Assembly (NCBI RefSeq): GCF_029961765.1
Contig: NZ_CP124681.1
Location: forward strand, 4,960,001-5,024,000
Reading direction: 5' to 3'
Origin: Nocardioides sp. QY071
GTDB lineage: Bacteria; Actinomycetota; Actinomycetes; Propionibacteriales; Nocardioidaceae
Length of the DNA: 64,000 nucleotides
In this document: positions 1 to 64,000 of the stretch, one piece after another
Layout of the letters: each line of letters starts with the position of its first letter
Numbering within the stretch: position 1 is the first letter of the stretch
Translations under genes and position numbers: made by a program
The notes under the pieces: model-generated
What the model was told of the DNA's origin: nothing
What the model saw: only the letters and a program-made list of their open reading frames with translations
Database searches by the model: none

Positions 1-164
1 CCGAGGGCGGCTCGCACATGGGGCTGCGGCACGAGACCTGCGGCCAGGAGACCACGCGGGCCGAGACCTGCAGCGCCTGCGGCGAGCCGCTGCGTCCCGA
101 GGACATGACCTGGGTCAAGCCGTGGCGCGGTGCCGAGCACCGGCTGCGGGCCGCCGGCAGCTGA
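1..164 (+). CDS. HxlR-family regulator, C-terminal fragment
   Basis: The reading frame is open from the left edge to a TGA at 162-164. It encodes about 53 residues with the pattern HETCGQ...CSACGEPL, ending near a TWVKPW segment. HxlR winged-helix regulators of actinobacteria often carry such a tail after the DNA-binding domain, with a His/Cys pair followed by CxxCGEPL. The helix-turn-helix itself lies outside the window, so the assignment rests on the tail alone. The stop is 17 bp before the GTG of the carbonic anhydrase gene, so the two may be co-transcribed. Confidence 0.5.
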   Translation, partial: EGGSHMGLRHETCGQETTRAETCSACGEPLRPEDMTWVKPWRGAEHRLRAAGS

Positions 165-180
165 CCCCTACGGTGGAGCC

Positions 181-717
181 GTGTTGCTCTACGAGTTCGA
201 GGGCCGGCGGCCCCAGGTCCACCCCGAGGCGTTCGTCGCGCCGACCGCGACCCTGATCGGCGACGTACGCATCGAGAAGGGCGCCAGCGTCTGGTACGGC
301 GCCGTCCTCCGCGCCGACATCTGCACGATCATCGTGCGCGAGGGCTCGAACATCCAGGACAACTCGGTCGTCCACGGCGCGCCCGACGTCGTCGTCGACA
401 TCGGCCCGAACGCCACCGTGGCCCACGCCTGCGTGTTCCACGGCGACACCATGGGCGAGAAGTCGCTGCTCGGCAACGGCAGCACCGTCCTCGACCACGC
501 CACGATCGGCGCCGGCTCGCTCGTCGCCGCCGGCGCGGTCGTCACGCCGGGCACGAAGATCCCCGACGGCGTACTCGCCGCCGGCGCCCCGGCCGAGACG
601 AAGCGGCCGATCGAGGGCACCGGCGCTCACTTCTGGGCCGAGACCAACGCCGCCTACTACGCCGAGCTGGCTCAGCGGCACCGCGCGGGCGTCGTACCGG
701 TCGACGGCATGTCCTGA
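181..717 (+). CDS. Gamma-carbonic anhydrase family protein (left-handed beta-helix)
   Basis: 178 residues, the normal length for single-domain gamma-class carbonic anhydrase homologues (YrdA/PaaY type). Hexapeptide repeats run through residues about 15-145 and form the left-handed beta-helix. Three histidines, H65, H82 and H87, have the 17/5 spacing of the metal ligands shared between neighbouring subunits of the trimer. The GTG at 181 is chosen because the family starts just before the conserved first coil; an upstream ATG at 130 in the same frame would overlap the preceding gene. Carbonic anhydrase activity is possible but not assured, because many homologues with these ligands are weakly active or have other substrates. 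It is probably cytoplasmic. Confidence 0.85.
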   Translation: MLLYEFEGRRPQVHPEAFVAPTATLIGDVRIEKGASVWYGAVLRADICTIIVREGSNIQDNSVVHGAPDVVVDIGPNATVAHACVFHGDTMGEKSLLGNGSTVLDHATIGAGSLVAAGAVVTPGTKIPDGVLAAGAPAETKRPIEGTGAHFWAETNAAYYAELAQRHRAGVVPVDGMS

Positions 718-725
718 CGGACCTC

Positions 726-796
726 GTCCTCGTACGAGGACATCTTGACTTTGTCTTCGTACGAGGACAAATGGATAATGTCCTCGTACGAAGACA
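726..796 (+). promoter_or_regulatory. Three evenly spaced palindromic operators upstream of hipB
   Basis: Three copies of a palindrome centred on CGTACG are seen. GTCCTCGTACGAGGAC at 726-741 is perfect. TTGTCTTCGTACGAGGACAA at 751-770 and TGTCCTCGTACGAAGACA at 779-796 each have one mismatched pair. The centres (733.5, 760.5, 787.5) are exactly 27 bp apart. The third ends 13 bp before the hipB start. Repeated operators bound by the HipB dimer and by HipBA are known for this toxin-antitoxin family, so autorepression is the expected use. Confidence 0.8.
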
Positions 797-809
797 ACGG
801 AGGGCCCGG

Positions 810-1190
810 ATGACCGACATCGAGATTCCCGACTGGACCAAGCTGGGCTCCACGATCCGCTCGGAGCGCAAGCGTGCCGGCCTCAGCCAGCAGGCACTCG
901 CCTCACGCGCCTCCCTCTCCCGTTCCTGGCTCGCGCGCTTGGAGGCCGGCCATCGAACGGCCGAGCTCGAGAGCGTCATGCGCCTGCTCCGCGCCCTCGA
1001 CCTCACTCTCGTCCTGCGCCGCGCGGACGACGCCGACGACCACCCCCCTGCCCACCGGGCGACCACTGCCGACGACCCGGCATTCACAGCTGCCTTCGAG
1101 TCCCTCTTGGACCAGCACCGGCGCGCCTCGGACACCCGATCGCAGACCTGGACCGACTCGCTTGCCGACGGTGGGCGTGACCGTGACTGA
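810..1190 (+). CDS. hipB: HipB-like antitoxin, XRE-family DNA-binding protein
   Basis: 126 residues with an XRE helix-turn-helix at about residues 12-65 (GSTIRSERKRAGLSQQALA...SWLARLEAG). It should neutralise the adjacent HipA kinase and repress the operon through the three palindromes just upstream. ATG 810 is chosen because the purine-rich GGAGGG at 799-804 lies before it; an in-frame ATG at 771 would put the second and third operators inside or against the coding region. The C-terminal 50 residues are polar and probably disordered. The stop TGA at 1188-1190 overlaps the start of hipA, as is usual for these translationally coupled pairs. Confidence 0.85.
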   Translation: MTDIEIPDWTKLGSTIRSERKRAGLSQQALASRASLSRSWLARLEAGHRTAELESVMRLLRALDLTLVLRRADDADDHPPAHRATTADDPAFTAAFESLLDQHRRASDTRSQTWTDSLADGGRDRD

Positions 1191-2448
1191 GCGACTGACC
1201 GTCGTTCTCTACGGCCAGCCCGTCGGGCACCTCGAGCGCACCGGATCCGACGACCCGAGCTTCACCTACAGCGCCGAGTACGCCGCAACCGGCCGCACCC
1301 CCGTGTCCTCCCGGCTTCCCATCGCGCCCCAGACCTATCGGTCCGATCGCGTCCTCCCCTACCTCCGCGGACTGCTTCCCGAGAACCTCCAGACCCGCCA
1401 GCAATGGGCGGCCCGCCTCGACACCACACCCGACGATGCCTTCGGCCTCCTGGCAGCGATGGGCTGGGACTGCCCCGGTGCCGTCCAGTTCACGCCCGAG
1501 ACGCAGATCGAGGACCTCCGGCTCCGCGGGGCCGAGCTGACCCCGCTGACCGAGCACGACATCGCCGAACGCCTGCGCACCCTGCAGGACCGGCCCGCAT
1601 CCTGGACGCTGCCGGGAGAGCACTGGTCGCTCGGCGGCCAGCAGGAGAAGTTCGCCCTCACCTGGATCGACGGCCAGTGGCACGAGACAGGAGGATCCGC
1701 GGCGACGACGCACATCGTGAAGCCGGGCATCAGAGTCCTGCACCACCAGGCCATGGTCGAGCACGTCACCATGCGTGCGGCCGCGGCCACTGGCGTCAGC
1801 GTCGCGGAGAGCCGACTGCTGCGGTTCGAGGACCAGTGGGCCATCGTCGTCGACCGATTCGACCGCATCACCGCGGCCGCCAGGATCTTCCGGCTCCACC
1901 AGGAGGACTTCTGTCAAGCGCTGGGCCGGTTGCCGGAGAGGAAGTACGAGTCGGCCGGCGGTCCGCGTCTTCGCGACATGGCCGATCTGGTCCGCAGGCA
2001 GATGACGCAGCCCGCCGACGACCTCCGCGCCCTCGCGGACTTCGCCGCGGTCAACCTGGTTGCCGGCGCTCCCGACGGCCACGCCAAGAACATCTCCTTG
2101 ATCCTCGGCCCCGACGGCAGCCGCTGGGTCGCTCCGCTCTACGATCTCGCCACCGGGCTGACCTACGATCCCGAGGCAGTCGAGCGCAGCCTCGCGCTGT
2201 CGATCGGCGGCGAGCGGATCTTCAACAGGATCCGCGGCAAGCAGTGGGCGAAGGCCGCCGAGGTCCTCGGCCTCGCGCCCGACCTCCTTCTCCAGCGCGT
2301 CGCCGCCATGGCATCCGCCTTCCCGCCGGCGTTCGAGAATGCGCTCGCCGACATCGGCGACGCCCCGGGTGCGACCGAGGTGGCCGAGCGCACCCTGCCC
2401 GTCCTCCAGAAGCACTGCAGTGAGGTGGTGGCCCGACTCACGGAGTGA
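1183..2448 (+). CDS. hipA: HipA-family serine/threonine kinase toxin
   Basis: 421 residues, full length for a HipA kinase. HipA proteins phosphorylate tRNA synthetases or other translation factors and cause growth arrest; the target here cannot be read from the sequence. Visible features are the N-terminal couple_hipA-type domain, the SLGGQQEK loop near residue 149 matching the autophosphorylated P-loop, HIVKP with the ATP lysine, the catalytic DGHAKN near residue 298, and LYDLATG with the metal-binding aspartate near 321. No key residue is missing, so it looks active. GTG 1183 overlaps the hipB stop by 8 bp; GTG codons at 1171 and 1177 are alternatives. It may promote persistence or act against phage. 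Confidence 0.88.
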   Translation: MTERLTVVLYGQPVGHLERTGSDDPSFTYSAEYAATGRTPVSSRLPIAPQTYRSDRVLPYLRGLLPENLQTRQQWAARLDTTPDDAFGLLAAMGWDCPGAVQFTPETQIEDLRLRGAELTPLTEHDIAERLRTLQDRPASWTLPGEHWSLGGQQEKFALTWIDGQWHETGGSAATTHIVKPGIRVLHHQAMVEHVTMRAAAATGVSVAESRLLRFEDQWAIVVDRFDRITAAARIFRLHQEDFCQALGRLPERKYESAGGPRLRDMADLVRRQMTQPADDLRALADFAAVNLVAGAPDGHAKNISLILGPDGSRWVAPLYDLATGLTYDPEAVERSLALSIGGERIFNRIRGKQWAKAAEVLGLAPDLLLQRVAAMASAFPPAFENALADIGDAPGATEVAERTLPVLQKHCSEVVARLTE

Positions 2449-2639
2449 CGGCCCCGATCACGAAACTCCAGCTCCCAGCATGTCGCGGAGCAGGTCGATC
2501 GCCGCCGCGACCAAACAGGAGCCACACCGCACGCTCGGGCAGGACGGCCGAGCACCGGCGAATCCTGACCCGAACGCCCGCGCCGGCTCGTCGACACCTG
2601 ACGAGACGGGCCGTCGGCATGCCCCGGGCCCTTGACACA

Positions 2640-2672
2640 TGTCTGACAGGTGAGGAACGTCCTGTCTGACAG
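2640..2672 (+). promoter_or_regulatory. Repeated TGTCTGACAG elements in the osmC promoter region
   Basis: The 247-bp gap after hipA has no convincing gene. Near its end TGTCTGACAG occurs twice, at 2640-2649 and 2663-2672. Each has the imperfect dyad TGTC-N-GACAG, and they are 23 bp apart. A TTGACA at 2632-2637 directly precedes the first copy and could be a -35 element. The pair lies 24-56 bp before the osmC start and may be a two-site operator. The binding protein is unknown, since no regulator is adjacent. Confidence 0.45.
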
Positions 2673-2695
2673 ATCACGGACCCCGGGAGGACCCC

Positions 2696-3163
2696 ATGAC
2701 CGCAACGACCCACGCGTCGGCCAACCGCGATGTCGTCGTCCACAGCCTGACCGACTTCGCCTCGCTCGCCGTCGTCGGTGGCGAGCACACCGTCGTCATC
2801 GACGAGCCGCGCGAGTTCGAGGGCGGCGGTACGGCGCCCAACCCGTTCGGCCTCGTCCTGTCGGCGCTCGGCGGCTGCATGGCCGGCACCCTGCGCGGCG
2901 TCGCGCGACAGCACGGCTTCGACTACGACCGCGCCGAGATCCGGCTCTCACTGCGGATCAACCGGCCGACCTCGGGGCCGCTGGACCCCGGCGAGCGGGA
3001 GCTGCGGATCTCGCGGATCATCGCGGAGGTCACGGTCCACGGCGACCTCACCACCGAGCAGCAGGAAGCCCTGCGCAACGGCATCGAGACCTGCCCGGTC
3101 GGCAACACGCTGCGCCGCGGGCTCACCCTGCAGGACTCGATCGCGTTCGAGGCCGCGGCGTGA
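2696..3163 (+). CDS. OsmC/Ohr family protein
   Basis: 155 residues matching the OsmC fold. It has the two conserved cysteines, one in LGGCMAG near residue 62 and one in TCPVG near residue 132. In OsmC and Ohr these form the peroxidatic pair that reduces organic hydroperoxides. The sequence resembles the broader OsmC-like group more than classical Ohr, so the substrate is uncertain. ATG 2696 follows CGGGAGGA at a good distance. The gene ends 17 bp before the stop of the IS110 transposase that reads towards it. It is probably expressed alone from the promoter with the TGTCTGACAG repeats. Confidence 0.82.
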   Translation: MTATTHASANRDVVVHSLTDFASLAVVGGEHTVVIDEPREFEGGGTAPNPFGLVLSALGGCMAGTLRGVARQHGFDYDRAEIRLSLRINRPTSGPLDPGERELRISRIIAEVTVHGDLTTEQQEALRNGIETCPVGNTLRRGLTLQDSIAFEAAA

Positions 3164-3166
3164 GAT

Positions 3167-4498
3167 TCCCTAGGTCAACCTCAGGCGGCTTGAAGTTGCA
3201 TGGCGCCTCCGTGGAGTTCGGGGTTGTAGGCGGTGTGGTCTTGCCAGCAGCGCCAGATCACGCGGACCCATGCGCGGGCCAGGATGCGCACGGCGTGGGG
3301 GTGGCGTTTGCCGCGGGCGATGGCGTCGGCGTAGATCTTCGCGGCCCATGGGCTCGCGTTGCGGGAGTCGTCGGCGAAGTCGATGAGTGCGTTGCGGAGC
3401 TTCTTGTCCGCGGCCCAGCGGAACCCGACGGTGTGGAGCTTGCCGCTGGCCTTGGTGACGGGCGCGACGCCGGCCAGGGCGGCGAGGGATTCCTCGTCGG
3501 GGAACCGGGCGCGGACGTCGCCGATCTCGGACAGCAGCAGGGCTGCGCGGACGCCGTGTCCGGCTTTGGGCAGGGACGTGAAGATGTGCGCGTCGGCGTG
3601 GGCGTCGAGGCGTTCGATGATCTCGGCCTCGAGTTCGCGTTCCTCGTGGCGGGTGGTCTCGATGGTGCGCAGCAGGGCCAGCACGCACACGGCTCGTCCT
3701 TCGGCTTCGGTCGCGGACAGGCCTGCGGATGGGGCGTCGGCGATGCGGGCGTAGAGCTCGTCAACGGGCTTGCGGCCGCAATAGGCGATGCGGCGCAGGA
3801 ACGCAGCGAACCGGGCCGGAGTGAGCCGGCTGGCCGCATGCTGGGTGGGGTAGCGACGCAGGAAGGCGATGGTGACGTCGCTGTCGAGTCGCGAGAACAG
3901 TCCGATCGCTGCGGGGAAGCAGCGTTCCAGCTGGGCATGGAGCTGGTTGACCAGTCCGACGCGGGACTCGACCAGCTGCTTGCGGGTGCGCGAGAGGGAT
4001 CGCAGTACCTGGGTGGCTTCACTGTCTTGGGTCAGCGGGGTGAGGCGGTGGCCGTCGGTGCGCAGCACGTCTGCCAGCAGGTAGGCATCACCGGCGTCGG
4101 ACTTGGCGCCGGAGCCGGTGTAGCGGCTGCGCAGGCCTTTGACCTGGCGTGGGGTGATGACCACGACGCGCAGCCCTGCGTCGAGGAACGCCTCGACCAA
4201 GGGCCCGTCGCAGCGTTCGATGGCGACTCCTTCGACATCGAGCTTGCTCAGGCGCTTGACCAGCCCGGTGAAGGTCTTGTTGGTGTTGGGGATCTCGAAA
4301 CGCACCTTGATGGCGCCTTGATCGTCGACCACGCAGACTGCGTGGGTCTTGGTGGCCCAGTCGATGCCAGCGAACAGCCGGCCTTGATGTGTGGACATTC
4401 GTCCGGTCCTTCCGGTGATGATGGATGTGGCACCGTCGGTGTCGAGAAGCCGTGCCGGATGCTCATTGCGTGGCGGTCCAACCCGCATATCCCTAGCG
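3167..4498 (-). mobile_element. IS110-family insertion sequence (ends provisional)
   Basis: A single DEDD transposase gene lies between osmC and the amidohydrolase gene. IS110 elements have no conventional terminal inverted repeats, and the recombinase joins short core sequences. TCCCTAG occurs on both sides, at 3167-3173 and 4492-4498, and is a candidate core repeat; removing one copy gives a simple empty site. A chance 7-bp match over these search ranges is not negligible. These ends leave only about 93 bp of noncoding DNA upstream of the transposase, short for an IS110 guide (bridge) RNA, so the right end may lie further out, between 4499 and about 4600. Confidence 0.6.
3181..4398 (-). CDS. 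IS110-family transposase (DEDD recombinase)
   Basis: 405 residues. The N-terminal RuvC-like DEDD domain shows FAGIDWATKTH (first Asp), IER (Glu) and SDAGDAYLLADVLRTD (the paired Asp residues). The C-terminal Transposase_20 domain shows LPKAGHGVRAALLLSEIGD and the LAGVAPVTKASGK helix-hairpin segment, followed by the region holding the catalytic serine. Length and domains are complete, so the enzyme may be active. ATG 4398 starts at MSTHQGRLFAGIDW, the usual beginning of the family; further in-frame sequence upstream is not conserved. The family inserts by an RNA-guided recombination of short core sites. Confidence 0.92.
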   Translation of the reverse strand: MSTHQGRLFAGIDWATKTHAVCVVDDQGAIKVRFEIPNTNKTFTGLVKRLSKLDVEGVAIERCDGPLVEAFLDAGLRVVVITPRQVKGLRSRYTGSGAKSDAGDAYLLADVLRTDGHRLTPLTQDSEATQVLRSLSRTRKQLVESRVGLVNQLHAQLERCFPAAIGLFSRLDSDVTIAFLRRYPTQHAASRLTPARFAAFLRRIAYCGRKPVDELYARIADAPSAGLSATEAEGRAVCVLALLRTIETTRHEERELEAEIIERLDAHADAHIFTSLPKAGHGVRAALLLSEIGDVRARFPDEESLAALAGVAPVTKASGKLHTVGFRWAADKKLRNALIDFADDSRNASPWAAKIYADAIARGKRHPHAVRILARAWVRVIWRCWQDHTAYNPELHGGAMQLQAA

Positions 4499-4609
4499 CC
4501 GGTTGTGGCTTCCCGGCCCGGCGGCTGCCGCAGATCTCACGCTGGTCCTCGAGGGACAAGCGCGCTGGGCGGTCAGCCACCGGCCGGCGGTTCGTCAGGA
4601 AGCCTCATC

Positions 4610-4645
4610 CCGCACCATCCATCACCGCTACCGAAGGGATGGTGC
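4610..4645 (+). promoter_or_regulatory. Inverted repeat over the ribosome-binding site of the amidohydrolase gene
   Basis: GCACCATCC at 4610-4618 and GGATGGTGC at 4637-4645 are perfect 9-bp complements separated by 18 bp. The right arm overlaps the likely ribosome-binding site (GAAGGGA, 4634-4640) and ends 4 bp before the ATG. In DNA it could be an operator, for example for the GntR protein encoded at 5902-6621. In RNA it could hide the ribosome-binding site. The sequence does not decide between these. Confidence 0.5.
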
Positions 4646-4649
4646 ACCA

Positions 4650-5888
4650 ATGAGCGCGCCGTACGACCTGCTCGTCACCGGCGCCCGCCTGGCCGACGGA
4701 TCGCCGGTGGCGCTGGGGATCCGCGACGGTCGCTACGCCCACGTCGGCCCGCAGGCACCGCACGGCGCGACCGCCACGACGACCATCGACGCCGCGGGCG
4801 GGCTGGTGACGGAGTCCTTCGTCAACGGGCACATGCACCTGGAGAAGGTGCACACCCTGGACCGCGCGGGTGACGGCGCACTGGCGGCGTACACGTCCGG
4901 GAGCATGGGCGCGGCACTGCGCTCGATCGTGCGGGAGGCGAGCGGAGTGAAGCGGCAGTACGACCGGGCCTGGCTCGAGCCCAACATCCGCAGGGCGCTC
5001 GACGCCGCACTCGCCCACGGGGTGCTGCACCTCCAGGCCTTCGTCGACGTGGACACCACCGCGCGACTGGTCGGGATGGAGGCGGTGCTGGCGGTACGCG
5101 AGGAGTACCGCGACCTGCTCGACATCCAGGTCGTGGCCTTCCCGCAGGACGGGCTGCTGCGCGACCCGGGAGCCGCGGCACTGTGCGAGGAGGCACTGCG
5201 GCTGGGGGCCGACGTGGTGGGCGGGATCCCCTGGATCGAGATGACCGACGCCGATGCGAAGGCACACGTGGAGTGGGCATGCCGGCTGGCGGCCGCGCAG
5301 GGCAAGCGGGTGGCGATGCTCGTCGACGACGCCGGCGACCCGGGGTTGCGTACGACGCAGATGCTGGCCGAGGCGATGATCGAGCACGACCTGCGCGGAC
5401 GCGGCGTGGCGTGCCACGCGCGGGCCCTGGCGACGTACCCGCAGCCGACGCTGCAGCGGCTGATGGACCTCGCCCACGCGGCCGGACTGGGCTTCGTGTC
5501 CGACCCGCACACGGGGCCGCTGCACCTGCCGGTGCGGGACTTCCTCGAGGACGGCATCCCGGTCGCGCTGGGCCAGGACGACATCGAGGACGCGTACTAC
5601 CCGTTCGGCCGGCACAGCATGCTCGAGGTCGCCTTCCTCGCCGCCCACACCCTGCGCTTCCTGACCGCCGCCGACCAGCGGTTGCTGCTCGAGCTGATCA
5701 CGACCCGGGCGGCCGACGTGCTCGGCGTCGCGGACCACGCGATCGCGGAGGGCAACCCGGCGAACCTGTGCGTGCACGCCGACAGACGGTTGCGCGACGT
5801 GCTCACCGAGCACGCCCGGCCACGCTGGGTGATCCGCGAGGGTCGGGTCGTCGCCGAGTCGGAGACCACGACCCGTCTCCAGCGCTGA
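4650..5888 (+). CDS. Cytosine-deaminase-like amidohydrolase with altered active site
   Basis: 412 residues with the metal-dependent amidohydrolase fold, closest in layout to bacterial cytosine deaminase. The first metal motif is intact (H61-M-H63). Cys255-His256 matches the CH ligand, and GQDDIEDAYYPFG near residues 308-320 matches the GHDD...PWYPLG segment. However, the segment that is HCDE in CodA reads MLVDD here (residues 223-227), so the third metal-ligand histidine and the general-base glutamate are replaced. Either the metal site is different or the reaction is not classical cytosine deamination. The start follows GAAGGGA. It is convergent with a GntR regulator gene, which may control it. 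Confidence 0.75.
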   Translation: MSAPYDLLVTGARLADGSPVALGIRDGRYAHVGPQAPHGATATTTIDAAGGLVTESFVNGHMHLEKVHTLDRAGDGALAAYTSGSMGAALRSIVREASGVKRQYDRAWLEPNIRRALDAALAHGVLHLQAFVDVDTTARLVGMEAVLAVREEYRDLLDIQVVAFPQDGLLRDPGAAALCEEALRLGADVVGGIPWIEMTDADAKAHVEWACRLAAAQGKRVAMLVDDAGDPGLRTTQMLAEAMIEHDLRGRGVACHARALATYPQPTLQRLMDLAHAAGLGFVSDPHTGPLHLPVRDFLEDGIPVALGQDDIEDAYYPFGRHSMLEVAFLAAHTLRFLTAADQRLLLELITTRAADVLGVADHAIAEGNPANLCVHADRRLRDVLTEHARPRWVIREGRVVAESETTTRLQR

Positions 5889-5901
5889 GCCTGGCTACTG
5901 G

Positions 5902-6621
5902 CTACCAGTCGGCGCGACGCACCATCGCGTAGCGGAACGCGCCGCGCACGTGCACCTCACGGGTCCAGTAGCAGACCGTGCCGGTGCGACCGATCCCGGT
6001 CGCCTCGAGGGTCATCGCCGCCTCACCCTCGGGGCGTCCGGTCAGCCCGGCGTCCACGGCCGACAGGCCGTCGGCGCCGGGCCACACCAGCTCCCAGCCG
6101 ACCTGCTCGCCGGCCAGCTCCCGCGCCAGCGCGGGCATCGGCGCCGCAGGGTCGAGGCCGGCCGGGTCCACCCCCGTCAGGATCGGTACGACGTCACGCG
6201 CCACCAGCACCGGCTCACCGTCGGCGGACCACACCTTGGTGGTGCGCAGCACGCCCTGGCGCGGCGATACGTCGTACGCATCGGCCTCGTCGAGGCTCAC
6301 CTCGCCGACCTCCACGGACACGACCTCGAGCGACGGCGTGCGGCCCATCGCGGCGATCAGCTCGGCACTGTCGAGGCGCTGCTCGAAGCGGGCGGGGATA
6401 CCCAGCAGCGAGCTGTTGACCGTGGTGTCGGCGCCCTTGCGGCGGTGGATGAAGCCGCGCTCCTCCAGCCGGACCAGGGCCTCGCGCACCGCCGGCCGGC
6501 TGATCTCCAGCGACGCGGCGAGCGTGGTCTCCCCCGGCATCGGCCCGCCCCGCTCGGCCGCGTCCGCCCAGAGCCTCTGCAGCCGGCGCTCGACCGGCTC
6601 GGGCAGGTCGGCGTCGCTCAC
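5902..6621 (-). CDS. GntR-family (HutC/UTRA) transcriptional regulator
   Basis: 239 residues. An N-terminal winged helix-turn-helix (about residues 8-70, MPGETTLAASLEISRPAVREALVRLEERGFIHRRKG) is followed by a UTRA ligand-binding domain from about residue 90. HutC-type GntR proteins repress catabolic genes and release DNA on binding a pathway metabolite. It starts with GTG. Its 3' end faces the amidohydrolase gene 13 bp away, and its start is divergent from the S51 peptidase homologue. It may control either neighbour. The inverted repeat at 4610-4645 is a possible binding site. Confidence 0.85.
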   Translation of the reverse strand: MSDADLPEPVERRLQRLWADAAERGGPMPGETTLAASLEISRPAVREALVRLEERGFIHRRKGADTTVNSSLLGIPARFEQRLDSAELIAAMGRTPSLEVVSVEVGEVSLDEADAYDVSPRQGVLRTTKVWSADGEPVLVARDVVPILTGVDPAGLDPAAPMPALARELAGEQVGWELVWPGADGLSAVDAGLTGRPEGEAAMTLEATGIGRTGTVCYWTREVHVRGAFRYAMVRRADW

Positions 6622-6658
6622 GGCGCCACCCTAGATGAGACTGCTACCTTCCCGGACC

Positions 6659-7321
6659 ATGGTCGGACTGAGTGTGCTGGTCGGCGGTGGTCGTGACGAG
6701 ACGCAGGTACGCGCGCTGCTCGCGCCCTTCGTGGCCGCCCTCGCGGGCGGTGAGGCGGCCTGCGTGGTCGTCGACGACGGCGAGGGCGTCGACCTCGACC
6801 GCTGGCGCGGCGTGCTCGCCGACGCCGCGGCGGTGCGCACCGTCGTCCTCGAGGAGGGACGCCCGCTCATCGCCGAGGACGTCGCCGGCAGCGCCGGGGT
6901 GTTCGTCGCCGGCGGACTCACCCCGCTGTACGCCGAGCTCGTGGTCCCCGCCCGCGCCGCACTGGCCGCCCTCCCCTACGCCGGCTTCTCGGCCGGCGCG
7001 GCGATCGCGGCCGAGCGCGCGATCGTCGGCGGCTGGACGTACGACGCTCGCCAGGTCGCGCCCGAGGACGCCGGCGAGGACCTCGACGACCTGACCGTGG
7101 TCGCCGGCCTGGGCCGGGTCGACTTCGCCGTGGACGTCCATGCTGCCCAGTGGGGCACCCTCCCGCGCGCGGTCGCAGCGGTCCGCGCCGGGCTGGTCAC
7201 CCAGGCCCGGGCGATCGACGAGCACACCGCGGTCGTCGTACGAGACGGCGTGGTCGAGGTCGTCGGCGCCGGGTCGGCGCTGCAGGTGCGGCCCGCCGAG
7301 GGCGGCGTCCTCGTCAGCTGA
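6659..7321 (+). CDS. Peptidase S51 / class I glutamine amidotransferase-like protein
   Basis: 220 residues. VFVAGGLTPLYAELV near residues 81-95 and GFSAGAAIA near 112-120 carry the nucleophile elbow (G-x-S-A-G-A) of the S51 family, which includes dipeptidase E and cyanophycinase. The fold is the flavodoxin-like one shared with class I amidotransferases, with serine as nucleophile. The natural substrate is unknown. ATG 6659 is preferred over an in-frame ATG at 6635, which would sit close to the divergent GntR start at 6621. The last 8 bp overlap the end of the convergent acyl-CoA dehydrogenase gene. Confidence 0.75.
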   Translation: MVGLSVLVGGGRDETQVRALLAPFVAALAGGEAACVVVDDGEGVDLDRWRGVLADAAAVRTVVLEEGRPLIAEDVAGSAGVFVAGGLTPLYAELVVPARAALAALPYAGFSAGAAIAAERAIVGGWTYDARQVAPEDAGEDLDDLTVVAGLGRVDFAVDVHAAQWGTLPRAVAAVRAGLVTQARAIDEHTAVVVRDGVVEVVGAGSALQVRPAEGGVLVS

Positions 7322-8495
7322 GTCGGCCGACGGAGACGATGGCGCCCTGGCCGGCCTCGCGGTCGAGCGAGCGGCCGATGACCATCCGCTGGATCTGGTT
7401 GGTGCCCTCGAAGATCTGCATCACCTTGGCCTCGCGCATGTAGCGCTCGACCGGGAAGTCCTTGGTGTAGCCGGCGCCGCCGAGCACCTGGACGGCGTCG
7501 GTGGTCACCTTCATGGCGGCGTCGGTGGCGACCAGCTTGGCGATCGAGGCCTCGCGGGAGAACGGCAGGCCGAGGTCCTTGAGGCGGGCGGCGTGCAGCA
7601 CGGTGGCGCGGGCGGACTGGATCGCGGCCTCCATGTCGGCGAGCACGAAGGCCAGGCCCTGGTGGTCGATGATCCGCTGCCCGAAGGCCTCGCGCTGCTG
7701 GGCGTAGGCGACCGCGCGGTCGAGCGCGCCCTGGGCCAGGCCGGTCGCGACGGCGGCGATGCCGAGACGACCGGCATCGAGGCCGGCGAGGGCGATCTTG
7801 AGCCCCTGGCCCTCGGCGCCGAGGCGCTGCTCGACGGGGACCCGGACGTCCTCGAAGCGCACCGTCGCGGTGGTCGAGCCCATCAGGCCCATCTTGTCCT
7901 CGGGGGCGTCGGCCGACAGGCCGGGGGTGTCGGCACGGACCAGGAAGCAGGAGATGTCGCCGCGGCCCTCGCCCGTGCGGGCCATGACCTTGTAGAAGTC
8001 GGCCTGGCCGCCGTGGGTGACCCATGCCTTGGCGCCGTTGATGACGTACGCGTCGCCGTCGAGCCGGGCGCGCGTGCGCATCGCGGCCGGGTCGGAGCCG
8101 GCGTGCGCCTCGGAGAGGCAGTAGGCGCCGAGGAGGTCACCCCCGAGCATCTCCGGGAGCCACGCCGCGCGCTGCTCGTCAGTCCCGGCGGTGGCCAGGC
8201 CGAAGCAGCTCAGCGCGTGCACCGAGACGCCGACGCCGACGCTGGACCAGACCGAGCCGATCTCCTCGAGCACCTGAAGGTAGACCTCGTACGGCAGCCC
8301 GCCGCCGCCGATCTCCTCGGGGTAGGGCAGGCCGAGGAAGCCGGCCCGGCCGAGCAGCCGGAACACCTCGCGCGGGAAGGTGCCCGTCGCCTCGGCCTCC
8401 GCGGCGCGCGGCAACAGCTCGTCGGTGGCGAGCTGGCGCGCCAGGCGGAGCAGGTCGGCGTACTCCTCGGACGCCATCAGGCGACGTGCGGGCAT
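7314..8495 (-). CDS. Acyl-CoA dehydrogenase
   Basis: 393 residues, full length. The N-terminal helical domain, middle beta domain (YCLSEAHAGSDPAAMRT and AKAWVTHGG) and C-terminal helical domain are all present. The catalytic base is the glutamate of MQIFEGTNQIQRMVIGR near the C-terminus, the position used by short- and medium-chain acyl-CoA dehydrogenases. It oxidises an acyl-CoA to the 2-enoyl-CoA with FAD and passes electrons to ETF. Chain length cannot be read from the sequence. The ATG follows GGAGGA. A TetR-family gene is divergent 79 bp away and is the likely regulator. Confidence 0.92.
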   Translation of the reverse strand: MPARRLMASEEYADLLRLARQLATDELLPRAAEAEATGTFPREVFRLLGRAGFLGLPYPEEIGGGGLPYEVYLQVLEEIGSVWSSVGVGVSVHALSCFGLATAGTDEQRAAWLPEMLGGDLLGAYCLSEAHAGSDPAAMRTRARLDGDAYVINGAKAWVTHGGQADFYKVMARTGEGRGDISCFLVRADTPGLSADAPEDKMGLMGSTTATVRFEDVRVPVEQRLGAEGQGLKIALAGLDAGRLGIAAVATGLAQGALDRAVAYAQQREAFGQRIIDHQGLAFVLADMEAAIQSARATVLHAARLKDLGLPFSREASIAKLVATDAAMKVTTDAVQVLGGAGYTKDFPVERYMREAKVMQIFEGTNQIQRMVIGRSLDREAGQGAIVSVGRLS

Positions 8496-8574
8496 CGGGT
8501 CCTCCGTGATCTGAGTACTGAAATGGTGATCCTGGTACGGACTACGGTACGCCTTTCGTTGCTAACCTGCCAGC

Positions 8575-9177
8575 GTGCAGCAGCAGCGAACCCTCCCGGC
8601 GCGCACCCGCCAGCGCCGTGACGCGCTGCTCGACGAGCTGGTCGACCTGTTCCTGGCCGAGGGCTTCGCCGCCTTCGGGATCGGCGAGCTGGCCCAGCGG
8701 CTGTCCTGCTCACGCAGCACGCTCTACCTGGTCGCGCCCAGCAAGGAGCAGGTGATCACCGCGACGGTTCGGCAGTTCTTCAAGCGCGCCGCCGAACGGA
8801 TCGAGGAACGCGTCGAGGCAGCCCCCGACCCGGCGGACCGGCTCTCGACGTACCTCACCGCGGTGGCCGACGAGCTCGCCCCCGCCTCGCCGCAGTTCTA
8901 CGCCGACCTCGCCGGCTTCCCGCCCGGGGCCGAGGTCTACCGCGCCAACACCGCGCAGGCCGCCGCACGCGTGCAGGCGCTGGTCACCGAGGGCGTCGAG
9001 GCGGGCACCCTGCGCCAGGTCAACGCGACCTTCGTCGGCGCCGCCGTCGCCGAGGTGATGGACGCGATCGGCGACGGCCGCATCGGTACGGCGACCGGGC
9101 TCGACGACGCGCAGGCCTACCAGGCGCTGGTCGACCTGGTCGCCACCGGCCTGCGGGTCGGGCGACCCGGCGGGTGA
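8575..9177 (+). CDS. TetR-family transcriptional regulator
   Basis: 200 residues, GTG start. The N-terminal helix-turn-helix covers about residues 15-62 (LFLAEGFAAFGIGELAQRLSCSRSTLYLVAPSKEQVI). The C-terminal part is a TetR-type ligand-binding domain. It is divergent from the acyl-CoA dehydrogenase gene with 79 bp between the starts, the arrangement typical of a repressor responding to an acyl-CoA or fatty acid. No clean palindrome was found between them, so the operator remains unassigned. Confidence 0.85.
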   Translation: MQQQRTLPARTRQRRDALLDELVDLFLAEGFAAFGIGELAQRLSCSRSTLYLVAPSKEQVITATVRQFFKRAAERIEERVEAAPDPADRLSTYLTAVADELAPASPQFYADLAGFPPGAEVYRANTAQAAARVQALVTEGVEAGTLRQVNATFVGAAVAEVMDAIGDGRIGTATGLDDAQAYQALVDLVATGLRVGRPGG

Positions 9178-9228
9178 TCTTGCGCCGAAGCACCAGTACC
9201 GGTGAACCATCACCACTACGGTGCCGGC

Positions 9229-10089
9229 ATGCGCCTCCCCCACAAGGGCAGCGGCCCGGCCGCGCTCGTGATCGCCCTCCTCGCCCTCCTCGTCGCGGTG
9301 TCCGGCAGCTCGTACGCGGCGGTGACCGCGCACCGCAACTCCGTCGACACCGCCGCCCTGCAGCACCATGCCGTCACTCGCGGCAAGATCGCCCAGGGCG
9401 CCGTCGGCTCCGGCAAGGTGCTCGACGGCAGTCTGCGCGCACGTGACTTCCGCACCGGCGAGCTCCCCGCAGGCACGCCCGGCGCCGCCGGGGTGAACGG
9501 CCTGCCGGGCCAGCAGGGCCAGCAGGGCGCTGCCGGCGCGCCTGGACCCGTCGGCCCCCAGGGACCCGCCGGTCCGGTCGGCCCCATCGGACCCATCGGC
9601 CCGGTCGGCCCCCAAGGCGTGGCCGGCGCGGACGGCACACCGGGGAGCGCCTACACGGCCTACGAGTGGAGCGCAGCCAACGCCATCGCGATCCCCATCC
9701 TGGTGGCCAACACCCCGCAGAACGTCAGTGGCGTCGAGTTCACCAAGCTCGGCGACGGACCGGCCTTCCTCGGCGGCCCCACGGGACTGTCGTTCACCCG
9801 CACCGGCACCTACCGGATCAGCTACGGCCTGGACCTCCAGCCGCCGCTCGCGCTGGTGACCATGTCCGCCTTCGCCACCAAGGGCGCCGACGGCCTGCCG
9901 ACCGACCCGGTCGTGCCCGGCAGCCAGGTCAGCCGGACCGTGAGCAACGCGGTCCTCGCCCCCGAGCGGATCAGCCAGGACTTCCTGGTCGAGGTCAGCG
10001 CCGGCCAGACCGTGACCGTGTACGTGCAGACCAACCTGCTCGGCGTCGTCCGCACCAGCCAGCAGGTCGACGTGGAACTGGTCAGCTGA
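9229..10089 (+). CDS. Secreted collagen-like protein with C-terminal jelly-roll-type domain
   Basis: 286 residues. A signal peptide or signal anchor is clear (KGSG then about 20 hydrophobic residues, [20 protein letters not shown]). A short Ala/Val-rich spacer follows, then Gly-X-Y repeats at about residues 84-142 rich in GPxGPx and ending [10 protein letters not shown]. The last 140 residues are a beta-rich domain ([19 protein letters not shown]...[16 protein letters not shown]) resembling the trimerising BclA/C1q-like heads of bacterial collagen-like proteins. It is therefore probably an exported, trimeric stalk-and-head protein. ATG 9229 places the charged signal start correctly; an upstream in-frame ATG at 9202 adds only MNHHHYGAG. 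Confidence 0.8.
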
Positions 10090-10130
10090 GGTTGACCGTG
10101 CGCGCGGCCTGAGCCGTTCACACTGGGCAG

Positions 10131-11336
10131 GTGACCGACCTGATCGCACCCCTGCTCGCCGCCCGCGCCGGCGGCTTCCGGCCCTCCCCGGTCCGGGACT
10201 TCTGGGAGGTGTCGATGGAGCCCGGGATCATCTCCCTGGCCGGCGGCAACCCCGACCTGTCGGTCCTGCCGCTCGGCGAGCTCGGCGAGGTGGCGGCGCG
10301 GGTGATCCGCGACCGAGGCCTCGAGGTCCTGCAGTACGGCGGCGGCACCGGCGCGCCGGGCACTCGCGAGGCCGTCGCCCGGACGATGGCCGCCGAGGGC
10401 ATCCCGGTCGACCCCGCGGACGTGCAGGTGACCGCGGGATCCCAGATGGCGCTCGACCTGGTGGTCAAGCTGCTGTTCGACCCGGGCGACGTGGTGCTGG
10501 CCGAGGGGCCGTCGTACGTCGGGGCGATCGGGCTGTTCGTCGGCATGCAGGTCGACGTCGTGCACGTACCGATCGACGACGACGGCCTGGTGCCGGCCGC
10601 GTTGGAGGAGACCGTCGCGCGGCTGCGCGCGGAGGGCCGCCGGGTCAAGGCGCTGTACACGATCCCGAACTTCCACAACCCGAGCGGCGTGACGCTCGCG
10701 GCACAGCGGCGGCCCGACGTGGTGCGGATCTGCCGCGACGCGGGGATCACCGTCATCGAGGACAACCCGTACGGGCTGCTGTCCTTCGACGGCGCGTCCC
10801 TGCCGAGCCTGCGCTCGCTCGACCCCGACAACGTGGTCTACCTGGGATCGTTCTCCAAGGTCGTCGCCCCCGGCCTCCGGGTCGGCTGGGCGGTCGCGCC
10901 CGAGCCGCTGCGCCGGCCGCTGCAGCTGGCCTCGGAGGCCACCGTGATCTGCGCGTCGGTGCTGAGCCAGGCCGTCGTCGAGGAGTACGTCCTGCGCCAC
11001 GACTGGCTCGCCGTCCTGGCCCGGGCCCGGCGGCTCTACGAGTCCCGCGCGGGTGCCGTGCTCGACGCTCTGGCCGGCGCGGGGCCCGGCGTCAGCTGGT
11101 CGGTGCCGCGCGGCGGCTTCTTCACGTGGGTCACGCTGCCCGCCGGCAGTGACGTGCACGGGGTGCTCGACGCCGCCATCGAGCGGCGGGTCGTGTTCGT
11201 GCCCGGGTCTGCGTTCCACGCCGACGGCGGCGGCACGAACCAGCTGCGGCTGGCGTTCTCGCTGGAGAAGGAGGACGTCCTCGCCGAGGGGGTACGACGC
11301 CTGCTGGATGCGATCGCCGAGGTGGCCGCGGCCTGA
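10131..11336 (+). CDS. PLP-dependent aminotransferase (class I, LysN/2-aminoadipate type)
   Basis: 401 residues, GTG start. The PLP lysine is in GSFSKVVAPGLRVGW. PNFHNPSGVTL and the aspartate of EDNPYGLL match the cofactor-binding residues of the fold-I aminotransferases related to LysN and aromatic or 2-aminoadipate aminotransferases. There is no N-terminal GntR domain, so this is a stand-alone enzyme. Its amino donor cannot be assigned from sequence. It is 41 bp after the collagen-like gene and probably not functionally linked to it. Confidence 0.88.
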   Translation: MTDLIAPLLAARAGGFRPSPVRDFWEVSMEPGIISLAGGNPDLSVLPLGELGEVAARVIRDRGLEVLQYGGGTGAPGTREAVARTMAAEGIPVDPADVQVTAGSQMALDLVVKLLFDPGDVVLAEGPSYVGAIGLFVGMQVDVVHVPIDDDGLVPAALEETVARLRAEGRRVKALYTIPNFHNPSGVTLAAQRRPDVVRICRDAGITVIEDNPYGLLSFDGASLPSLRSLDPDNVVYLGSFSKVVAPGLRVGWAVAPEPLRRPLQLASEATVICASVLSQAVVEEYVLRHDWLAVLARARRLYESRAGAVLDALAGAGPGVSWSVPRGGFFTWVTLPAGSDVHGVLDAAIERRVVFVPGSAFHADGGGTNQLRLAFSLEKEDVLAEGVRRLLDAIAEVAAA

Positions 11337-11370
11337 AGCCCGGATCCAGCCTGAGGCCGTCAGGTTCGGG

Positions 11371-11625
11371 TCAGGTGTCCTCGGGCGCCGGGTCGCGCGG
11401 CGCCGGCGCCGGTCCGTGCCGGGTGACAGCCTGGTGCAGGGGCAGGGCGATGTGGCCCCGGCGGCGCACACCGGTGGCCGCGTCGACGACGTAGAGCCAC
11501 ACCACGCCGGGGACGGCGGAGCGGGCGAGCTGCACCCGGCACCGGTTCGAGATCCCCGGCAGCGTGACGACGTCACCGGGTTCGAGCTGGGCGGCGGTGA
11601 CGGTCTCGTCGGTGCCCTCGTCCAT
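11371..11625 (-). CDS. Small hypothetical protein
   Basis: 84 residues starting at MDEGTDETVTAAQLEPGDVV. It contains short beta-strand-like segments (DVVTLPG, CRVQLARSAVPGVVWLYVVD, RRRGHIALP) and a Pro/Ala-rich tail. I do not recognise the family; it resembles small SH3-like beta-barrel proteins but this is only an impression. It is divergent from the arsR gene, with the candidate ArsR operator in the 107 bp between them, so it may be co-regulated. A longer in-frame start at 11697 would run over that operator. Confidence 0.5.
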   Translation of the reverse strand: MDEGTDETVTAAQLEPGDVVTLPGISNRCRVQLARSAVPGVVWLYVVDAATGVRRRGHIALPLHQAVTRHGPAPAPRDPAPEDT

Positions 11626-11670
11626 GCGGCCTGTCCGCTCCTTCGTTCGGTCCCCGTGTGGATGACGATA

Positions 11671-11684
11671 TGAAGACTTCTTCA
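11671..11684 (+). promoter_or_regulatory. Candidate ArsR/SmtB operator
   Basis: TGAAGACTTCTTCA is an inverted repeat of TGAAGA/TCTTCA with a 2-bp spacer. It fits the TGAA-N6-TTCA core of operators bound by ArsR/SmtB repressors. It lies 49 bp upstream of arsR and between arsR and the divergent small gene. The surrounding 30 bp are unusually AT-rich for this genome, as expected for a promoter. Confidence 0.65.
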
Positions 11685-11732
11685 AGTGATGTATCATAGC
11701 GGTTACAGCGACGACGAGAGGAAGGCGGGGCG

Positions 11733-12068
11733 ATGGGAGTGCCGCTCTACCAGACCAAGGCCGAGTTCTTCCGCACCCTCGGCCACCCGGCCCGGATCCG
11801 GATCCTCGAACTGCTCTCCGAGCGCGACCACGCGGTCCACGAGCTGCTCGAGCAGATCGCGATCGAGCCGAGCAACCTCTCGCAGCAGCTCGCGGTGTTG
11901 CGTCGTACGTCGCTCGTCGTGTCGCGCCGCGAGGGCACCGCCGTCGTCTACTCCATCAGCGCGCCCGAGGTGCGCGACCTGCTGCTGTCGGCGCGCAGGA
12001 TCCTGGTCGGGCTCGCCGAGACCCGCACCGACTTCGAGGACGAGCTGATGGTGCCGGGCACCCGATGA
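11733..12068 (+). CDS. ArsR-family transcriptional regulator
   Basis: 111 residues with the ArsR winged helix (KAEFFRTLGHPARIRILELLSERDHAVHELLEQI...NLSQQLAVLRRTSLVVSRREGTAVVYSIS). There is no obvious cysteine metal site in the recognition helix; the inducer may not be a metal. It is followed immediately by a SulP transporter gene through an 11-bp tandem repeat that couples the two genes. The likely operator is TGAAGACTTCTTCA at 11671-11684. It probably represses both genes in response to an anion or redox signal; this is inferred from gene order. Confidence 0.87.
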   Translation: MGVPLYQTKAEFFRTLGHPARIRILELLSERDHAVHELLEQIAIEPSNLSQQLAVLRRTSLVVSRREGTAVVYSISAPEVRDLLLSARRILVGLAETRTDFEDELMVPGTR

Positions 12069-12114
12069 CCACCCGATGACCACCCGATGACCACCCGATG
12101 ACCACCCGATGACC
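12060..12114 (+). repeat. Five tandem 11-bp repeats forming a stop-start ladder between arsR and sulP
   Basis: ACCCGATGACC is repeated exactly five times. Each copy contains ATGA, a stop codon overlapping a start codon. The first ATGA (12065-12068) holds the arsR stop. Each following ATG reads Met-Thr-Thr-Arg-stop, and its stop overlaps the next ATG. The last ATG (12109) opens sulP as MTTVLARL. The ancestral junction was probably a single ATGA overlap that has since expanded. Because each unit is a self-contained minicistron, changes in copy number would not break either gene. Confidence 0.85.
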
Positions 12115-13794
12115 ACCGTGCTCGCGCGCCTGCGCCAGCTGGCGCCGCGCCGCGCCGACTGGGCCCAGGCCGACCTGCGCCACGACCTCACCGCCGGGGT
12201 GATGGTCGCCCTCGTGGCACTCCCACTGGCACTCGGCTTCGGGGTCAGCTCGGGTGTCGGCGCCGGCGCCGGCATCGTCACGGCGGTCGTCGCCGGTGCC
12301 GTCGCCGCGGTCTTCGGCGGCAGCCACGTCCAGGTCAGCGGACCGACCGGCGCGATGACCGTCGTCCTCATCCCCATCGTCGCCGCGCACGGCGCCGACG
12401 GCGTCCTCGTGGTCGGGCTGCTCGCCGGACTGATGCTGCTGGCGCTGGCGCTCACCGGCGCCGGCCGGGCGATCAGGTACGTCCCCGTGCCGGTGATCGA
12501 GGGCTTCACCGCCGGGATCGCCGTGATCATCGCGCTGCAGCAGCTGCCCGCCGCGCTCGGCGTCGACGTACACGCCGAGAGGATCCTGGTCCTCGCCGCG
12601 GACGCCGTACGAGCGTGGGCCCAGGCCCCGACCTGGGGCGCGCCCGCAACCGCGCTCGGCGTCGCGGCCCTCATCGTCGTGCTCGCCCGGGTGCGCGCGG
12701 GCTTCCCCGTCGCTCTCGTCCTCGTCGTGGCCGCCACCGTGGCGAACGCACTGCTGGCCGACCGCGGTGGCGATCGCCCACTCGCCACGATCGGCGAGAT
12801 CCCCTCCGGCCTGCCCGCGCCGCACCTGCCCGGGGTCCCCTGGGGCGACCTCGACACCCTCGTGCTGGCCGCGGTCGCCGTCGCGGCCCTGGGGGCGCTG
12901 GAGAGCCTGCTGTCCGCCACCGTCGCCGACGCGATGAGCGTCGGGCAGCGGCACGACCCCGACCGCGAGCTGCTCGGGCAGGGCCTGGCCAACCTCGCCA
13001 GCCCGTTGTTCGGCGGCATCCCCGCCACCGCGGCGATCGCGCGTACGGCGGTCAACGTGCGCTCCGGAGCCCGCTCGCGGCTCGCCGCCCTGACCCATGC
13101 CGTGCTGCTGCTGGCCGTCGTGCTGGTGGCGGCACGCTGGGTGGGCCAGATCCCGCTCGCCGCACTCGCCGGCGTACTGATCGCCACCGCGGTCCAGATG
13201 GTCCGGGTGTCCAGCCTCGCGCCGCTCCTGCGCGCGACCCGCGGCGACGCCGCGACCCTGGTCCTGACCGCGGTCGCCACGGTCGCCCTCGACCTCGTCC
13301 AGGCCGTTCTCGTCGGCCTGGCGGCCGCGGGCTTCTTCGCCCTTCGCCACACGGCCGCGACGGCCCGGCTGGAGGAGGTGCCGCTCGACGAGAGCGACCA
13401 TCACGACGAGGAGCGCCGCCTGCTCGACGAGCAGATCGTCGCCTACCGCCTCGACGGCCCGCTCTTCTTCGCCGCCGCCCACGACTTCCTGCTCGAGCTC
13501 GCCGAGGTCAGCCGGGTCCGGGTCGTCGTGCTCCGGATGTCGCACCTGACCGCCGTCGACGCCACCGGCGCCCACGTGCTCGCCGACACCATCGGCCGCT
13601 TGGAGCAGCGTGGCGTCACCGTCCTGCTCTCCGGCACCCGCCCCGAGCACGTCGCCGTCCTCGAGCAGCTCGGCGTGCACCGCCAGCTGGCCCATGAGCG
13701 GCACCTGTTCGCGACGACACCGGAGGCCATCGAGCACGCGCGCCTGCACGCCGCGCGGGTCGCGCACGAGCCGGGTCAGGCGGCCCGCCCCTAG
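12109..13794 (+). CDS. SulP-family anion transporter with STAS domain
   Basis: 561 residues. The membrane part (about residues 20-420) has the SulP pattern of hydrophobic helices, with GVMVALVALPLALGFGV in the first helix, QVSGPTGAMTVVL and LFGGIPATAAIARTAVNVRSG. A STAS domain follows at about residues 440-540 (VVLRMSHLTAVDATGAHVLADTI). The family carries sulfate, bicarbonate or other anions at the cytoplasmic membrane; the ion cannot be assigned here. The start MTTVLARL lies in the last copy of the 11-bp repeat, so translation depends on the stop-start ladder behind arsR. Pairing with ArsR, rather than with sulfate-assimilation genes, is notable. Confidence 0.9.
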   Translation: MTTVLARLRQLAPRRADWAQADLRHDLTAGVMVALVALPLALGFGVSSGVGAGAGIVTAVVAGAVAAVFGGSHVQVSGPTGAMTVVLIPIVAAHGADGVLVVGLLAGLMLLALALTGAGRAIRYVPVPVIEGFTAGIAVIIALQQLPAALGVDVHAERILVLAADAVRAWAQAPTWGAPATALGVAALIVVLARVRAGFPVALVLVVAATVANALLADRGGDRPLATIGEIPSGLPAPHLPGVPWGDLDTLVLAAVAVAALGALESLLSATVADAMSVGQRHDPDRELLGQGLANLASPLFGGIPATAAIARTAVNVRSGARSRLAALTHAVLLLAVVLVAARWVGQIPLAALAGVLIATAVQMVRVSSLAPLLRATRGDAATLVLTAVATVALDLVQAVLVGLAAAGFFALRHTAATARLEEVPLDESDHHDEERRLLDEQIVAYRLDGPLFFAAAHDFLLELAEVSRVRVVVLRMSHLTAVDATGAHVLADTIGRLEQRGVTVLLSGTRPEHVAVLEQLGVHRQLAHERHLFATTPEAIEHARLHAARVAHEPGQAARP

Positions 13795-13804
13795 GCCGTC
13801 GGCG

Positions 13805-14497
13805 TCAGGTCCAGAGCACCTCGCGCGCCCACAACGGCACCAGGTCCCCGGCCCGGCCCTGCCGGGACTCGTGGAAGAAGTGGCTGCCCTCGCTGGGCTC
13901 GAGGTTGAGCTCGAGGGTGCGGGCGCCGTGGCGCCGGGCGTGCTGGACGAACCCGGCCGCCGGGTAGACCGCGCCGGAGGTGCCGATGGACACGAAGATG
14001 CTGGCCTCCGAGAGGGCGTCGGCGATCCGGTCCATCTCGTAGGGCACCTCGCCGAACCAGACGACGTCGGGCCGCAGCTCGTGGGCGCCGCAGCCGGGGC
14101 AGGCCGGCTCGTCGAGGAGGGTGCCGGTCCACGGAGAGGCGACCCCGCAGGAGCGGCACAGCGCCTTGAGCAGCTCACCGTGCATGTGGATCACGTTGCG
14201 CGACCCCGCACGCTCGTGCAGGTCGTCGATGTTCTGGGTGACCACGAGCAGGCCGGTGCCGAGGGTCTCCTCGAGCTCGGCCAGGGCGTGGTGGGCGGCG
14301 TTGGGCTCGACGGTCTCCAGCGCGGCGCGGCGCTCGTCGTAGAACCGCTGCACCGTCGCCCGGTCCCGCTCGAAGCCCTCCGGCGTCGCGACGTCCTCGA
14401 CGCGGTGCCCCTCCCACAGCCCGTCGGCGTCGCGGAAGGTCGGCACCCCGCTCTCGGCGGAGATGCCGGCACCGGTCAGGACGACGATCTGAGGCAC
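13805..14497 (-). CDS. cobB: SIR2-family NAD-dependent protein deacylase (class III sirtuin)
   Basis: 230 residues. GAGISAESGVPTFRD, TQNIDDLHERAG and HMHG (catalytic histidine) are all present. Four cysteines in CRSC...CPGC form the structural zinc site. The Y-x-x-R pair in FYDERRA is the mark of class III sirtuins, which prefer succinyl or malonyl groups on lysine as well as acetyl. It starts with GTG and is a single-gene unit. Acetyl-CoA metabolism elsewhere in the window is a plausible target, because CobB commonly reactivates acetylated acetyl-CoA synthetase; this is inference. Confidence 0.9.
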   Translation of the reverse strand: MPQIVVLTGAGISAESGVPTFRDADGLWEGHRVEDVATPEGFERDRATVQRFYDERRAALETVEPNAAHHALAELEETLGTGLLVVTQNIDDLHERAGSRNVIHMHGELLKALCRSCGVASPWTGTLLDEPACPGCGAHELRPDVVWFGEVPYEMDRIADALSEASIFVSIGTSGAVYPAAGFVQHARRHGARTLELNLEPSEGSHFFHESRQGRAGDLVPLWAREVLWT

Positions 14498-14531
14498 GTC
14501 GGGAGGCTACCCGCCCGTGCCGTGACCAGCG

Positions 14532-15194
14532 TCACCCGTCCACGAGTTCGGGGCGCAGGACACTGGCCCGGGTCGCGCGAGCCAGCCAGTCGGCGTACTT
14601 CCTGGGGGTCCAGCCGCGCTGCCGCACCAGGAGGTCGTACGGCGCCGGGTCGGTCATCAGCCACAGCAGGTCCGCCGCGGCCGGTACGCCGAGCCCGCGG
14701 CGCAGGCCGCGCAGGTCGTGCAGCTGGCGGGCCATCATCGTCATGCCGAACAGCCGCTGCCGCCGCACGTCCTCGAGCAGCGCGACGGCGTCGGGATCAC
14801 CGGACGCCGCGGCGGCCTCGACGGCCAGCGCGATCGGCGCGACCCGCGGCATGGTCTCGGCGAGATGGGCGGCATACCCGTCGATGACCTCGACCGGGTC
14901 GGTCGAGGCGCGCAGCCGCTGGATGACCGGTCGCTCCATCATCGGGACGTCCTCGTCGTCGCCGGCGACCGCCCAGTCGAACGCGAGCTTGACCAGCACG
15001 ACCTTGCCGCCGACGGCGGTGAACACGGTCTTGCGACTCACCCCGGCGGCCCTCGCGACATCGTCGATCGTGGTCGCGGCGTACCCGTGGGCGGCGAACA
15101 GCTCGCCCGCGGCCGCGACGATCCGCTGCCGGGTGGCGCGGGCCTGCTCGGCACGCAGGTCGGACGAGTAGGACCTCTTGCCGGTCTCAGTCAT
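14532..15194 (-). CDS. TetR-family transcriptional regulator
   Basis: 220 residues. The DNA-binding domain (about residues 14-60) reads RQRIVAAAGELFAAHGYAATTIDDVARAAGVSRKTVFTAVGGK, a well-conserved TetR helix-turn-helix. ATG 15194 gives the usual 12-residue lead; an upstream in-frame ATG would cross the divergent gene. It is divergent from a flavin monooxygenase gene with 58 bp between starts, and GTTAC-N7-GTAAC lies there. It is likely the local repressor of that enzyme. Confidence 0.86.
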   Translation of the reverse strand: MTETGKRSYSSDLRAEQARATRQRIVAAAGELFAAHGYAATTIDDVARAAGVSRKTVFTAVGGKVVLVKLAFDWAVAGDDEDVPMMERPVIQRLRASTDPVEVIDGYAAHLAETMPRVAPIALAVEAAAASGDPDAVALLEDVRRQRLFGMTMMARQLHDLRGLRRGLGVPAAADLLWLMTDPAPYDLLVRQRGWTPRKYADWLARATRASVLRPELVDG

Positions 15195-15198
15195 TGGA

Positions 15199-15215
15199 GT
15201 TACTCTCGATGTAAC
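15199..15215 (+). promoter_or_regulatory. Candidate TetR operator
   Basis: GTTAC (15199-15203) and GTAAC (15211-15215) form a perfect inverted repeat with a 7-bp spacer. It sits 4 bp before the tetR start and 37 bp before the flavin monooxygenase start, so one site could control both divergent genes. Confidence 0.5.
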
Positions 15216-15252
15216 GAATACGTCTCGGGTCACCACAATACAGGGGGTAGCC

Positions 15253-16563
15253 ATGAAGGTGACGATCGTGGGCGCCGGCCCGTCGGGAACGACGGCAGCG
15301 CTGCTGCTGGCCCGGACCGGTCATCAGGTGACGCTGGTCGACCGCGACCCCGGGCCGCGCGCGGACGGGACCTGGGACCGGGTCGGCGTCATGCAGTTCC
15401 GCCTGCCGCAGGGCCTGCGCGGCCCCGGCCGACTGTTCCTCGAGTCGCGTCTGCCCGACGTGCACCAGGCGCTGCTCGACACCGGGGCGGCGTACGCCGC
15501 CGTGCCGCACGGGGCACCGCCGTTCACCGCCGGCCTGCACCTGCGCCGGTCGACGATGGAGCGGGTGCTGTGGTCGTGCGCGGACCGCGAGCCCGGGATC
15601 ATGCGGCGGACCGGCCACGTCGATGCCCTGGTGCGCGCGGGCGACCGGGTCACGGGCGTCGTCGTCGACAGCGAGCTGGTGCGCTCCGACCTCGTCGTCG
15701 ACGCGGGCGGCAAGGCCGGCCACCTCGGCCATGACCTGCGCCCGCAGGCACAGGAGACGGCGGCACCGTTCGCGTACGTCGCCCGCGAGTACCGGCTGCT
15801 GCCCGGGGCCGGGCCGGGCCCGGTCGAGCCCGGCCCGGGCCTCGCGATCCCCCACGACGGCTTCATGGAGATGGTCTTCGTCCAGGACGCCGACACCTTC
15901 CAGACACTCGTCGTCCGTCGCGCCGAGGACCACGAGCTCGCCCTGCTGCGGGAGGAGGCGGCCCATGACGTCGCCTCGGCGATGCTCCCCGGCATCGCGA
16001 CGTGGACCGCTCCCGACCGCGCCGAGCCGATCGGGCCGGTGCGCGCCGGCGCCGGCCTGGTCAACCGCTTCCACCGCCAGCCGTCGTCCGCGACCGGCCT
16101 GCTCGCCATCGGCGACGCCCTGCTCGTCACCAACCCGATGGCCGCGCGCGGCCTCAGCCTCGGCATGGCGGCGGCCGGAAGGCTCGCCGACGTCGTCGAC
16201 AGCCTCCCGGACACCGAGTGGGCCGGCGCGATGGACGCGTGGGCGGAGGCCGAGCTGCTGCCCTGGTACGACGACCACTGCGCCGTCGACGCGACCATGC
16301 ATGCCCGCTGGCGCCATGAGCCCGTCGCCGCCGACGGCCCCGTCGGCTGGGACGTCATCGCCGACGCGGCGCACGACCACCCGGACTGGATGCCGGTGAT
16401 CGGTCCTTACTTCGGGATGTTCGCATTGCCGACCGTCCTCGAGCCGGTGCGCGAGCAGGTCCGCGCGCAGCTGCGCGAAGGCTGGCAGCCGCGGGTCCCC
16501 GGAGGGGTCACGCGCGACGAGCTCGCGGACGCCGTTCGGAGTGCAGTGGCGGTGCCGGCCTGA
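15253..16563 (+). CDS. FAD-dependent monooxygenase/oxidoreductase
   Basis: 436 residues. The Rossmann FAD motif GAGPSGTTAALLLARTGHQVTLVDRD is at residues about 7-35. The second FAD motif, GDALLVTNPMAARGLSLGM, is near residues 290-310. The layout is that of single-component or StyA-like class A flavin monooxygenases. No reductase gene lies next to it, so NAD(P)H use and substrate are unknown. ATG 15253 has the strong ribosome site CAGGGGG 6 bp upstream. Divergent TetR protein is the likely regulator. Confidence 0.78.
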   Translation: MKVTIVGAGPSGTTAALLLARTGHQVTLVDRDPGPRADGTWDRVGVMQFRLPQGLRGPGRLFLESRLPDVHQALLDTGAAYAAVPHGAPPFTAGLHLRRSTMERVLWSCADREPGIMRRTGHVDALVRAGDRVTGVVVDSELVRSDLVVDAGGKAGHLGHDLRPQAQETAAPFAYVAREYRLLPGAGPGPVEPGPGLAIPHDGFMEMVFVQDADTFQTLVVRRAEDHELALLREEAAHDVASAMLPGIATWTAPDRAEPIGPVRAGAGLVNRFHRQPSSATGLLAIGDALLVTNPMAARGLSLGMAAAGRLADVVDSLPDTEWAGAMDAWAEAELLPWYDDHCAVDATMHARWRHEPVAADGPVGWDVIADAAHDHPDWMPVIGPYFGMFALPTVLEPVREQVRAQLREGWQPRVPGGVTRDELADAVRSAVAVPA

Positions 16564-16572
16564 GCCTGACTC

Positions 16573-16914
16573 CTACGCGAGGTAGACCTTCCGCAGCCGG
16601 GTGCGGATCGTCCACTCGGTCCGCTCCCCCTCGTGCAGCCGCACGATGGCCCCGGGCACCAGCTCCACCTCGCTGCCGTCCTCGAAGCGCACCGTGCCCT
16701 CGCCCTCGAGTACGACGAACAACTCGTCGGCCTCGACGTCGCGGACCACACCGGTCGTGATCTCCCAGATCCCCAGCTCGACCTCCTTGAAGGTGCCGAG
16801 CTCGACGACCCCGACGCTCGGCGTACCGGACACGACGCCGTCGGCGGGCTCGTGCTCGACGGCGAGCGCGGTCGCGTCGACGAGGCGGGCGACGGGGAGG
16901 TCGGGGACGGTCAC
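16573..16914 (-). CDS. Cupin-domain protein (DUF861-like)
   Basis: 113 residues with a single cupin barrel: GIWEITTGVVRDVEADELFVVLEGEGTVRFEDGSEVELVPGAIVRLHEGERTEWTIRTRLRKVYL. The pattern matches the cupin_3 group (DUF861, related to EutQ and ureidoglycine aminohydrolase). Its GTG start overlaps the stop of the upstream FAD oxidase by 4 bp (GTGA), showing translational coupling. In other genomes such cupins accompany gamma-glutamylputrescine-oxidase-like enzymes, so a shared role in amine catabolism is likely but unproven. Confidence 0.78.
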   Translation of the reverse strand: MTVPDLPVARLVDATALAVEHEPADGVVSGTPSVGVVELGTFKEVELGIWEITTGVVRDVEADELFVVLEGEGTVRFEDGSEVELVPGAIVRLHEGERTEWTIRTRLRKVYLA

Positions 16915-18338
16915 GAGTCGAACCCCAGTCCGAGGGCGTCGAGGGTACGCAGCCAGGCGTTGCGGCGGCCGCCGCGGTGATCGGCCCGGTCGAGCGCCCA
17001 GCGCGTGGTCTGGATGCCGATCGAGGCGACCGGCTCCGGCGGGAAGGGCATCGGCATCCGGCGCACCATGTCGAGGCGGGTGCGTTCGGTGTCGAGGCCG
17101 GCGAGGCGGTCGAGCATCACCTCGGCCGCGAACCGGGACGCCCCCACCCCGAGGCCGGTGAATCCGGCGGTGTGGGCGACCCGGCCGTTCATGGCCCTTC
17201 CGTGGAAGGCGCAGAACCGCGTCGAGGTGTCGATCGCGCCGGCCCACCGGTGGCCGAAGCGCAGGCCCTCCAGCTGCGGGAAGGTGGTCAGGAAGTGCTC
17301 GGCGAGGCGGCGGTAGGTCTCCGGGCGGTGCTCGTATGACGGCCGGACCTTGCGCCCGTAGTGGTAGATCGCGTCGTACCCGCCCCACAGGATGCGGTTG
17401 TCGCGGCTGAGCCGGTAGTAGTGGAACTGGTTGGCCAGGTCGCCGACGCCCTGGCGGCCCTCCCAGCCGATCGATGCGAGCTGTTCGGCGCTCAGCGGCT
17501 CGGTCATCAAGGCGTAGTCGTAGACCGGCACGGTGTGCATGCGATAGCGCGCGAGCAGGCTCGGGAAGACGTTGGTGGCCAGCGCGACCCGACGGGCGCG
17601 GACGGTGCCGGTCGTGGTCGTCACCGTGACCGGCCCTTGCCGGCCGTCGCCGGAGATGCCCGTCGCGCGGGTGCCCTCGAAGATCTCGACCCCCAGGTCG
17701 GTGGCCACGCGGGCCAGCTCCTGCGCCAGCTTGGCCGGGTGGACCAGCGCGACGTCGGGGTCGAGCACGCCGGCGAGGTACGTCGGGCTGGCGACCAGCC
17801 TGCGCAGCGCGTCCGCCTCGATGACCTCCGCACCGCTGGCCCGCAGGTCCTCGACCTGGTGCGGCTCGGTCGCCACGTCCAGCTCGCCGGTGCGCTCGTA
17901 GTCGCAGTCCATGGCGTACTCGCCGACGGTGGCCTCGATGGCGTCCAGGTTGGCGATCCCGAGCCGCTCCAGCTCGTCGTACTGACCGGGCCAGCGGGAC
18001 CGGCCGTTCTCCTCGCCGTGGGTGATGCTCGCGGCACAGAAGCCGCCGTTGCGGCCCGACGCCGCCCAGCCGATCCGGGCGGCCTCGAGGAGAACGACCC
18101 GACGGCCGGGCTCGCGCTGCTTGGCGACCACGGCCGTCCAGAGGCCGGTGTAGCCGCCGCCGACCACCAGCAGGTCGGTGTCGATCGCGCTCCTCAGCTG
18201 CGGATGGTCGGCTCGGCCGGGCAGGTCCTCGATCCAGAAGCAGGCGTCGCGCACGCCGGCGAGCGCGTGGTCGACGGCGGCGGCGTCGACGGCGGTGCGC
18301 GAGAAGACGGTCCCGGGGCGGGAGGAACGGATGGGCAT
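16911..18338 (-). CDS. FAD-dependent amine oxidase, DAO family (PuuB-like)
   Basis: 475 residues. The Rossmann motif VVGGGYTGLWTAVVAKQ is at about residues 57-73 and GRNGGFC follows, both typical of the DAO family that includes gamma-glutamylputrescine oxidase. The C-terminal FAD-contacting segment AHTAGFTGLGVGASRFAAEV is complete. Oxidative deamination of a polyamine conjugate or secondary amine is the likely reaction. It forms a two-gene operon with the cupin and is divergent from a LacI regulator, whose candidate operator lies in the 48-bp gap. Confidence 0.83.
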   Translation of the reverse strand: MPIRSSRPGTVFSRTAVDAAAVDHALAGVRDACFWIEDLPGRADHPQLRSAIDTDLLVVGGGYTGLWTAVVAKQREPGRRVVLLEAARIGWAASGRNGGFCAASITHGEENGRSRWPGQYDELERLGIANLDAIEATVGEYAMDCDYERTGELDVATEPHQVEDLRASGAEVIEADALRRLVASPTYLAGVLDPDVALVHPAKLAQELARVATDLGVEIFEGTRATGISGDGRQGPVTVTTTTGTVRARRVALATNVFPSLLARYRMHTVPVYDYALMTEPLSAEQLASIGWEGRQGVGDLANQFHYYRLSRDNRILWGGYDAIYHYGRKVRPSYEHRPETYRRLAEHFLTTFPQLEGLRFGHRWAGAIDTSTRFCAFHGRAMNGRVAHTAGFTGLGVGASRFAAEVMLDRLAGLDTERTRLDMVRRMPMPFPPEPVASIGIQTTRWALDRADHRGGRRNAWLRTLDALGLGFDS

Positions 18339-18352
18339 GGGCAGTACCGTGG

Positions 18353-18372
18353 GTGATTAATCCATTAACCAC
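18353..18372 (+). promoter_or_regulatory. LacI-type operator between the FAD oxidase and lacI genes
   Basis: GTGATTAATCCATTAACCAC is a 20-bp palindrome with one mismatched pair. It fills most of the 48-bp space between the divergent starts at 18338 and 18387. Size and symmetry fit a LacI-family operator, although the centre is not the usual CG step. One site could control both directions. Confidence 0.7.
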
Positions 18373-18386
18373 AAGGGGTTCCGCAG

Positions 18387-19397
18387 ATGAGGCCGACCGC
18401 CCTCGACGTCGCCCGCGCCGCCGGGGTGTCCGTGGCGACGGTGTCCAACGCCCTCAACGACACCGGCCGCGCCTCGGCCGCGACCCGGACCCGGGTGCGC
18501 GAGGTGGCCGCGTCGATGGGCTACCGGCCCAATGCCGCTGGCCGCACCCTGCGCACGGGCCGCACCGGCGTCCTGGCCCTGGCGGTCACCACCTTCGGCG
18601 AGCAGACCTGGAACTTCGCCGAGGTCGCCTATTACGCCCAGATGGTCGCCGCCGCCACGTCCGCGGCGCACGCCCACGGCTACGCCCTCACCGTGCTGCC
18701 CGCCAGCCTCGACGTCGACGGCTGGCACGCGGTGGCGGCCGACGGCGTGGTCCTGCTCGACTCCCCTGAGGGCGACCCCGCGGCCGAGGTGCTGCGTGCC
18801 CGCGGCATCCCAATCGCCTTCGACGGCCAGCCCCACCAGCTCGGCCCCCGCGACTCCTGGGTCGACAACGACCACGCCGCGACCATGGCGAAGGTGCTCG
18901 GCCACCTGCGCGAGCAGGGCGCCCGGCGGATCGCGCTGCTCGCGCAGAACACCTCCGACCACTACACGCGCGACTGCGTGGCGGCGTACCGCGCCCAGGT
19001 GCGCACGCCGCGGATCGCCCTGCTCGACAGCACCGACCCGGTCGGTCGCGCCGAGGCCGAGCGCCTGCTCCGCGAGGGCGCCGACGCGGTCTACGGGCTG
19101 CTCGACGACAGCGGACGCGGCGTCCTCGCCGCCGCCGACGCCCTCGGGCTCCGGGTGCCCGACGACGTGCTCGTCGTCACCGCGAGCGAGGACCCGACGT
19201 ACGCCTCCACGTCGCCGCCCATCAGCACCGTCTCCCTGCGCCCCGCCGAGACGATCACCGCCGCGGTCGACGCACTGGCCGCGACGCTGGCCGGCGCCCC
19301 TCCCACGGTCCGCGCCGACCTCGCGACCGACCTGGTGGTCCGGGCGTCCTCGACGCGACGGCCCTCAGCCGGTCGCGGTGGGCGACTCAGGTCGTGA
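18387..19397 (+). CDS. LacI-family transcriptional regulator
   Basis: 336 residues. The helix-turn-helix (TALDVARAAGVSVATVSNALNDTGRAS) is followed by the hinge (RPNAAGRTLRTGRTG) and a periplasmic-binding-protein-like ligand domain ending near VRASSTRRP. It is most likely a repressor of the divergent FAD oxidase-cupin operon through the palindrome at 18353-18372. The last 33 bp overlap the 3' end of the convergent glutamate-synthase-like gene. Confidence 0.88.
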   Translation: MRPTALDVARAAGVSVATVSNALNDTGRASAATRTRVREVAASMGYRPNAAGRTLRTGRTGVLALAVTTFGEQTWNFAEVAYYAQMVAAATSAAHAHGYALTVLPASLDVDGWHAVAADGVVLLDSPEGDPAAEVLRARGIPIAFDGQPHQLGPRDSWVDNDHAATMAKVLGHLREQGARRIALLAQNTSDHYTRDCVAAYRAQVRTPRIALLDSTDPVGRAEAERLLREGADAVYGLLDDSGRGVLAAADALGLRVPDDVLVVTASEDPTYASTSPPISTVSLRPAETITAAVDALAATLAGAPPTVRADLATDLVVRASSTRRPSAGRGGRLRS

Positions 19398-20945
19398 GCC
19401 CCCGCTCGGCGCGCCGGCCATGAGCGCGGTGATCGCCGCCCGGTCCCGCTCGGAGACGCCACCCCAGCCCGGCTCGTAGCCGACCAGCTCGCGCAAGGAG
19501 AGGGTCTCGCGCTGCGCGAACAGGATCTCGATGTCACCGGCGTCGATGAGGCCCGGGTGCACGACCCCGCACGTCTCGCTGACCTTCAGCAGGTCGCGAC
19601 GCAGCGTCTTCACGTAGTTGGCGTACCGAACCGACTTGAGGGCGGGGTCGAGGCCGTGGGCCAGCCAACGGTTCTGCGTCGCCACCCCGGTGGGACAGGT
19701 GTCGGTGTGGCACTTCTGTGCCTGGATGCAGCCGATCGACAGCATCGCCTCCCGCCCGACGTTGACCATGTCGCACCCGAGCGCGAGAGCGACGACGGCG
19801 TTGTCGGGAAGGCCCAGCTTGCCCGACCCGACGAAGGTCACGTCGTCGGCGAGACCGGCACGCGCGAACGCGGCGTACACCCGCGGGAAGCCGAAGCGGA
19901 ACGGCAGCGACACCGAGTCGCTGAAGATCATCGGCGCGGCGCCGGTGCCGCCCTCGCCGCCGTCGACGGTCACGAAGTCGACTCCCCTGCCGGTGCTGCC
20001 CATCTGGGCGACGAGGTCCTCCCAGAAGTCCATCACTCCGACCGCTGCCTTGATGCCGACCGGGAGCCCCGTCTCGGCGGCGATCAGCTCGACCCAGTCC
20101 AGCAGGCTGTCGACGTCGGAGAACTCGGCGTGCCGCGAGGGGCTCACGCAGTCCTTGCCCTGTTCGATCCCGCGGATCTCCGCGATCTCCGCCGTCACCT
20201 TCGCCCCGGGCAGGAGGCCGCCGAGTCCGGGCTTCGCTCCCTGGCTGAGCTTGACCTCGATCGCCCGTACGGGCGCACCGGCCACGACGTCCTTGAGCCG
20301 CTGCAGGTCGAAACGGCCGCGGCTGTCGCGACAGCCGAAGTAGCCGGTGCCGATCTGCAGCACGAGCTCACCGCCGTTGCGGTGGTACAGCGACAGCCCG
20401 CCCTCCCCGGTGTTGTGCAGACAGTCGGCCAGGGCCGCGCCGCGGTTGAGGGCCTCGATGGCGGTGTGCGACAGCGAGCCGAAGCTCATCGCCGAGATGT
20501 TGACCAGCGACTCCGGCCGGAAGGCGGCCGGACGCCCGCGGGCCGCGCCGAGCACCTTCGCCGACGGCAGCGGTGTCTCCTCTCCCGCGTGGGTGTGGGA
20601 GGGCGGCGCCATGTCGCCGAAGGTGCGGTGCTTGATGATCGTGTAGCCCTCGGTGTGCTCGACGTCGTTGTCGGTGCCGAAGCCGAAGTAGTTGTTCTCC
20701 AGCTTCGACGAGGCGTAGATCCAGCGCCGTTGGTCGCGGGAGAACGGTCGCTCCTCGTCGTTGCCCGCGACGACGTACTGCCGCAGCTCAGGACCGATCG
20801 CCTCCAGCAGGTAGCGCGCGTGGCCGAGAACCGGGAAGTTGCGCAGCAGCGCGTGCTTGCGCTGCCTGAGGTCACGAGCCGCCACCCCAGCCACCCCGGC
20901 GACCACCGCGGCCGGGATCGCCCATCCGCTGGCCTTCATGGGCAT
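19365..20945 (-). CDS. FMN-binding glutamate synthase family protein
   Basis: 526 residues. One N-terminal hydrophobic segment (WAIPAAVVAGVAGVAA) may anchor it in the membrane. The rest matches the FMN-binding synthase domain of glutamate synthase large subunit (NISAMSFGSLSHTAIEALNRGA, GEGGLSLYH, EVKLSQGAKPGLGG, VDGGEGGTGAAP), including the cysteines of the 3Fe-4S cluster (CIQAQKCHTDTC). The amidotransferase and GXGXG domains of GltB are absent. Such stand-alone homologues are common, and their reaction is not settled. An in-frame ATG at 20939 is an alternative start. Confidence 0.85.
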   Translation of the reverse strand: MPMKASGWAIPAAVVAGVAGVAARDLRQRKHALLRNFPVLGHARYLLEAIGPELRQYVVAGNDEERPFSRDQRRWIYASSKLENNYFGFGTDNDVEHTEGYTIIKHRTFGDMAPPSHTHAGEETPLPSAKVLGAARGRPAAFRPESLVNISAMSFGSLSHTAIEALNRGAALADCLHNTGEGGLSLYHRNGGELVLQIGTGYFGCRDSRGRFDLQRLKDVVAGAPVRAIEVKLSQGAKPGLGGLLPGAKVTAEIAEIRGIEQGKDCVSPSRHAEFSDVDSLLDWVELIAAETGLPVGIKAAVGVMDFWEDLVAQMGSTGRGVDFVTVDGGEGGTGAAPMIFSDSVSLPFRFGFPRVYAAFARAGLADDVTFVGSGKLGLPDNAVVALALGCDMVNVGREAMLSIGCIQAQKCHTDTCPTGVATQNRWLAHGLDPALKSVRYANYVKTLRRDLLKVSETCGVVHPGLIDAGDIEILFAQRETLSLRELVGYEPGWGGVSERDRAAITALMAGAPSGGSRPESPTATG

Positions 20946-20992
20946 GCGCTACCCGGGACGGAGCCTGCCAGCCTCTGCGGCAGAATCCAGGC

Positions 20993-21649
20993 GTGCAGCT
21001 GCGCCACGTCACCGGCTCGATCGCGGACTTCCACGCCCGGGTGATCCCGGACGACCTCGCCGAGGCGGAGGTGTGGTCCTTCGAGCCCTCCGCCCCGGCA
21101 CTGGTCCTCGGCAGCGCCCAGGACCACACGACCGCCTCGGCGGAGGCGACGGCCGCCGCTCACATCGACGTCGTACGACGACGCAGCGGCGGCGGCGCGG
21201 TCCACGTCGACCCTGCGCGGTCGGTGTGGGTCGACGTCGTGGTGCCGCGCCACGACGAGCGGTGGAGCGACGACGTGCGGGAGTCGGTGTACTGGCTCGG
21301 CGAGGCGTGGCAGCGGGCGCTGGCGCGCCTGGGGATCGACTCCGAGCTGTACCGCGGCGGGCTCGAGCAGACGCCGTGGGGTCGGCTGGTCTGCTTCGCG
21401 GCGCTCGGCCCGGGCGAGGTGCTCGTCGGCGGCCGCAAGCTGGTCGGCATCTCCCAGCGCCGCACCAAGGCCGGAGCGCGGTTCCAGTGCATCGCCTACG
21501 ACCGCTGGGACCCGTACGACGTCCTCGACCTGCTCGACCTGACGACTCCCGACCGGGCGGCCGCCGGCGCGGACCTGGTCGACCGGGCCACCGGGGTGGG
21601 CGACCGCCTGGCCGAGCTGCGCGCCGCGATCCTGAACGAGCTCACCTGA
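20993..21649 (+). CDS. Lipoate-protein ligase A-like protein
   Basis: 218 residues, GTG start. It shows the biotinyl/lipoyl transferase fold motifs RRRSGGGAVHVDPARSVWVDVVV and the catalytic lysine in GGRKLVGISQRRTKAG. The length is short for LplA and nearer to the stand-alone catalytic domains that transfer a lipoyl or octanoyl group. Its position just before the pyruvate dehydrogenase genes fits lipoylation of the E2 lysine, although only neighbourhood supports this. Confidence 0.75.
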   Translation: MQLRHVTGSIADFHARVIPDDLAEAEVWSFEPSAPALVLGSAQDHTTASAEATAAAHIDVVRRRSGGGAVHVDPARSVWVDVVVPRHDERWSDDVRESVYWLGEAWQRALARLGIDSELYRGGLEQTPWGRLVCFAALGPGEVLVGGRKLVGISQRRTKAGARFQCIAYDRWDPYDVLDLLDLTTPDRAAAGADLVDRATGVGDRLAELRAAILNELT

Positions 21650-21658
21650 GGTCGGGCC

Positions 21659-21738
21659 GGGTTCTCTCGGCGCCCCATACGAATTGGCTGCGAACTCGCG
21701 CGGCACGCGACCAGAACGTAGGGGGCGCCGGAGAACCC
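21659..21738 (+). promoter_or_regulatory. Long inverted repeat between the lipoate ligase and lysR genes
   Basis: GGGTTCTC-T-CGGCGCCCC at 21659-21676 pairs with GGGGCGCCGGAGAACCC at 21722-21738. This gives 17 bp of perfect complementarity with one bulged T. The spacer is 45 bp. It starts 10 bp after the lipoate-ligase stop. It could end transcription, form a long leader hairpin for lysR or be a small palindromic insertion; there is no U-tract, so a simple terminator is not clear. Confidence 0.55.
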
Positions 21739-21760
21739 GACACCGTGGACCTGGCCGGCA

Positions 21761-21785
21761 AACCCATGCGCTGAGAACATGGGTT
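21761..21785 (+). promoter_or_regulatory. Hairpin immediately before the lysR start codon
   Basis: AACCCATG (21761-21768) and CATGGGTT (21778-21785) are perfect complements around a 9-base loop. The right arm ends one base before the ATG at 21787, and no clear Shine-Dalgarno sequence is left outside it. It may control translation of lysR or be a LysR-type autoregulatory site. Confidence 0.5.
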
Positions 21786-21786
21786 C

Positions 21787-22683
21787 ATGGAGCTGGACAC
21801 CATCCGCGCATTCCTTGCCGTGGCCGACGGCAGCACCGTGACCGAGACGGCCGAGCAGGTGCACCGCACCCAGCCCGCCGTGTCCCGCGCACTGGCCCGG
21901 CTCGAGCGCGAGGTGGGCACGCCGCTGTTCCAGCGGGTCGGGCGCGGCCTGGTGCTGACGCCGGCCGGCCGAGAGCTGGCCCTCCATGCGCGGGAGACGA
22001 TCGAGTCCTACGAGCGCGGGGTGCGCTCGGTGCAGGACATCACCGCGCCGGACGGGGGCTTCGTGCCCGTCGCCTTCCTGCACACGCTCGGCACCTGGCT
22101 GGTGCCCGAGCTGATCCGCGAGTTCCGCGCCAAGCGGCCCCAGGTGCGCTTCGACCTGCGCCAGCACGGCGACGAGGGGCTGATCGACGACCTGCTCGGC
22201 GGCGCGGTCGACCTCGCCATCACCGGCGACCGGCCGGGCCTGCCCCAGCTGGAGAGCCGGCGGCTGTTCCTCGAGCCGCTGCGGCTCGTCGTACCGCCGG
22301 ACCACTGGCTCGCCCGTCGCCGTACGGCTCGCCTCGAGGACGTCCGGGACGAGCAGTTCATCGTGCTCAAGCCCGGCTTCAGCCTGCGCACGGTCACCGA
22401 GGACCTGTGCGCCGAGGTCGGCTTCGCACCGCGGATCGGGTTCGAGGGCGAGGAGGTCGAGACCCTGCGCGGCCTGGTCTCGGCGGGCCTCGGTGTCGCG
22501 CTGCTGCCCGAGCCGCGCGGTGGCGCGTCCCCGGCCGCACCCTCGATCCGGGTCAAGGACGTGCGCGCCTCGCGCGAGATCGGGCTGGCCTGGGTCCGCG
22601 ACCGGAGCCTGCCGCCGGCGTCCGCGCACTTCCGCGAGCACGTGCTTCGGACGAGCCGGAAGATCCATGTTGCTGATGCATAG
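21787..22683 (+). CDS. LysR-family transcriptional regulator
   Basis: 298 residues. The N-terminal winged helix-turn-helix (MELDTIRAFLAVADGSTVTETAEQVHRTQPAVSRALARLEREVGTPLFQR) is followed by a periplasmic-binding-type effector domain. It lies 84 bp upstream of the aceE start in the same direction, an unusual position for a LysR protein that controls its neighbour, but regulation of pyruvate dehydrogenase or of the preceding ligase gene is possible. The effector is unknown. Confidence 0.87.
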   Translation: MELDTIRAFLAVADGSTVTETAEQVHRTQPAVSRALARLEREVGTPLFQRVGRGLVLTPAGRELALHARETIESYERGVRSVQDITAPDGGFVPVAFLHTLGTWLVPELIREFRAKRPQVRFDLRQHGDEGLIDDLLGGAVDLAITGDRPGLPQLESRRLFLEPLRLVVPPDHWLARRRTARLEDVRDEQFIVLKPGFSLRTVTEDLCAEVGFAPRIGFEGEEVETLRGLVSAGLGVALLPEPRGGASPAAPSIRVKDVRASREIGLAWVRDRSLPPASAHFREHVLRTSRKIHVADA

Positions 22684-22767
22684 ATCAACCGAAAACTAGG
22701 CATTGGACGCATTCCAGCCGGGATCAGAGGATGGTGACGGCCATCACCACCGACCCGAGGACCTCCG

Positions 22768-25413
<2,646 letters not shown>

Positions 25414-25424
25414 GGACAGCAGAA

Positions 25425-26705
25425 GTGGACAACCGCACCGACATTCGCGTTCCCGACATCGGCGACTTCTCCGACGTACCCGTCATCGAGGTGCTCGTCG
25501 CTCCCGGCGCCGTCGTGCGCGCCGAGGACCCGCTCATCACCCTGGAGACCGACAAGGCCACCATGGAGGTGCCCTCCCCCGTCGACGGCACCATCGTGTC
25601 GGTCTCGGTGAAGGTGGGCGACACGGTCAGCCAGGGCACCGTGATCGCGGTCGCGGAGATGGCTGTCGCGGAGGCCGCGCCTGCCGCTCCGGAGGTCGAG
25701 GAGGTTGCGCAGCAACCGTCACGAGACCCCGGAACCTCCGCCGACGGTCCCAGCACCACCTCACCGGGTCTCGTGACGGGCGCTAGCGCGCCCTCCTCGA
25801 CCTCCGAGGACGGCCTGCGGGCCACGCCGCTGGTACGACGCCTCGCCCGCGAGCTCGACGTCGACCTCACCACGGTGAGCGGCAGCGGCCCGAAGGGCCG
25901 GGTCACCAAGCAGGACCTGCTCACCCACTACGACCGCGCCGTCGCACCCGCGGCCGGCGGATCCCCCGCAGGTGCGGGGATCCCGGCCGTCCCCGAGGTC
26001 GACTTCTCGAAGTTCGGCCCGGTCCGCCGCGTCCCCCTCTCTCGGATCAAGAAGATCTCCGGCCCGCACCTGCAGCGGTCCTGGCTCAACGTCCCCCACG
26101 TCACGCACTCCGACGAGGCCGACATCACCGACCTCGACGCCTACCGCCGCGAGCTCGACGAGGCCGCGAAGGCCGACGGCTACCGGGTCACCCTGCTCAG
26201 CTTCCTGCTCAAGGCCGCGGCCGCGACGCTGCGGAAGTACCCCGAGGTCAACAGCTCGCTGTCCGGCGAGGAGCTCGTGCTCAAGGACTACGTGCACGTC
26301 GGCGTCGCCGTCGACACCCCCGACGGCCTGGTCGTCCCGGTCGTGCGCGACGTCGACCGCAAGGGCATCCTCGAGATCAGCCGCGACCTCGCCGACCTCT
26401 CGTCCCGGGCGCGCGACGGCAAGCTGACCGCGACCGACATGCAGGGCGCGACGTTCACGATCAGCAGCCTCGGGGGCATCGGCGGCACCGCGTTCACGCC
26501 GATCGTCAACGCACCCGAGGTGGCCATCCTCGGCGTCGTACGCTCGAAGATGGCACCGGTCTGGGACGGCGAGACCTTCGTCCCCCGGCTGATGCTCCCG
26601 CTGTGCCTCTCCTATGACCACCGGGTGATCGACGGCGCGCTGGCTGCCCGGTTCACCGCGCACCTCGCCCACCTGGCCGCCGACGTACGCCGCCTCTCGC
26701 TCTAG
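25425..26705 (+). CDS. aceF: Dihydrolipoamide acetyltransferase, E2 of pyruvate dehydrogenase
   Basis: 426 residues. One lipoyl domain occupies residues 5-80 with the lipoyl lysine K44 in ETDKATMEV. A peripheral-subunit-binding domain follows at about 128-162 (ATPLVRRLARELDVDLTTVSGSGPKGRVTKQDL). The catalytic domain ends with SYDHRVIDGALAARF, which contains the His and Asp of the active site. Residues 90-126, the linker between the first two domains, are encoded by two inverted copies of a dispersed palindromic repeat (25694-25802). GTG 25425 is preferred because GAGGA lies 8 bp before it; a GTG at 25410 overlapping the aceE stop is possible. Confidence 0.93.
   Translation: MDNRTDIRVPDIGDFSDVPVIEVLVAPGAVVRAEDPLITLETDKATMEVPSPVDGTIVSVSVKVGDTVSQGTVIAVAEMAVAEAAPAAPEVEEVAQQPSRDPGTSADGPSTTSPGLVTGASAPSSTSEDGLRATPLVRRLARELDVDLTTVSGSGPKGRVTKQDLLTHYDRAVAPAAGGSPAGAGIPAVPEVDFSKFGPVRRVPLSRIKKISGPHLQRSWLNVPHVTHSDEADITDLDAYRRELDEAAKADGYRVTLLSFLLKAAAATLRKYPEVNSSLSGEELVLKDYVHVGVAVDTPDGLVVPVVRDVDRKGILEISRDLADLSSRARDGKLTATDMQGATFTISSLGGIGGTAFTPIVNAPEVAILGVVRSKMAPVWDGETFVPRLMLPLCLSYDHRVIDGALAARFTAHLAHLAADVRRLSL
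25694..25802 (+). repeat. Inverted pair of a dispersed palindromic repeat inside the E2 linker
   Basis: Copy 1 (25694-25732) and copy 2 (25766-25802, opposite strand) both read GGTCGAGGAGG, then a short hairpin, then CCGTCACGAGACCC. The hairpin stems differ but stay paired: GGTTGC/GCAACC with loop GCA in copy 1, and GGGCGC/GCGCCC with loop GCTA in copy 2. A third copy, identical over 39 bp to copy 1, is at 42032-42070. The reading frame stays open through both copies. Confidence 0.85.
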
Positions 26706-26722
26706 ATCCCGCAGGAGTCCCG

Positions 26723-29700
26723 ATGTTCTCGAAGGTCCTGGTCGCCAACCGTGGCGAGATCGCGATCCGTGCCTTCCGTGCGGCCTACGAGCTGGGGGCG
26801 GCGACGGTCGCCGTGTTCCCCCACGAGGACCGGGGCTCCGAGCACCGGTTGAAGGCCGACGAGGCCTACGAGATCGGCGAGCGCGGGCACCCGGTGCGGT
26901 CCTACCTTGACCCCGAGGCGATCGTGGCGGCGGCGGTGGCCTGTGGGGCGGACGCGATCTACCCGGGCTACGGCTTCCTGTCGGAGAACCCGGCGCTGGC
27001 CGAGGCGTGTACGGCGGCCGGCATCACCTTCGTCGGTCCCTCGGCCGAGGTGCTGACCCTGACCGGCAACAAGGCGCGGGCGATCGCGGCCGCCAGGGCG
27101 GCCGGCGTACCGACGCTGCAGAGCGTGGACCCGTCGACCGACGTCGACGCCCTGCTCGCGGCGGCCGAGGCGATCCCGGCCCCGCTGTTCGTCAAGGCGG
27201 TCGCCGGTGGCGGCGGGCGAGGCATGCGCCGCGTCGACGACCGGGCCCAGCTGCGCGAGGCGATCGAGACCTGCATGCGCGAGGCCGAGGGCGCGTTCGG
27301 CGACCCGACGGTCTTCATCGAGCAGGCGGTGGTCGACCCGCGGCACATCGAGGTGCAGATCCTGGCCGACGGCACCGGCGAGGTGATCCACCTCTTCGAG
27401 CGGGACTGCTCGGTGCAGCGGCGGCACCAGAAGGTCGTCGAGATCGCCCCGGCACCCGGCCTCGATCCGGAGCTGCGGGAGCGGATGTGCGCCGACGCGG
27501 TGCGCTTCGCCCGTGAGATCGGCTACTCGTGCGCCGGCACCGTGGAGTTCCTGCTCGACCCGGCGGGCAACTACGTGTTCATCGAGATGAACCCGCGGAT
27601 CCAGGTCGAGCACACGGTGACCGAGGAGGTCACCGACGTCGACCTGGTCCAGGCCCAGCTGCGGATCGCGTCCGGCGAGACCCTCGCCGACCTCGGGCTG
27701 GCCCAGGACTCCGTGCGGTTGCGAGGTGCCGCGCTGCAGTGCCGGATCACGACCGAGGACCCCGCCAACGGGTTCCGTCCCGACACCGGCACCATCACGG
27801 CGTACCGCTCCCCGGGTGGGGCGGGCGTGCGGATCGACGGCGGCACCACCTTCACCGGCGCCGAGGTCAGCCCACACTTCGACTCGATGCTCGCCAAGCT
27901 CACCTGCCGCGGCCGGACCTTCGAGGACGCCGTCGCCCGCGCGCGACGCGCGGTGGCGGAGTTCCGGATCCGTGGTGTGGCCACGAACATCCCGTTCCTG
28001 CAGGCGCTGCTCGACGATCCCGACTTCGCGGCCGCCTCCACCGGCGCCGTGACGACGTCGTTCATCGAGACCCACCCACAGCTGCTGACCGCCCGCGCGT
28101 CGGGCGACCGCGGCACCCGGCTGCTCACCTACCTGGCCGACGTGACGGTCAACCAGCCGCACGGTGGCATCCCCGTCTCGGTCGCCCCGGTCGCGAAGCT
28201 CCCTTCTCTCGACCTCGCGGCCGCCGTGCCGGACGGGTCGCGGCAGCGGCTGCTCGCCGTCGGCCCGGATGCCTTCGCCGCGGAGCTGCGCGCCCGGACC
28301 GGCGTGGCCGTCACCGACACGACCTTCCGCGACGCCCACCAGTCACTGCTCGCCACGCGCGTGCGGACCCACGACCTGGTCGGCGTGGCCGGGCACGTGG
28401 CCCGGATGACGCCCGAGCTGTGGTCGCTGGAGTGCTGGGGCGGGGCGACGTACGACGTCGCGCTGCGCTTCCTCTCCGAGGACCCCTGGGACCGGCTGGC
28501 CAAGCTGCGCGCGGCCGTGCCGAACATCTGCCTGCAGATGCTGCTGCGCGGGCGCAACACGGTCGGCTACACGCCGTACCCCACCGCCGTGACGGACGCC
28601 TTCGTCGAGGAGGCCGCCGCCACCGGGATCGACGTGTTCCGGATCTTCGACGCCCTCAACGACGTCGAGCAGATGCGGCCCGCGATCGACGCGGTGCGCG
28701 CCACCGGGACCGCCGTCGCCGAGGTCGCGCTCTGCTACACCGGCGACCTGTCGTCGCCGGGCGAGGACCTGTACACGCTCGACTACTACCTGCACCTGGC
28801 CGAGAGGATCGTCGACGCCGGCGCGCACGTGCTGGCGATCAAGGACATGGCCGGCCTGCTCCGCGCCCCGGCCGCGACCACCCTGGTGACCGCGCTGCGC
28901 GAGCGGTTCGACCTGCCGGTGCACCTGCACACCCACGACACCGCCGGCGGCCAGCTCGCCACCCTCACCGCCGCGATCGCGGCCGGGGTGGACGCCGTCG
29001 ACGCCGCGACCGCGTCGATGGCCGGCACCACCTCCCAGCCGCCGCTGTCCTCGCTGGTCGCGGCCACCGACCACTCGGAGCGCTCCACGGGGCTCTCCTT
29101 GGCAGCCGTCAACGCGCTGGAGCCCTACTGGGAGGCGGTCCGCCGCCTCTACGCGCCCTTCGAGTCCGGGCTGCCCGCCCCGACCGGGCGCGTGTACCGC
29201 CACGAGATCCCCGGCGGCCAGCTCTCCAACCTGCGCCAGCAGGCGATCGCGCTCGGCCTCGGCGAGAAGTTCGAGCAGGTCGAGGACATGTACGCCGCCG
29301 CCAACGACATCCTCGGCCGCGTCCCCAAGGTCACCCCGTCCTCCAAGGTGATCGGCGACCTGGCCCTCGCCCTCGTGGCCAACTCCATCAACGCCGGCGC
29401 GGACCCCATCCAGACAGCAGAGGCGTTCGCGGCCGACCCGTCGTCGTACGACATCCCGGCGTCGGTCATCGGGTTCCTCCACGGCGAGCTCGGCGACCCG
29501 CCGGGCGGCTGGCCCGAGCCCTTCCGCTCCCGCGCGATCGAGGGCCGCCCCTGGACCCCGCCCGCCGAGGAGCTGTCGCCCGAGGCAGAGGCGGGGCTGG
29601 TCTCCGACCGGCGCGGGACGCTGAACGAGCTGCTCTTCCCCGGCCCGACGCGTGAGTACGCCGAGGCGCGGGCCCGCTGGGGCGACCTGTCCGTCGTACC

Positions 29701-30133
29701 GACGGCCGAGTTCCTCTACGGCCTCCAGCCCGACACCGAGCACGCCGTCGACATCGACGAGGGCAAGCGTGTCCTCGTCGAGCTCGAGGCGATCGGCGAG
29801 CCCGACGAGCGCGGCTACCGCACCGTCCTGGCCCGCCTCAACGGCCAGATCCGCCCGATCTCCGTGCGCGACCGCTCCGTGTCCGCCGAGGTCGCCGCCG
29901 CCGAGAAGGCCGACCCCGCGAAGCCCGGCCACGTCGCCGCCCCGTTCCAGGGCGTCGTCACCGTCACCGTCGCCGAGGGCGACGAGGTCGCCGCCGGCGA
30001 CACCGTCGCCACCATCGAGGCGATGAAGATGGAGGCCTCGATCACCGCGCCGGTGGGCGGTGTCGTCGAGCGGCTCGCGATCCGCGGGACGAACCCCGTC
30101 GACGGCGGGGACCTGGTGCTCGAGCTGGGGTGA
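26723..30133 (+). CDS. pyc: Pyruvate carboxylase
   Basis: 1136 residues, the full single-chain enzyme. In order it has: biotin carboxylase (residues 1-455, with GGGGRGMRRV, ERDCSVQRRHQKVVEIAPAP and EMNPRIQVEHTVTE), the carboxyltransferase barrel (about 535-835, with DTTFRDAHQSLLATRVRT and the metal-site HLHTHDTAGG), the PC-specific domain and a C-terminal biotinyl domain with the biotin lysine in EAMKMEA. It carboxylates pyruvate to oxaloacetate. The ATG follows GCAGGAG. It is 17 bp after the E2 gene in the same direction, an arrangement that ties the two fates of pyruvate together. Confidence 0.96.
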   Translation: MFSKVLVANRGEIAIRAFRAAYELGAATVAVFPHEDRGSEHRLKADEAYEIGERGHPVRSYLDPEAIVAAAVACGADAIYPGYGFLSENPALAEACTAAGITFVGPSAEVLTLTGNKARAIAAARAAGVPTLQSVDPSTDVDALLAAAEAIPAPLFVKAVAGGGGRGMRRVDDRAQLREAIETCMREAEGAFGDPTVFIEQAVVDPRHIEVQILADGTGEVIHLFERDCSVQRRHQKVVEIAPAPGLDPELRERMCADAVRFAREIGYSCAGTVEFLLDPAGNYVFIEMNPRIQVEHTVTEEVTDVDLVQAQLRIASGETLADLGLAQDSVRLRGAALQCRITTEDPANGFRPDTGTITAYRSPGGAGVRIDGGTTFTGAEVSPHFDSMLAKLTCRGRTFEDAVARARRAVAEFRIRGVATNIPFLQALLDDPDFAAASTGAVTTSFIETHPQLLTARASGDRGTRLLTYLADVTVNQPHGGIPVSVAPVAKLPSLDLAAAVPDGSRQRLLAVGPDAFAAELRARTGVAVTDTTFRDAHQSLLATRVRTHDLVGVAGHVARMTPELWSLECWGGATYDVALRFLSEDPWDRLAKLRAAVPNICLQMLLRGRNTVGYTPYPTAVTDAFVEEAAATGIDVFRIFDALNDVEQMRPAIDAVRATGTAVAEVALCYTGDLSSPGEDLYTLDYYLHLAERIVDAGAHVLAIKDMAGLLRAPAATTLVTALRERFDLPVHLHTHDTAGGQLATLTAAIAAGVDAVDAATASMAGTTSQPPLSSLVAATDHSERSTGLSLAAVNALEPYWEAVRRLYAPFESGLPAPTGRVYRHEIPGGQLSNLRQQAIALGLGEKFEQVEDMYAAANDILGRVPKVTPSSKVIGDLALALVANSINAGADPIQTAEAFAADPSSYDIPASVIGFLHGELGDPPGGWPEPFRSRAIEGRPWTPPAEELSPEAEAGLVSDRRGTLNELLFPGPTREYAEARARWGDLSVVPTAEFLYGLQPDTEHAVDIDEGKRVLVELEAIGEPDERGYRTVLARLNGQIRPISVRDRSVSAEVAAAEKADPAKPGHVAAPFQGVVTVTVAEGDEVAAGDTVATIEAMKMEASITAPVGGVVERLAIRGTNPVDGGDLVLELG

Positions 30134-30185
30134 CGCGTAGTAGCCAGCCGTCGGTGGATCGGGCTGGGTCGCCTAGCCTCGGCTC

Positions 30186-31565
30186 ATGAGCGACATCGAC
30201 ACCGTCGTGGTCGGGGCGGGGGTCGCGGGCCTGACCGCGGCCCGGCTGCTGGCCGCCGCCGGCCAGCGCGTGGTCGTGCTCGAGGCCCGCGACCGGGTCG
30301 GCGGACGGACCCACTCGCAGCGGAGCGACGGTCTCGTGACGGACCTCGGTGCCTCGTGGATCCACGGCATCGATGACAACCCGCTGTTCGCCGCGGTCCG
30401 AGCGTTCGGCATGCCGACCGTGGAGCTCACGGTCGGCAGCTACCAGCCCGACAGCCGCCCGATCGCCTACTACGACCCCGAAGGCGTCCGTCTCGACCAG
30501 GCGCAGGTGGACCGGTTCGCCGCCGACGTCCACGCCTTCGACGAGCGACTCGCCACGGCGGTCGCGGCCTCGAGCCACGGCACGTCGTACGAGACCGTGG
30601 TCGAGACGACGCTGGCGGAGCTGGCGTGGCCGGCCGATCGTCGAGAGCGCGTGCGCGAGTTCCTGCGGCACCGCACCGAGGAGCAGTACGGCGTGTGGAT
30701 CGGCGACCTCGATGCGCACGGCCTCGACGACGACCAGGTCGAGGGCGACGAGGTCGTCTTCCCCGACGGCTTCGACGCCCTCGCCAGGCGCCTGGCCGAG
30801 GGTGTCGACGTGCGTCTCGAGCAGGTGGTGACCCGGTTGCGGTGGAGCACGGACGGCGGCGTCGTCGTCCGCTGCGGCGACCGCGACCTGGCTGCCCACC
30901 GGGCGATCGTGACCGTCCCGGTCGGGGTGCTGAAGGCCGGGGCACTCGTCATCGAGCCGCCCCTGCCCGATCCCCTGGCCGGCGCCCTCGACCGGCTCGA
31001 GATGAACCACTTCGAGAAGGTGTTCCTGAGCTTCCGCGAGCGGTTCTGGGCGCCCGACGTCTACGCGATCCGCCGCCAGGGACCGGCCGCCGCCTGGTGG
31101 CACTCCTGGTACGACCTCACCCCGCTGCACGGCGTGCCGACCCTGCTGACGTTCGCGGCAGGTCCGTGCGCACAGGCGATCCGCGGCTGGACCGACGAAG
31201 CGATCACCGCATCCGTGTTCGCTGCGCTGCGCGAGATCCACCCCCACGCCGACATCACCCCCACGGCGGTCGAGGTGACCCGCTGGCGCGACGACCCCTT
31301 CGCCCTCGGGTCCTACGCCTACATGACCGTCGGCTCCACGACCGAGGACCACGACGTGCTCGCCACACCAGTCGGCGGCGTCCTGCACCTGGCCGGCGAG
31401 GCGACCTGGACCGAGGACCCGGCAACGGTCACCGCCGCCCTCCGGTCGGGACACCGCGCTGCCGAGAAAGTGCTCGGTCGGTCGGTGGCGATCGAGACGC
31501 TCTGGGCGGCGGTCGTGGACCGATCCGCCGCCCAGGCGAGTCGAGTCACGCGAGCAGCGCGTTGA
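30186..31565 (+). CDS. Flavin-containing amine oxidase (polyamine oxidase-like)
   Basis: 459 residues. The FAD motif GAGVAGLTAARLLAAAGQRVVVLEARDRVGGRTHS and GASWIHG are those of the monoamine/polyamine oxidase family. The C-terminal FAD-binding segment LHLAGEATWTEDPATVTAALRSGHRAAEKVLG is present. There is no signal peptide, so it acts in the cytoplasm. It is convergent with an aldehyde dehydrogenase and overlaps it by 20 bp. Oxidation of an amine to an aldehyde that the neighbour then oxidises is chemically sensible but not shown. Confidence 0.85.
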   Translation: MSDIDTVVVGAGVAGLTAARLLAAAGQRVVVLEARDRVGGRTHSQRSDGLVTDLGASWIHGIDDNPLFAAVRAFGMPTVELTVGSYQPDSRPIAYYDPEGVRLDQAQVDRFAADVHAFDERLATAVAASSHGTSYETVVETTLAELAWPADRRERVREFLRHRTEEQYGVWIGDLDAHGLDDDQVEGDEVVFPDGFDALARRLAEGVDVRLEQVVTRLRWSTDGGVVVRCGDRDLAAHRAIVTVPVGVLKAGALVIEPPLPDPLAGALDRLEMNHFEKVFLSFRERFWAPDVYAIRRQGPAAAWWHSWYDLTPLHGVPTLLTFAAGPCAQAIRGWTDEAITASVFAALREIHPHADITPTAVEVTRWRDDPFALGSYAYMTVGSTTEDHDVLATPVGGVLHLAGEATWTEDPATVTAALRSGHRAAEKVLGRSVAIETLWAAVVDRSAAQASRVTRAAR

Positions 31566-33054
31566 CCGACTTCTGCTCGGTGTAGGCGTCGATCGCCGAG
31601 GCGCCGAGCTCGCGGCCCCAGCCGGACTGCTTGTAGCCACCGAAGGGCATCGCGGCGTCGAAGGCGTTGTGGCAGTTGATCCAGACCGTGCCCGCCTTGA
31701 TCTGGCGGGCGGTGCGGTGCGCCTTGGTGACGTCCCGGGTCCAGACGGAGGCCGCCAGTCCGTACGGCGTGTCGTTGGCCGCCGCGGCCACGCCCTGCTC
31801 CGCGTTGAACGGGGTCGCGACGACGACCGGGCCGAAGATCTCCTCGCGGTAGACGCTGAACGAGGAGTCGACGTCGACCAGGACGGTGGGCTCGACGTAG
31901 TAGCCGGTGTCGCCGTGCCGGCGGCCGCCGGTCAGCGCCCGGGCGCCGTCGCGCAACCCGGCGTCGACGTACCCGAGGACCCGGTCGAGCTGGGTCTGCG
32001 AGACGAGGGGGCCGACCTCGCTGGTGGGGTCGAGGCCGGGACCGAGCTTGCTGGCGGCAGCGACCTCGGCGACGCCCTGGGTGAACTCCTCGAAGATCTT
32101 GTCCTCGACGAGCAGCCGGGTCCCGCTGGTGCAGGTCTGGCCGTGGTTGAACAGGAAGCCCGAGGCGGTGCCCGGGATCGCGAGGTCGAGGTTCGCGTCG
32201 GCGTACACGACCTGGGGGCTCTTGCCGCCGAGCTCGAGGCTGACCTTCTTCAGGTTGCCCTTGGCGGCGTCGACGATCAGCTTGCCGACCTCGGTCGAGC
32301 CGGTGAACGCGATCTTGTCGACATCGTCGTGGGCGGCCAGCGCGGCCCCGGCCTCGCCGTACCCGGTCACGACGTTGAAGACGCCGTCCGGCAGGCCGCA
32401 CTCGGCCATGATCTCGGCGAGACGGAGAGCGGTCAGCGGGGTGTCCTCCGCCGGCTTGAGGACCACCGTGTTGCCGCAGGTGAGTGCGACCGGGATCTTG
32501 AAGGCGGCCATCAGGAGCGGGAAGTTCCACGGCACGATCGCGCCGCAGACGCCGACCGGCTCGCGCAGCGTGTAGGCGTGCCACTGGGTGCCGGGCGCCC
32601 ACGGGACCGAGACGGGGATGGTGCGGCCCTCGATCTTGGTGGCCCAGCCGGCGTAGTACTGGAACAGCTCGGCGACCCAGGTGACGTCGACGGCCTGCGC
32701 GACACCGGCGGACTTGCCGTTGTCGAGCGCCTCGAGCTGGGCGAGCTCCTCGGCGTGCTCGTAGATCGCCTCGCCGATCCGGAACAGCAGGCGCTGGCGC
32801 TGGGCCGGCGTCCACAGCGCCCATTCGCCCTCGAAGGCCCGGCGGGCGGCGCGGACGGCGCGGTCGACGTCCTCCGCCTCGCCGCGCGCGACCTCGGTGA
32901 GCACCTGGCCGGTGGCCGGGTCGCGGGTCTCGAAGGTGCGGCCGGAGGCGGCGTCGGTCCACGCCCCGCCGATGAACAGGCCCTTGGGGCGCGACAGCCA
33001 CTCGCGTACCTGCGGCAGCACGGCGGTGTCGGTGGGGACGAGCAGGTCGGTCAT
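31546..33054 (-). CDS. Aldehyde dehydrogenase (NAD-dependent, betaine-aldehyde type)
   Basis: 502 residues, complete. VPWNFPLLMAAFKIPVAL and FTGSTEVGK bind NAD. The general-base glutamate is in [12 protein letters not shown] and the nucleophile in NHGQTCTSGTRL. It is the last gene of the block running from the zinc alcohol dehydrogenase, but a 17-bp palindrome (33118-33134) identical in its arms to one before that dehydrogenase lies 64-80 bp upstream, so it probably has its own promoter under the same regulator. Its likely job is to oxidise the aldehyde made by the alcohol dehydrogenase at 35030-36142. Confidence 0.93.
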   Translation of the reverse strand: MTDLLVPTDTAVLPQVREWLSRPKGLFIGGAWTDAASGRTFETRDPATGQVLTEVARGEAEDVDRAVRAARRAFEGEWALWTPAQRQRLLFRIGEAIYEHAEELAQLEALDNGKSAGVAQAVDVTWVAELFQYYAGWATKIEGRTIPVSVPWAPGTQWHAYTLREPVGVCGAIVPWNFPLLMAAFKIPVALTCGNTVVLKPAEDTPLTALRLAEIMAECGLPDGVFNVVTGYGEAGAALAAHDDVDKIAFTGSTEVGKLIVDAAKGNLKKVSLELGGKSPQVVYADANLDLAIPGTASGFLFNHGQTCTSGTRLLVEDKIFEEFTQGVAEVAAASKLGPGLDPTSEVGPLVSQTQLDRVLGYVDAGLRDGARALTGGRRHGDTGYYVEPTVLVDVDSSFSVYREEIFGPVVVATPFNAEQGVAAAANDTPYGLAASVWTRDVTKAHRTARQIKAGTVWINCHNAFDAAMPFGGYKQSGWGRELGASAIDAYTEQKSVNALLA

Positions 33055-33117
33055 GTTTCCTCCGTCAGGGGTGGTCGATCGTGCGGTGCGAGCGTCGTCC
33101 GCCCCGCCGTACGGCGG

Positions 33118-33134
33118 TGTTCAGCTTCTGGACA
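33118..33134 (+). promoter_or_regulatory. TGTTCAG-N3-CTGGACA site upstream of the aldehyde dehydrogenase gene
   Basis: TGTTCAGCTTCTGGACA is an interrupted palindrome with one mismatched pair. The same 14 arm bases occur at 36227-36243 beside the AcoR-like regulator gene. It is 64-80 bp upstream of the aldehyde dehydrogenase start. It is the best candidate operator for the regulator encoded at 36319-37929. Confidence 0.65.
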
Positions 33135-33164
33135 TTCCGCGTCAGCCTCAGCCTGATTGCAGGC

Positions 33165-34118
33165 TCAGGGCGCCAGCAGCCGATCCAGCACGACCGGCAG
33201 CTCCGCGAGCGCGTCGAGCGAGGCCATCCGCGCTCCGGCCTCGCGGGCGAACCGCCGGGCCTCGTCGTCGTCCGACGCCGGCGCGACGACCAGCAGCTCG
33301 TCGAGTCCGCGCGCGGCCGGGATCGGGTCCACGTCGTCGGTGACCCGGCAGTCCGAGAGCAGCAGCGTGATCCGGCGCCGGGCCCGGGCGCCGGACAGCT
33401 GATCGCGCGCCGCCCGCAGCGCTGCGTCGAGCGAGGTCATCCCGTGGCCACGCAGCCCGAGGACCCGTTCGACCGTACGGCGGGCCGGGCTCGCCGTACC
33501 GAGCGCGACGACCGTCTCTGCCCGGCGGTCGAAGGCCACCACCGCGAACTCACCACCGGAATCGGCCGACCTGAGGGCGCAGGCAGCGGCAGCCATGGCC
33601 GCGGTCGCGAGCCGCCGGCCTTCCATCGAACCGGAGCGGTCGACGAGCAGGCACAGCGCGGTCGCCGGCCTCTCCCACACCGACGCGGTCAGCTCGTCGA
33701 GGGCCGGCGGGCGTCCCTCGCCGCGGGCCACGGCGACCGCCTCCAAGGAGGCGTCGAGGTCGAGGTCGCCCCCGCGGTCGGCGCGGGTCGGCCGCAGCCG
33801 GCCGGCACCGATCCGGCCGTGCGGACCGCTGCGTGCCCGCTCGATGACCAGCCGCGGCACGAGCGCCTGGACCCGCGCCCGCAGGGCGGGGTCGGTGGCG
33901 CGACTCATCAGCGCGAGCAGCGGCAGCACGTCGTCCGGGTCCTCGGCGACGGCCGCCTCGACGGCCGCCACGTCGAGCTCGCCGACCTCCGGCGAGAGCT
34001 CCTCGAACCGCGGGTTGCGCGCCAGCTCGCAGCGGCCGTTCGTGCGCTCGGGCCGCCCACGGCGCGAGGTCGCCGGGGGCGGCGGGGAGGTGCCCGCCCC
34101 GACCGGGGGCGGGCTCAG
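33165..34118 (-). CDS. VWA-domain protein paired with MoxR ATPase
   Basis: The frame is open for 317 residues up to the stop of the upstream ATPase. A von Willebrand A domain (about residues 150-310) has the MIDAS motif DRSGS and later MTSLDAAL. Before it lies NPRFEELSPEVGELD, which looks like real protein, so a start at the GTG at 33971 would cut off part of the conserved region. The only start near the open end is a CTG at 34118, overlapping the upstream TGA as CTGA; the true start is therefore uncertain. MoxR-VWA pairs act as metal- or cofactor-inserting chaperones for partner enzymes; the partner here is probably the adjacent alcohol dehydrogenase. Confidence 0.72.
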   Translation of the reverse strand: MSPPPVGAGTSPPPPATSRRGRPERTNGRCELARNPRFEELSPEVGELDVAAVEAAVAEDPDDVLPLLALMSRATDPALRARVQALVPRLVIERARSGPHGRIGAGRLRPTRADRGGDLDLDASLEAVAVARGEGRPPALDELTASVWERPATALCLLVDRSGSMEGRRLATAAMAAAACALRSADSGGEFAVVAFDRRAETVVALGTASPARRTVERVLGLRGHGMTSLDAALRAARDQLSGARARRRITLLLSDCRVTDDVDPIPAARGLDELLVVAPASDDDEARRFAREAGARMASLDALAELPVVLDRLLAP

Positions 34119-35020
34119 GCTTCCCCCGGGCGCGGCTCCTCCGCAGCGTCGCCTCCGGAGGAGGGCGGCGGTCCGAAGTGCGTGGTGTAGAGCTCGGTGA
34201 TGATCTCCTCGGGCCGCCGGGTGGACGCCTCGTCGACGCGTACCCGCCCGCTCAGCGCGACCAGGGCCGCGTCGAGCCCGGCCTGCCAGTCGTCCTCGGC
34301 GACGTCCCGCGCCCGGGTCAGCTGGTGGTTGATCCCCGCCAGGTCGATGGTCCCGCGCACCGACGAGCCGACGCGGAGCTCGGGGTGCTCGCGGGTCGCC
34401 CGCACCAGCGCGACCGCGCGGTCGCGCCAGTCGTCCGAGGGGACCGGTGCCCGCTGGGCGACGATCCGCGCCTCGGCACCGGCGGACTGGTAGCCCATCG
34501 CGATCCGGCAGGTCCGGTCGTAGACGGCCGAGGAGACGCGGGCGGTGCCGACGGCGTCGTACGGGTTCATCGCCGCGACGACCGCGAAGCCCGGCGCCGC
34601 ACGGACCAGGCCGAGCCGAGGTACGACGATCTCCCGCTCCGACATCACGGTGAGCAGCGTGTTGAGGGTCTCCTCGGGCACCCGGTTGAGCTCCTCGACG
34701 TACAGCAGGCCGCCCTCGCGCATCGCCGTGAGCAGCGGCCCGTCGACGAAGACGTCGGGCTGGTAGCCCCGGCTGAGCACCAGGGCGGGGTCGAAGTGGC
34801 CGACCAGCCGGGCCGGGGTCAGCTCGGCATTGCCCTCGACGAGGGCGAACGAGCGGTCCCGGCCGGCGGCGACCCGGCGCAGGAGGGTGGTCTTGCCGGT
34901 GCCGGGAGGCCCCTCGAGGACGACGTGGGCGCCACTGGCCAACGCCGCCTCGAGGAGCTCGGTCTCCCGTGCCCGGTCGACGACCCCGAGGGCCGCGAGC
35001 TCCGACAGCACAGCAGTCAT
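34115..35020 (-). CDS. MoxR-family AAA+ ATPase
   Basis: 301 residues. Walker A is GPPGTGKTTLLRR near residues 38-50. The Walker B/sensor region reads LLYVEELNRVPEETLNTLLTVMSE, and sensor 1 is AMNPYD. This is the AAA_3/CbbQ-like MoxR group, which works with a VWA partner to remodel or load cofactors into enzymes. It lies between an alcohol dehydrogenase gene (9 bp upstream) and the VWA gene (overlapping downstream), so the three form an operon. Function is inferred from the family and the neighbours. Confidence 0.88.
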   Translation of the reverse strand: MTAVLSELAALGVVDRARETELLEAALASGAHVVLEGPPGTGKTTLLRRVAAGRDRSFALVEGNAELTPARLVGHFDPALVLSRGYQPDVFVDGPLLTAMREGGLLYVEELNRVPEETLNTLLTVMSEREIVVPRLGLVRAAPGFAVVAAMNPYDAVGTARVSSAVYDRTCRIAMGYQSAGAEARIVAQRAPVPSDDWRDRAVALVRATREHPELRVGSSVRGTIDLAGINHQLTRARDVAEDDWQAGLDAALVALSGRVRVDEASTRRPEEIITELYTTHFGPPPSSGGDAAEEPRPGEA

Positions 35021-35029
35021 CAGCCCTCG

Positions 35030-36142
35030 TCAGTGCTCGTGGACGACGACGCCGCGCACGTTCTTGCCGTTGAGCAGGTCGTCGTACCCCTCGTTGACCT
35101 GGTCGAGGGTGTAGGTGCGGGTGAGGATCTCGTCGAGCTTGAGGTCGCCGGACTGGTAGAGGCCGAGGATCCGCGGGATGTCGACGGTCGGGTTGCAGTC
35201 GCCGAAGAGGCTGCCGCGCAGCTCCTTGCGGAACAGCGTGAGGATCGAGCCGGGCAGCTGGATGTTCGTCTCCTCCAGCTTGTTGAGGCCGGTCAGCACG
35301 ACCTTGCCGCCCTTTCCGACCGCGTTGAAGCCGTCGGCGACGATCTCGGAGGTCATCAGCCCGGGCGTGAGGATCGCCGAGTCCGCCATCTGCCCGCGGG
35401 TCAGGTTGGTGATCGTCTCCATCGCGAGCTCGGCGGACTCGAACGCGTGCGTGGCGCCGAGCTCCATCGCCTTCTCGCGCTTGTTGGCGAGCGGGTCGAT
35501 CGCGATGACGTTCTTGGCGCCGGCGAGCGCGGCACCCTGGACGGCGTTGATGCCGATGCCGCCGATGCCCATGATGACGACGGTGTCGCCGGCCCTGACC
35601 TCGGCGGTGTTGACGGCCGCGCCCCAGCCGGTGGGTACGCCGCAGCCGACCAGGACCGCCTTCTCCAGCGGCAGGTCGTCATCGACCTTCACGCACGAGT
35701 TCTGGTGGATGACGCCGTACTGGCTGAAGGTGCCGAGCATGCACATGGCGCCGTACTGGCCTGCGGGCCCGGTGATCGGGAACCGCTCGCCGGGCAGGTA
35801 GCCGTCGAGGATGGTGGCACCCATGTCGCAGATCGACTGCTGCCCGTTGGCGCAGTAGCGACAGCTGCCGCAGTTGGGGATGAACGAGCAGACGACGTGG
35901 TCGCCGACCTTGACCCGGCTCACGCCGGGGCCGACCTCCTCGATGATGCCGGCACCCTCGTGCCCCAGGACCATCGGCAGCCGCGCCTCCAGGTCGCCGT
36001 GGGCGATGTGCACGTCGGAGTGGCACAGCCCGGCGTGGGTGTAGCGGATCAGCACCTCGCCCTCGCGGGGCTTGTCGAGGGTCAGCTCCTCGATCACGAT
36101 CGGCTTGCCGGTCTCGTAGACGACTGCGGCCTTGGTCTTCAT
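35030..36142 (-). CDS. NDMA-dependent zinc alcohol dehydrogenase (mycofactocin-dependent type)
   Basis: 370 residues. Catalytic zinc ligands are in GLCHSDVH and GHEGAG, and the structural zinc site is CGSCRYCANGQQSIC. The cofactor loop is GIGGIGINAVQGA. The sequence, notably CSFIPNCGSCRYCANGQQSICDMGA, fits the medium-chain alcohol dehydrogenase family that co-occurs with mycofactocin genes, keeps a tightly bound nicotinamide and passes electrons to mycofactocin (NDMA in assays). It is the first gene of an operon with MoxR and VWA genes. Its promoter is divergent from an AcoR-like regulator and faces a TGTTCAG-N3-CTGGACA palindrome and a CRP-like site. Confidence 0.9.
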   Translation of the reverse strand: MKTKAAVVYETGKPIVIEELTLDKPREGEVLIRYTHAGLCHSDVHIAHGDLEARLPMVLGHEGAGIIEEVGPGVSRVKVGDHVVCSFIPNCGSCRYCANGQQSICDMGATILDGYLPGERFPITGPAGQYGAMCMLGTFSQYGVIHQNSCVKVDDDLPLEKAVLVGCGVPTGWGAAVNTAEVRAGDTVVIMGIGGIGINAVQGAALAGAKNVIAIDPLANKREKAMELGATHAFESAELAMETITNLTRGQMADSAILTPGLMTSEIVADGFNAVGKGGKVVLTGLNKLEETNIQLPGSILTLFRKELRGSLFGDCNPTVDIPRILGLYQSGDLKLDEILTRTYTLDQVNEGYDDLLNGKNVRGVVVHEH

Positions 36143-36226
36143 GAGGGTTCTCCTGGAGTGGGGCGCCGGGGCGTCGGCGACGGGGACGTGACGCCGGACA
36201 CACTCGCAACGCGGCGGCCCCTTGGT

Positions 36227-36243
36227 TGTTCAGAAACTGGACA
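36227..36243 (+). promoter_or_regulatory. TGTTCAG-N3-CTGGACA site between the alcohol dehydrogenase and regulator genes
   Basis: TGTTCAGAAACTGGACA lies within a larger near-palindrome, GGTTGTTCAG-AAA-CTGGACAACC, at 36224-36246. The arms match the site at 33118-33134 exactly over 14 of 17 positions; only the 3-bp spacer differs. It is 85 bp upstream of the zinc alcohol dehydrogenase start and 76 bp upstream of the regulator start. Confidence 0.7.
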
Positions 36244-36270
36244 ACCGGCTGCCAACCCCGTGGCGTTTAC

Positions 36271-36286
36271 TGTGACCGCGGTCACG
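36271..36286 (+). promoter_or_regulatory. CRP/GlxR-like site
   Basis: TGTGACCGCGGTCACG fits TGTGA-N6-TCACA at 9 of 10 positions, and GTGACCGCGGTCAC inside it is a perfect 14-bp palindrome. It is 33-48 bp before the GTG of the AcoR-like regulator gene. Actinobacterial CRP-family proteins use this motif to control carbon catabolism. Confidence 0.6.
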
Positions 36287-36318
36287 AGGCCGGTTGACGG
36301 CAGGTTGAGGAGAGACGC

Positions 36319-37929
36319 GTGGCGACTGGAACCGAGGAGCTCCGCGACCCGATCGCGCAGTCGTGGCAGCGCGCCGCGATGGCCGGGCTGACCCCGGGCA
36401 GTGCGCTGGACCACGTGACCTACAGCGACGTCGACACGTCCGGTCCCCTGCTCTCCGCGGCATCGGAGGTGCTCGACGACCTCAACGACCAGCTGCAGGG
36501 GACGATGTTCTCCACGTTGCTGGTGGACCGCGAGGGCCGGATCGCCCAACGCTGGTGCGGCGACCGCGGCGGCCGCCGGGCCTTCGACCACCTCGGGCTC
36601 GACGTGGGCGCCTCGCTCCTGGAGGAGGCCGTGGGCACCAACGCCCTCGGCACCGTGCTGGAGACCCGGACGAGCATCTCGATCAACGGCAGCGAGCACT
36701 TCGCGGTCCCGCTGCGGCGGTTCAGCTGCTACGGCCACCCGATCTTCCATCCGACCACGCGCCGGATCGAGGGAGTCCTCGACATCACCGCGCTGATGGA
36801 GGAGGCGAGTCCCCTGTTGCCGCCCCTCGTGGCTCGCGCGGTCGCCGACATCGAGCAGCGACTGCTCGACCGCAGCCGCGTCTCCGACAAGCAGCTGCTC
36901 GCAGCCTTCCAGGCGGCCGGGACCCGGCGCCGCGCGGTCGTGGCGATCGGGCAGGACCTCTTCATGTCGAACCAGGCGGCCTCCGACCTGCTCGGCTCGA
37001 CCGACGTCGCCCTGCTGCGGATGCTCGTCGGCGACCTGCACGACAACGCCGACGTCGACCTGACCCTCGAGTCCGGGTTGGAGGTCCGGGTCGAGGCCAG
37101 TCGGGTCGGCGGGGCCCGCGGAGGTGCGCTGCTCCACGTCGAGCCGCGCCGCGAGCTCCGGGTGGCCCCGCACCCGTTCCGTCCAGACCTCGCCCACGCG
37201 CCCGTGCTGGTCTCCGGTCCCCCCGGGTCCGGCCGCTCCACCGAGGCGCGCCGCGCGAGCGAGGTCCAGCCGGTCACGGTCCTCACCGCCGCCTCGGCGC
37301 TGCTCGACGGCGCCGAGGCGTGGGCGCGGAACTTCGGCGCCCTGGTCCGCGCCGGTCAGGGAACCGTCTGCGTCGACGGCGTCGACCTGCTCCCCGACGA
37401 CCTCGTCGACCTCGTCGCCTCACACCTCGCGGAACGACGGGCCCCGCGGCTGGTGCTGGTGTGCGGCCCCGTCGACGGCCTGTCGGGGAGGGCCGCCGCG
37501 CTCGCCGGCGAGTGCACCGAGCGTCGGGTGCTGACGTCCTTGTCGAGTCGGCCGCACGAGCTGCCCGAGCTGGTCCGGCGGATGCTCAGGGAGCTCGGTG
37601 CGGACCCCTCGCTGCACTTCACGCCGGGCGCGCTGCGCGCCCTCTCGGCCCAGCCGTGGCCCGGCAACCTGCGCGAGCTGCGGGCCGTCGTCGACCACGT
37701 CGCCCGCCACCAACGCACCGGCGCGGTCGTGCTCGACCAGCTGCCCGAGGCCTACCGGGCCCAGGAGCCGACCAAGCGGCTCGCCCCGATCGAGCACGCC
37801 GAGCGGGCCGTCATCGTCGAGGCACTGCGCGAGCACGGCGGCAACAAGGTGAAGGCGGCGCAGTCGCTGGGCATCTCGCGCACCACCCTCTACGCGAAGA
37901 TGCGGGCGCTGCGGATCACGGTCTACTGA
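36319..37929 (+). CDS. AcoR-like transcriptional regulator (GAF, degenerate AAA+, Fis-type HTH)
   Basis: 536 residues, GTG start with GAGGAGAG upstream. The N-terminal half has the AcoR-like GAF sensor (LLEEAVGTNALGTVLETR...SCYGHPIFHPTTRRIEGVLDITA). The middle keeps only a weak Walker A (SGPPGSGRST), and no GAFTGA loop for sigma-54 contact is visible. The C-terminus is a Fis-type helix-turn-helix (GGNKVKAAQSLGISRTTLYAKMRAL). It should act without sigma-54. It probably controls the divergent alcohol dehydrogenase operon and the aldehyde dehydrogenase through the TGTTCAG-N3-CTGGACA sites. Its end overlaps the convergent mftF stop by 7 bp. Confidence 0.86.
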   Translation: MATGTEELRDPIAQSWQRAAMAGLTPGSALDHVTYSDVDTSGPLLSAASEVLDDLNDQLQGTMFSTLLVDREGRIAQRWCGDRGGRRAFDHLGLDVGASLLEEAVGTNALGTVLETRTSISINGSEHFAVPLRRFSCYGHPIFHPTTRRIEGVLDITALMEEASPLLPPLVARAVADIEQRLLDRSRVSDKQLLAAFQAAGTRRRAVVAIGQDLFMSNQAASDLLGSTDVALLRMLVGDLHDNADVDLTLESGLEVRVEASRVGGARGGALLHVEPRRELRVAPHPFRPDLAHAPVLVSGPPGSGRSTEARRASEVQPVTVLTAASALLDGAEAWARNFGALVRAGQGTVCVDGVDLLPDDLVDLVASHLAERRAPRLVLVCGPVDGLSGRAAALAGECTERRVLTSLSSRPHELPELVRRMLRELGADPSLHFTPGALRALSAQPWPGNLRELRAVVDHVARHQRTGAVVLDQLPEAYRAQEPTKRLAPIEHAERAVIVEALREHGGNKVKAAQSLGISRTTLYAKMRALRITVY

Positions 37930-39350
37930 GCCGGGCGTCCGGTCGCGCCCGGTCGGCGCACGAGGAGACAGCGCGGACTGCGCCGGCGGATCGCGCCCCA
38001 CCACAGGCCGCTGCCGTAGGCGAGGTCGTCCAGCCGCCGGGCCACGAGCGCGGTGAACGGGTCGATGCCGGTGCGCTCGCGGAGGAAGACGGCGAGGTCG
38101 ATCACGACCGCGGTGGCGAGCGCGCGACGGACGGAGCGGCTGAAGGGAGCGGCGAGTGCGGCGAGCGGCCACCAGTGCCGGAGCAGGAGACCGGCTTCCT
38201 GGCGCACTGCCCATGCGGTGCCCTTCGCGGCGAGCCGGGCAGCGACCACGGTCCGGCCCTCCTCGACCGGCAGCTGCGGGGCGAGCCGACGGGCGGTGAC
38301 GGCACCCGCGACGACCGCCACGGGGAGCGACCACCGACGTCGCTGCAACAGCGCCCAGCCGCTGAGGGCCATCATCGGCGACAGCACGGCGGGGGCGACC
38401 TTGTCGCCGTGACGCGCGGCGAGGTCGGCGCCGCCGGTGCCGTAGAAGAACTTGCGGCCCAGCCAGGTGCGCACGGTGCCGCGGACGTCGTGGTCGGCGC
38501 GGACGCCGGGGTCGTAGCGGACGACATGGCCGGCGTCGACGAGCCGCCAGACCAGGTCGACGTCCTCGGCGACGCGCCACCCGTCCTCGAACCCACCCGT
38601 GTCGCCGGCAAGGAGGTCGGTGCGGCCGACGAGGCAGGCGGAGGGGAGCCAGCCGGTCGCCGCGCCGGGCCGGACCACGCCGCCGGTGCTGCCCAGGTCG
38701 AGCGAGGAGGCGGCGGCGTCGTACCGCTCGAACCAGCGGGCCCGACGACCGGGTGCGGTGCGCACCTTGCCGACCACCTGCGGACCGACCAGTGCGACCT
38801 GCGGGTCGGCGCAGTGGCGGGCGAGGTCGAGCAGGCGAGAGGCGTCGATGGTCACGTCGGAGTCGACGAAGGCGACGAGCGGGGTCCGGACGAGCCGCAG
38901 GCCCGCGTTGCGCGCGCCGGCAGGACCGACGTTGGTGGTGAGCCGGTGTACCCGGGCGCCGTGCCGGTGGGCGACCTCGGCCACCCGGTGCGGCTGCTCG
39001 GAGTCGTCGTCGACCACGATCACCGGCAGCGGCACCAGCGCCGCCAGGCAACGGGCCAGCTGCTCGCTCCGGTCACGCACGGGTACGACGACGGTGAGCT
39101 CGGTCAGCGGGACCTCGACATCGCCCAGCAGGGGGTTCGCGAGGTTGCCGTCGAGCAGGCGGCGGGCCAGGCGCGCCGTGGCCTGGTCCTCGACGACCAG
39201 GTCGCCGCCGGCCAGCAGGCTGCGGGCCCGGTCTCCGAGCCGGACCGCGCGCACCGGGGAACCGCCGACCAGCAGGCGGCCGCCGTCCGTGAACACCACG
39301 TCGTCGCGCAGGCGGACCCGGAAGCCGTCGGCGAGGGTCGCGGTCGTCAT
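37923..39350 (-). CDS. mftF: Mycofactocin glycosyltransferase MftF
   Basis: 475 residues. An N-terminal region of about 90 residues resembles the start typical of MftF. A GT2 domain follows with TVVVPVRDRSEQLARCL, VVDDDS, GPAGARNAGLRL and the DxD-type VDSDV. Hydrophobic segments near the C-terminus suggest membrane association. MftF attaches glucose units to mycofactocin precursors, giving oligoglycosylated cofactor. The ATG overlaps the upstream SDR stop by 4 bp. It is the last gene of the mft operon. Confidence 0.92.
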   Translation of the reverse strand: MTTATLADGFRVRLRDDVVFTDGGRLLVGGSPVRAVRLGDRARSLLAGGDLVVEDQATARLARRLLDGNLANPLLGDVEVPLTELTVVVPVRDRSEQLARCLAALVPLPVIVVDDDSEQPHRVAEVAHRHGARVHRLTTNVGPAGARNAGLRLVRTPLVAFVDSDVTIDASRLLDLARHCADPQVALVGPQVVGKVRTAPGRRARWFERYDAAASSLDLGSTGGVVRPGAATGWLPSACLVGRTDLLAGDTGGFEDGWRVAEDVDLVWRLVDAGHVVRYDPGVRADHDVRGTVRTWLGRKFFYGTGGADLAARHGDKVAPAVLSPMMALSGWALLQRRRWSLPVAVVAGAVTARRLAPQLPVEEGRTVVAARLAAKGTAWAVRQEAGLLLRHWWPLAALAAPFSRSVRRALATAVVIDLAVFLRERTGIDPFTALVARRLDDLAYGSGLWWGAIRRRSPRCLLVRRPGATGRPAQ

Positions 39351-40075
39351 GGCGCGAAGCCTCCGTCGGCGCGCACGACCGACCCGTTGAGCACCGCCGC
39401 TTCGCTGCTGCAGCAGAACACGAGCGCGGCGGCGACCTCCTCGGGCTCGAGGATGCGCCGGAGCAGCTGGTTGTCCGCGAAGGTGTCGACGTCGTCGAGC
39501 CCGTAGAGCGCCGCGGTGGCCTCCAGCATCGGCGTCCGGGTCGAACCGGGTGACACGGCGCACGCCGTGACGCCGGTGCCGACGAGGTCGGCGGCCAGGC
39601 CCTTCACGAGTCCGATGACGGCGTGCTTGGCGGCGTTGTAGGCGGCGAGGTGGTGCAGGCCGTGGTGGCCGGCGGCGGAGGCGACGGCGACGAAGCGGCA
39701 GCCGGACGGGTCGGGGCCGGCGAGCATGGCGGGGACGGTGACGGCTGCGGTGTTCCACACGCCCTTCACGTCGACGTCCCAGAGCAGGTCGAGGTCGGCC
39801 TCGGGTGTCTCCCAGAGGGGCCGGCCGCCGGCGACGACCGCGGCCGCGGCGACGGCGGCGTCGAGCCGGCCCCACGTCTCGATCGCGAGGTCGACGGCCG
39901 CGGCCAAGGCGGACCGGTCCCGGACGTCGGCGACGACCGGGAGCACCTGAGGGTCGGTCTCGGCGATGGTGAGCTCGTCGACCGCGACGACGCGGTTGCC
40001 CCGGGCGACGAGGCGACGTACGGTCGCGGCGCCGATGCCGCGCGCCGCCCCGGTCACCAGGACCACCCGGGTCAT
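39347..40075 (-). CDS. Mycofactocin-associated short-chain dehydrogenase
   Basis: 242 residues. The NAD-binding motif TGAARGIGAATVRRL and the active-site Y-x3-K (YNAAKHA) after the SAAGHHG serine segment are complete. This is the SDR that sits between mftE and mftF in mycofactocin operons of actinobacteria. Members of this group keep a tightly bound nicotinamide and transfer electrons to mycofactocin rather than to free NAD. The substrate is not known. It overlaps both neighbours by ATGA. Confidence 0.88.
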   Translation of the reverse strand: MTRVVLVTGAARGIGAATVRRLVARGNRVVAVDELTIAETDPQVLPVVADVRDRSALAAAVDLAIETWGRLDAAVAAAAVVAGGRPLWETPEADLDLLWDVDVKGVWNTAAVTVPAMLAGPDPSGCRFVAVASAAGHHGLHHLAAYNAAKHAVIGLVKGLAADLVGTGVTACAVSPGSTRTPMLEATAALYGLDDVDTFADNQLLRRILEPEEVAAALVFCCSSEAAVLNGSVVRADGGFAP

Positions 40076-40749
40076 CGTCGGACCGCGTCCACGACGTCTG
40101 CGACCATCGACGCGAGCGCCGCTGCCCCCTCCTCGGCGCTGGCTCCCGTCGGGTCGCCGAGGACGCCGTTGGGCGAGACCGCCTTGACCCCACCCGCCAT
40201 CATCAGCGGGAGCAGCTCCGCGAGGGTCCCGGTGTTGCCGGCCTCCGCGCGGTCGAGCCAGACGTTCCACGGCGCGATGTGCAGCATCAGCGAGGTCTCG
40301 GTGCGGCCCGCGTGCAGGTCGACCTCCTCGGTCGCGCAGGCCGCCCAGTCGACGTCGTGCCCCTCGTCCACCAGCCGACGTACGGCGCCCCGCAGGGCCA
40401 CGACGTTGCCACCGTGGGCGTTGACGAACACGATCCGCGACGCCCAGGTGGACATCGACCGGGTGAGCTCGACGAGGACGTCGTGAAGGACGGTCGTGCC
40501 GATCGAGCTGGTGCCGGAGAAGTCCTGGTGCTCCCCGCTCGAGCCGTAGGTGAGCGCGGGCGCGACCAGGACCGACGTGCCGGCCGCCGTCATCTGCTCC
40601 GCGGCGCGCGAGGCCACCGTGGTCGCGATGATCGTGTCGGTGTCGAGCGGCAGGTGCGGACCGTGCTGCTCGATCGAGCCGACCGGGACCAGCACCGTGG
40701 GTCCTGCCGGGATGGCGGGCGAGGTCGCGGACGCCAGCTCGGGGGCCAT
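40072..40749 (-). CDS. mftE: Mycofactocin precursor peptide peptidase MftE
   Basis: 225 residues of the creatininase fold. The metal-binding pattern GSIEQHGPHLPLDTD and VFVNAHGGNV are intact. MftE cleaves the modified MftA peptide to release the C-terminal Val-Tyr-derived AHDP unit. It starts 2 bp after the mftD stop and ends in an ATGA overlap with the SDR gene, which fixes the start at 40749. Confidence 0.93.
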   Translation of the reverse strand: MAPELASATSPAIPAGPTVLVPVGSIEQHGPHLPLDTDTIIATTVASRAAEQMTAAGTSVLVAPALTYGSSGEHQDFSGTSSIGTTVLHDVLVELTRSMSTWASRIVFVNAHGGNVVALRGAVRRLVDEGHDVDWAACATEEVDLHAGRTETSLMLHIAPWNVWLDRAEAGNTGTLAELLPLMMAGGVKAVSPNGVLGDPTGASAEEGAAALASMVADVVDAVRR

Positions 40750-40751
40750 GG

Positions 40752-42005
40752 TCAGCTCCCGAAGCCCACCGGCTGCGAGTCCGGTACGCCGAGCGCCCGG
40801 TCGAAGCCGTCGGGGATCAGCAGGTGCTCGGGGCGCAGCTCGGCGGTCGAGGCGAGCGCGAGCCCGCGCAGTGCGGAGTCGACGCCGCCGGAGAGGACGT
40901 CGAGGACGTTCTCCACGCCGGCCTGGCCGTTCGCGGCCAGCCCCCACAGGTAGGCACGGCCGATCATGACGGCCTTGGCGCCGAGCGCGAGGGCCTTCAC
41001 GACGTCGGAGCCGCGACGGATGCCGCCGTCCATGACCACGTCGATCTGCTCGCCGACGGCCTGCGCGATGGGGCGGACCATGCGGATCGCGGCCGGGGTG
41101 CCGTCGAGGTTGTTGCCGCCGTGGTTGGACACCGAGATCCCCGCGACACCGACATCCACCGCGCGCAGGGCGTCGTCGACGCGGCACACGCCCTTGAGCA
41201 CGAAAGGCGTCCCGGAGATCTGCGCCCAGGTCTCGCGCATCCACGCCACGTCGTCCCAGCTGGGCGGCGGGGTGGTCATCCACTCGTAGTAGGCACCGAA
41301 GAACGTCGGCCCGGTCGTCTCCCCGGGTGCGGCGAGGTTGGGGGCGGTCAGGTCGGGCAGCTTCCCCGTCTCGCGGAACTGCTGGCCGAACTGCCACAGC
41401 CACCGCGGCTTGGTCGCCACCTTCGGCGCGAGCCGGACCATCGCCTTGAGGTCGACCTTCTCCGGGATCTCCGGGCTGCCCCAGTCACGACCCATCGAGA
41501 ACGACCAGTCCAAGGTGGCGATCAGGCCACGTACGCCGGCGGCGTGGGCGCGCTGCATGCGCTGGACCATCGTGTCGCGGTCCCCGGTCCAGTACATCTG
41601 GAAGAAGGTCGTCGCACCCGTCGCGGTGACGTCCTCCACGGACTTCGAGGCGAAGTTCGACAGGCCCATGATCGTGCCCCGGGCGGCGGCCGCCCGGGCG
41701 ACGGCGACCTCGCCGTCCGGGTGGACCGCCTGCACGCCGGTCGGGGAGATGATCACCGGCAGCCCGATCTGCTGGCCGAACACCGTGGTCGCCTGGGAGC
41801 GCTCGGGGAGCTGGCCCACGACGTGCGGCGCCAGGCCGAGCTCGGCGAACGCGGCCTGGTTGTCCGCGACCGACTGGCCGCGCTCGGAGCCGGCCACCAG
41901 GGCGCCGTACAGCGGTTGGGGAAGGCGCTTGCGAGCTCTCTCCTGCGCGACCGCGACCGACTCGAACCAAGGGTTCTGCTTCCAGGGGTTCTCGATCTTC
42001 TTCAT
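40752..42005 (-). CDS. mftD: Mycofactocin oxidase MftD (FMN-dependent, LldD-like)
   Basis: 417 residues of the FMN alpha-hydroxy-acid dehydrogenase family. ISVSNHGGNNLDGTPAA carries the catalytic His, and MDGGIRRGSDVVKALALGAKAVMIGRAYLWGLAA the phosphate-binding loop. MftD oxidatively deaminates AHDP to pre-mycofactocin, the redox-active form. The start MKKIENPWKQNPWFES overlaps the mftC stop by ATGA. Confidence 0.93.
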   Translation of the reverse strand: MKKIENPWKQNPWFESVAVAQERARKRLPQPLYGALVAGSERGQSVADNQAAFAELGLAPHVVGQLPERSQATTVFGQQIGLPVIISPTGVQAVHPDGEVAVARAAAARGTIMGLSNFASKSVEDVTATGATTFFQMYWTGDRDTMVQRMQRAHAAGVRGLIATLDWSFSMGRDWGSPEIPEKVDLKAMVRLAPKVATKPRWLWQFGQQFRETGKLPDLTAPNLAAPGETTGPTFFGAYYEWMTTPPPSWDDVAWMRETWAQISGTPFVLKGVCRVDDALRAVDVGVAGISVSNHGGNNLDGTPAAIRMVRPIAQAVGEQIDVVMDGGIRRGSDVVKALALGAKAVMIGRAYLWGLAANGQAGVENVLDVLSGGVDSALRGLALASTAELRPEHLLIPDGFDRALGVPDSQPVGFGS

Positions 42006-43309
42006 GAGCAGCAGCCTCCGTTGTCCCCGGTGGTCGAGGAGGTTGCGCAGCAACCGTCACGAGACCCCGGCTGGGCGAGTGGGTCGAATCCGGCCAGCGG
42101 GCTCTCGGCACACGCCGAGACGGGCGGCGCAGTGAGGAGCTTGAGCATCACCGGCTGGTTGCGCGTGGGGTTGGCCTTAGAGTGGTCCTGGCTGGGCGCG
42201 GGGATGGTGCGGTCGCCGGCGAGGGCGTGCTCGCCGTACCCCTGCACGCACTCGGGGTCCGGGCCGTCCAGCGGCAGCCCGGTGAAGAACTTCGCAGCCA
42301 TGCAGCCACCGCGGCACGAGTCGAAGAACTGGCACGACGAGCAGGCGCCACCGGTCTGCGGCGAGCGGAGCTCGTTGAACAGTGCCGAGTCCTGCCAGAC
42401 CTTCTGGAAGCCGCCGTCGGCGAGCAGGTTGCCGGCGAGGAAGTTGTCGTGGATCGCGAACGGGCAGGCGTAGACGTCGCCGATCGGGTCGATCAGGCAC
42501 ACCACGCGCCCGGCGCCGCACAGGTTGAGGCCCGGCAGGGACTCACCGAAGGCCGCGAGGTGGAAGAACGAGTCCCCGGTGAGGACCTCCTCCCCGTCAG
42601 CGGTGTGGGCCATCAGCCAGTCGTAGAGCTCGCGCTGCTGCTCCGGCAGCGGGTGCAGCTCGTCCCACACGTCCGCGCCACGGCCGCTGGGACGCAACCG
42701 GGTGAGGCGCAGCGTCGCGCCATACTCGTCGGCCAGCGCCTTGAACTCGTCGAGCTGACCGATGTTCTCCCGCGTGCAGACCACGGAGATCTTCGCGTCC
42801 GCGAACCCGGCGTCCTTGAGGTTCGCCAAGGCACGCAGCGCGGTGTCGTAGGAGCCGGGGCCGCGGACGTAGTCGTTGACCTCGGCGGTCGCGCCGTCGA
42901 GCGAGATCTGCACGTCGACGTAGCCGTTGCACGCCGGGGAGGCCAGGAACGCCGCACGCTCGGGGGTGATCCGCACGCCGTTGGTGGAGAACTTCACGCC
43001 CACCTGGTGGTTGACGGCGTACTCCAGCAGCTCCCAGAAGTCGGGGCGGATGGTCGGCTCACCGCCGCCGATGTTGACGTAGAACACCTGCATCCGCTGC
43101 AGCTCGTCGATCACTGCCTTGCACTGCTCGGTCGACAGCTCACGCGGGTCACGCCGGCCCGACGAGGACAGGCAGTGGGCGCACTCGAGGTTGCAGGCGT
43201 AGGTCAGCTCCCAGGTCAGGCAGATCGGGGCGTCGAGGCCGTACTCGAACTGCTGGACCAGCGATCCGGTCTCGGGACGCTGCATCGGTCGGTCGGGTGC
43301 GATCGTCAT
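42002..43309 (-). CDS. mftC: Mycofactocin radical SAM maturase MftC
   Basis: 435 residues. The radical SAM cluster motif is CNLECAHC near residue 37. The SPASM region near the C-terminus has the cysteines of CGAGRVVCLIDPIGDVYACPF and CSSCQFFDSCRGGC for auxiliary clusters. MftC decarboxylates the C-terminal Tyr of MftA and forms the Val-Tyr C-C bond. About 22 residues at the end (GSRDGCCATSSTT...) are encoded across an antisense copy of the dispersed repeat at 42032-42070 and are not a normal part of the family. Start and stop overlap mftB and mftD by 1 and 4 bp. Confidence 0.95.
   Translation of the reverse strand: MTIAPDRPMQRPETGSLVQQFEYGLDAPICLTWELTYACNLECAHCLSSSGRRDPRELSTEQCKAVIDELQRMQVFYVNIGGGEPTIRPDFWELLEYAVNHQVGVKFSTNGVRITPERAAFLASPACNGYVDVQISLDGATAEVNDYVRGPGSYDTALRALANLKDAGFADAKISVVCTRENIGQLDEFKALADEYGATLRLTRLRPSGRGADVWDELHPLPEQQRELYDWLMAHTADGEEVLTGDSFFHLAAFGESLPGLNLCGAGRVVCLIDPIGDVYACPFAIHDNFLAGNLLADGGFQKVWQDSALFNELRSPQTGGACSSCQFFDSCRGGCMAAKFFTGLPLDGPDPECVQGYGEHALAGDRTIPAPSQDHSKANPTRNQPVMLKLLTAPPVSACAESPLAGFDPLAQPGSRDGCCATSSTTGDNGGCCS
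42032..42070 (+). repeat. Third copy of the dispersed palindromic repeat, in the mftC tail
   Basis: All 39 bp are identical to 25694-25732 in the PDH E2 gene. Here the repeat reads antisense to mftC and encodes part of its C-terminal extension, ending 28 bp before the stop codon. The central GGTTGC-GCA-GCAACC hairpin is retained. Confidence 0.85.
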
Positions 43310-43602
43310 CACGCAACCTCCTCGGCGGTGACGGTGGGGCGGGGGCGGATCATGTCGGTCGCGGCCAGGCCGCGCAGGGCGGCCGCATAGGCCGCGTGCT
43401 GGGAGGCCGGGACACCCGCGGTCTCGAGCGCGGTCCGCACGTCCGCAGCCTCCCCCAAGGCCCGGACGACGGCGACCAGCTCGGGCCGCTTGAGGAAGGT
43501 CAGCTTCCGGTTGCCGAAGTGGTAGGCCAGCGCCCCGAACGGCTCGGGTCGCAACGCCACCGACGGCGAGAGCATCCACGGCTCTCCCAGCAGGGCGTCC
43601 AT
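43309..43602 (-). CDS. mftB: Mycofactocin chaperone MftB
   Basis: 97 residues. It has the PqqD-like RiPP-recognition fold of MftB (ALRPEPFGALAYHFGNRKLTFLKRPELVAVVRAL). It binds the MftA leader and presents the peptide to MftC. Its ATG shares one base with the mftA stop and its stop shares one base with the mftC start, giving strict translational coupling. Confidence 0.93.
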   Translation of the reverse strand: MDALLGEPWMLSPSVALRPEPFGALAYHFGNRKLTFLKRPELVAVVRALGEAADVRTALETAGVPASQHAAYAAALRGLAATDMIRPRPTVTAEEVA

Positions 43603-43697
43603 CAGTAGACGCCGCACATGCCGTCGATCGAGACCTCCTCGATGAGGTCCTCGGCGGCCAACTCGACGGTCTGGTCCTGCTCGATCTCGGGGTTCAT
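43602..43697 (-). CDS. mftA: Mycofactocin precursor peptide MftA
   Basis: 31 residues starting MNPEIEQDQTVELAAEDL and ending in IDGMCGVY, the invariant mycofactocin core whose final Val-Tyr becomes the cofactor. The acidic leader DLIEEVSIDG is typical for MftB binding. Two ATG codons are adjacent; the second (43697) is chosen because GGAGG then lies 7 bp upstream, against 4 bp for the first (43700). Confidence 0.95.
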   Translation of the reverse strand: MNPEIEQDQTVELAAEDLIEEVSIDGMCGVY

Positions 43698-43721
43698 CAT
43701 CTCTCCTCCAGCTCGTGCCGA

Positions 43722-43737
43722 TGTGGTAGCCGCCACA
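43722..43737 (+). promoter_or_regulatory. Palindrome between mftA and mftR
   Basis: TGTGG (43722-43726) and CCACA (43733-43737) form a perfect inverted repeat with a 6-bp spacer. It is 25-40 bp upstream of the mftA start and in the intergenic space shared with mftR. It may be an MftR operator. The 5-6-5 layout also matches 8 of 10 positions of a CRP-like TGTGA-N6-TCACA site. Confidence 0.5.
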
Positions 43738-43818
43738 CTAAATGCACCAATGGCAGAAAGTCACCCCTCCGTTCGGCGGGGGTTCGACCTCGACCCTCGG
43801 GCGGTAGGTTGACGGCCC

Positions 43819-44442
43819 ATGACCGGAGAGCGGAACGAGGGCGGGCGGAGCAGCGCGCGCGGGCGTCCCGAGGCCACCTCCCACGCCGCGATCGAACAGG
43901 CGGCGTTCACCCTCTTCGCCGAGCGCGGCTTCGCCCGGACCACGCTCGACGCGATCGCCGAGGCGGTCGGCGTCAGCCGGCGCACGCTCTTCCGCTACTA
44001 CCAGTCGAAGAACGACATCCCGTGGGGCCAGTTCGACCGGACGCTCGACCACTTCCGCGACCTGCTCTCCGAGCAGGCCGACGACCTCCCGGTGCACGAG
44101 GCCGTCCACCGCGCGGTCGTGGAGTTCAACCGCTTCCCTGCGGACGCCCACCCCCCGCACCGCGAGCGGATGCGCTTGATCCTGACGACACCCGAGCTCG
44201 AGGCGCACTCGGTGCTGCGCTACGCGGAGTGGCGCCAGGTCATCGCCGAGGACGTCGCCCGGCGCACCGGGGCACGGCCCGGGGACCTGGTCCCCCAGGT
44301 CGCCGGGCACGTGTCCCTGGCCATCTCGCTCTCGGCCTATGCGGCGTGGCTGGCAGAGCCCGACGCCGAGACCGTCCCCCTGCTCGACATCATCGACGCG
44401 GCCATGGCCGGGCTCCGGTTGTACCTGGGCGTCGAGACCTAG
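43819..44442 (+). CDS. mftR: Mycofactocin-system TetR regulator MftR
   Basis: 207 residues. The N-terminal TetR domain reads IEQAAFTLFAERGFARTTLDAIAEAVGVSRRTLFRYYQSKNDIPWGQFDRTLDHFRDLL, including the FRYYQSKNDIPWG stretch usual in the mycofactocin-linked TetR family. MftR is reported to respond to acyl-CoAs and to repress mft genes. It is divergent from mftA with 121 bp between starts. Its stop lies in CTAG at 44439-44442, the same four bases that end the opposite adk gene. Confidence 0.92.
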   Translation: MTGERNEGGRSSARGRPEATSHAAIEQAAFTLFAERGFARTTLDAIAEAVGVSRRTLFRYYQSKNDIPWGQFDRTLDHFRDLLSEQADDLPVHEAVHRAVVEFNRFPADAHPPHRERMRLILTTPELEAHSVLRYAEWRQVIAEDVARRTGARPGDLVPQVAGHVSLAISLSAYAAWLAEPDAETVPLLDIIDAAMAGLRLYLGVET

Positions 44443-45020
44443 GAACCTGCTGACGACTTCGCCACCAGCGCAGACAGGATGCGCTCGGCCACCACGTCCA
44501 CCGGGCCGAGGCCGTCGACCGTCGCCAGCAGCCCACGCTCGGCGTACTGCGCCGCGAGCGGCGCCGTCTCGGCGGCGTAGACCTCCAGCCGGCGGCGGAT
44601 GACCTCGTCAGTGTCGTCGACTCGACCCTGGGCCTCCGCCCGGAGCATGAGCCGGCGCACCAGCTCACCCGGGTCGGCCTCGACGAGCACGACCGCATCG
44701 AGCGCGGTGTCGCCGCGCTCAAGGATCGCGTCGAGCTCGTCGACCTGCTGCAGCGTGCGCGGGTAGCCGTCGAGGAGGAAGCCGTCGGCGCAGTCGGGGT
44801 CCGACAGCCGCCCGGCCACCATCGCGTTGGTGACCTCGTCGGGGACGTACTCGCCCGCATCCATGTACTGCTGGGCGGTACGTCCCAGCGGGGACTGCTG
44901 CGCGACGTTCGCACGGAAGATGTCTCCCGTCGAGATCGCCGGAATGCCGAACCGCTCGGCGATCGCGACGGCCTGGGTGCCCTTGCCGGCACCGGGCGGA
45001 CCCATGAGGAGAAGACGCAT
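44439..45020 (-). CDS. adk: Adenylate kinase
   Basis: 193 residues. The P-loop GPPGAGKGTQ, the NMP-binding region ISTGDIFRANVAQQSPLG and DGYPRTLQQVDEL are all present. The LID is the short form seen in many actinobacteria. It interconverts AMP, ATP and ADP. Housekeeping adk normally lies beside secY, so this gene among alcohol and acetate genes is probably an extra copy. Acetyl-CoA synthetase produces AMP, which needs exactly this enzyme for recycling. A TGCAAC-type regulatory site lies about 80 bp upstream of its start. Confidence 0.9.
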   Translation of the reverse strand: MRLLLMGPPGAGKGTQAVAIAERFGIPAISTGDIFRANVAQQSPLGRTAQQYMDAGEYVPDEVTNAMVAGRLSDPDCADGFLLDGYPRTLQQVDELDAILERGDTALDAVVLVEADPGELVRRLMLRAEAQGRVDDTDEVIRRRLEVYAAETAPLAAQYAERGLLATVDGLGPVDVVAERILSALVAKSSAGS

Positions 45021-45099
45021 GCGCAGGAGGACCTTTCGTCGTCGACGCGGGTCCGCCCCAGCTCACGGACCCGTCGTCGCGCAGGCTAGGCCGCAGCCC

Positions 45100-45116
45100 G
45101 CTGCAGCTACGTTGCA
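45100..45116 (-). promoter_or_regulatory. TGCAAC direct-repeat site between adk and the acetate transporter gene
   Basis: On the minus strand the sequence reads TGCAACGTAGCTGCAGC, two TGCAAC half-sites 11 bp apart with one mismatch in the second. It resembles the sites at 54548, 54625 and 55902. It faces adk in the same orientation and at about the same distance (80 bp) as the copies before the alcohol and aldehyde dehydrogenase genes. The rest of the 231-bp gap shows a GGAGG ribosome site before 45252 and no further gene. Confidence 0.5.
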
Positions 45117-45251
45117 CCGGGCCGGGCCCCACCGTCGGGTGGGTCGAGCCCGTCCGACCGGGCAGTCCCAACTGCGACCTGCTCGCAGGGTGCGGACCCG
45201 ACCGCACCGTCGGCACAGTGACCGGGACCACATCCCCTCTGGAGGTATCCC

Positions 45252-45845
45252 ATGTCCACTGAAACCCCTGTCCCCGACGGCAACCCCGGCCTGATCGGAG
45301 TCCCGACCTTCCTCGTCGGCTCGGTCGCCCTCGGCCTGGTCCTGGTCGGCTTCGTCCCCTCCAGCGCCGGCTCGGCGTCGATCCCGATCATCGCGACCGC
45401 CACCGCGTTCGGCCAGGCCGTGGCGGCCGTGTGGGCGACGCGGCTCAACCAGAACGCCGTCGCCGCCATCTTCGGCATCTTCACCGGCTTCTGGTCGAGC
45501 TACGCGGCGCTCGTCCTCGGCCTGACGCACAACTGGTTCGGGATCCTTCCCGCGGACGCCGTGCGGACCCAGGAGCTGTTCCTCGGCTCCTGGCTCGCCG
45601 TCATCGTCCTCCTCACGCTGGCCACCCTGCGCCTGCCGCGTGCGTTCACGATCCTGTTCGGCCTGATCGACCTCGCCCTGCTGCTGGTCCTGCTCGGCAC
45701 GGCCCAGGCCAGCACCGACCTGACCCGGCTCGGCGGCTACACCGTGTTCGCCTTCGTCAGCGTCGGGGCATACCTGTTCCTCGACGCCATGTCGCAGGCC
45801 ACCGGCGGCCGGGCCCTGCCCCTCGGCGCGCCGATCCGCGCCTGA
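45252..45845 (+). CDS. GPR1/FUN34/YaaH-family acetate transporter
   Basis: 197 residues with six predicted membrane helices. NPGLIGVPTFLVGSVALGL near the start is a form of the family signature NPxPLGLxxFA, and AAIFGIFTGFWSSYAALVLG matches the third helix of YaaH/SatP. The family moves acetate, or succinate, with protons across the cytoplasmic membrane. It is placed directly before the NDMA-dependent methanol/ethanol dehydrogenase gene and fits recovery or release of acetate made during alcohol oxidation. GGAGG lies 6 bp before the ATG. Confidence 0.83.
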   Translation: MSTETPVPDGNPGLIGVPTFLVGSVALGLVLVGFVPSSAGSASIPIIATATAFGQAVAAVWATRLNQNAVAAIFGIFTGFWSSYAALVLGLTHNWFGILPADAVRTQELFLGSWLAVIVLLTLATLRLPRAFTILFGLIDLALLLVLLGTAQASTDLTRLGGYTVFAFVSVGAYLFLDAMSQATGGRALPLGAPIRA

Positions 45846-45949
45846 TCACCGACGGGAAGCGCCGGTTGGATCCGGGGCTGTGGCGGAGTGCCGGACGGCG
45901 CTCCACCGCAGCCCCTTTCCCATGGGCCTGCCGGAAGGACGACCGGCCT

Positions 45950-46012
45950 CTCCGACCGGGCAGGTCGGAGCCGAACCATCCGTTCAGGAGCCGCTCCTCA
46001 CAGCGGATGGTT
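45950..46012 (+). promoter_or_regulatory. Two tandem hairpins ahead of the methanol dehydrogenase gene
   Basis: The first has an 8-bp perfect stem, CTCCGACC/GGTCGGAG, with a 5-base loop (45950-45970). The second has outer arms AACCATCCG (45974-45982) and CGGATGGTT (46004-46012) enclosing a small AGGAG-CCG-CTCCT hairpin. They fill the middle of the 245-bp gap between the transporter and dehydrogenase genes. They could end the upstream transcript or be a structured leader or operator for the dehydrogenase. Confidence 0.55.
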
Positions 46013-46090
46013 TGCGTTTCCCAGCCTCCCCGCCGGGGTGTGACCAGCCTTACGTTCCGGTGGTCAGCACGTCCCACCAGGAGGTTCCTC

Positions 46091-47383
46091 ATGCAGGTTG
46101 ACGAACTGCTCAAGCCGTTCCCGATCAAGGAGTTCCACCCGTTCCCACGGGCCCTCATGGGCCCCGGAGCGCACGAGCTCATCGGTCCCGAGGCCATCAA
46201 GCTCGGCTTCACCAAGCCGCTCGTCATGACGTCGGGCCTTCGCGGCACGAACGTGGTCCAGAAGATCGTGGACTCGCTCAAGTACCACGGCCTCGAGGCC
46301 GTCGTGTACGACAAGGTCGAGTCCAACCCGAAGGACTACAACGTCATGGACGCGGTGGCCCTGTACCAGCAGAACAAGTGCGACTCGTTCATCTCGATCG
46401 GTGGCGGCTCCTCGCACGACGCGTGCAAGGGCGCGCGCATCTCGGTCGCCCACGACGGTCGCAACGTCAACGACTTCGAGGGCTTCAACAAGTCGGAGAA
46501 CCCGAACAACCCGCCCCACATCGCCGTCTCCACCACGGCCGGCACCGGTTCGGAGACCTCGTGGGCCTACGTCATCACCGACACCACGACGGACCCCGAC
46601 AACCCGCACAAGTACGTCGCCTTCGACGACGCATCGGTGGCCACCCTCGCCATCGACGACCCGGTGCTCTACTTCGACTGCCCGGTCGACTACACCGCGC
46701 AGTGCGGCTTCGACGTTCTCGCGCACGCCTCTGAGCCCTACGTGTCGCGGCTCAACTTCGAGCCGTCGCTGGGCAACGCGATCCGGGCCATCAAGCTGAC
46801 CGCGGAGAACCTGCGCGAGGCGGTCTGGAACGGCCAGGACCTCAAGGGTCGCGAGGGGATGATGTACGCCCAGTACATCGCCGCGCAGGCGTTCAACTCC
46901 GGCGGCCTGGGCATCATCCACTCGATCTCGCACGCGGTCTCGGCGTTCTACGACACCCACCACGGGCTCAACAACGCGATCGCGCTCCCCCGCGTGTGGG
47001 CGTTCAACATGCCTGCGCAGTACGGCCGGTTCGCCGACATCGCCGAGGCGATGGGCGTCGACACGCACGGCATGACCAAGCCGCAGGCAGCCGACGCCGC
47101 GCTCGCCGCCGCGATCCGGCTGCTGCGCGACGTGGGCATCCCCGAGAACTTCGTCTCGGTCACCCAGGACACCTACTCCAAGAACCGGCTCGGCCTGGGC
47201 CCGACCAAGTACTACGAGAACGCCAAGGTGATCAAGGGCGACGCCGTCGATGTCGACCGCATCACCAACCACGTGCTCGGCGACGCCTGCACCCCCGGCA
47301 ACGCCAAGGAGTGCACGTTCGAGACCGTGCGCCCCGTCGTGGACCACTGCATGACCGGCGATCTGGACGACCTCCTGTCCTGA
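46091..47383 (+). CDS. mno: NDMA-dependent methanol/ethanol dehydrogenase (iron-type, mycofactocin-dependent)
   Basis: 430 residues of the iron-containing alcohol dehydrogenase family. The nucleotide loop is ISIGGGSSHDACKG, TTAGTGSETSWAYVIT follows, and the metal ligands are the Asp and His of GFDVLAHASEPYVS and the histidines of HSISHAVSAFYDTHHGLNNAI. The start MQVDELLKPFPIKEFHPFPRALMGPGAHELIG is that of actinobacterial methanol:NDMA oxidoreductases, decameric enzymes with bound NAD(P) and Zn/Mg that pass electrons to mycofactocin. ATG 46091 follows AGGAGG. MoxR, VWA and mftM genes follow in the same direction. Confidence 0.93.
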   Translation: MQVDELLKPFPIKEFHPFPRALMGPGAHELIGPEAIKLGFTKPLVMTSGLRGTNVVQKIVDSLKYHGLEAVVYDKVESNPKDYNVMDAVALYQQNKCDSFISIGGGSSHDACKGARISVAHDGRNVNDFEGFNKSENPNNPPHIAVSTTAGTGSETSWAYVITDTTTDPDNPHKYVAFDDASVATLAIDDPVLYFDCPVDYTAQCGFDVLAHASEPYVSRLNFEPSLGNAIRAIKLTAENLREAVWNGQDLKGREGMMYAQYIAAQAFNSGGLGIIHSISHAVSAFYDTHHGLNNAIALPRVWAFNMPAQYGRFADIAEAMGVDTHGMTKPQAADAALAAAIRLLRDVGIPENFVSVTQDTYSKNRLGLGPTKYYENAKVIKGDAVDVDRITNHVLGDACTPGNAKECTFETVRPVVDHCMTGDLDDLLS

Positions 47384-47484
47384 GCCACCGTGACTCGGTC
47401 CGGCTCGGGTGAGCCGGGGCACGCGCCCCCGGGCCGGACCGATCCACACCCCCATCCACCGCCCCGTCGCCCCAGGAGGCACCC

Positions 47485-48681
47485 ATGTCCGCCCGACCCC
47501 TCGACGCCGTGCGCGACCACGCCGGCTTCACCGACGTCGCCGACGTCATCGACCAGTTCGCCGAGCACGGCTACCTCGCCGACGAGCGCCTGGCGACCAC
47601 CGTCTTCCTGCAGGCACACCTGGAGAAGCCGATCCTGCTCGAGGGCCCGGCGGGCGTGGGCAAGACCCAGCTGGCGAAGTCGCTGGCCGAGGTCACCGGA
47701 CGGCGACTGCTGCGCCTGCAGTGCTACGAGGGCCAGGACGAGACGACGGCCCTGTACGAATGGGACTACGGGAAGCAGCTGCTCTACACGCAGCTGATGC
47801 GGGAGAAGGTCGGCGCCCTGGTCGCCGACGCCCCCGACCTGGCCAGCGCCGTGGACACCCTCGCGGGAGAGGAGAGCGTCTTCTTCTCCGAGCGTTTCCT
47901 CGCCGCCCGTCCGCTGCTCGAGGCGATCCGGTCCGAGGACCCGGTGATCCTGCTCGTCGACGAGGTCGACCGCGCCGACGAGGCGCTCGAGGCCGTCCTG
48001 CTCGAGCTGCTCGCCGAGTACCAGGTCTCCGTCCCGGAGCTGGGGACCTTCCGGGCCCGGCACACGCCGTACGTGATCCTCACGTCCAACAACACGCGTG
48101 ATCTCTCGGCCGCGCTCAAGCGGCGCTGCCTCCACCTCTTCCTCGACTACCCCGACGCGGAGCGAGAGCTCGACATCATCAGGTCCAAGAGGACCGGGCT
48201 GTCCGACGAGCTCGCCCGCCAGCTGGTCGGCGTCGTGCGCGGCCTGCGCGAGCTCGACCTGCGCAAGGCACCGAGCATCTCCGAGACGGTCGACTGGGCC
48301 CGCACGCTCGCGGTCCTCGGCGCCGAGGAGCTCACGGCGGAAACGCTGTCGGCGACCGCCAACGTCGTGGTGAAGTACGAGCGCGACCTGCGCCGCGCGC
48401 TCGAGGCACTGCCGCGGATGGTCGACCCGAACGCGGTCGTCCCCGGCCACCTGCACGACCACGGCCACGGTCATGGACATGGCCACGGGCACGGACACGG
48501 ACACGACCACGGGACCACGACCGGTCCCGACGAGCCCGACGGGGCCGAGGTACGCCGTGCGAAGGACCTCCCGGGGCGGCATGACGAGGCGTACTACGGG
48601 ACCGGTTCCATGGGGCCCAGCCGTCCCGTTCCTGCCGGCCAGGGTGCCCGCTCGTTCGGCTCGCGCCGCCGCCCCTTCTGA
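47485..48681 (+). CDS. MoxR-family AAA+ ATPase with histidine-rich tail
   Basis: 398 residues. Walker A is GPAGVGKTQLAK near residue 54, Walker B is PVILLVDEVDRAD, and sensor 1 is LTSNNT. After the ATPase domain, residues 322-343 are an almost pure His-Gly run (HDHGHGHG...HDHG), followed by a basic, Gly/Pro-rich end. Such tracts bind divalent metals. Placed between a metal-dependent dehydrogenase and a VWA gene, it is a good candidate for an ATPase that inserts metal or cofactor into the dehydrogenase. That role is inferred. AGGAGG lies before the ATG. Confidence 0.9.
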   Translation: MSARPLDAVRDHAGFTDVADVIDQFAEHGYLADERLATTVFLQAHLEKPILLEGPAGVGKTQLAKSLAEVTGRRLLRLQCYEGQDETTALYEWDYGKQLLYTQLMREKVGALVADAPDLASAVDTLAGEESVFFSERFLAARPLLEAIRSEDPVILLVDEVDRADEALEAVLLELLAEYQVSVPELGTFRARHTPYVILTSNNTRDLSAALKRRCLHLFLDYPDAERELDIIRSKRTGLSDELARQLVGVVRGLRELDLRKAPSISETVDWARTLAVLGAEELTAETLSATANVVVKYERDLRRALEALPRMVDPNAVVPGHLHDHGHGHGHGHGHGHGHDHGTTTGPDEPDGAEVRRAKDLPGRHDEAYYGTGSMGPSRPVPAGQGARSFGSRRRPF

Positions 48682-48697
48682 AGCCGGGGTCTGTGCC

Positions 48698-50233
48698 ATG
48701 GACGGCGCCCTTCACCGATTCGTGCGTCTGCTGCGACTACACGGCATCCGGATCGGGATCTCCGAGGTAGTGGACGCGTCGCGCGCTGCCGGCGCCCCCG
48801 GAGTCCTCGACGACAGAGAGCTGCTCCGCAGCGCGCTGCGCGTGACGTTGGTCAAGGACCAGCGGGACGAGGCCGCCTTCGACCGGGTCTTCGACCGCTT
48901 CTTCCGGCTGCGCGCCGTGCTCGACTCCCCTGAGGAGCACGGGCACTCCCACGCCCACGACGACCTCTCGGACGACGGCGAGCTCGACGAGTTCGTGCTG
49001 TCCGAGGAGCCCGGTCGCACACCCAGCCAGGGACACAGCCACGGCAAGCCCCAGGACATCCGTGACTTCTTCGACCCCGAGGACCTCGCCCAGCAGTACA
49101 ACCTGCACCAGGAGGCGAACAAGCTCGACATGGCCGCGATGACCGACGAGATCGTGCTGTCCAACGACGGCGCCGGATCCGCCACGAACGCCGCTCGCGT
49201 CCAGCTCGACACCTCACGGCTGCACAACCCGGGCCGGCCGGGGAGGATCGCCGACCGGACGGGCACGCGGCTCGACTCGGAGCTGACGGTCGCCGAGGAG
49301 ATGGCCCTGCTGGCCTGGCTCGACGAGGGCGACGACGAGACCGTGGAGGGCAGCACGGTCGGGACCGATGACCTGGCCGCGCTGCGAACGGCACTCTCCG
49401 GTCTTCTCGACGGTCTCCCGGCGGCACTCCAACGCCACCTCGAGGAGCTGCTGGCCACCGAGGCCGCCATCGAGTCCCGCGAGGCCCGGGCCCGCGAGAT
49501 CGACCGGATCGGCGAGGTCGAGCGGGCCACGCTGGAGGAATCGCTGCGCAGACTGGTTCGCAGCCTCCACGGGGCGCCGAGATCGCGGCGTCGCGAGGCC
49601 GCCCGGGGCAGCATCGACGGCTCACGCACCATGCGCCGCAACCTCCGCAACGACGGCGTGCCGTTCCGCCCGGTGACGGTCGCGAAGGTGACCGACAGGC
49701 CGCGCCTCGTCGTGCTGGCGGACGTCTCCCTCTCCGTCAGGGCCGCAGCCCGCTTCACGCTGCAGCTGGTCCACGGGCTGCAGGGCATCGCCTCGCACGT
49801 ACGCACCTTCGCCTTCGTCTCCGACCTGGTCGAGGTGACCGATCACTTCGCAGAGCACCCGATGGAGGAGGCCCTGTCCCTGACGCTCTCCGGGCTTCCC
49901 GCCGGTGGCGTGCTCGACGTCGACACCGACTCCGACTACGGCTCGGCCTTCCGGCAGTTCCTCGACGAGTTCGGGGGCGGGCTCAACCGGCGGACCACGG
50001 TGGTCGTGCTGGGCGACGGGCGCGGGAACGGCAACGACGCGGCCGTCGGGGTGTTCGAGGAGATCACCCGACGGGCCCGCGAGACGATCTGGATCACACC
50101 TGAGCCGCGGTACTCGTGGACCCTCGGCAGCTGCGACCTCCCGGCGTACGCCGCCCACTGCGACCGCGTCCACGTCGTCCGCGACCTGGCCGGGCTGGAC
50201 CTGGTCACCTCCCACCTGACCGAGATCCGATGA
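48698..50233 (+). CDS. VWA-domain (CoxE-like) partner of the MoxR ATPase
   Basis: 511 residues. An N-terminal helical region resembling CoxE proteins (HRFVRLLRLHGIRIGISEVVDASRAA) is followed by an acidic middle part with HGHSHAHDD near residue 80 and QGHSHGK near 110. A VWA domain at about 335-490 has the MIDAS motif DVSLS. CoxE-like proteins work with MoxR ATPases in maturation of metalloenzymes. The small His motifs echo the tail of the ATPase encoded 16 bp upstream. The stop overlaps mftM by ATGA. Confidence 0.85.
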   Translation: MDGALHRFVRLLRLHGIRIGISEVVDASRAAGAPGVLDDRELLRSALRVTLVKDQRDEAAFDRVFDRFFRLRAVLDSPEEHGHSHAHDDLSDDGELDEFVLSEEPGRTPSQGHSHGKPQDIRDFFDPEDLAQQYNLHQEANKLDMAAMTDEIVLSNDGAGSATNAARVQLDTSRLHNPGRPGRIADRTGTRLDSELTVAEEMALLAWLDEGDDETVEGSTVGTDDLAALRTALSGLLDGLPAALQRHLEELLATEAAIESREARAREIDRIGEVERATLEESLRRLVRSLHGAPRSRRREAARGSIDGSRTMRRNLRNDGVPFRPVTVAKVTDRPRLVVLADVSLSVRAAARFTLQLVHGLQGIASHVRTFAFVSDLVEVTDHFAEHPMEEALSLTLSGLPAGGVLDVDTDSDYGSAFRQFLDEFGGGLNRRTTVVVLGDGRGNGNDAAVGVFEEITRRARETIWITPEPRYSWTLGSCDLPAYAAHCDRVHVVRDLAGLDLVTSHLTEIR

Positions 50234-51138
50234 CCGTCACGGCCGCGGCCCCGATCGACCCGCTGCGAAGCGAACGGCCCGGTGTCTACTCCGACGCGCT
50301 CGTCGAGGTCGTGCGGGGCGCCGCGGCTCCGGACCACGCGACCCGCACGTGCTCGTTCGCCTTCTGGAGCGACCGGGAACGCATCCACCTGGTCCACGAC
50401 CTGCCCGACGACCTCATCGACAACGACCTCGCCGGGCTCGTCGCCGGCGAGCTCTTCGCGCCGGGCTGGCTGGACGGGAGCGAGCTCTTCGAGCGCGTGG
50501 TCACCGGCATCGTGGTCAGCACCTCGCCGGATCCGCTCGCCGCCTGGACCCTGTTCTATCGCAACACCCTCGACCGCCTCGCCGAGTCCGGCGCACGGGG
50601 CAACGAGGACCCGGGCGGTGGCCACGACCTCGTGGAGGGCTCGCTCGCCGGCTATGCCCCGGTCTACCGCCGCGCCCACGAGCTGATCGGCCCCGGCTCG
50701 ATGCTCGAGCTGGGCAGCTGCTTCGGCTTCTTCAGCCTGCTCAGCGCCGGACATCTCGAGGTGACCGCGAGCGACCTCACGCCCAACACCGTCGGCCTGC
50801 TCGCGCGGGTCGCGCCGCGGCTGGGACGTCGGCTCGACACCGTCGTGTGCGACGCCGCCCGCGTGCCACGCCCCGACGCTTCCTTCGACACCGTCGTCGC
50901 CCTCCACCTTCTGGAGCACCTGCCTCCCGAGCACGGCCGAGCCGTCCTCCAGGAGATGCAGCGGGTGGCCCGGCGCCGGGTCGTCGTCGCCGTCCCCTAC
51001 GAGGACGAGCCGACCGCGGCCTACGGCCACGTGCGGACGTTCACCCCGGGCGACCTCGCTGACCTGGGTCGTCGCGGCGGCTGGCAGTGGCACGTCCACG
51101 ACCACCACGGGGGATGGCTGGTCCTCGACCGCCCGTGA
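50230..51138 (+). CDS. mftM: Mycofactocin oligosaccharide methyltransferase MftM
   Basis: 302 residues. A class I SAM-dependent methyltransferase domain occupies the C-terminal half: MLELGSCFGFFSLLSAG (motif I), TASDLTPNTVGLL, VVCDAARVP, and FDTVVALHLLEHLPPEHGRAVLQEMQRVARRRVVV. The N-terminal 150 residues (including HATRTCSFAFWSDRERIHLVHDLPDDLIDNDLAGLVAGELFAPGWLDG) match what I recall of the methyltransferase that caps the second glucose of mycofactocin glycans in mycobacteria. There too it lies close to the iron-type alcohol dehydrogenase rather than inside the core mft operon. It overlaps the VWA gene by 4 bp. Confidence 0.8.
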   Translation: MTVTAAAPIDPLRSERPGVYSDALVEVVRGAAAPDHATRTCSFAFWSDRERIHLVHDLPDDLIDNDLAGLVAGELFAPGWLDGSELFERVVTGIVVSTSPDPLAAWTLFYRNTLDRLAESGARGNEDPGGGHDLVEGSLAGYAPVYRRAHELIGPGSMLELGSCFGFFSLLSAGHLEVTASDLTPNTVGLLARVAPRLGRRLDTVVCDAARVPRPDASFDTVVALHLLEHLPPEHGRAVLQEMQRVARRRVVVAVPYEDEPTAAYGHVRTFTPGDLADLGRRGGWQWHVHDHHGGWLVLDRP

Positions 51139-51175
51139 CGCGCGCCCCCGCGCGCCGTACCGTCCGGGCGAGGGC

Positions 51176-51859
51176 TCAGATCAGGCCGTCCTTGCTCGCG
51201 ACGTACACCGCTTCGGCACGCCGGCTGACCTGCAGCTTGCGCATGATGTTGCTGACGTGGAACTTCGCGGTCGTGTCGGAGATGAACAGCTGCCGCCCGA
51301 TGTCGCGGTTGGACATCCCCCGCGCGAGCAGCCGCAGGACGTCCTGCTCGCGATCGGTCAGACGACGGTTCTCGGCGGCGGTCTCCGCGTTGATGCCGCG
51401 CACCATCGCCGCCGCGCTACGCGAGTCGAAGGCGCTATCGCCGCGGTGCACGGCCCGGATCGCACGGACCAGCTCGGTGGTGTCGACCTCCTTGACGACG
51501 TAGCCGCGCGCCCCCTGGTGGATCGCCTCGAGGACGAGCTGGTCGTCGATCACGGTGGTGAGCACGAGCAGAGCGACGTCGGGATGCGTCTGGTGCAGGC
51601 GGGCACACAGCTCGATGCCCTCGTTGTCACCCGACGGCGAGAGCCGCAGGTCCAGCAGGACCACGTCGGGCCGGGACGCCGCGACGACGGCGAGAGCCTG
51701 GGCGGCGGTCGCCGCCTCGCCGACGACGCGCAGGTCCGCCTCCCGTTCCAGCACGGAGCTCAGGCCCTGGCGGACGATCGCGTGGTCGTCGACCAGCACC
51801 ACCCCGATGGCATCCGAGGACTCGGCGCTCCGGGCAGGTTCGATCGTGGATGCACTCAT
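51176..51859 (-). CDS. NarL/LuxR-type response regulator
   Basis: 227 residues. The receiver domain has the acidic pair in VVLVDDHAIVRQGL, the phosphorylated aspartate in VVLLDLRLSP and the lysine in GYVVKEVD. The C-terminal LuxR helix-turn-helix is LTDREQDVLRLLARGMSNRDIGRQLFISDTTAKFHVSNIMRKLQVSRRAEAVYVA. It overlaps the histidine kinase stop by ATGA and forms a pair with it. In mycobacteria LuxR-type regulators near the corresponding dehydrogenase control diol and alcohol oxidation, so this pair probably senses an alcohol or aldehyde. Confidence 0.92.
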   Translation of the reverse strand: MSASTIEPARSAESSDAIGVVLVDDHAIVRQGLSSVLEREADLRVVGEAATAAQALAVVAASRPDVVLLDLRLSPSGDNEGIELCARLHQTHPDVALLVLTTVIDDQLVLEAIHQGARGYVVKEVDTTELVRAIRAVHRGDSAFDSRSAAAMVRGINAETAAENRRLTDREQDVLRLLARGMSNRDIGRQLFISDTTAKFHVSNIMRKLQVSRRAEAVYVASKDGLI

Positions 51860-53286
51860 GTGCTTCTCTCCTCCGACGTTGGGACGGCGCCGAGCACTGC
51901 GCCGCAGAGCGGGACACGGGACTCGATCGCCACGCCGCCGGCGCGGGACCGCCTGATCGACAGGCTTCCGCCCAACCCTTCGGCGCGCAGTGCCATGCCG
52001 ACAAGGCCGCGGTGCCGACCGTCGGCCGCGCCTCGGCGAGCGAGTCGCATGGTGCGGCGCATCGCCGCCGGGTCGCCGTCGCCGTCGTCGCTGATCCGCA
52101 GGACGACGGAGTCCTCGAGGTAGCGCAGCCGGACCAGTGCCCGAGCCGCGTTGGAGTGCATGGCGACGTTGAAGAGCGCCTCGCCGGCGGTCCTCGCCAG
52201 GGCGTGCTCGGCCGCCGTTCCCAGGGGCACCGGGCTTCCCTCGAGCCGCAGCCGCACGTCGAGGTGGGGCCGGTGCTGGGCGGCCACCTCGGCCAGCAGC
52301 TCGGGCAGGCTCGCCACGTCCTCGGCGACCCGCTCGTGGTGCAGCGCGTAGATGACCGACCGCAGCTGCTCGGTCGCCTTCGCCATCAGGTCGCGCGCAC
52401 GGTCCAGCTCCGGGACGACCGGGCCCTGGGGCGCGGCTCCGCTGCCGAACTCGCCGCGCAGGACCTCCACGACCAGGCCGGCACTGAGCACCGTCTGCGC
52501 CACGCTGTCGTGGAGCTCCAGGGCGATGCGGCGGCGCTCCCTCTCGAGGAGCTCCCTCTGGTCGGCCACCCTCAGCCGCTGCTCGGCGGCGCGGAGCTCC
52601 TCCGTGCGCGACGACAGCGTCCGTGCCTGCTCGGACACCTCGTCGAACAGCTGTTGGGCCCGACGCTGCTGCGCCAGGCCTGTCCGGTACAGGTCGCCGG
52701 TGTGCAGGGAGACGGCTGCGAGGTTCGCCAGGATGTGGAGGACCGACAGGTCGGGGGACTCGAGCGGAAGGTCGCGGCGAGGTGCGGCGGCCAGGCCACC
52801 CATGACGCTGCCGTTGATGAGCATCGGCACCACCACCCGGGTGGGGCTGTCGACGGCCCGGGGCGGCAGAGCGCCCGCGGCGATCTCTCCGACGGTCTCC
52901 CGTGCGTCGCCCGGCAGGTCGTCGACACGGTCGCCGACCCGGCCGGCGGCATCGACTGCGAGGAAGCGCGGCCTGGTCGACGGCAGCGCGTGGGAGCCCA
53001 GCGCGAGGACGGTCCACCGGGCGTCCAGGTGGACAGCGGCCACCCGGACGATCTTCTCCAGCAGCGCCCGGGGCCCTTCGACCGGGTGGACCAGGGCTCT
53101 GGAGATGGAGTCCATCGCCGTCACCGTGCGTTGGAGGCGCTCGTTCGACCGCTGGTACGCCGAGTAGTAGGTCTGCTTGCCCGACCGGACACCCGTCAGC
53201 GCGGCCAGGTCCGGCGGCGCCGGCAGGTCGGGCCGGTCGGCGCCCGGCTGGCCCGTGCCCTGCGCCACCTGCGCCCGTGTCGTCAC
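51856..53286 (-). CDS. GAF-domain sensor histidine kinase (HisKA_3/NarX-like)
   Basis: 476 residues. A GAF-like sensor occupies about residues 60-200. The HisKA_3 dimerisation box with the phospho-accepting histidine is RERRRIALELHDSVAQTVLSAGLVVEVLR near residue 260, and the ATPase domain follows (EALFNVAMHSNA, ISDDGDGDPAA, RGLVGMALRAEGLGGSLSI). No membrane segments are seen, so it senses a cytoplasmic signal. GTG 53286 overlaps the upstream alcohol dehydrogenase stop as GTGA. The dehydrogenase, kinase and regulator therefore form one coupled operon. Confidence 0.9.
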   Translation of the reverse strand: MTTRAQVAQGTGQPGADRPDLPAPPDLAALTGVRSGKQTYYSAYQRSNERLQRTVTAMDSISRALVHPVEGPRALLEKIVRVAAVHLDARWTVLALGSHALPSTRPRFLAVDAAGRVGDRVDDLPGDARETVGEIAAGALPPRAVDSPTRVVVPMLINGSVMGGLAAAPRRDLPLESPDLSVLHILANLAAVSLHTGDLYRTGLAQQRRAQQLFDEVSEQARTLSSRTEELRAAEQRLRVADQRELLERERRRIALELHDSVAQTVLSAGLVVEVLRGEFGSGAAPQGPVVPELDRARDLMAKATEQLRSVIYALHHERVAEDVASLPELLAEVAAQHRPHLDVRLRLEGSPVPLGTAAEHALARTAGEALFNVAMHSNAARALVRLRYLEDSVVLRISDDGDGDPAAMRRTMRLARRGAADGRHRGLVGMALRAEGLGGSLSIRRSRAGGVAIESRVPLCGAVLGAVPTSEERST

Positions 53287-54476
53287 AACGACTCTCGGAA
53301 GATGCCCGCGATGTCGTCCCGGTCGGCCGGGCGCGGATTGGTCGCGAGGCATGCATCCCGCGTCGCCGTCACCGACATCCGGTCGACGTCGGCGGCGGTG
53401 ACACCCAGCGCGCCGAGGCGCCGGGGCGCGCCGACCGACTCGGCGAGGTCCTGGACGTACGCGGCCAGCAGCTCGGCCGCCTCCTGGTCGGGCATGCCCT
53501 GCACGGAGAGGCCCATCGCCGCGGCGAGCATCGCGAACCGCTCCGGCACCACCTCGGCGTTGAACCGGATGACGTGCGGGAGCAGGACGCCGTTGACGAC
53601 ACCATGGGGAAGGTCGAGGAGTCCGCCGACCTGGTGGCTCATCGCGTGGGTCGCGCCGAGGATGCTGTTGGAGAACGCCAGACCTGCCTCGAGGCTGGCC
53701 TGGGCCATCCACAGCCGCGCCCGCTCGTCCCCGGGCGCCTCCACGTTGCGCCGCAGGGCCTTGCCGACCAGCCGCGCCGCGGACAGCGCATGCCCGTCGG
53801 CGAGCGGGTTGTGGCCGAGCGAGACGAAGGACTCGACGGCGTGGGTGAGGGCGTCGAGCCCGGTCGCGGCCGCCAGGTCGGGCGGCATGGTGGTGAGCAG
53901 TCGCGGGTCGGTGACGGAGATGTCCGGCACCACTGACCGGCCCATGATCGTCATCTTCACGGCGTTGACGGTGTCGGTGACGATGCAGAACTGCGACACG
54001 TCGGAGCCGGTGCCGGCTGTCGTGGGGATCATGAGCAGCGGCGGGATGGGCCGCGTCACCAGGTCGACGCCCGCGTAGTCGAGGATCGAACCACCGTTGC
54101 CGCTGAGGATCGCGACACCCTTGGCCGCGTCCAGCACCGATCCGCCCCCGATGCCCACGATGACGTCGGCGCCCTGGTCGACGTAGGCCTCGTGGGCCGC
54201 CGCGATCTCATGGTCCTTGGGGTTCGGGCTGACGTGGGACCACACCTGCGGGTCGAGCCCGACGTCGCACAGGTGGCCCAGAAGCTCGATCACCCAGCCG
54301 GCCTCGATGATGCCCGGGTCCGTGACCACGAACGGCCGGCGCGCGCCGAGACGGCCCGCGCAGAACCCCGCCTCGGCCAGCGAGCCGAGCCCGAACACCA
54401 TCTCCGGCACGTGGAACTTCAACAGTCGGTGGTCGTCGCGGGCGGCGGCGGCCGGTGGTGCGGGCAGGGTGAGCAC
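53283..54476 (-). CDS. Iron-containing alcohol dehydrogenase (1,3-propanediol dehydrogenase-like)
   Basis: 397 residues. VIVGIGGGSVLDAAKGVAIL binds the nucleotide. PTTAGTGSDVSQF and the metal ligands in GLDALTHAVESFVS and ATHAMSHQVGGLLDLPHGVVNGVLLP are complete. It belongs to the DhaT/FucO branch, distinct from the mno-type enzyme at 46091. GTG 54476 is chosen because AGGAGGT lies 7 bp upstream; an in-frame ATG at 54530 precedes that ribosome site. It leads the operon with the two-component genes. A TGCAACC-N3-TTGCAAC site lies 72-88 bp upstream. Confidence 0.9.
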   Translation of the reverse strand: MLTLPAPPAAAARDDHRLLKFHVPEMVFGLGSLAEAGFCAGRLGARRPFVVTDPGIIEAGWVIELLGHLCDVGLDPQVWSHVSPNPKDHEIAAAHEAYVDQGADVIVGIGGGSVLDAAKGVAILSGNGGSILDYAGVDLVTRPIPPLLMIPTTAGTGSDVSQFCIVTDTVNAVKMTIMGRSVVPDISVTDPRLLTTMPPDLAAATGLDALTHAVESFVSLGHNPLADGHALSAARLVGKALRRNVEAPGDERARLWMAQASLEAGLAFSNSILGATHAMSHQVGGLLDLPHGVVNGVLLPHVIRFNAEVVPERFAMLAAAMGLSVQGMPDQEAAELLAAYVQDLAESVGAPRRLGALGVTAADVDRMSVTATRDACLATNPRPADRDDIAGIFRESL

Positions 54477-54547
54477 TCGAAGGACCTCCTGAGTCCCGCC
54501 ATTCGCTCGGTTCCGAGTGACGGTCGCCACACCGTAGGAGGATCAAG

Positions 54548-54564
54548 GTTGCAATGTGGTTGCA
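54548..54564 (-). promoter_or_regulatory. TGCAACC-N3-TTGCAAC site upstream of the iron alcohol dehydrogenase operon
   Basis: On the minus strand the sequence is TGCAACCACATTGCAAC, two TGCAAC half-sites 11 bp apart. It matches the site at 54625-54641 at all 14 non-spacer positions. It reads in the direction of the dehydrogenase gene, 72-88 bp before its start. Confidence 0.7.
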
Positions 54565-54624
54565 CCCCTCGCCTGCCGGCAGGCGCACGGCCGGACCGTC
54601 CGGCCGGGGGCCACGCCGTACGGA

Positions 54625-54641
54625 TGCAACCTTCTTGCAAC
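54625..54641 (+). promoter_or_regulatory. TGCAACC-N3-TTGCAAC site upstream of the GAF regulator gene
   Basis: TGCAACCTTCTTGCAAC, in the direction of the regulator gene and 24-40 bp before its start. Tandem half-sites one helical turn apart are typical for winged-helix regulators of the OmpR/SARP type, which is the kind of domain at the C-terminus of that regulator, so autoregulation is plausible. Confidence 0.7.
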
Positions 54642-54656
54642 GTGACTGGTGTCACA
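54641..54656 (+). promoter_or_regulatory. CRP/GlxR-like site before the GAF regulator gene
   Basis: CGTGACTGGTGTCACA matches TGTGA-N6-TCACA at 9 of 10 positions. It abuts the TGCAAC site and ends 8 bp before the ATG, so a bound protein here would more likely repress than activate. Confidence 0.5.
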
Positions 54657-54664
54657 GTGCAGGG

Positions 54665-55861
54665 ATGGACGCCGGCATGCGGGCAGAGGTCGCTGCGTCA
54701 TGGCACCGGTCGGCAGCAGCGGGGGTGCCAGCCGACGAGGTGGCAGCGCCGATCACGCTCGACGACGGCGACCTGCGCTCAGCGCGCGCACAGCACCCGC
54801 TCGCCCAGGTCTTCCCCCTGCTCGATGACGTCCTCGGCCAGGCCGCCCGGGACTGCGATGCGACCATGGCGGTGGCCGACGAGTCCGGCCAGCTGCTCTG
54901 GGTCTGCGGATCCGGCGCCGCCCTGCGCCGAGCCGAGTCGATCGGCTTCGTCGAGGGCAGCAACTGGGACGAGCGCCTGGCGGGAACCAACGCGCCCGGC
55001 CTGGCACTGCGCCTCGAACAGCCCTCCAGCGTGGTTCGCGGGGAGCACTTCCGCCATGCGGTGCGCGGGTGGAGCTGCGCAGCCGCCCCGATCCACGACC
55101 CGGCAAGCTCCCGGCTCCTCGGCGTCCTCGACGTCACCGGCGGCGACGAGATCGTCGTCCCCCAGACCATGGCCCTGGTCCGCGCGACGGTCCGCCTCGC
55201 GGAGGCGGAGCTGGCCCGGGACCGCCTCGTCGGCCGTGACCCCGTCGAGCACCACGGCCGGCCGACGGTCCGGATCGAGGCTCTCGGTCGCAACGACGCG
55301 CTGCTGACCGTGGACGACGATCGCGGCCACACGGGGCGGATGCGCCTGTCCCCCCGTCACAGCGAGCTGGTCCTGCTGCTCGCCAGCGCACCCCGCGGCC
55401 TGTCCGGGGACGAGCTGAGCGTCCTGGTCTACGAGGACGAGAGCGGGTCCTCGACACTCCGCGCGGAGCTCAACCGGCTGCGCCACCTGCTCGGCGAGAC
55501 CTTCTTCGGCTCCCGTCCCTACCGCCTGCTGTCGGGCGTCAGCGGCGACTGGCTCGCGGTCGAGGCGATGCTCGCATCCGGAGACATCGCGGGTGCGGTG
55601 CGCGCCTTCCGCGGGCCCCTGCTGCCCCGCTCGAGCGCGCCAGGAGTGGTGCGTCTCCGCGAGGCCCTCACCGCGCAGCTGCGCGCCGCCGTCCTGCACG
55701 CGGGCCAGCCCGACCTGATGTCGTCCTGGACCCGGTCGGCATGGGGCGCCGACGACTACGAGATGTGGACCCGGCAACGCGACCTGCTCCCTCCCGGGTC
55801 GCCCCTGTGGGCGCTCGCCAGCGGACAGCTGGCGCGGCTCGACGCCGAGTTCGCCAGCTGA
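54665..55861 (+). CDS. GAF-domain transcriptional regulator with winged-helix C-terminus
   Basis: 398 residues. The N-terminal part resembles the AcoR sensor (AEVAASWHRSAAAGVPADEV...VEGSNWDERLAGTNAPGLALRLEQPSSVVRGEHFRHAVRGWSCAAAPIHD). From about residue 235 there is a winged-helix domain like those of OmpR/SARP proteins (RLSPRHSELVLLLASAPRGLSGDELSVLVYEDESGSSTLRAELNRLRHLLGETFFGSRPYRL). Proteins of this design often accompany acetaldehyde dehydrogenase genes in actinobacteria. It is the likely reader of the TGCAAC sites that flank it and lie before the aldehyde dehydrogenase. Confidence 0.82.
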   Translation: MDAGMRAEVAASWHRSAAAGVPADEVAAPITLDDGDLRSARAQHPLAQVFPLLDDVLGQAARDCDATMAVADESGQLLWVCGSGAALRRAESIGFVEGSNWDERLAGTNAPGLALRLEQPSSVVRGEHFRHAVRGWSCAAAPIHDPASSRLLGVLDVTGGDEIVVPQTMALVRATVRLAEAELARDRLVGRDPVEHHGRPTVRIEALGRNDALLTVDDDRGHTGRMRLSPRHSELVLLLASAPRGLSGDELSVLVYEDESGSSTLRAELNRLRHLLGETFFGSRPYRLLSGVSGDWLAVEAMLASGDIAGAVRAFRGPLLPRSSAPGVVRLREALTAQLRAAVLHAGQPDLMSSWTRSAWGADDYEMWTRQRDLLPPGSPLWALASGQLARLDAEFAS

Positions 55862-55901
55862 GGCCGGCCGCCCGGCCGCCATCCGGACACCGCGGGAGAA
55901 C

Positions 55902-55918
55902 GGCAACGTGGCTGCAAC
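55902..55918 (+). promoter_or_regulatory. TGCAAC-type site upstream of the acetaldehyde dehydrogenase gene
   Basis: GGCAACGTGGCTGCAAC keeps the two half-sites 11 bp apart, with one mismatch in the first half-site and two at the inner positions. It is 70-86 bp before the ATG, the same distance as the copy before the iron alcohol dehydrogenase. Confidence 0.6.
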
Positions 55919-55937
55919 GTGACCGCTCCTACCGTGC

Positions 55938-55953
55938 TGTGAACGGCGTCACA
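55938..55953 (+). promoter_or_regulatory. CRP/GlxR-like site before the acetaldehyde dehydrogenase gene
   Basis: TGTGAACGGCGTCACA is a perfect TGTGA-N6-TCACA, part of CTGTGA-N6-TCACAG. It is 35-50 bp before the ATG and 20 bp after the TGCAAC site, so a CRP-family protein and the GAF regulator could act together. Confidence 0.65.
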
Positions 55954-55987
55954 GAGGGCGTCGAGTCCCACCATCAGGAGCATTCAG

Positions 55988-57511
<1,524 letters not shown>

Positions 57512-57528
57512 CAGGCGTTGGCCCGGTC

Positions 57529-57924
57529 ATGCCCTCCCTTCCGCACCGGGTCGACCTCACCGGTGAGGCTGCGGACCTGCTCCGCAGCCTCACCACCGAG
57601 CACGGCCCCGTCATGTTCCACCAGTCCGGCGGCTGCTGCGACGGGTCGGCGCCCATGTGCTACCCCGACGGCGAGTTCCGGCTCGGCGGCTCCGACATCC
57701 ATCTCGGCGACCTGGACATCGGCCTGGACCGGGACGTCCCGGTCTGGATGTCCAAGGCCCAGTTCGAGTACTGGAAGCACACCCACCTCACCATCGACGT
57801 CGTGAAGGGTCGTGGCGCCGGCTTCTCCCTCGAGGCGCCGCGCGGCTCCCGCTTCCTGATCCGCTCCCGCCTGTTCACCGACGAGGAGTACGCGGCCCTG
57901 GAGGCCGCTGCCGGCCTCGGTTGA
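57529..57924 (+). CDS. DUF779-family protein
   Basis: 131 residues of the DUF779 family, which is nearly always encoded directly after an ExaC-type aldehyde dehydrogenase. The conserved part is [21 protein letters not shown] near residues 30-50, with three cysteines, and [28 protein letters not shown]. The cysteines suggest metal binding or thiol chemistry and perhaps a role in protecting or activating the dehydrogenase cysteine. No activity is known to me. Confidence 0.88.
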
Positions 57925-57971
57925 CGGTTCACCACCCCCGCACCCGCAGAGCCCAGAAAGCAGGATCCCGC

Positions 57972-59971
57972 ATGTCCACCGGAGCCGACGTGACCCAGCA
58001 GCGCCGCTTCGCGCCGCCCGCCGTACTCGCCGCGAACGCCAACGTCACGGCCGACGCCTACGAGACCGCCGACAGCGACTGGCTCGGGTTCTGGGCCGAG
58101 CAGGCGCAGCGACTGAGCTGGACCGAGCCGTTCACCGATGTGCTCGACTGGTCCGACCGGCCGTTCGCGAAGTGGTATGTCGGCGGCCGGCTCAACGCCG
58201 CCTACAACTGCGTCGACCGGCACGTCGAGGCCGGCCGCGGCGACAGGGTCGCGTTCCACTTCGTCGGCGAGCCCGGCGACACCCGCGACATCACCTACGC
58301 GGACCTCAAGGACGAGGTGTCGCGTGCCGCGAACGCGTTGACCGACCTGGGTGTCACGAGCGGTGACCTGGTCGCGATCTACCTTCCGATGATCCCCGAG
58401 GCGATCGTCGCGATGCTGGCCTGCGCGCGCATCGGGGCGATCCACACGGTCGTCTTCGGCGGCTTCTCCGCCGAGGCGCTGGCGTCACGGATCGAGGACT
58501 GCCGGGCGAAGCTGGTGATCACCGCCGACGGCGGCTACCGCCGTGGCGCGCCGTTCGCACTCAAGCCGGCGGTCGACGACGCCCTCGCCAAGCTCGGCAA
58601 GGACAGCCCGGCGGACCACGTGGTCGTCGTCCGCCGTACCGGACAGCACGTGTCGTTCGACGACGCGACCGACATGTGGTGGCACGACGTCGTCGACACC
58701 GCCTCCACCGAGCACGCGCCGATGGCGTTCGACGCCGAGCACCCGCTCTACGTCATGTACTCGTCCGGTACGACGGGCAGGCCCAAGGGCATCCTCCACA
58801 CCACGGGCGGCTACCTCACGGGGACGTCGTACACCCATCACGCCGTGTTCGACCTGAAGCCCGACACCGACGTGTACTGGTGCACCGCCGACATCGGCTG
58901 GGTCACCGGCCACAGCTACATCGTCTACGGCCCGCTCACCAACGGCGCGACCCAGGTCCTCTACGAGGGCACCCCGACAGTCCCCACAAGGGCCGCTGGT
59001 GGGAGATCATCGAGCGCTACGGCGTGACGATCCTCTACACGGCCCCGACCGCTATCCGGACCTTCATGAAGTGGGGGCGGGAGGTCCCCGACGGGTACGA
59101 CCTGTCCTCGCTGCGCATCCTCGGCTCGGTCGGCGAACCGATCAACCCCGAGGCCTACCTGTGGTACCGCGAGGTGATCGGCGGCGACCGCTGTCCCGTC
59201 GTCGACACGTGGTGGCAGACCGAGACCGGCCAGATCATGATCTCTCCGCTGCCCGGCGTCACCGCGGGCAAGCCGGGGTCCGCGATGCGCCCGCTACCCG
59301 GCATCGGCGCCGACGTGGTCGACGAGGGTGGCCGCCCGGTCCCGGCCGGTTCCAGCGGCCTGCTGGTCCTCACCAGGCCGTGGCCGGCCATGCTGCGCAC
59401 GCTGTGGAACGACGACGACCGGTTCGTCGAGACCTACTGGTCGCGCTTCAGCGCCCTCGGCCACTACTTCGCCGGCGACGGGGCGAAGAGGGACGAGGAC
59501 GGCGACCTGTGGGTCCTGGGCCGGGTCGACGATGTCATGAACGTCTCCGGGCACCGCCTCTCCACCAGCGAGATCGAGTCGGCGCTGGTCTCCCACCCGC
59601 GGGTCGCCGAGGCCGCCGTCGTGGGCGCCGCCGACCCGACCACAGGTCAGGCGGTCTGTGCCTACGTCATCCTCAGGGACGGCGACGGCCCCGACGCCGC
59701 CGCGGGCGACGCCCTGGTCCAGGAGCTGCGCGGCCATGTCGCCCGCCAGATCGGTGCGATCGCCAAGCCACGCCAGGTCACGATCGTCCCCGAGCTGCCG
59801 AAGACCAGGTCAGGGAAGATCATGCGCCGGCTGCTGCGTGACGTCGCCGAGAACCGCTCGATCGGTGACACCACCACCCTCAGCGACCCGGCGATCATGG
59901 CGCTGATCGCCGAGCGCGACGAGAGGGCCGTGGCGACGTCACGGTGCAGCGGGAGGTCCGCAACGCGCTGA
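57972..59971 (+). pseudogene. acsA: Acetyl-CoA synthetase, single-base frameshift
   Basis: The two frames together give a full AMP-forming acetyl-CoA synthetase. The N-terminal part (57972 to about 58975) has the ATP motif [19 protein letters not shown]. The C-terminal part has [34 protein letters not shown] and the acylatable lysine in [15 protein letters not shown]. Between them the family sequence [15 protein letters not shown] is interrupted: the run CCCC at 58972-58975 needs one more C to keep frame. The rest is intact and well conserved, so a sequencing error in a homopolymer or a very recent mutation is likely. The enzyme would turn acetate into acetyl-CoA with release of AMP. Confidence 0.85.
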
Positions 59972-59997
59972 CCTGCGCCAGCACCTTCCGGCAGCTC

Positions 59998-60921
59998 TCA
60001 CGCCCATCCCAACGCGTTCGGTCCGGTCAGCTGCGGTTTCTGACGCGCCGCTGCCGCTCGCGACGGCCGGAAGCGAATCTTCTGTCCCGGAACGGCCTGA
60101 CCGGCCGCGTCGATCGCACCGGAGTCGACGACCGCGACGACGGGATATCCGCCGGTGACAGGATGGTCGGAGAGGAACAGGATCGGTTGGCCTTCGCGCG
60201 GCACCTGGATCGCCCCCTGCCCCAGGCCTTCGCTGAGCAGCTCTCGATCCGAACGGGTCTCGAGTGGCCTGCCGGAGAGCCGCAGCCCGATGCGGTTCGA
60301 CGTGGGCGTGACCGTCCACTCGGTGTCGAGCAGGCGCTCGCGTGACTCACTGGTGAGCCAATCCGCCCGCGGTCCCCAGGTCAACGGCAACTCCAGGGTC
60401 GTGTTCGTGAGGCGAGGTCTCGGCGCGAGGTCGATCGATGGAAGGTTGACCGGCGACGTTCCGACCCGGAGCACGACGCCGATGGAGAGCGGTGCGGGGC
60501 CGAGCCCGGACAGGACGTCGGTCGAACCGGACCCGAGCACCAACCCGGGTAGCAGGCCACCGCGTACGGCCAGGTAGGTGCGGACGCCGGCGCGTGGGGC
60601 GCCGAGAGCGAGGACATCACCATCGGCCAGCCGCACGATGCTGTTGTGTGCGACGCGCTGGCCGTTGCGCCGCGCTTGCGCAGGTGCGCCGGTGAGAGCG
60701 ATGGTCAGCGGGCCTCGAGCGCGAACTCTCAGGCCACCGAAGGTGGCTTCGATGCCGACGCAGGCCTCGGGATTGCCCACCAGCCTGTTGGCGAGTCGCA
60801 GGCTGTCCCGATCTGCCGCACCTGACCGGGGGACGCCCATGCTCATCAGGCCCGGGCGGCCGAGGTCCTGCGTCGTCGCGAGCGGACCCGGATCGATGAT
60901 CTCCAAGGCGGAGGCCGTCAT
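59998..60921 (-). CDS. pxpC: 5-oxoprolinase subunit PxpC (biotin-dependent carboxyltransferase family)
   Basis: 307 residues of the KipA/PxpC family. The opening LEIIDPGPLATTQDLGRPGLMSMGVPRSGAADRDSLRLANRLVGNPE and the ending SDHPVTGGYPVVAVVDSGAIDAAGQAVPGQKIRF are characteristic. With PxpB and PxpA it hydrolyses 5-oxoproline to glutamate using ATP. It overlaps pxpB by ATGA. No pxpA is present next to the pair. It is convergent with the end of the acsA gene. Confidence 0.9.
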   Translation of the reverse strand: MTASALEIIDPGPLATTQDLGRPGLMSMGVPRSGAADRDSLRLANRLVGNPEACVGIEATFGGLRVRARGPLTIALTGAPAQARRNGQRVAHNSIVRLADGDVLALGAPRAGVRTYLAVRGGLLPGLVLGSGSTDVLSGLGPAPLSIGVVLRVGTSPVNLPSIDLAPRPRLTNTTLELPLTWGPRADWLTSESRERLLDTEWTVTPTSNRIGLRLSGRPLETRSDRELLSEGLGQGAIQVPREGQPILFLSDHPVTGGYPVVAVVDSGAIDAAGQAVPGQKIRFRPSRAAAARQKPQLTGPNALGWA

Positions 60922-61547
60922 GTCTCCTCCCTGAAGCGAACGCGGTAGCCGGCGGGAATGAGCGCCGGGGACTCACGCTCGAGGTCCCAGAGCACGACGT
61001 CGGTGTGTCCGATGATCTGCCAGCCGCCCGGCGACTCGCGGGGATAGATGCCGGTGAACGGTCCGGCCATCGCGACGGCGCCGGCGGGTACGGCGACGCG
61101 GGGCGAGGATCGACGCGGGATCTCCCACTCGTCTTCACCGACGAGGTAGGCGAATCCGGGTGCGAAGCCGGTGAACGCCGCGGTCCAGGTCTGCGCGGCA
61201 TGACGTCGTACGAAGTCCTCGACGCTCAGGTCAACCGCGGTTGCGGCGTCGTCGAGGTCGGGGCCGTCGTACCGGATGGGGACCTCGACCAACGGCGTCG
61301 GTCGGTCGGCCTCCGGTGGGAGCGGGCTCAATGCCGACACCTCTTGTACGACGTCATCGAGCGCACGAAGGGACACGTCGACCTTGACGAGAATCGTCCG
61401 GGCGGCCGGGACGAGTTCGACGATCGCGGGAGGTTCTGCGGCGAGGATCGCGGCGTGATGTCCGATGACCTGCTGGACGTCGTCGAACTCGAGCATGAAG
61501 GCCTGGTCGCCGTAGGGAAGAACGCGCATCACACCATGCTCCGGCAT
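60918..61547 (-). CDS. pxpB: 5-oxoprolinase subunit PxpB (KipI-like)
   Basis: 209 residues. MRVLPYGDQAFMLEF, VPIRYDGPDLDDAA and TAAFTGFAPGFAYLVGEDEWEIPRRSSPRVAVPAGAVAMAGPFTGIYPRESPGGWQIIGHT are the conserved blocks of the KipI/PxpB family. The start is either 61547 or an in-frame ATG at 61529 that begins directly at MRVLPYGD and has GGAG 9 bp upstream. It is the first gene of the two-gene unit, and its promoter must lie in the 87 bp before the SnoaL-like gene stop. Confidence 0.9.
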   Translation of the reverse strand: MPEHGVMRVLPYGDQAFMLEFDDVQQVIGHHAAILAAEPPAIVELVPAARTILVKVDVSLRALDDVVQEVSALSPLPPEADRPTPLVEVPIRYDGPDLDDAATAVDLSVEDFVRRHAAQTWTAAFTGFAPGFAYLVGEDEWEIPRRSSPRVAVPAGAVAMAGPFTGIYPRESPGGWQIIGHTDVVLWDLERESPALIPAGYRVRFREET

Positions 61548-61634
61548 TCGATGCTCATTTCGGTGAGAGCTGCGACGACGGAGGACGCGATTCTATTGCT
61601 TGGGCGGTGTCGCTGTGGACACGGTGCGTCACGC

Positions 61635-61961
61635 TCACCCTTCGCGGATCGTCACGGAGGCGACCCGGTCGCCGTCGACGGCGAAGGTGAAGCGGCTCGG
61701 TCCATTGGCGTAGTCGCTGCGCCAGTCGCCGACCACGACGACCTCGCTGCCGTCGGTCGTCACCGACGACACGCTCAGCGTGCCGCGGGCGCCGATCAAC
61801 TCCTTGGCGCTCCAGCCGTCGATGGCCGCACGACCGCGGAAGACGCGGCCCCAGTCGTCGACGTACCCGTCGTGGGTGAACGAGTCGAGGAAGGCCTCCT
61901 CGTCGTGGCCGTTGACGGCGGCGACGAGGCTGGCGACGGGCTCGGGCATCTCGCTGGTCAT
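61635..61961 (-). CDS. SnoaL-like/NTF2-fold protein
   Basis: 108 residues with the layout of small NTF2-fold proteins: ASLVAAVNGHDEEAFLDSFTHDGYVDDWGRVFRGRAAIDGW, then alternating strands. These proteins form cone-shaped dimers with a pocket for a small ligand and include isomerases and many of unknown role. ATG 61961 has AGGAGAAG upstream. It lies downstream of an SDR gene in the same direction and is probably co-transcribed with it. Confidence 0.75.
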   Translation of the reverse strand: MTSEMPEPVASLVAAVNGHDEEAFLDSFTHDGYVDDWGRVFRGRAAIDGWSAKELIGARGTLSVSSVTTDGSEVVVVGDWRSDYANGPSRFTFAVDGDRVASVTIREG

Positions 61962-62055
61962 GGATCTTCTCCTCGGGTCAGCTCGCAAAGGTGCGAGAAG
62001 GTCGGCCGGGTCCTTGCCGGCGTAGGGAGGGAACACGTCGATCGCGTCCAGGGGC

Positions 62056-62811
62056 TCAGCGGGTGGTGTAGCCGCCGTTGGCGAAGATGGTCTGGCCGGT
62101 GATCCACCAGCCCTCGGTCGCGAGGAACCGGACGATCGGGGCGATGTCCTCGATCTTCGTGAGCTGTCCGCCCAAGGCCTGCGACTTGTGGTAGTCGACG
62201 CGCTCAGGCGTCTCCTGGCCGTAGAAGAACGGGGTGTCCATCGGACCGGGTGCGATCGAGTTGACCGAGATGCCCCGCGCCGCGAACTCCTTGGCGGCGG
62301 CCCGCGTGAAGTGCTCCACCGGCGACTTGCCGCCGGCGTACGTCGAGTAGCCGTCGGTGAACGCGGCGAGCAGCGAGGTCAGGATCGTGATCACCTTGCC
62401 GTTGTCGGCGAGATGACGACCGGCCTCACGCAGGAAGAAGTACGCCGACTTCGCATTCACGTCGAGCATGTCGTCGTACTCCGCCTCGGTGGTGTCGACG
62501 ATCGGCTTGCGGAGCACCTTGCCGACAGTGTTGACCGCGATGTCGATCGGGCCGAGCGCCGCGGCCGCGTCGGCGAAGAGCCGCTCTACGCTCTCGACCT
62601 TGGTGAGGTCGCCGGTGAGCAGGACGCCCTTGCCGCTGGCGGCCTCGACCGCGGCCAGCGTCTCCTCGGCCGCGGGGCGGGTTGCCTCGGAGTTGTAGTG
62701 GATGGCGACGTTCGCACCGGCCTCGGCGACCTGGCGGCTGATCAGCCCTCCGAGGTTCTTGGCGCCGGCGGCGACGAGGACGTTCTTGCCTTCGAGAGTG
62801 GGGACGGACAT
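62056..62811 (-). CDS. Short-chain dehydrogenase/reductase (divergent nucleotide motif)
   Basis: 251 residues. The fold is that of classical SDRs, with GDLT, VNTVGKVLRK, Ser and the Y-x3-K active site (YSTYAGGK), and the SINSIAPGPMDTPF-like segment (VNSIAPGPMDTPFFYGQ). The N-terminal glycine motif, normally TGxxxGIG, is AAGAKNLGG here, which may change the cofactor-binding loop. It is divergent from a TetR regulator and followed by a SnoaL-like gene. Confidence 0.85.
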   Translation of the reverse strand: MSVPTLEGKNVLVAAGAKNLGGLISRQVAEAGANVAIHYNSEATRPAAEETLAAVEAASGKGVLLTGDLTKVESVERLFADAAAALGPIDIAVNTVGKVLRKPIVDTTEAEYDDMLDVNAKSAYFFLREAGRHLADNGKVITILTSLLAAFTDGYSTYAGGKSPVEHFTRAAAKEFAARGISVNSIAPGPMDTPFFYGQETPERVDYHKSQALGGQLTKIEDIAPIVRFLATEGWWITGQTIFANGGYTTR

Positions 62812-62834
62812 GCGCCTCTTCCTTCGTGTTGTAC

Positions 62835-62855
62835 CGATACACGTTCCATATATCG
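62835..62855 (+). promoter_or_regulatory. Candidate TetR operator in the SDR/tetR intergenic region
   Basis: CGATA at the left and TATCG at the right of this 21-bp stretch form an inverted repeat with an 11-bp AT-rich spacer. The whole 68-bp gap between the divergent starts (62812-62879) is much more AT-rich than the rest of the window and contains further short dyads, as expected for overlapping promoters and operators. Confidence 0.4.
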
Positions 62856-62879
62856 CTGTTCCAGACGTACTATATCGAT

Positions 62880-63599
62880 GTGATAGCAGAACGCAAGAGC
62901 GATACACGATCGGATACGCGGCAGGAGCTCCTCGAGGCGGCCGCAGCGCTGATCAGCGACGCCCCCGGTCAGGACGTGCCTCTACGCGCCATCTGCGACC
63001 GCGTCGGCGTGAAGCTGCCGACGCTCTACCACTTCTTCGGCAGCAAGGACGGCCTGCTCGCGGCCGTCGTCGAGTACGGCTTCGCGAGCTACCTCGCACT
63101 CAAGCAGGCGACCGAGCCCTCCGGCGACCCCATCGAGGACATCCGGCACGGCTGGGACACCCACGTCCGCTTCGGTCTCGACAACGCCGGGTTCTACGCG
63201 CTGATGTACGGCCAGGTCACCCCGCGACGCCGGCCCGAGGCAGCCGCGGATCCTCACGCCGCGCTGATGAGGCTGTGCCAGGAGGCCGAGGCGCAGGGCC
63301 GGCTGGCGGTTCCGGCCGCCGTCGCTGCCGATCACGTGCTGGCCGCGAACGTCGGCGTGACGCTGTTCCTCATCACCGCGGAGGAACCGGACCTCGCCCT
63401 GGCCGGCCAGGTCCGCGACGCGACGATCGCCGCGATCACCGGACTCCCCGGCGTACCTGCGGGCGACGCGGCGGACGGTGCTGCCTTGGCGCAGCGCCTC
63501 CTCCACTCGCTCGGGGGTGCGGAAGACACGATCGGCGAGGCAGAGGTGACGTTGCTGCGCAAGTGGCTGGGAAGGCTGGCCGCCGGCGCGTCGAGCTGA
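62880..63599 (+). CDS. TetR-family transcriptional regulator
   Basis: 239 residues from GTG 62880; the frame is open further upstream to 62826 but that part would cover the promoter. The helix-turn-helix is RQELLEAAAALISDAPGQDVPLRAICDRVGVKLPTLYHFFGSKDGLLAAVVEYGF. The C-terminal domain (VTPRRRPEAAADPHAALMRLCQEAEAQGRL) is of the TetR_C type. It probably represses the divergent SDR and SnoaL-like genes. Confidence 0.85.
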   Translation: MIAERKSDTRSDTRQELLEAAAALISDAPGQDVPLRAICDRVGVKLPTLYHFFGSKDGLLAAVVEYGFASYLALKQATEPSGDPIEDIRHGWDTHVRFGLDNAGFYALMYGQVTPRRRPEAAADPHAALMRLCQEAEAQGRLAVPAAVAADHVLAANVGVTLFLITAEEPDLALAGQVRDATIAAITGLPGVPAGDAADGAALAQRLLHSLGGAEDTIGEAEVTLLRKWLGRLAAGASS

Positions 63600-63608
63600 G
63601 ACGCGCAC

Positions 63609-64000
63609 TCAGCCTGCGCGGAGACCTTGCTGTCGCGCGGCGGCCAGCCGGCGCCACATGTCCCACGCCCGCCCGACCTGCCCCGCGTTCGTGTCCGCCG
63701 CGGCTCTGCCCTCGCCGACCGTGAGCTGCACGGTGTCGCCGAGCGGCATGCTGCGCAGCTGGAGCGCGGCGTTCTCCTCGGCATAGACAGCGCGGTAGAC
63801 CGCGAGCGGGAGGGAGGGAGCGACCGCCACCGAGCCGTGCCCGCGCATCAGCGCGAACGGGGCCTCGCCCAGCGAGGCAGCGAGCGCGGCACCCAAGTCG
63901 GCATCACGGACGAGGAGGTCGGTCGCGTCGCCAGCCACGTCCCGGATCTCGAAGCGGGCGATGCCGTCAGCCAGGAATCCGGCCATGTGGAACAGCGGGC
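63609..64000 (-). CDS. Class II aldolase/adducin family protein, partial
   Basis: The gene runs off the right edge; about 130 C-terminal residues are present. PLFHMAGFLADG and ALMRGHGSVAVAPSLPLAVYRAVYAEENAALQ match the class II aldolase/adducin family, where the histidines of HMAG and RGHG bind the catalytic metal. The frame continues upstream of the first internal ATG (63986), so that codon is not the start. Members split or isomerise phosphorylated or hydroxy-acid sugars; the substrate cannot be told. Confidence 0.78.
   Translation of the reverse strand, partial: PLFHMAGFLADGIARFEIRDVAGDATDLLVRDADLGAALAASLGEAPFALMRGHGSVAVAPSLPLAVYRAVYAEENAALQLRSMPLGDTVQLTVGEGRAAADTNAGQVGRAWDMWRRLAAARQQGLRAG

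Follow-up and report, generated by a model that had tools for sequence, protein, structure and literature searches.

A strain-variable ladder of overlapping stop and start codons between arsR and sulP in a Nocardioides species

Coupling of adjacent genes through the 4-nt ATGA overlap (−4 nt) has been described by Huber et al. (2019, 2023) and by Brown and Wade (2025). In native E. coli pairs, the final 15 nt of the upstream gene are enough for reinitiation; a distance of +14 nt costs 40-80% of it, and hardly any is left at +38 nt (PMC10666635). Of five E. coli pairs from which the Shine-Dalgarno sequence was removed, three lost 60-90% of their reinitiation and one lost all of it (PMC6728339). 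Other work (PMC12548453) places coupling out to about +40 nt, with reduced efficiency. Every junction of the ladder described here is a standard ATGA overlap. Relatives hold a single such overlap between the same two genes, whereas the ladder strings together four to seven 15-nt minicistrons, their number depending on the strain. No serial stop-start chain was found in the accessible parts of Huber et al. 2019 and 2023 or Brown and Wade 2025, and a search of open-access papers yielded no description of tandem repeats at coupled junctions.

Three further systems bear comparison; of these, the mycobacterial interspersed repetitive units (MIRUs) come, along with ATGA coupling, closest to the ladder. 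MIRUs, for example that between senX3 and regX3, are start-codon repeats with an ORF that a −4 nt overlap couples to its neighbour (PMC12548453), and their repeat make-up differs between strains (PMC4213456). The likeness is one of architecture only, the ladder also carrying −4 nt coupled ORFs (the Met-Thr-Thr-Arg-stop minicistrons), together with a strain-variable copy number (five versus eight, in two genomes only). In contrast, MIRUs are 53-77 bp sequence families, presumed mobile and present at many loci, whereas the ladder has an 11-bp unit, apparently duplicated locally and unrelated in sequence to other ladders. Contingency loci, the basis of slipped-strand phase variation, share a copy-variable tandem repeat and presumably the slippage itself. 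Their on/off frameshift switching is not seen here, as the arsR and sulP frames are the same at five and at eight rungs; since the ladder never breaks a frame, it cannot switch a gene off in that way, and could at most change dose. Finally, uORFs, leader peptides and minigenes likewise place very short ORFs immediately before a gene, where they may supply it with ribosomes or keep ribosomes from it. In the ladder, by contrast, identical units follow one another, each overlapping the next, and nothing points to an attenuator or a sensed ligand.

The window analysed is a 64,000-nt stretch of Nocardioides sp. QY071 (contig NZ_CP124681.1), in which the junction comprises the following features:

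11733-12068, plus strand: arsR, ArsR/SmtB-family repressor, 111 aa; its TGA (12066-12068) sits in the first ATGA
12059-12117, plus strand: 11-bp tandem array (CACCCGATGAC), 5.4 copies, 100% match, period 11, score 118
12065-12079, plus strand: minicistron 1, ATGACCACCCGATGA (Met-Thr-Thr-Arg-stop), by direct reading
12076-12090, plus strand: minicistron 2 (Met-Thr-Thr-Arg-stop), by direct reading
12087-12101, plus strand: minicistron 3 (Met-Thr-Thr-Arg-stop), by direct reading
12098-12112, plus strand: minicistron 4 (Met-Thr-Thr-Arg-stop), by direct reading, its stop overlapping the sulP start
12109-13794, plus strand: sulP, SulP anion permease with STAS domain, 561 aa (ORF list, Pfam); ATG without an upstream Shine-Dalgarno sequence

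Both the sequence and the ORF listing place ATGA at 12065, 12076, 12087, 12098 and 12109, 11 bp apart. From each of the four intermediate ATGs the frame runs ATG ACC ACC CGA TGA and ends in a TGA that overlaps the following ATG; the fifth ATG (12109) is the start of the 561-codon ORF of sulP. The stop-start overlap that marks coupled gene pairs thus occurs five times in series. The original prediction of five overlapping stop-starts in 11-bp steps, forming Met-Thr-Thr-Arg-stop units, was borne out by sequence, ORF listing and repeat detection, although its span of 12060-12114 is slightly shorter than the array itself. Pfam assigns the upstream product to ArsR (HTH_5) and the downstream product to SulP with a STAS domain; the SulP proteins of relatives begin at the equivalent position, supporting the sulP start. 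No other pure (at least 95%) tandem array of at least three copies with a period of 7-21 bp that is not a multiple of 3 occurs in 1.66 Mb of this genome. The ladder is also the sole chain there of more than two rungs between long genes, compared with 130 plain ATGA junctions and three two-rung chains. The rarity of such arrays and chains excludes a chance origin of the ladder.

The repeat adjoins a repressor gene, and could in principle act as DNA or RNA, e.g. as an ArsR operator or structured leader, and not via translation. We regard this as very improbable. The repeat lies inside the operon, 3' of arsR, its RNA is predicted to fold in an ordinary way (z = 0.19), and other ladders (see below) have unrelated units sharing only ATGA and step. 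A noncoding RNA or attenuator was ruled out by the ordinary structure and by the lack of any Rfam family above threshold for the arsR-sulP repeat.

A second genome of the same species (G133, single contig) has eight rungs at this junction. The difference amounts to exactly +33 bp, with the flanking 3.3 kb being 99.76% identical, and the first repeat unit in G133 differs by one base (CCGCCCG). Variation between strains, as had been anticipated, is therefore observed (five rungs in one genome and eight in the other, within one species). That copy number may change without breaking any frame is true by construction, and G133 with its eight rungs retains both arsR and the sulP start. The original prediction had named an assembly artefact as grounds for refutation. 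Both assemblies are near-complete with one chromosome contig each, and arrays of ~59 and 92 bp fit within ordinary reads; the presence of different array lengths in two contiguous assemblies makes an artefact very unlikely, and the claim withstood this test.

In a close relative (G064) the junction contains two rungs at a distance of 11 bp, and the unit has diverged; six other relatives have a plain ATGA overlap between arsR and sulP. More distant relatives mostly join the two genes by a GTGA or TGATG overlap (−4 or −1), and a single overlap of one of these types is conserved across many relatives. These overlaps suggest that the gene pair was ancestrally coupled; as judged from the sequence comparison, the ancestral state is ATGA-type coupling, with the ladder a lineage-specific expansion. 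In a midpoint-rooted SulP tree, G064 does not clearly group with the two ladder strains (support 81/92), and the tree is compatible with the first duplication having arisen once or twice.

The ladder is best read as a termination-reinitiation relay, probably derived when slipped-strand duplication copied the ATGA overlap of the ancestor, and tolerated since arsR and sulP would thereby stay coupled. According to this model, the ancestral 4-nt overlap would couple arsR to sulP, and an 11-bp slipped-strand duplication across the overlap would yield a chain of 15-nt minicistrons. Later slippage would then alter the copy number, giving five here and eight in the sister strain. A ribosome finishing arsR would shift back to the overlapping ATG, make Met-Thr-Thr-Arg and stop at the next ATGA, repeating the cycle until it enters sulP. 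The chain would carry ribosomes in short hops over what would otherwise be a gap of 40 nt (the arsR-sulP distance with five rungs), with each extra rung lowering sulP output somewhat. We infer that the rungs at arsR-sulP are translated, and would expect less sulP with more rungs; tuning of sulP by copy number is plausible.

While arsR has a strong Shine-Dalgarno sequence (−8.2), the rungs have none (+0.3 kcal/mol for the last three). Given the loss of reinitiation on Shine-Dalgarno removal (PMC6728339), five serial hops may pass few ribosomes. The coupling reported to ~+40 nt (PMC12548453) makes it possible that ribosomes skip rungs.

It could also be that the variable copy number is selected and maintained in order to adjust the arsR:sulP ratio, the ladder being a contingency locus that changes dose and is not on/off. 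Copy number does differ between the two strains, the chain is closed whatever the copy number, and the pure units suggest recent or ongoing turnover. Nevertheless, the variation concerns two conspecific genomes, and most relatives retain a single overlap; hence, we consider a selected tuner improbable. Neutral slippage, tolerated as long as coupling persists, accounts for the observations just as well with fewer assumptions; it is sufficient for the copy-number variation and is taken as the default, a selected valve being possible but unsupported.

Stop-start ladders recur widely. Among 216 genomes of the genus, 69 contain three ATGA at 11-bp spacing, and the matches total well over a hundred, compared to eight for a reversed-motif control at step 11 in the same 216 genomes. 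The ladder units are of unrelated sequence (e.g. GCCAGCG, CGAGCCG, GCCCCCG) and have only ATGA and the step in common, suggesting that ladders arise independently. On inspection, 23 of 30 loci were located between two long same-strand ORFs, with rung 1 often the exact end of the upstream ORF. A six-rung scan across bacteria returned arrays that, among the matches listed, were mostly intergenic. Step-11 ladders of 6-10 rungs at sense junctions far beyond Actinomycetota, again among the matches listed, include those of Methylorubrum rhodinum and a Rhodospirillales MAG; a Planctomycetia MAG and Cupriavidus respiraculi provide more such ladders from the same matches.

A second long ladder within the genus is a pure eight-rung array of step 14 (ATGACCGACGGGCG; G021, contig 19, 75706-75807). 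Many step-14 units (six loci noted) begin with ATGAGG, which puts a Shine-Dalgarno-like GAGG ~8 nt before the next start, so that each unit could possess its own ribosome site. A 26-bp string, ATGAACCRTCGATGAACCCGTGATGA, occurs nearly identically in five genomes. The one such locus looked at has no long ORF at its last rung, and the string may thus belong to a shared noncoding or mobile element.

The step of a ladder dictates the fate of its intermediate starts. With a step of 2 mod 3 (8, 11, 14) every intermediate ATG closes on the next rung, while with a step of 1 mod 3 the penultimate ATG reads into the downstream gene out of frame. Any duplication across the overlap spares both proteins, and one of 2 mod 3 would also keep the coupling, providing an escape from purifying selection. 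The phase distribution was determined for 98 genomes of the genus, using ladders of at least three rungs with a long ORF on both sides and with orthologues merged. Built on ORF length instead of gene calls, and with thresholds set during the work, this analysis yielded 9, 4, 23, 4 and 17 sense-junction ladders for steps 8, 10, 11, 13 and 14, respectively. Steps 11 and 14 thus outnumber steps 10 and 13 by 40:8 junctions (binomial p = 1.7e-6). The ratio is 25:3 for clear tandem repeats only, and 28:3 for ladders with an upstream ORF ending exactly at rung 1; in two of the three tandem exceptions, an additional in-unit stop (ACTGA) closes the minicistron anyway. The reversed-motif control has no such bias, with none at step 10, six at step 13 and six at step 14 in the 98 genomes (the eight at step 11 come from the 216). 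Step 12 was dropped as a comparison, since most of its matches lie antisense to a coding sequence or inside one in the same frame. In a phylum sample of 246 genomes, 12 of 29 step-11 arrays lie at sense junctions versus 3 of 28 step-10 arrays. A two-rung count within 1.66 Mb of the own genome, comprising few cases, gave 1, 4 and 3 for distances of 1, 2 and 0 mod 3.

These data bear on the possibility that the array reflects neutral slippage without a relay, i.e. a harmless duplication of which any length is tolerated, with the rungs skipped and sulP reached via scanning or independent initiation. Since any duplication over an ATGA overlap spares both proteins, and coupling at +40 nt is reported in some studies (PMC12548453), such a scenario is conceivable. 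However, it predicts that sense junctions carry steps 10 and 13 as often as 11 and 14, which contradicts the ratio found, and sulP lacks an upstream Shine-Dalgarno sequence. Hence, we deem it unlikely. Equal frequencies would be expected if the ATGs were ignored, and the 2-mod-3 excess instead suggests that frame matters in ladders, as best explained by ribosomes using the intermediate starts. The originally proposed reinitiation along the ladder therefore gains indirect support for ladders as a class, from this bias and from a conserved ladder at ylxR-infB, an argument that falls short of proof for arsR-sulP itself.

The ylxR-infB ladder is located elsewhere in the same genome:

G000:C1, about 3323300-3323430, minus strand: stop-start chain of three rungs separating ylxR from infB

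Here, the end of ylxR (WSNSS-stop) falls on rung 1, followed by MSTR-stop, MSTSR-stop and MSQFVLHHPPTV-stop, and then by infB, encoding IF2. The infB gene is preceded by a good Shine-Dalgarno sequence, and an apparent hairpin is located between the ladder and this site. Chains of at least three rungs are present in 41 of the 48 infB leaders compared, which come from many actinobacterial families in a sample that leans towards relatives of the query (the 30 best search matches, with the other 20 hand-picked for spread). Steps are (11,14) in 24 leaders, (11,11) in nine and (11,17) in two, along with a few others. As a background, the same chain occurs in 3 of the 1154 segments that precede other long ORFs of the own genome, and in 15 of 9600 shuffled leaders. 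As the chain walk admits 2-mod-3 steps only, its uniformly 2-mod-3 outcome is true by construction; this circular result was replaced by a count of spacings that does not require closure, in which 88 of 98 neighbouring-ATGA spacings are 2 mod 3. Conservation of the infB leaders is highest in the ATGA columns and lower in the letters between. The ladder matched no Rfam family, and a search of open-access papers found no description of infB uORFs or of a ylxR-infB ladder. It might link the IF2 level to reinitiation.

Taken together, it is possible, if tentative, that ladders form a recurrent and convergent class of translational relay in bacteria governed by the 2-mod-3 rule. Some would be old and conserved (ylxR-infB in Actinomycetes), while others would be young and copy-variable (arsR-sulP), with slippage changing the downstream dose without a frame break. 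The 2-mod-3 rule itself constitutes evolutionary evidence for serial reinitiation on 15-nt ORFs in cells. The natural one-, two-, five- and eight-rung versions of one gene pair offer a ready test of whether ribosomes restart on an overlapping start only or are able to scan, as published models differ in the dependence on rung number and frame that they predict. Furthermore, if rung number sets dose, the ladder would let slippage tune expression while leaving every gene intact, and could be used as a synthetic biology part.

With respect to the upstream gene, ArsR (11733-12068) contains no cysteine, making metal or thiol sensing through cysteine unlikely. An inverted repeat, TGAAGA-CT-TCTTCA (11671-11684), was spotted by eye ~50 bp 5' of arsR, near the start of a divergent ORF (11371-11697), and is a candidate ArsR operator. 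In the second (plasmid) contig of the genome, 63% of 20 kb matches plasmids of Pimelobacter simplex, with 88.5% identity across the matching part.

Follow-up and report, generated by a model that had tools for sequence, protein, structure and literature searches.

We infer that the 64,000-nucleotide stretch of Nocardioides sp. QY071 that was analysed (the window) probably encodes two separate AAA+/VWA remodelling machines for mycofactocin (MFT)-dependent nicotinoprotein dehydrogenases, pair 1 (MoxR1/VWA1) with a putative frameshift and pair 2 (MoxR2/VWA2) with a His-rich tail. Profile matches located both pairs where a sequence-only reading of the same DNA had placed them, each directly behind an MFT-type dehydrogenase (Table 1). 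The same reading held the two pairs to be different, and they belong to separate MoxR branches, NorQ/NorD-like for pair 1 and MadB/MadC-like for pair 2. At the level of sequence, both pairs were shown to be conserved directly behind MFT dehydrogenases in many Actinomycetota, and a genome survey of co-occurrence between pair subtype and dehydrogenase tied each pair to its own enzyme far beyond this species.

Table 1. Positions of the genes and candidate signals in the window.
Feature	Position	Strand	Evidence and details
Aldehyde dehydrogenase, pair 1 neighbour	31546..33054	-	PF00171, 577 bits
VWA1, -1 frame	33165..34121	-	MIDAS invariant; best fold match NorD; joined reading
Candidate stimulatory hairpin	34092..34114	-	arms 34114-34106 and 34100-34092, 9 G-C pairs, 5-nt loop
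Spacer, 6 nt, holding the MoxR1 stop TGA (34117-34115)	34115..34120	-	
Candidate slippery heptamer G_GGG_GAA	34121..34127	-	in phase, 10 nt before the MoxR1 stop
MoxR1, MoxR AAA+ ATPase of NorQ/CbbQ kind, zero-frame product 301 aa	34115..35020	-	AAA_5, 93.9 bits
Zinc-type NDMA-dependent alcohol dehydrogenase	35030..36142	-	TIGR03989, 527.6 bits, cut-off 440
MFT-coupled SDR within the mft cluster	39347..40078	-	NF040491, 365 bits, cut-off 265
mftC, mycofactocin radical SAM enzyme (match range; contig 5002227-5003258)	42227..43258	-	TIGR03962, 633 bits
Iron-type NDMA-dependent methanol dehydrogenase	46091..47383	+	TIGR04266, 677.5 bits, cut-off 625
MoxR2, MadB-like ATPase with C-terminal His-rich tail	47485..48681	+	NF047784, 378.1 bits, cut-off 475
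His-rich tail of MoxR2, residues 322-343	48448..48513	+	
VWA2, MadC/CoxE-like VWA protein	48698..50233	+	PF05762, 112 bits; NF047783, 286.1 bits, cut-off 600
mftM, mycofactocin methyltransferase	50230..51138	+	NF041255, 318 bits, cut-off 200

Pair 1 is a MoxR-VWA couple of the NorQ/NorD type by its ATPase profile, its MIDAS site and its fold. The P-loop GPPGT of MoxR1 was invariant in all ten aligned sequences, and a MoxR1 profile search retrieved NorQ and CbbQ chains. The MIDAS motif DxSxS-T-D of VWA1 was intact, with D160, S162, S164, T228 and D256 invariant in 33 of 33 sequences, and the predicted fold (pLDDT 92) matched NorQD entries at all of ranks 1-5 in a Foldseek search against the PDB, with TM-scores of 0.44-0.59. 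MoxR1 scored 37.7 bits against the BchD-ChlD model TIGR02031, far under the cut-off of 499.55, and the cobaltochelatase model gave 26.9 bits for MoxR1 and 30.3 bits for VWA1 (cut-off 779.45). The direct neighbours of pair 1 were the TIGR03989 dehydrogenase and the aldehyde dehydrogenase instead of nitric oxide reductase genes.

The order sample comprised 215 genomes, searched at E-value thresholds of 1e-40 for MoxR1, 1e-125 for TIGR03989 and 1e-100 for TIGR04266. MoxR1 was found in 8 genomes, TIGR03989 in 11 and both together in 8 (hypergeometric probability about 2e-12, with no correction for relatedness), and pair 1 stood directly behind TIGR03989 in seven of these eight; three of the 11 genomes with the TIGR03989 enzyme (G241, G310, G348) had no such pair. 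Among 80 named loci, 12 (L153-L164, with identity no higher than 38%) were left out of the count and two at contig edges (L087, L126) fell outside the 66 that were assessable; L143 was cut. The TIGR03989 zinc dehydrogenase preceded pair 1 in 37 of the 66 loci, an MFT-coupled SDR stood directly ahead of it in 14 further loci, and no mycofactocin link was seen at seven. The pair 1 tree was divided between an ADH and an SDR clade, whose functions may therefore differ. The SDR alignment represented L141 by its neighbouring SDR in place of the one adjoining MoxR, which was scanned alone and also matched TIGR03971. A single clade of pair 1-linked zinc enzymes was considered and rejected, with seven changes on the tree. 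The proposal of the sequence-only reading that each dehydrogenase has a dedicated machine was partly supported by the tie of each pair to its own enzyme, but not in its strict form, given the pair 1 members behind MFT-coupled SDRs, the three TIGR03989 genomes without the pair and six mftC genomes with neither pair.

In the same order sample, the mdo-type MadB2 (at least 359 bits) and TIGR04266 each occurred in 12 genomes and together in 12 (hypergeometric probability about 7e-20, likewise uncorrected for relatedness), and pair 2 was located directly behind the iron-type NDMA methanol dehydrogenase in all 12 genomes having that enzyme. The same arrangement was found in eight of nine cases of the phylum sample, the ninth being cut by a contig edge, and in all four of the closest plasmid matches (at least 66% identity). 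VWA2 starts 16 nt past the MoxR2 stop codon and shares a 4-nt ATGA with mftM (stop 50231-50233, ATG at 50230); its earlier description as fused by overlap to mftM amounts to these four nucleotides. The direct neighbours of pair 2 were mdo and mftM, and not CO dehydrogenase genes. Assignment of pair 2 to MadB/MadC proper was rejected (378.1 against 475 and 286.1 against 600 bits), and a search of the 215 order genomes and 178 phylum genomes gave no member above the cut-off of NF047784; a literature search returned nothing on the role of MadB and MadC or the meaning of "Mad". An HxH-rich tail was present on MoxR2 in 17 of the 18 closest mdo-linked orthologs and absent from all 37 sampled relatives without a link to this enzyme. 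Metal handling is favoured for pair 2 by this distribution.

The gene mftC was present in 21 of the 215 order genomes, and in this sample both pairs were confined to mftC genomes (8 of 8 for pair 1 and 12 of 12 for pair 2). According to the available portion of PMC3023750, the nicotinoproteins of the mycofactocin system fall into SDR, zinc and iron families, which are the three dehydrogenase partners seen here, and some of them hold non-exchangeable NAD; the terms "ATPase", "MoxR" and "von Willebrand" were not found by passage search in that portion. Our literature search found no account of a link between such pairs and MFT dehydrogenases in the papers available, in agreement with the view of the sequence-only reading that this is undescribed as a general part of the mycofactocin system.

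Several functions may be considered for such pairs. It is somewhat unlikely that they are activases like CbbQO for RuBisCO, clearing completed enzymes of nicotinamide that is inactive or wrongly bound, and not assembly factors. The ATPase is of the CbbQ/NorQ kind, and because NAD is non-exchangeable in some of these nicotinoproteins (from the same part of PMC3023750), a dead cofactor would be unable to leave unaided; however, the sequences do not separate assembly from repair, and some TIGR03989 genomes have no pair. We consider it less probable again that both pairs insert metal as chaperones of the NorQD or CoxDE type, pair 1 zinc and pair 2 iron, although NorQD inserts iron according to the accessible parts of PMC9976466 and PMC13036017, the VWA1 fold is closest to NorD, and MoxR2 carries the His-rich tail. 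Against this, pair 1 relatives stand behind MFT-coupled SDRs at 14 of 66 loci, and both plasmid matches of the family stand beside such SDRs. To our knowledge, a catalytic metal is lacking in SDRs. Metal insertion, which the sequence-only reading had suggested, was accordingly ruled out as a general role of the pair 1 family and was retained for pair 2 alone. In addition, we know of no ordinary zinc MDR enzyme that requires a chaperone. Operon hitch-hiking, in which the pairs would serve mycofactocin biosynthesis or another neighbour, is highly improbable: in loci of Agromyces, Compostimonas and Streptomyces, mftC and mftD/E/F flank the pair (the labels other than mftC were assigned in this analysis) and pair 2 overlaps mftM in the window, but six of the 21 mftC order genomes (G241, G264, G305, G310, G340, G348) have neither pair, 41 of 68 pair 1 loci, many of them shortened by contig ends, have no MftC/D/F match, and no mft gene was annotated within the viewed stretch around the plasmid mdo-MoxR-VWA units.

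Pair 1 of the zinc-enzyme clade appears from its sequence to be one gene with a programmed -1 frameshift. The VWA1 frame contains no ATG, GTG or TTG ahead of its conserved part, and its "start" at 34118 is a CTG overlapping the MoxR1 stop; this absence of a usual start codon pointed to the frameshift. An in-phase slippery heptamer was found in all 43 ADH-clade orthologs with a -1-frame VWA and in L124, which was counted for the heptamer though its contig ends before the VWA. Among these 44 rows the heptamer was G_GGA_AAA in 32, G_GGG_GAA in 10, and C_CCA_AAA and G_GAA_AAA in one each, always 10-100 nt upstream of the MoxR stop. Across 259,657 codons of the other filtered ORFs, the background amounted to 20 heptamers, six of which belonged to fused forms of the same gene. 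In all 44 rows the -1 frame was open for at least 150 nt beyond the MoxR stop, and in 20 of them a -1-frame stop preceded the slip site by no more than 60 nt. Candidate stems were also found: an all-GC 5-bp stem lay exactly 6 nt past the slip site in 17 of 44 rows (0.35% locally), a strict test for such a stem at 5-7 nt was positive at 22 slip sites (background 1.3%), and a loose test for at least five GC pairs at 4-9 nt was positive at 36.

In the window, G_GGG_GAA stands at the position held by G_GGA_AAA in several sister genes; a C_CCG_GGG immediately upstream overlaps it, and a candidate hairpin of 9 bp follows 6 nt past it. MoxR1 and VWA1 read through together would give a fusion protein of some 618 aa. 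The sequence-only reading had not recognised pair 1 as probably a single gene that relies on frameshift decoding. A separate VWA1 gene starting from a late GTG at 33971 was rejected, since the conserved SPEVGE region would be lost. A heptamer was also found in seven of nine in-frame MoxR-VWA fusions and in L114, which has its VWA match in another frame and was grouped with the inverted-wiring rows. These seven fusions and L114 kept G_GGA_AAA and had a stop in the -1 frame one to five codons on, which is the reversed wiring. Either wiring would be expected to yield MoxR alone and MoxR-VWA. It is very unlikely that the two proteins come from translationally coupled genes with no frameshifting, VWA1 beginning at the CTG that overlaps the MoxR1 stop (CTGA). 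The window and many sister loci share this overlap, which is often the sole start-like codon nearby, and 15 of 21 SDR-clade loci have separate genes; however, coupling leaves unexplained the in-phase heptamers before the stop, the spaced stems, and the heptamer and -1-frame stop kept in fused relatives, while L091, L092 and L101 have the heptamer without the CTGA overlap.

The frameshift case has several limits. The heptamer list was compiled after a first look at the data and the search extended to 120 nt upstream; L110, where none of the listed heptamers was found at first, was entered by hand with G_GAA_AAA, and the outgroup loci L146 and L147 were listed in the search and not counted. G_GGG_GAA also arises by chance, making up 13 of the 20 background heptamers, and the window copy is a weak slip site because re-pairing in the A site needs a middle G-U pair. 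In an out-of-sample set, listed heptamers occurred in five of ten frame-linked or fused loci, and the other five (L191-L195) had G_GGG_GGA and none of the listed heptamers. RNA folding gave the hairpin stretch of the window no exceptional stability for its base composition (z -1.07). For 43 75-nt stretches past slip sites (mononucleotide shuffles; L110 left out, and the L093 stretch in a separate folding stopped short of the stem), z was -2 or lower in 10 and above 0 in 9, with a median of -0.7. These z-scores support the hairpins little.

Under the preferred reading of two remodelling machines, the pair 1 frameshift would give plain MoxR subunits and MoxR-VWA fusions from one gene, and these may assemble into a ring like that of NorQD, the fraction of VWA-armed subunits being set by the frameshift rate. 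The VWA arm might grip a newly made or stalled dehydrogenase via the MIDAS site, and ATP hydrolysis would open the enzyme so that the locked nicotinamide is seated or repaired, or mycofactocin docks. Pair 2 may do similar work on the metal-containing iron-type enzyme, its His tail holding or delivering metal. We suggest more tentatively that MFT enzymes of all three unrelated folds could use dedicated MoxR-VWA activases that load or repair locked nicotinamide or dock mycofactocin, and that the -1 frameshift of the zinc branch (G_GGA_AAA plus hairpin) could set the ratio of plain to VWA-bearing subunits, both products being kept where the wiring is inverted (stop in the 0 or -1 frame). A helper machine genetically tied to three enzyme families would provide a handle on nicotinamide acquisition and retention and on mycofactocin access, and the pair 1 frameshift would represent a conserved recoding event in GC-rich bacteria. 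As far as we found, pair 1 would be the second AAA+/VWA family, after the chelatases, with both parts made from one gene, which suggests that the subunit ratio is central to such machines.

Pair 1 resembles NorQ/NorD and CbbQ/CbbO in its ATPase branch by profile, and NorD also in its VWA fold, but an MFT dehydrogenase takes the place of nitric oxide reductase or RuBisCO as its neighbour and presumed client, and in the zinc clade the ATPase and VWA parts apparently come from one gene via a frameshift. In fs-chlD of the magnesium/cobalt chelatases, as described in the available portions of PMC3711429 and PMC9227772, -1 frameshifting lets one AAA+ gene yield two products, one short and one long (the medium subunit), and natural fusions exist among the relatives. 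Pair 1 is similar to what those portions describe, with a short and a long product predicted from one AAA+ gene and fused relatives, whereas the slip sites are A-rich there and mostly G_GGA_AAA in pair 1, and the ATPase of pair 1 is a MoxR (AAA_5) and not ChlI/ChlD. Both wirings, with the frameshift yielding the short or the long product, were reported for dnaX tau/gamma in the part of PMC5009743 available, and both were also found among the pair 1 orthologs, although gene and function are unrelated. Pair 2 belongs to the same wider group as MadB/MadC (NF047784/NF047783), under both cut-offs. Like CoxD/CoxE, it combines a MoxR with a CoxE-type VWA protein (PF05762), but it has no CO dehydrogenase beside it and is set apart by its mdo and mftM neighbours, its His-rich tail and its link to mdo.

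Both MoxR-VWA pairs proposed by the sequence-only reading were present in the window (G000:C1:4960001-5024000 of a 5.7-Mb genome) at the positions it had named. On the minus strand, pair 1 followed the TIGR03989 zinc dehydrogenase; on the plus strand, the TIGR04266 iron-type methanol dehydrogenase (mdo) was followed by pair 2 and then by the methyltransferase gene mftM, which overlapped pair 2 by 4 nt. In keeping with the impression that the pairs looked unrelated, their ATPases belonged to different MoxR branches: MoxR1 was of the NorQ/CbbQ kind and scored only 56 bits with the MadB model, against 378 bits for MoxR2. Downstream of mftM, a further iron-type alcohol dehydrogenase-like protein was read by eye, and no MoxR/VWA pair was seen adjoining it.

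Features of the two MoxR-VWA regions and the candidate slip element
Feature	Position	Strand	Remark
VWA1	33165..34121	-	NorD-like
Slip element	GGGGGAA 34127-34121; GCCTGA spacer; 9-bp stem 34114-34092	-	sequence reading
MoxR1	34115..35020	-	NorQ-like
Zinc dehydrogenase	35030..36142	-	
mdo	46091..47383	+	
MoxR2	47485..48681	+	MadB-like
VWA2	48698..50233	+	MadC-like
Iron-type dehydrogenase-like protein	53283-54530		

The iron-type enzyme was present in 12 of 215 genomes of the order, and the best 12 MadB-like matches (359-379 bits) lay in exactly these genomes, each directly behind the enzyme. The next matches (331 bits or less) were paralogs elsewhere in the order genomes, 109 of which had some MadB-like match. 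In the phylum sample, 9 of 178 genomes carried the enzyme at E < 1e-100, and the ATPase adjoined it in eight, the ninth (L012) stopping at a contig edge; in genome G164, whose enzyme missed this threshold, the ATPase lay next to a fragment of the enzyme where the contig ended. Among 61 plasmid records with a match, all four matches with 66-71% identity (Rhodococcus WAY2 and ZPP, Mycolicibacterium chubuense NBB4 and Mycobacterium dioxanotrophicus) showed the order mdo-MoxR-VWA, and two weaker ones that were inspected lay amid acyl-CoA dehydrogenase genes and beside CO dehydrogenase, respectively. As controls, 35 MadB-like paralogs were sampled (L041-L058, L172-L188), and tblastn of the window's two dehydrogenases gave no match within 1.5 kb of them. 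Loci L172-L180 formed another MadB-like/VWA group of Actinomycetota (338-354 bits), with an HD-domain-like protein read by eye upstream in L172. On Rhodococcus and Mycolicibacterium plasmids (L077, L078, L079), mdo-MoxR-VWA adjoined genes annotated as methane/ammonia monooxygenase subunits, which suggests handling of the alcohol after hydrocarbon oxidation.

Of the 18 closest mdo-linked orthologs, 17 (all but L040) had an HxH-rich C-terminal extension of the MoxR2 type, and five more distant mdo-linked ATPases had a short HKHxH end; more than two His per 20 residues occurred in 0 of 37 other MadB-like proteins sampled. Judged from its sequence, the His-rich tail suggests metal handling. Most mdo-linked VWA partners also had a short His cluster, which adds little because 3-4 His per 20 residues occur in other VWA proteins too.

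MoxR1 was found in 8 of the 215 order genomes, directly behind a TIGR03989 gene in seven, while the eighth locus (L066) belonged to the SDR (short-chain dehydrogenase) clade; 16 TIGR03989 genes were listed, in 11 genomes. The scan of named genomes gave at least 80 pair 1 loci, and the 68 among the matches listed (E <= 1e-62) were analysed, 66 with readable upstream sequence. Counting same-strand dehydrogenase matches that ended 900 nt or less before the MoxR start, we found among these 66 listed loci a zinc dehydrogenase before pair 1 in 37, a mycofactocin-coupled SDR in 14 (12 TIGR03971, 2 TIGR04504), other SDRs in two (L106, L112) and neither type in 13. A simple reading of one dedicated machine per dehydrogenase is weakened by the pair 1 family, which follows both zinc dehydrogenases and mycofactocin-coupled SDRs. 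In the 13 loci, mft genes adjoined L107, L117, L118 and L144, a mycofactocin-type SDR lay near L139 and L131, and no mycofactocin link was seen at L113, L123, L127, L128, L142, L146 and L147. All 38 pair 1-linked zinc dehydrogenases, the window's included, reached TIGR03989 at 1e-100. The two plasmid matches of pair 1, both from Rhodococcus, each lay beside genes annotated as mycofactocin-coupled SDRs. VWA1 adjoined MoxR1 in 64 of the 68 listed loci, three of the other four stopping at a contig edge, and a tree built by a quick method separated a zinc-enzyme (ADH) clade of 55 rows from an SDR clade of 21 rows, with 2 partner changes.

Several loci were unusual. In L148, a mycofactocin-coupled SDR was followed by two tandem MoxR1-like stretches and then by a single VWA. 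L146 and L147, in a Peptococcaceae bin and a Deltaproteobacteria bin, had distant MoxR1/VWA homologs (44-45% identity) beside genes read by eye as corrinoid-protein-like and beta-keto-acid-cleavage-like, and no mycofactocin gene was seen. The contig of L105, titled as a Bifidobacterium breve MAG, had matches to mycofactocin genes and is probably from a mislabelled genome bin.

In the order sample, both pairs occurred only in genomes with the radical SAM gene mftC (8 of 8 for pair 1, 12 of 12 for pair 2). Six of 21 mftC genomes had neither, so the pairs are probably dispensable for mycofactocin itself. The genome survey that the sequence-only reading had proposed showed each subtype co-occurring with dehydrogenases beyond the source species: both in the order and on plasmids, pair 1 also in the named genomes and pair 2 also in the phylum sample.

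In the zinc clade, pair 1 has the appearance of a single gene that is decoded by a programmed -1 frameshift. VWA1 of the window had no ATG, GTG or TTG start ahead of its conserved part, and in 43 of the 55 ADH-clade rows VWA1 was encoded in a -1 frame that ran past the MoxR1 stop without interruption; the other 12 were nine in-frame fusions, L114 (scored +1), L124 (stopping at a contig edge) and L143 (cut). An in-phase slip heptamer lay about 100 nt or less from the stop in all 43 and in L124 (G_GGA_AAA 32, G_GGG_GAA 10, C_CCA_AAA 1, G_GAA_AAA 1). Other ORFs of these loci (at least 200 codons, GC-filtered) contained 20 such heptamers in phase in 259,657 codons, so that about 0.1 would be expected by chance in 44 windows of 33 codons; six of the 20 were fused forms of the same gene, the sole G_GGA_AAA in the background. 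The typical element was GGGAAAA-N6-GCCCC-GAnn-GGGGC, and a 5-bp stem made up of G-C pairs alone, spaced exactly 6 nt away, followed 17 of 44 slip sites, compared with 0.35% of 7,242 nearby in-phase positions. A -1-frame stop lay 60 nt or less upstream of the heptamer in 20 of 44, and the -1 frame stayed open for at least 150 nt beyond the MoxR stop in 44 of 44. However, whole-stretch folding energies were mostly unremarkable (z <= -2 in 10 of 43; -1.07 in the window), and the window's heptamer is a variant that also occurs by chance; both count against a frameshift.

G_GGA_AAA was also kept at the junction of seven in-frame fusions (L111, L113, L121, L125, L127, L129, L152) and in L114, which together formed one 8-row clade. 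The -1-frame stop lay 1 codon past the heptamer in these rows except L111, where it lay 5 codons past it, so in this inverted branch a frameshift would yield the short form, as a passage of PMC5009743 describes for E. coli dnaX. L086 and L089 are plain fusions or ambiguous, so both products could apparently be made from 52 of the 54 ADH-clade genes that were readable. Separate genes predominated in the SDR clade (15 of 21). Six SDR-clade-type pairs whose VWA is in the -1 frame (L126, L128, L132, L206-L208) carried an in-phase T_TTT_TTC at the end of MoxR or close to it; by sequence, this is a third putative slip-site type of the family.

As an out-of-sample test, 296 genomes were searched at class level; 17 of them had MoxR1, which added 20 loci, and in ten of these VWA was either fused or in the -1 frame. 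Previously listed heptamers were present in five of these ten: G_GGA_AAA in L196 (fused, with a -1 stop 5 codons on) and L205, and T_TTT_TTC right at the stop in L206-L208. L191-L195 had no listed heptamer, but G_GGG_GGA, which fits X_XXY_YYZ perfectly, occupied the corresponding position 10 nt upstream of TGA; a 6-8-bp stem lay 6 nt past it in L191-L194, and none was found in L195. The other ten new loci, nine with separate genes and one (L197) without a VWA match, had no heptamer. The strict prediction thus missed 5 of 10 loci; all 10 fitted the broader one, any slip-competent heptamer, but it was broadened after the data were seen.

The predicted VWA1 model (mean pLDDT 92) had its best fold matches in NorD chains of NorQD complexes, and its MIDAS residues were invariant (33/33). 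Passages of PMC9976466 and PMC13036017 describe a NorQ hexamer carrying a single NorD that inserts its VWA finger into the pore, and the authors' model that ATP hydrolysis rotates the finger, stretches the linker and opens the client. In pair 1, a Pro/Gly-rich linker would tie the VWA to one or few ring subunits, and the frameshift rate would set the number of VWA-bearing subunits. According to passages of PMC3023750, nicotinamide is reported to be non-exchangeable in some members of the zinc MDR/SDR families, and both enzyme groups have an "only-if" relation to mycofactocin. Because zinc MDR enzymes and SDRs share these features and no metal, the cargo of pair 1 is likely nicotinamide, its repair, or mycofactocin docking.

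In our search of open-access literature, no paper connected mycofactocin with MoxR or VWA proteins (one match proved to be a gene table), in agreement with the sequence-only reading that such pairs had not been described as a general part of the system. In a weak search for MoxR with frameshifting, also of open-access papers, only PMC7911831 among the papers listed (15 of 119 in one search) contained both words, and its frameshift passage concerns halovirus tail-chaperone genes. The closest precedent for the pair 1 frameshift is fs-chlD, which, according to passages of PMC3711429, likewise has fused relatives and showed measured frameshifting of 63, 40 and 10%.
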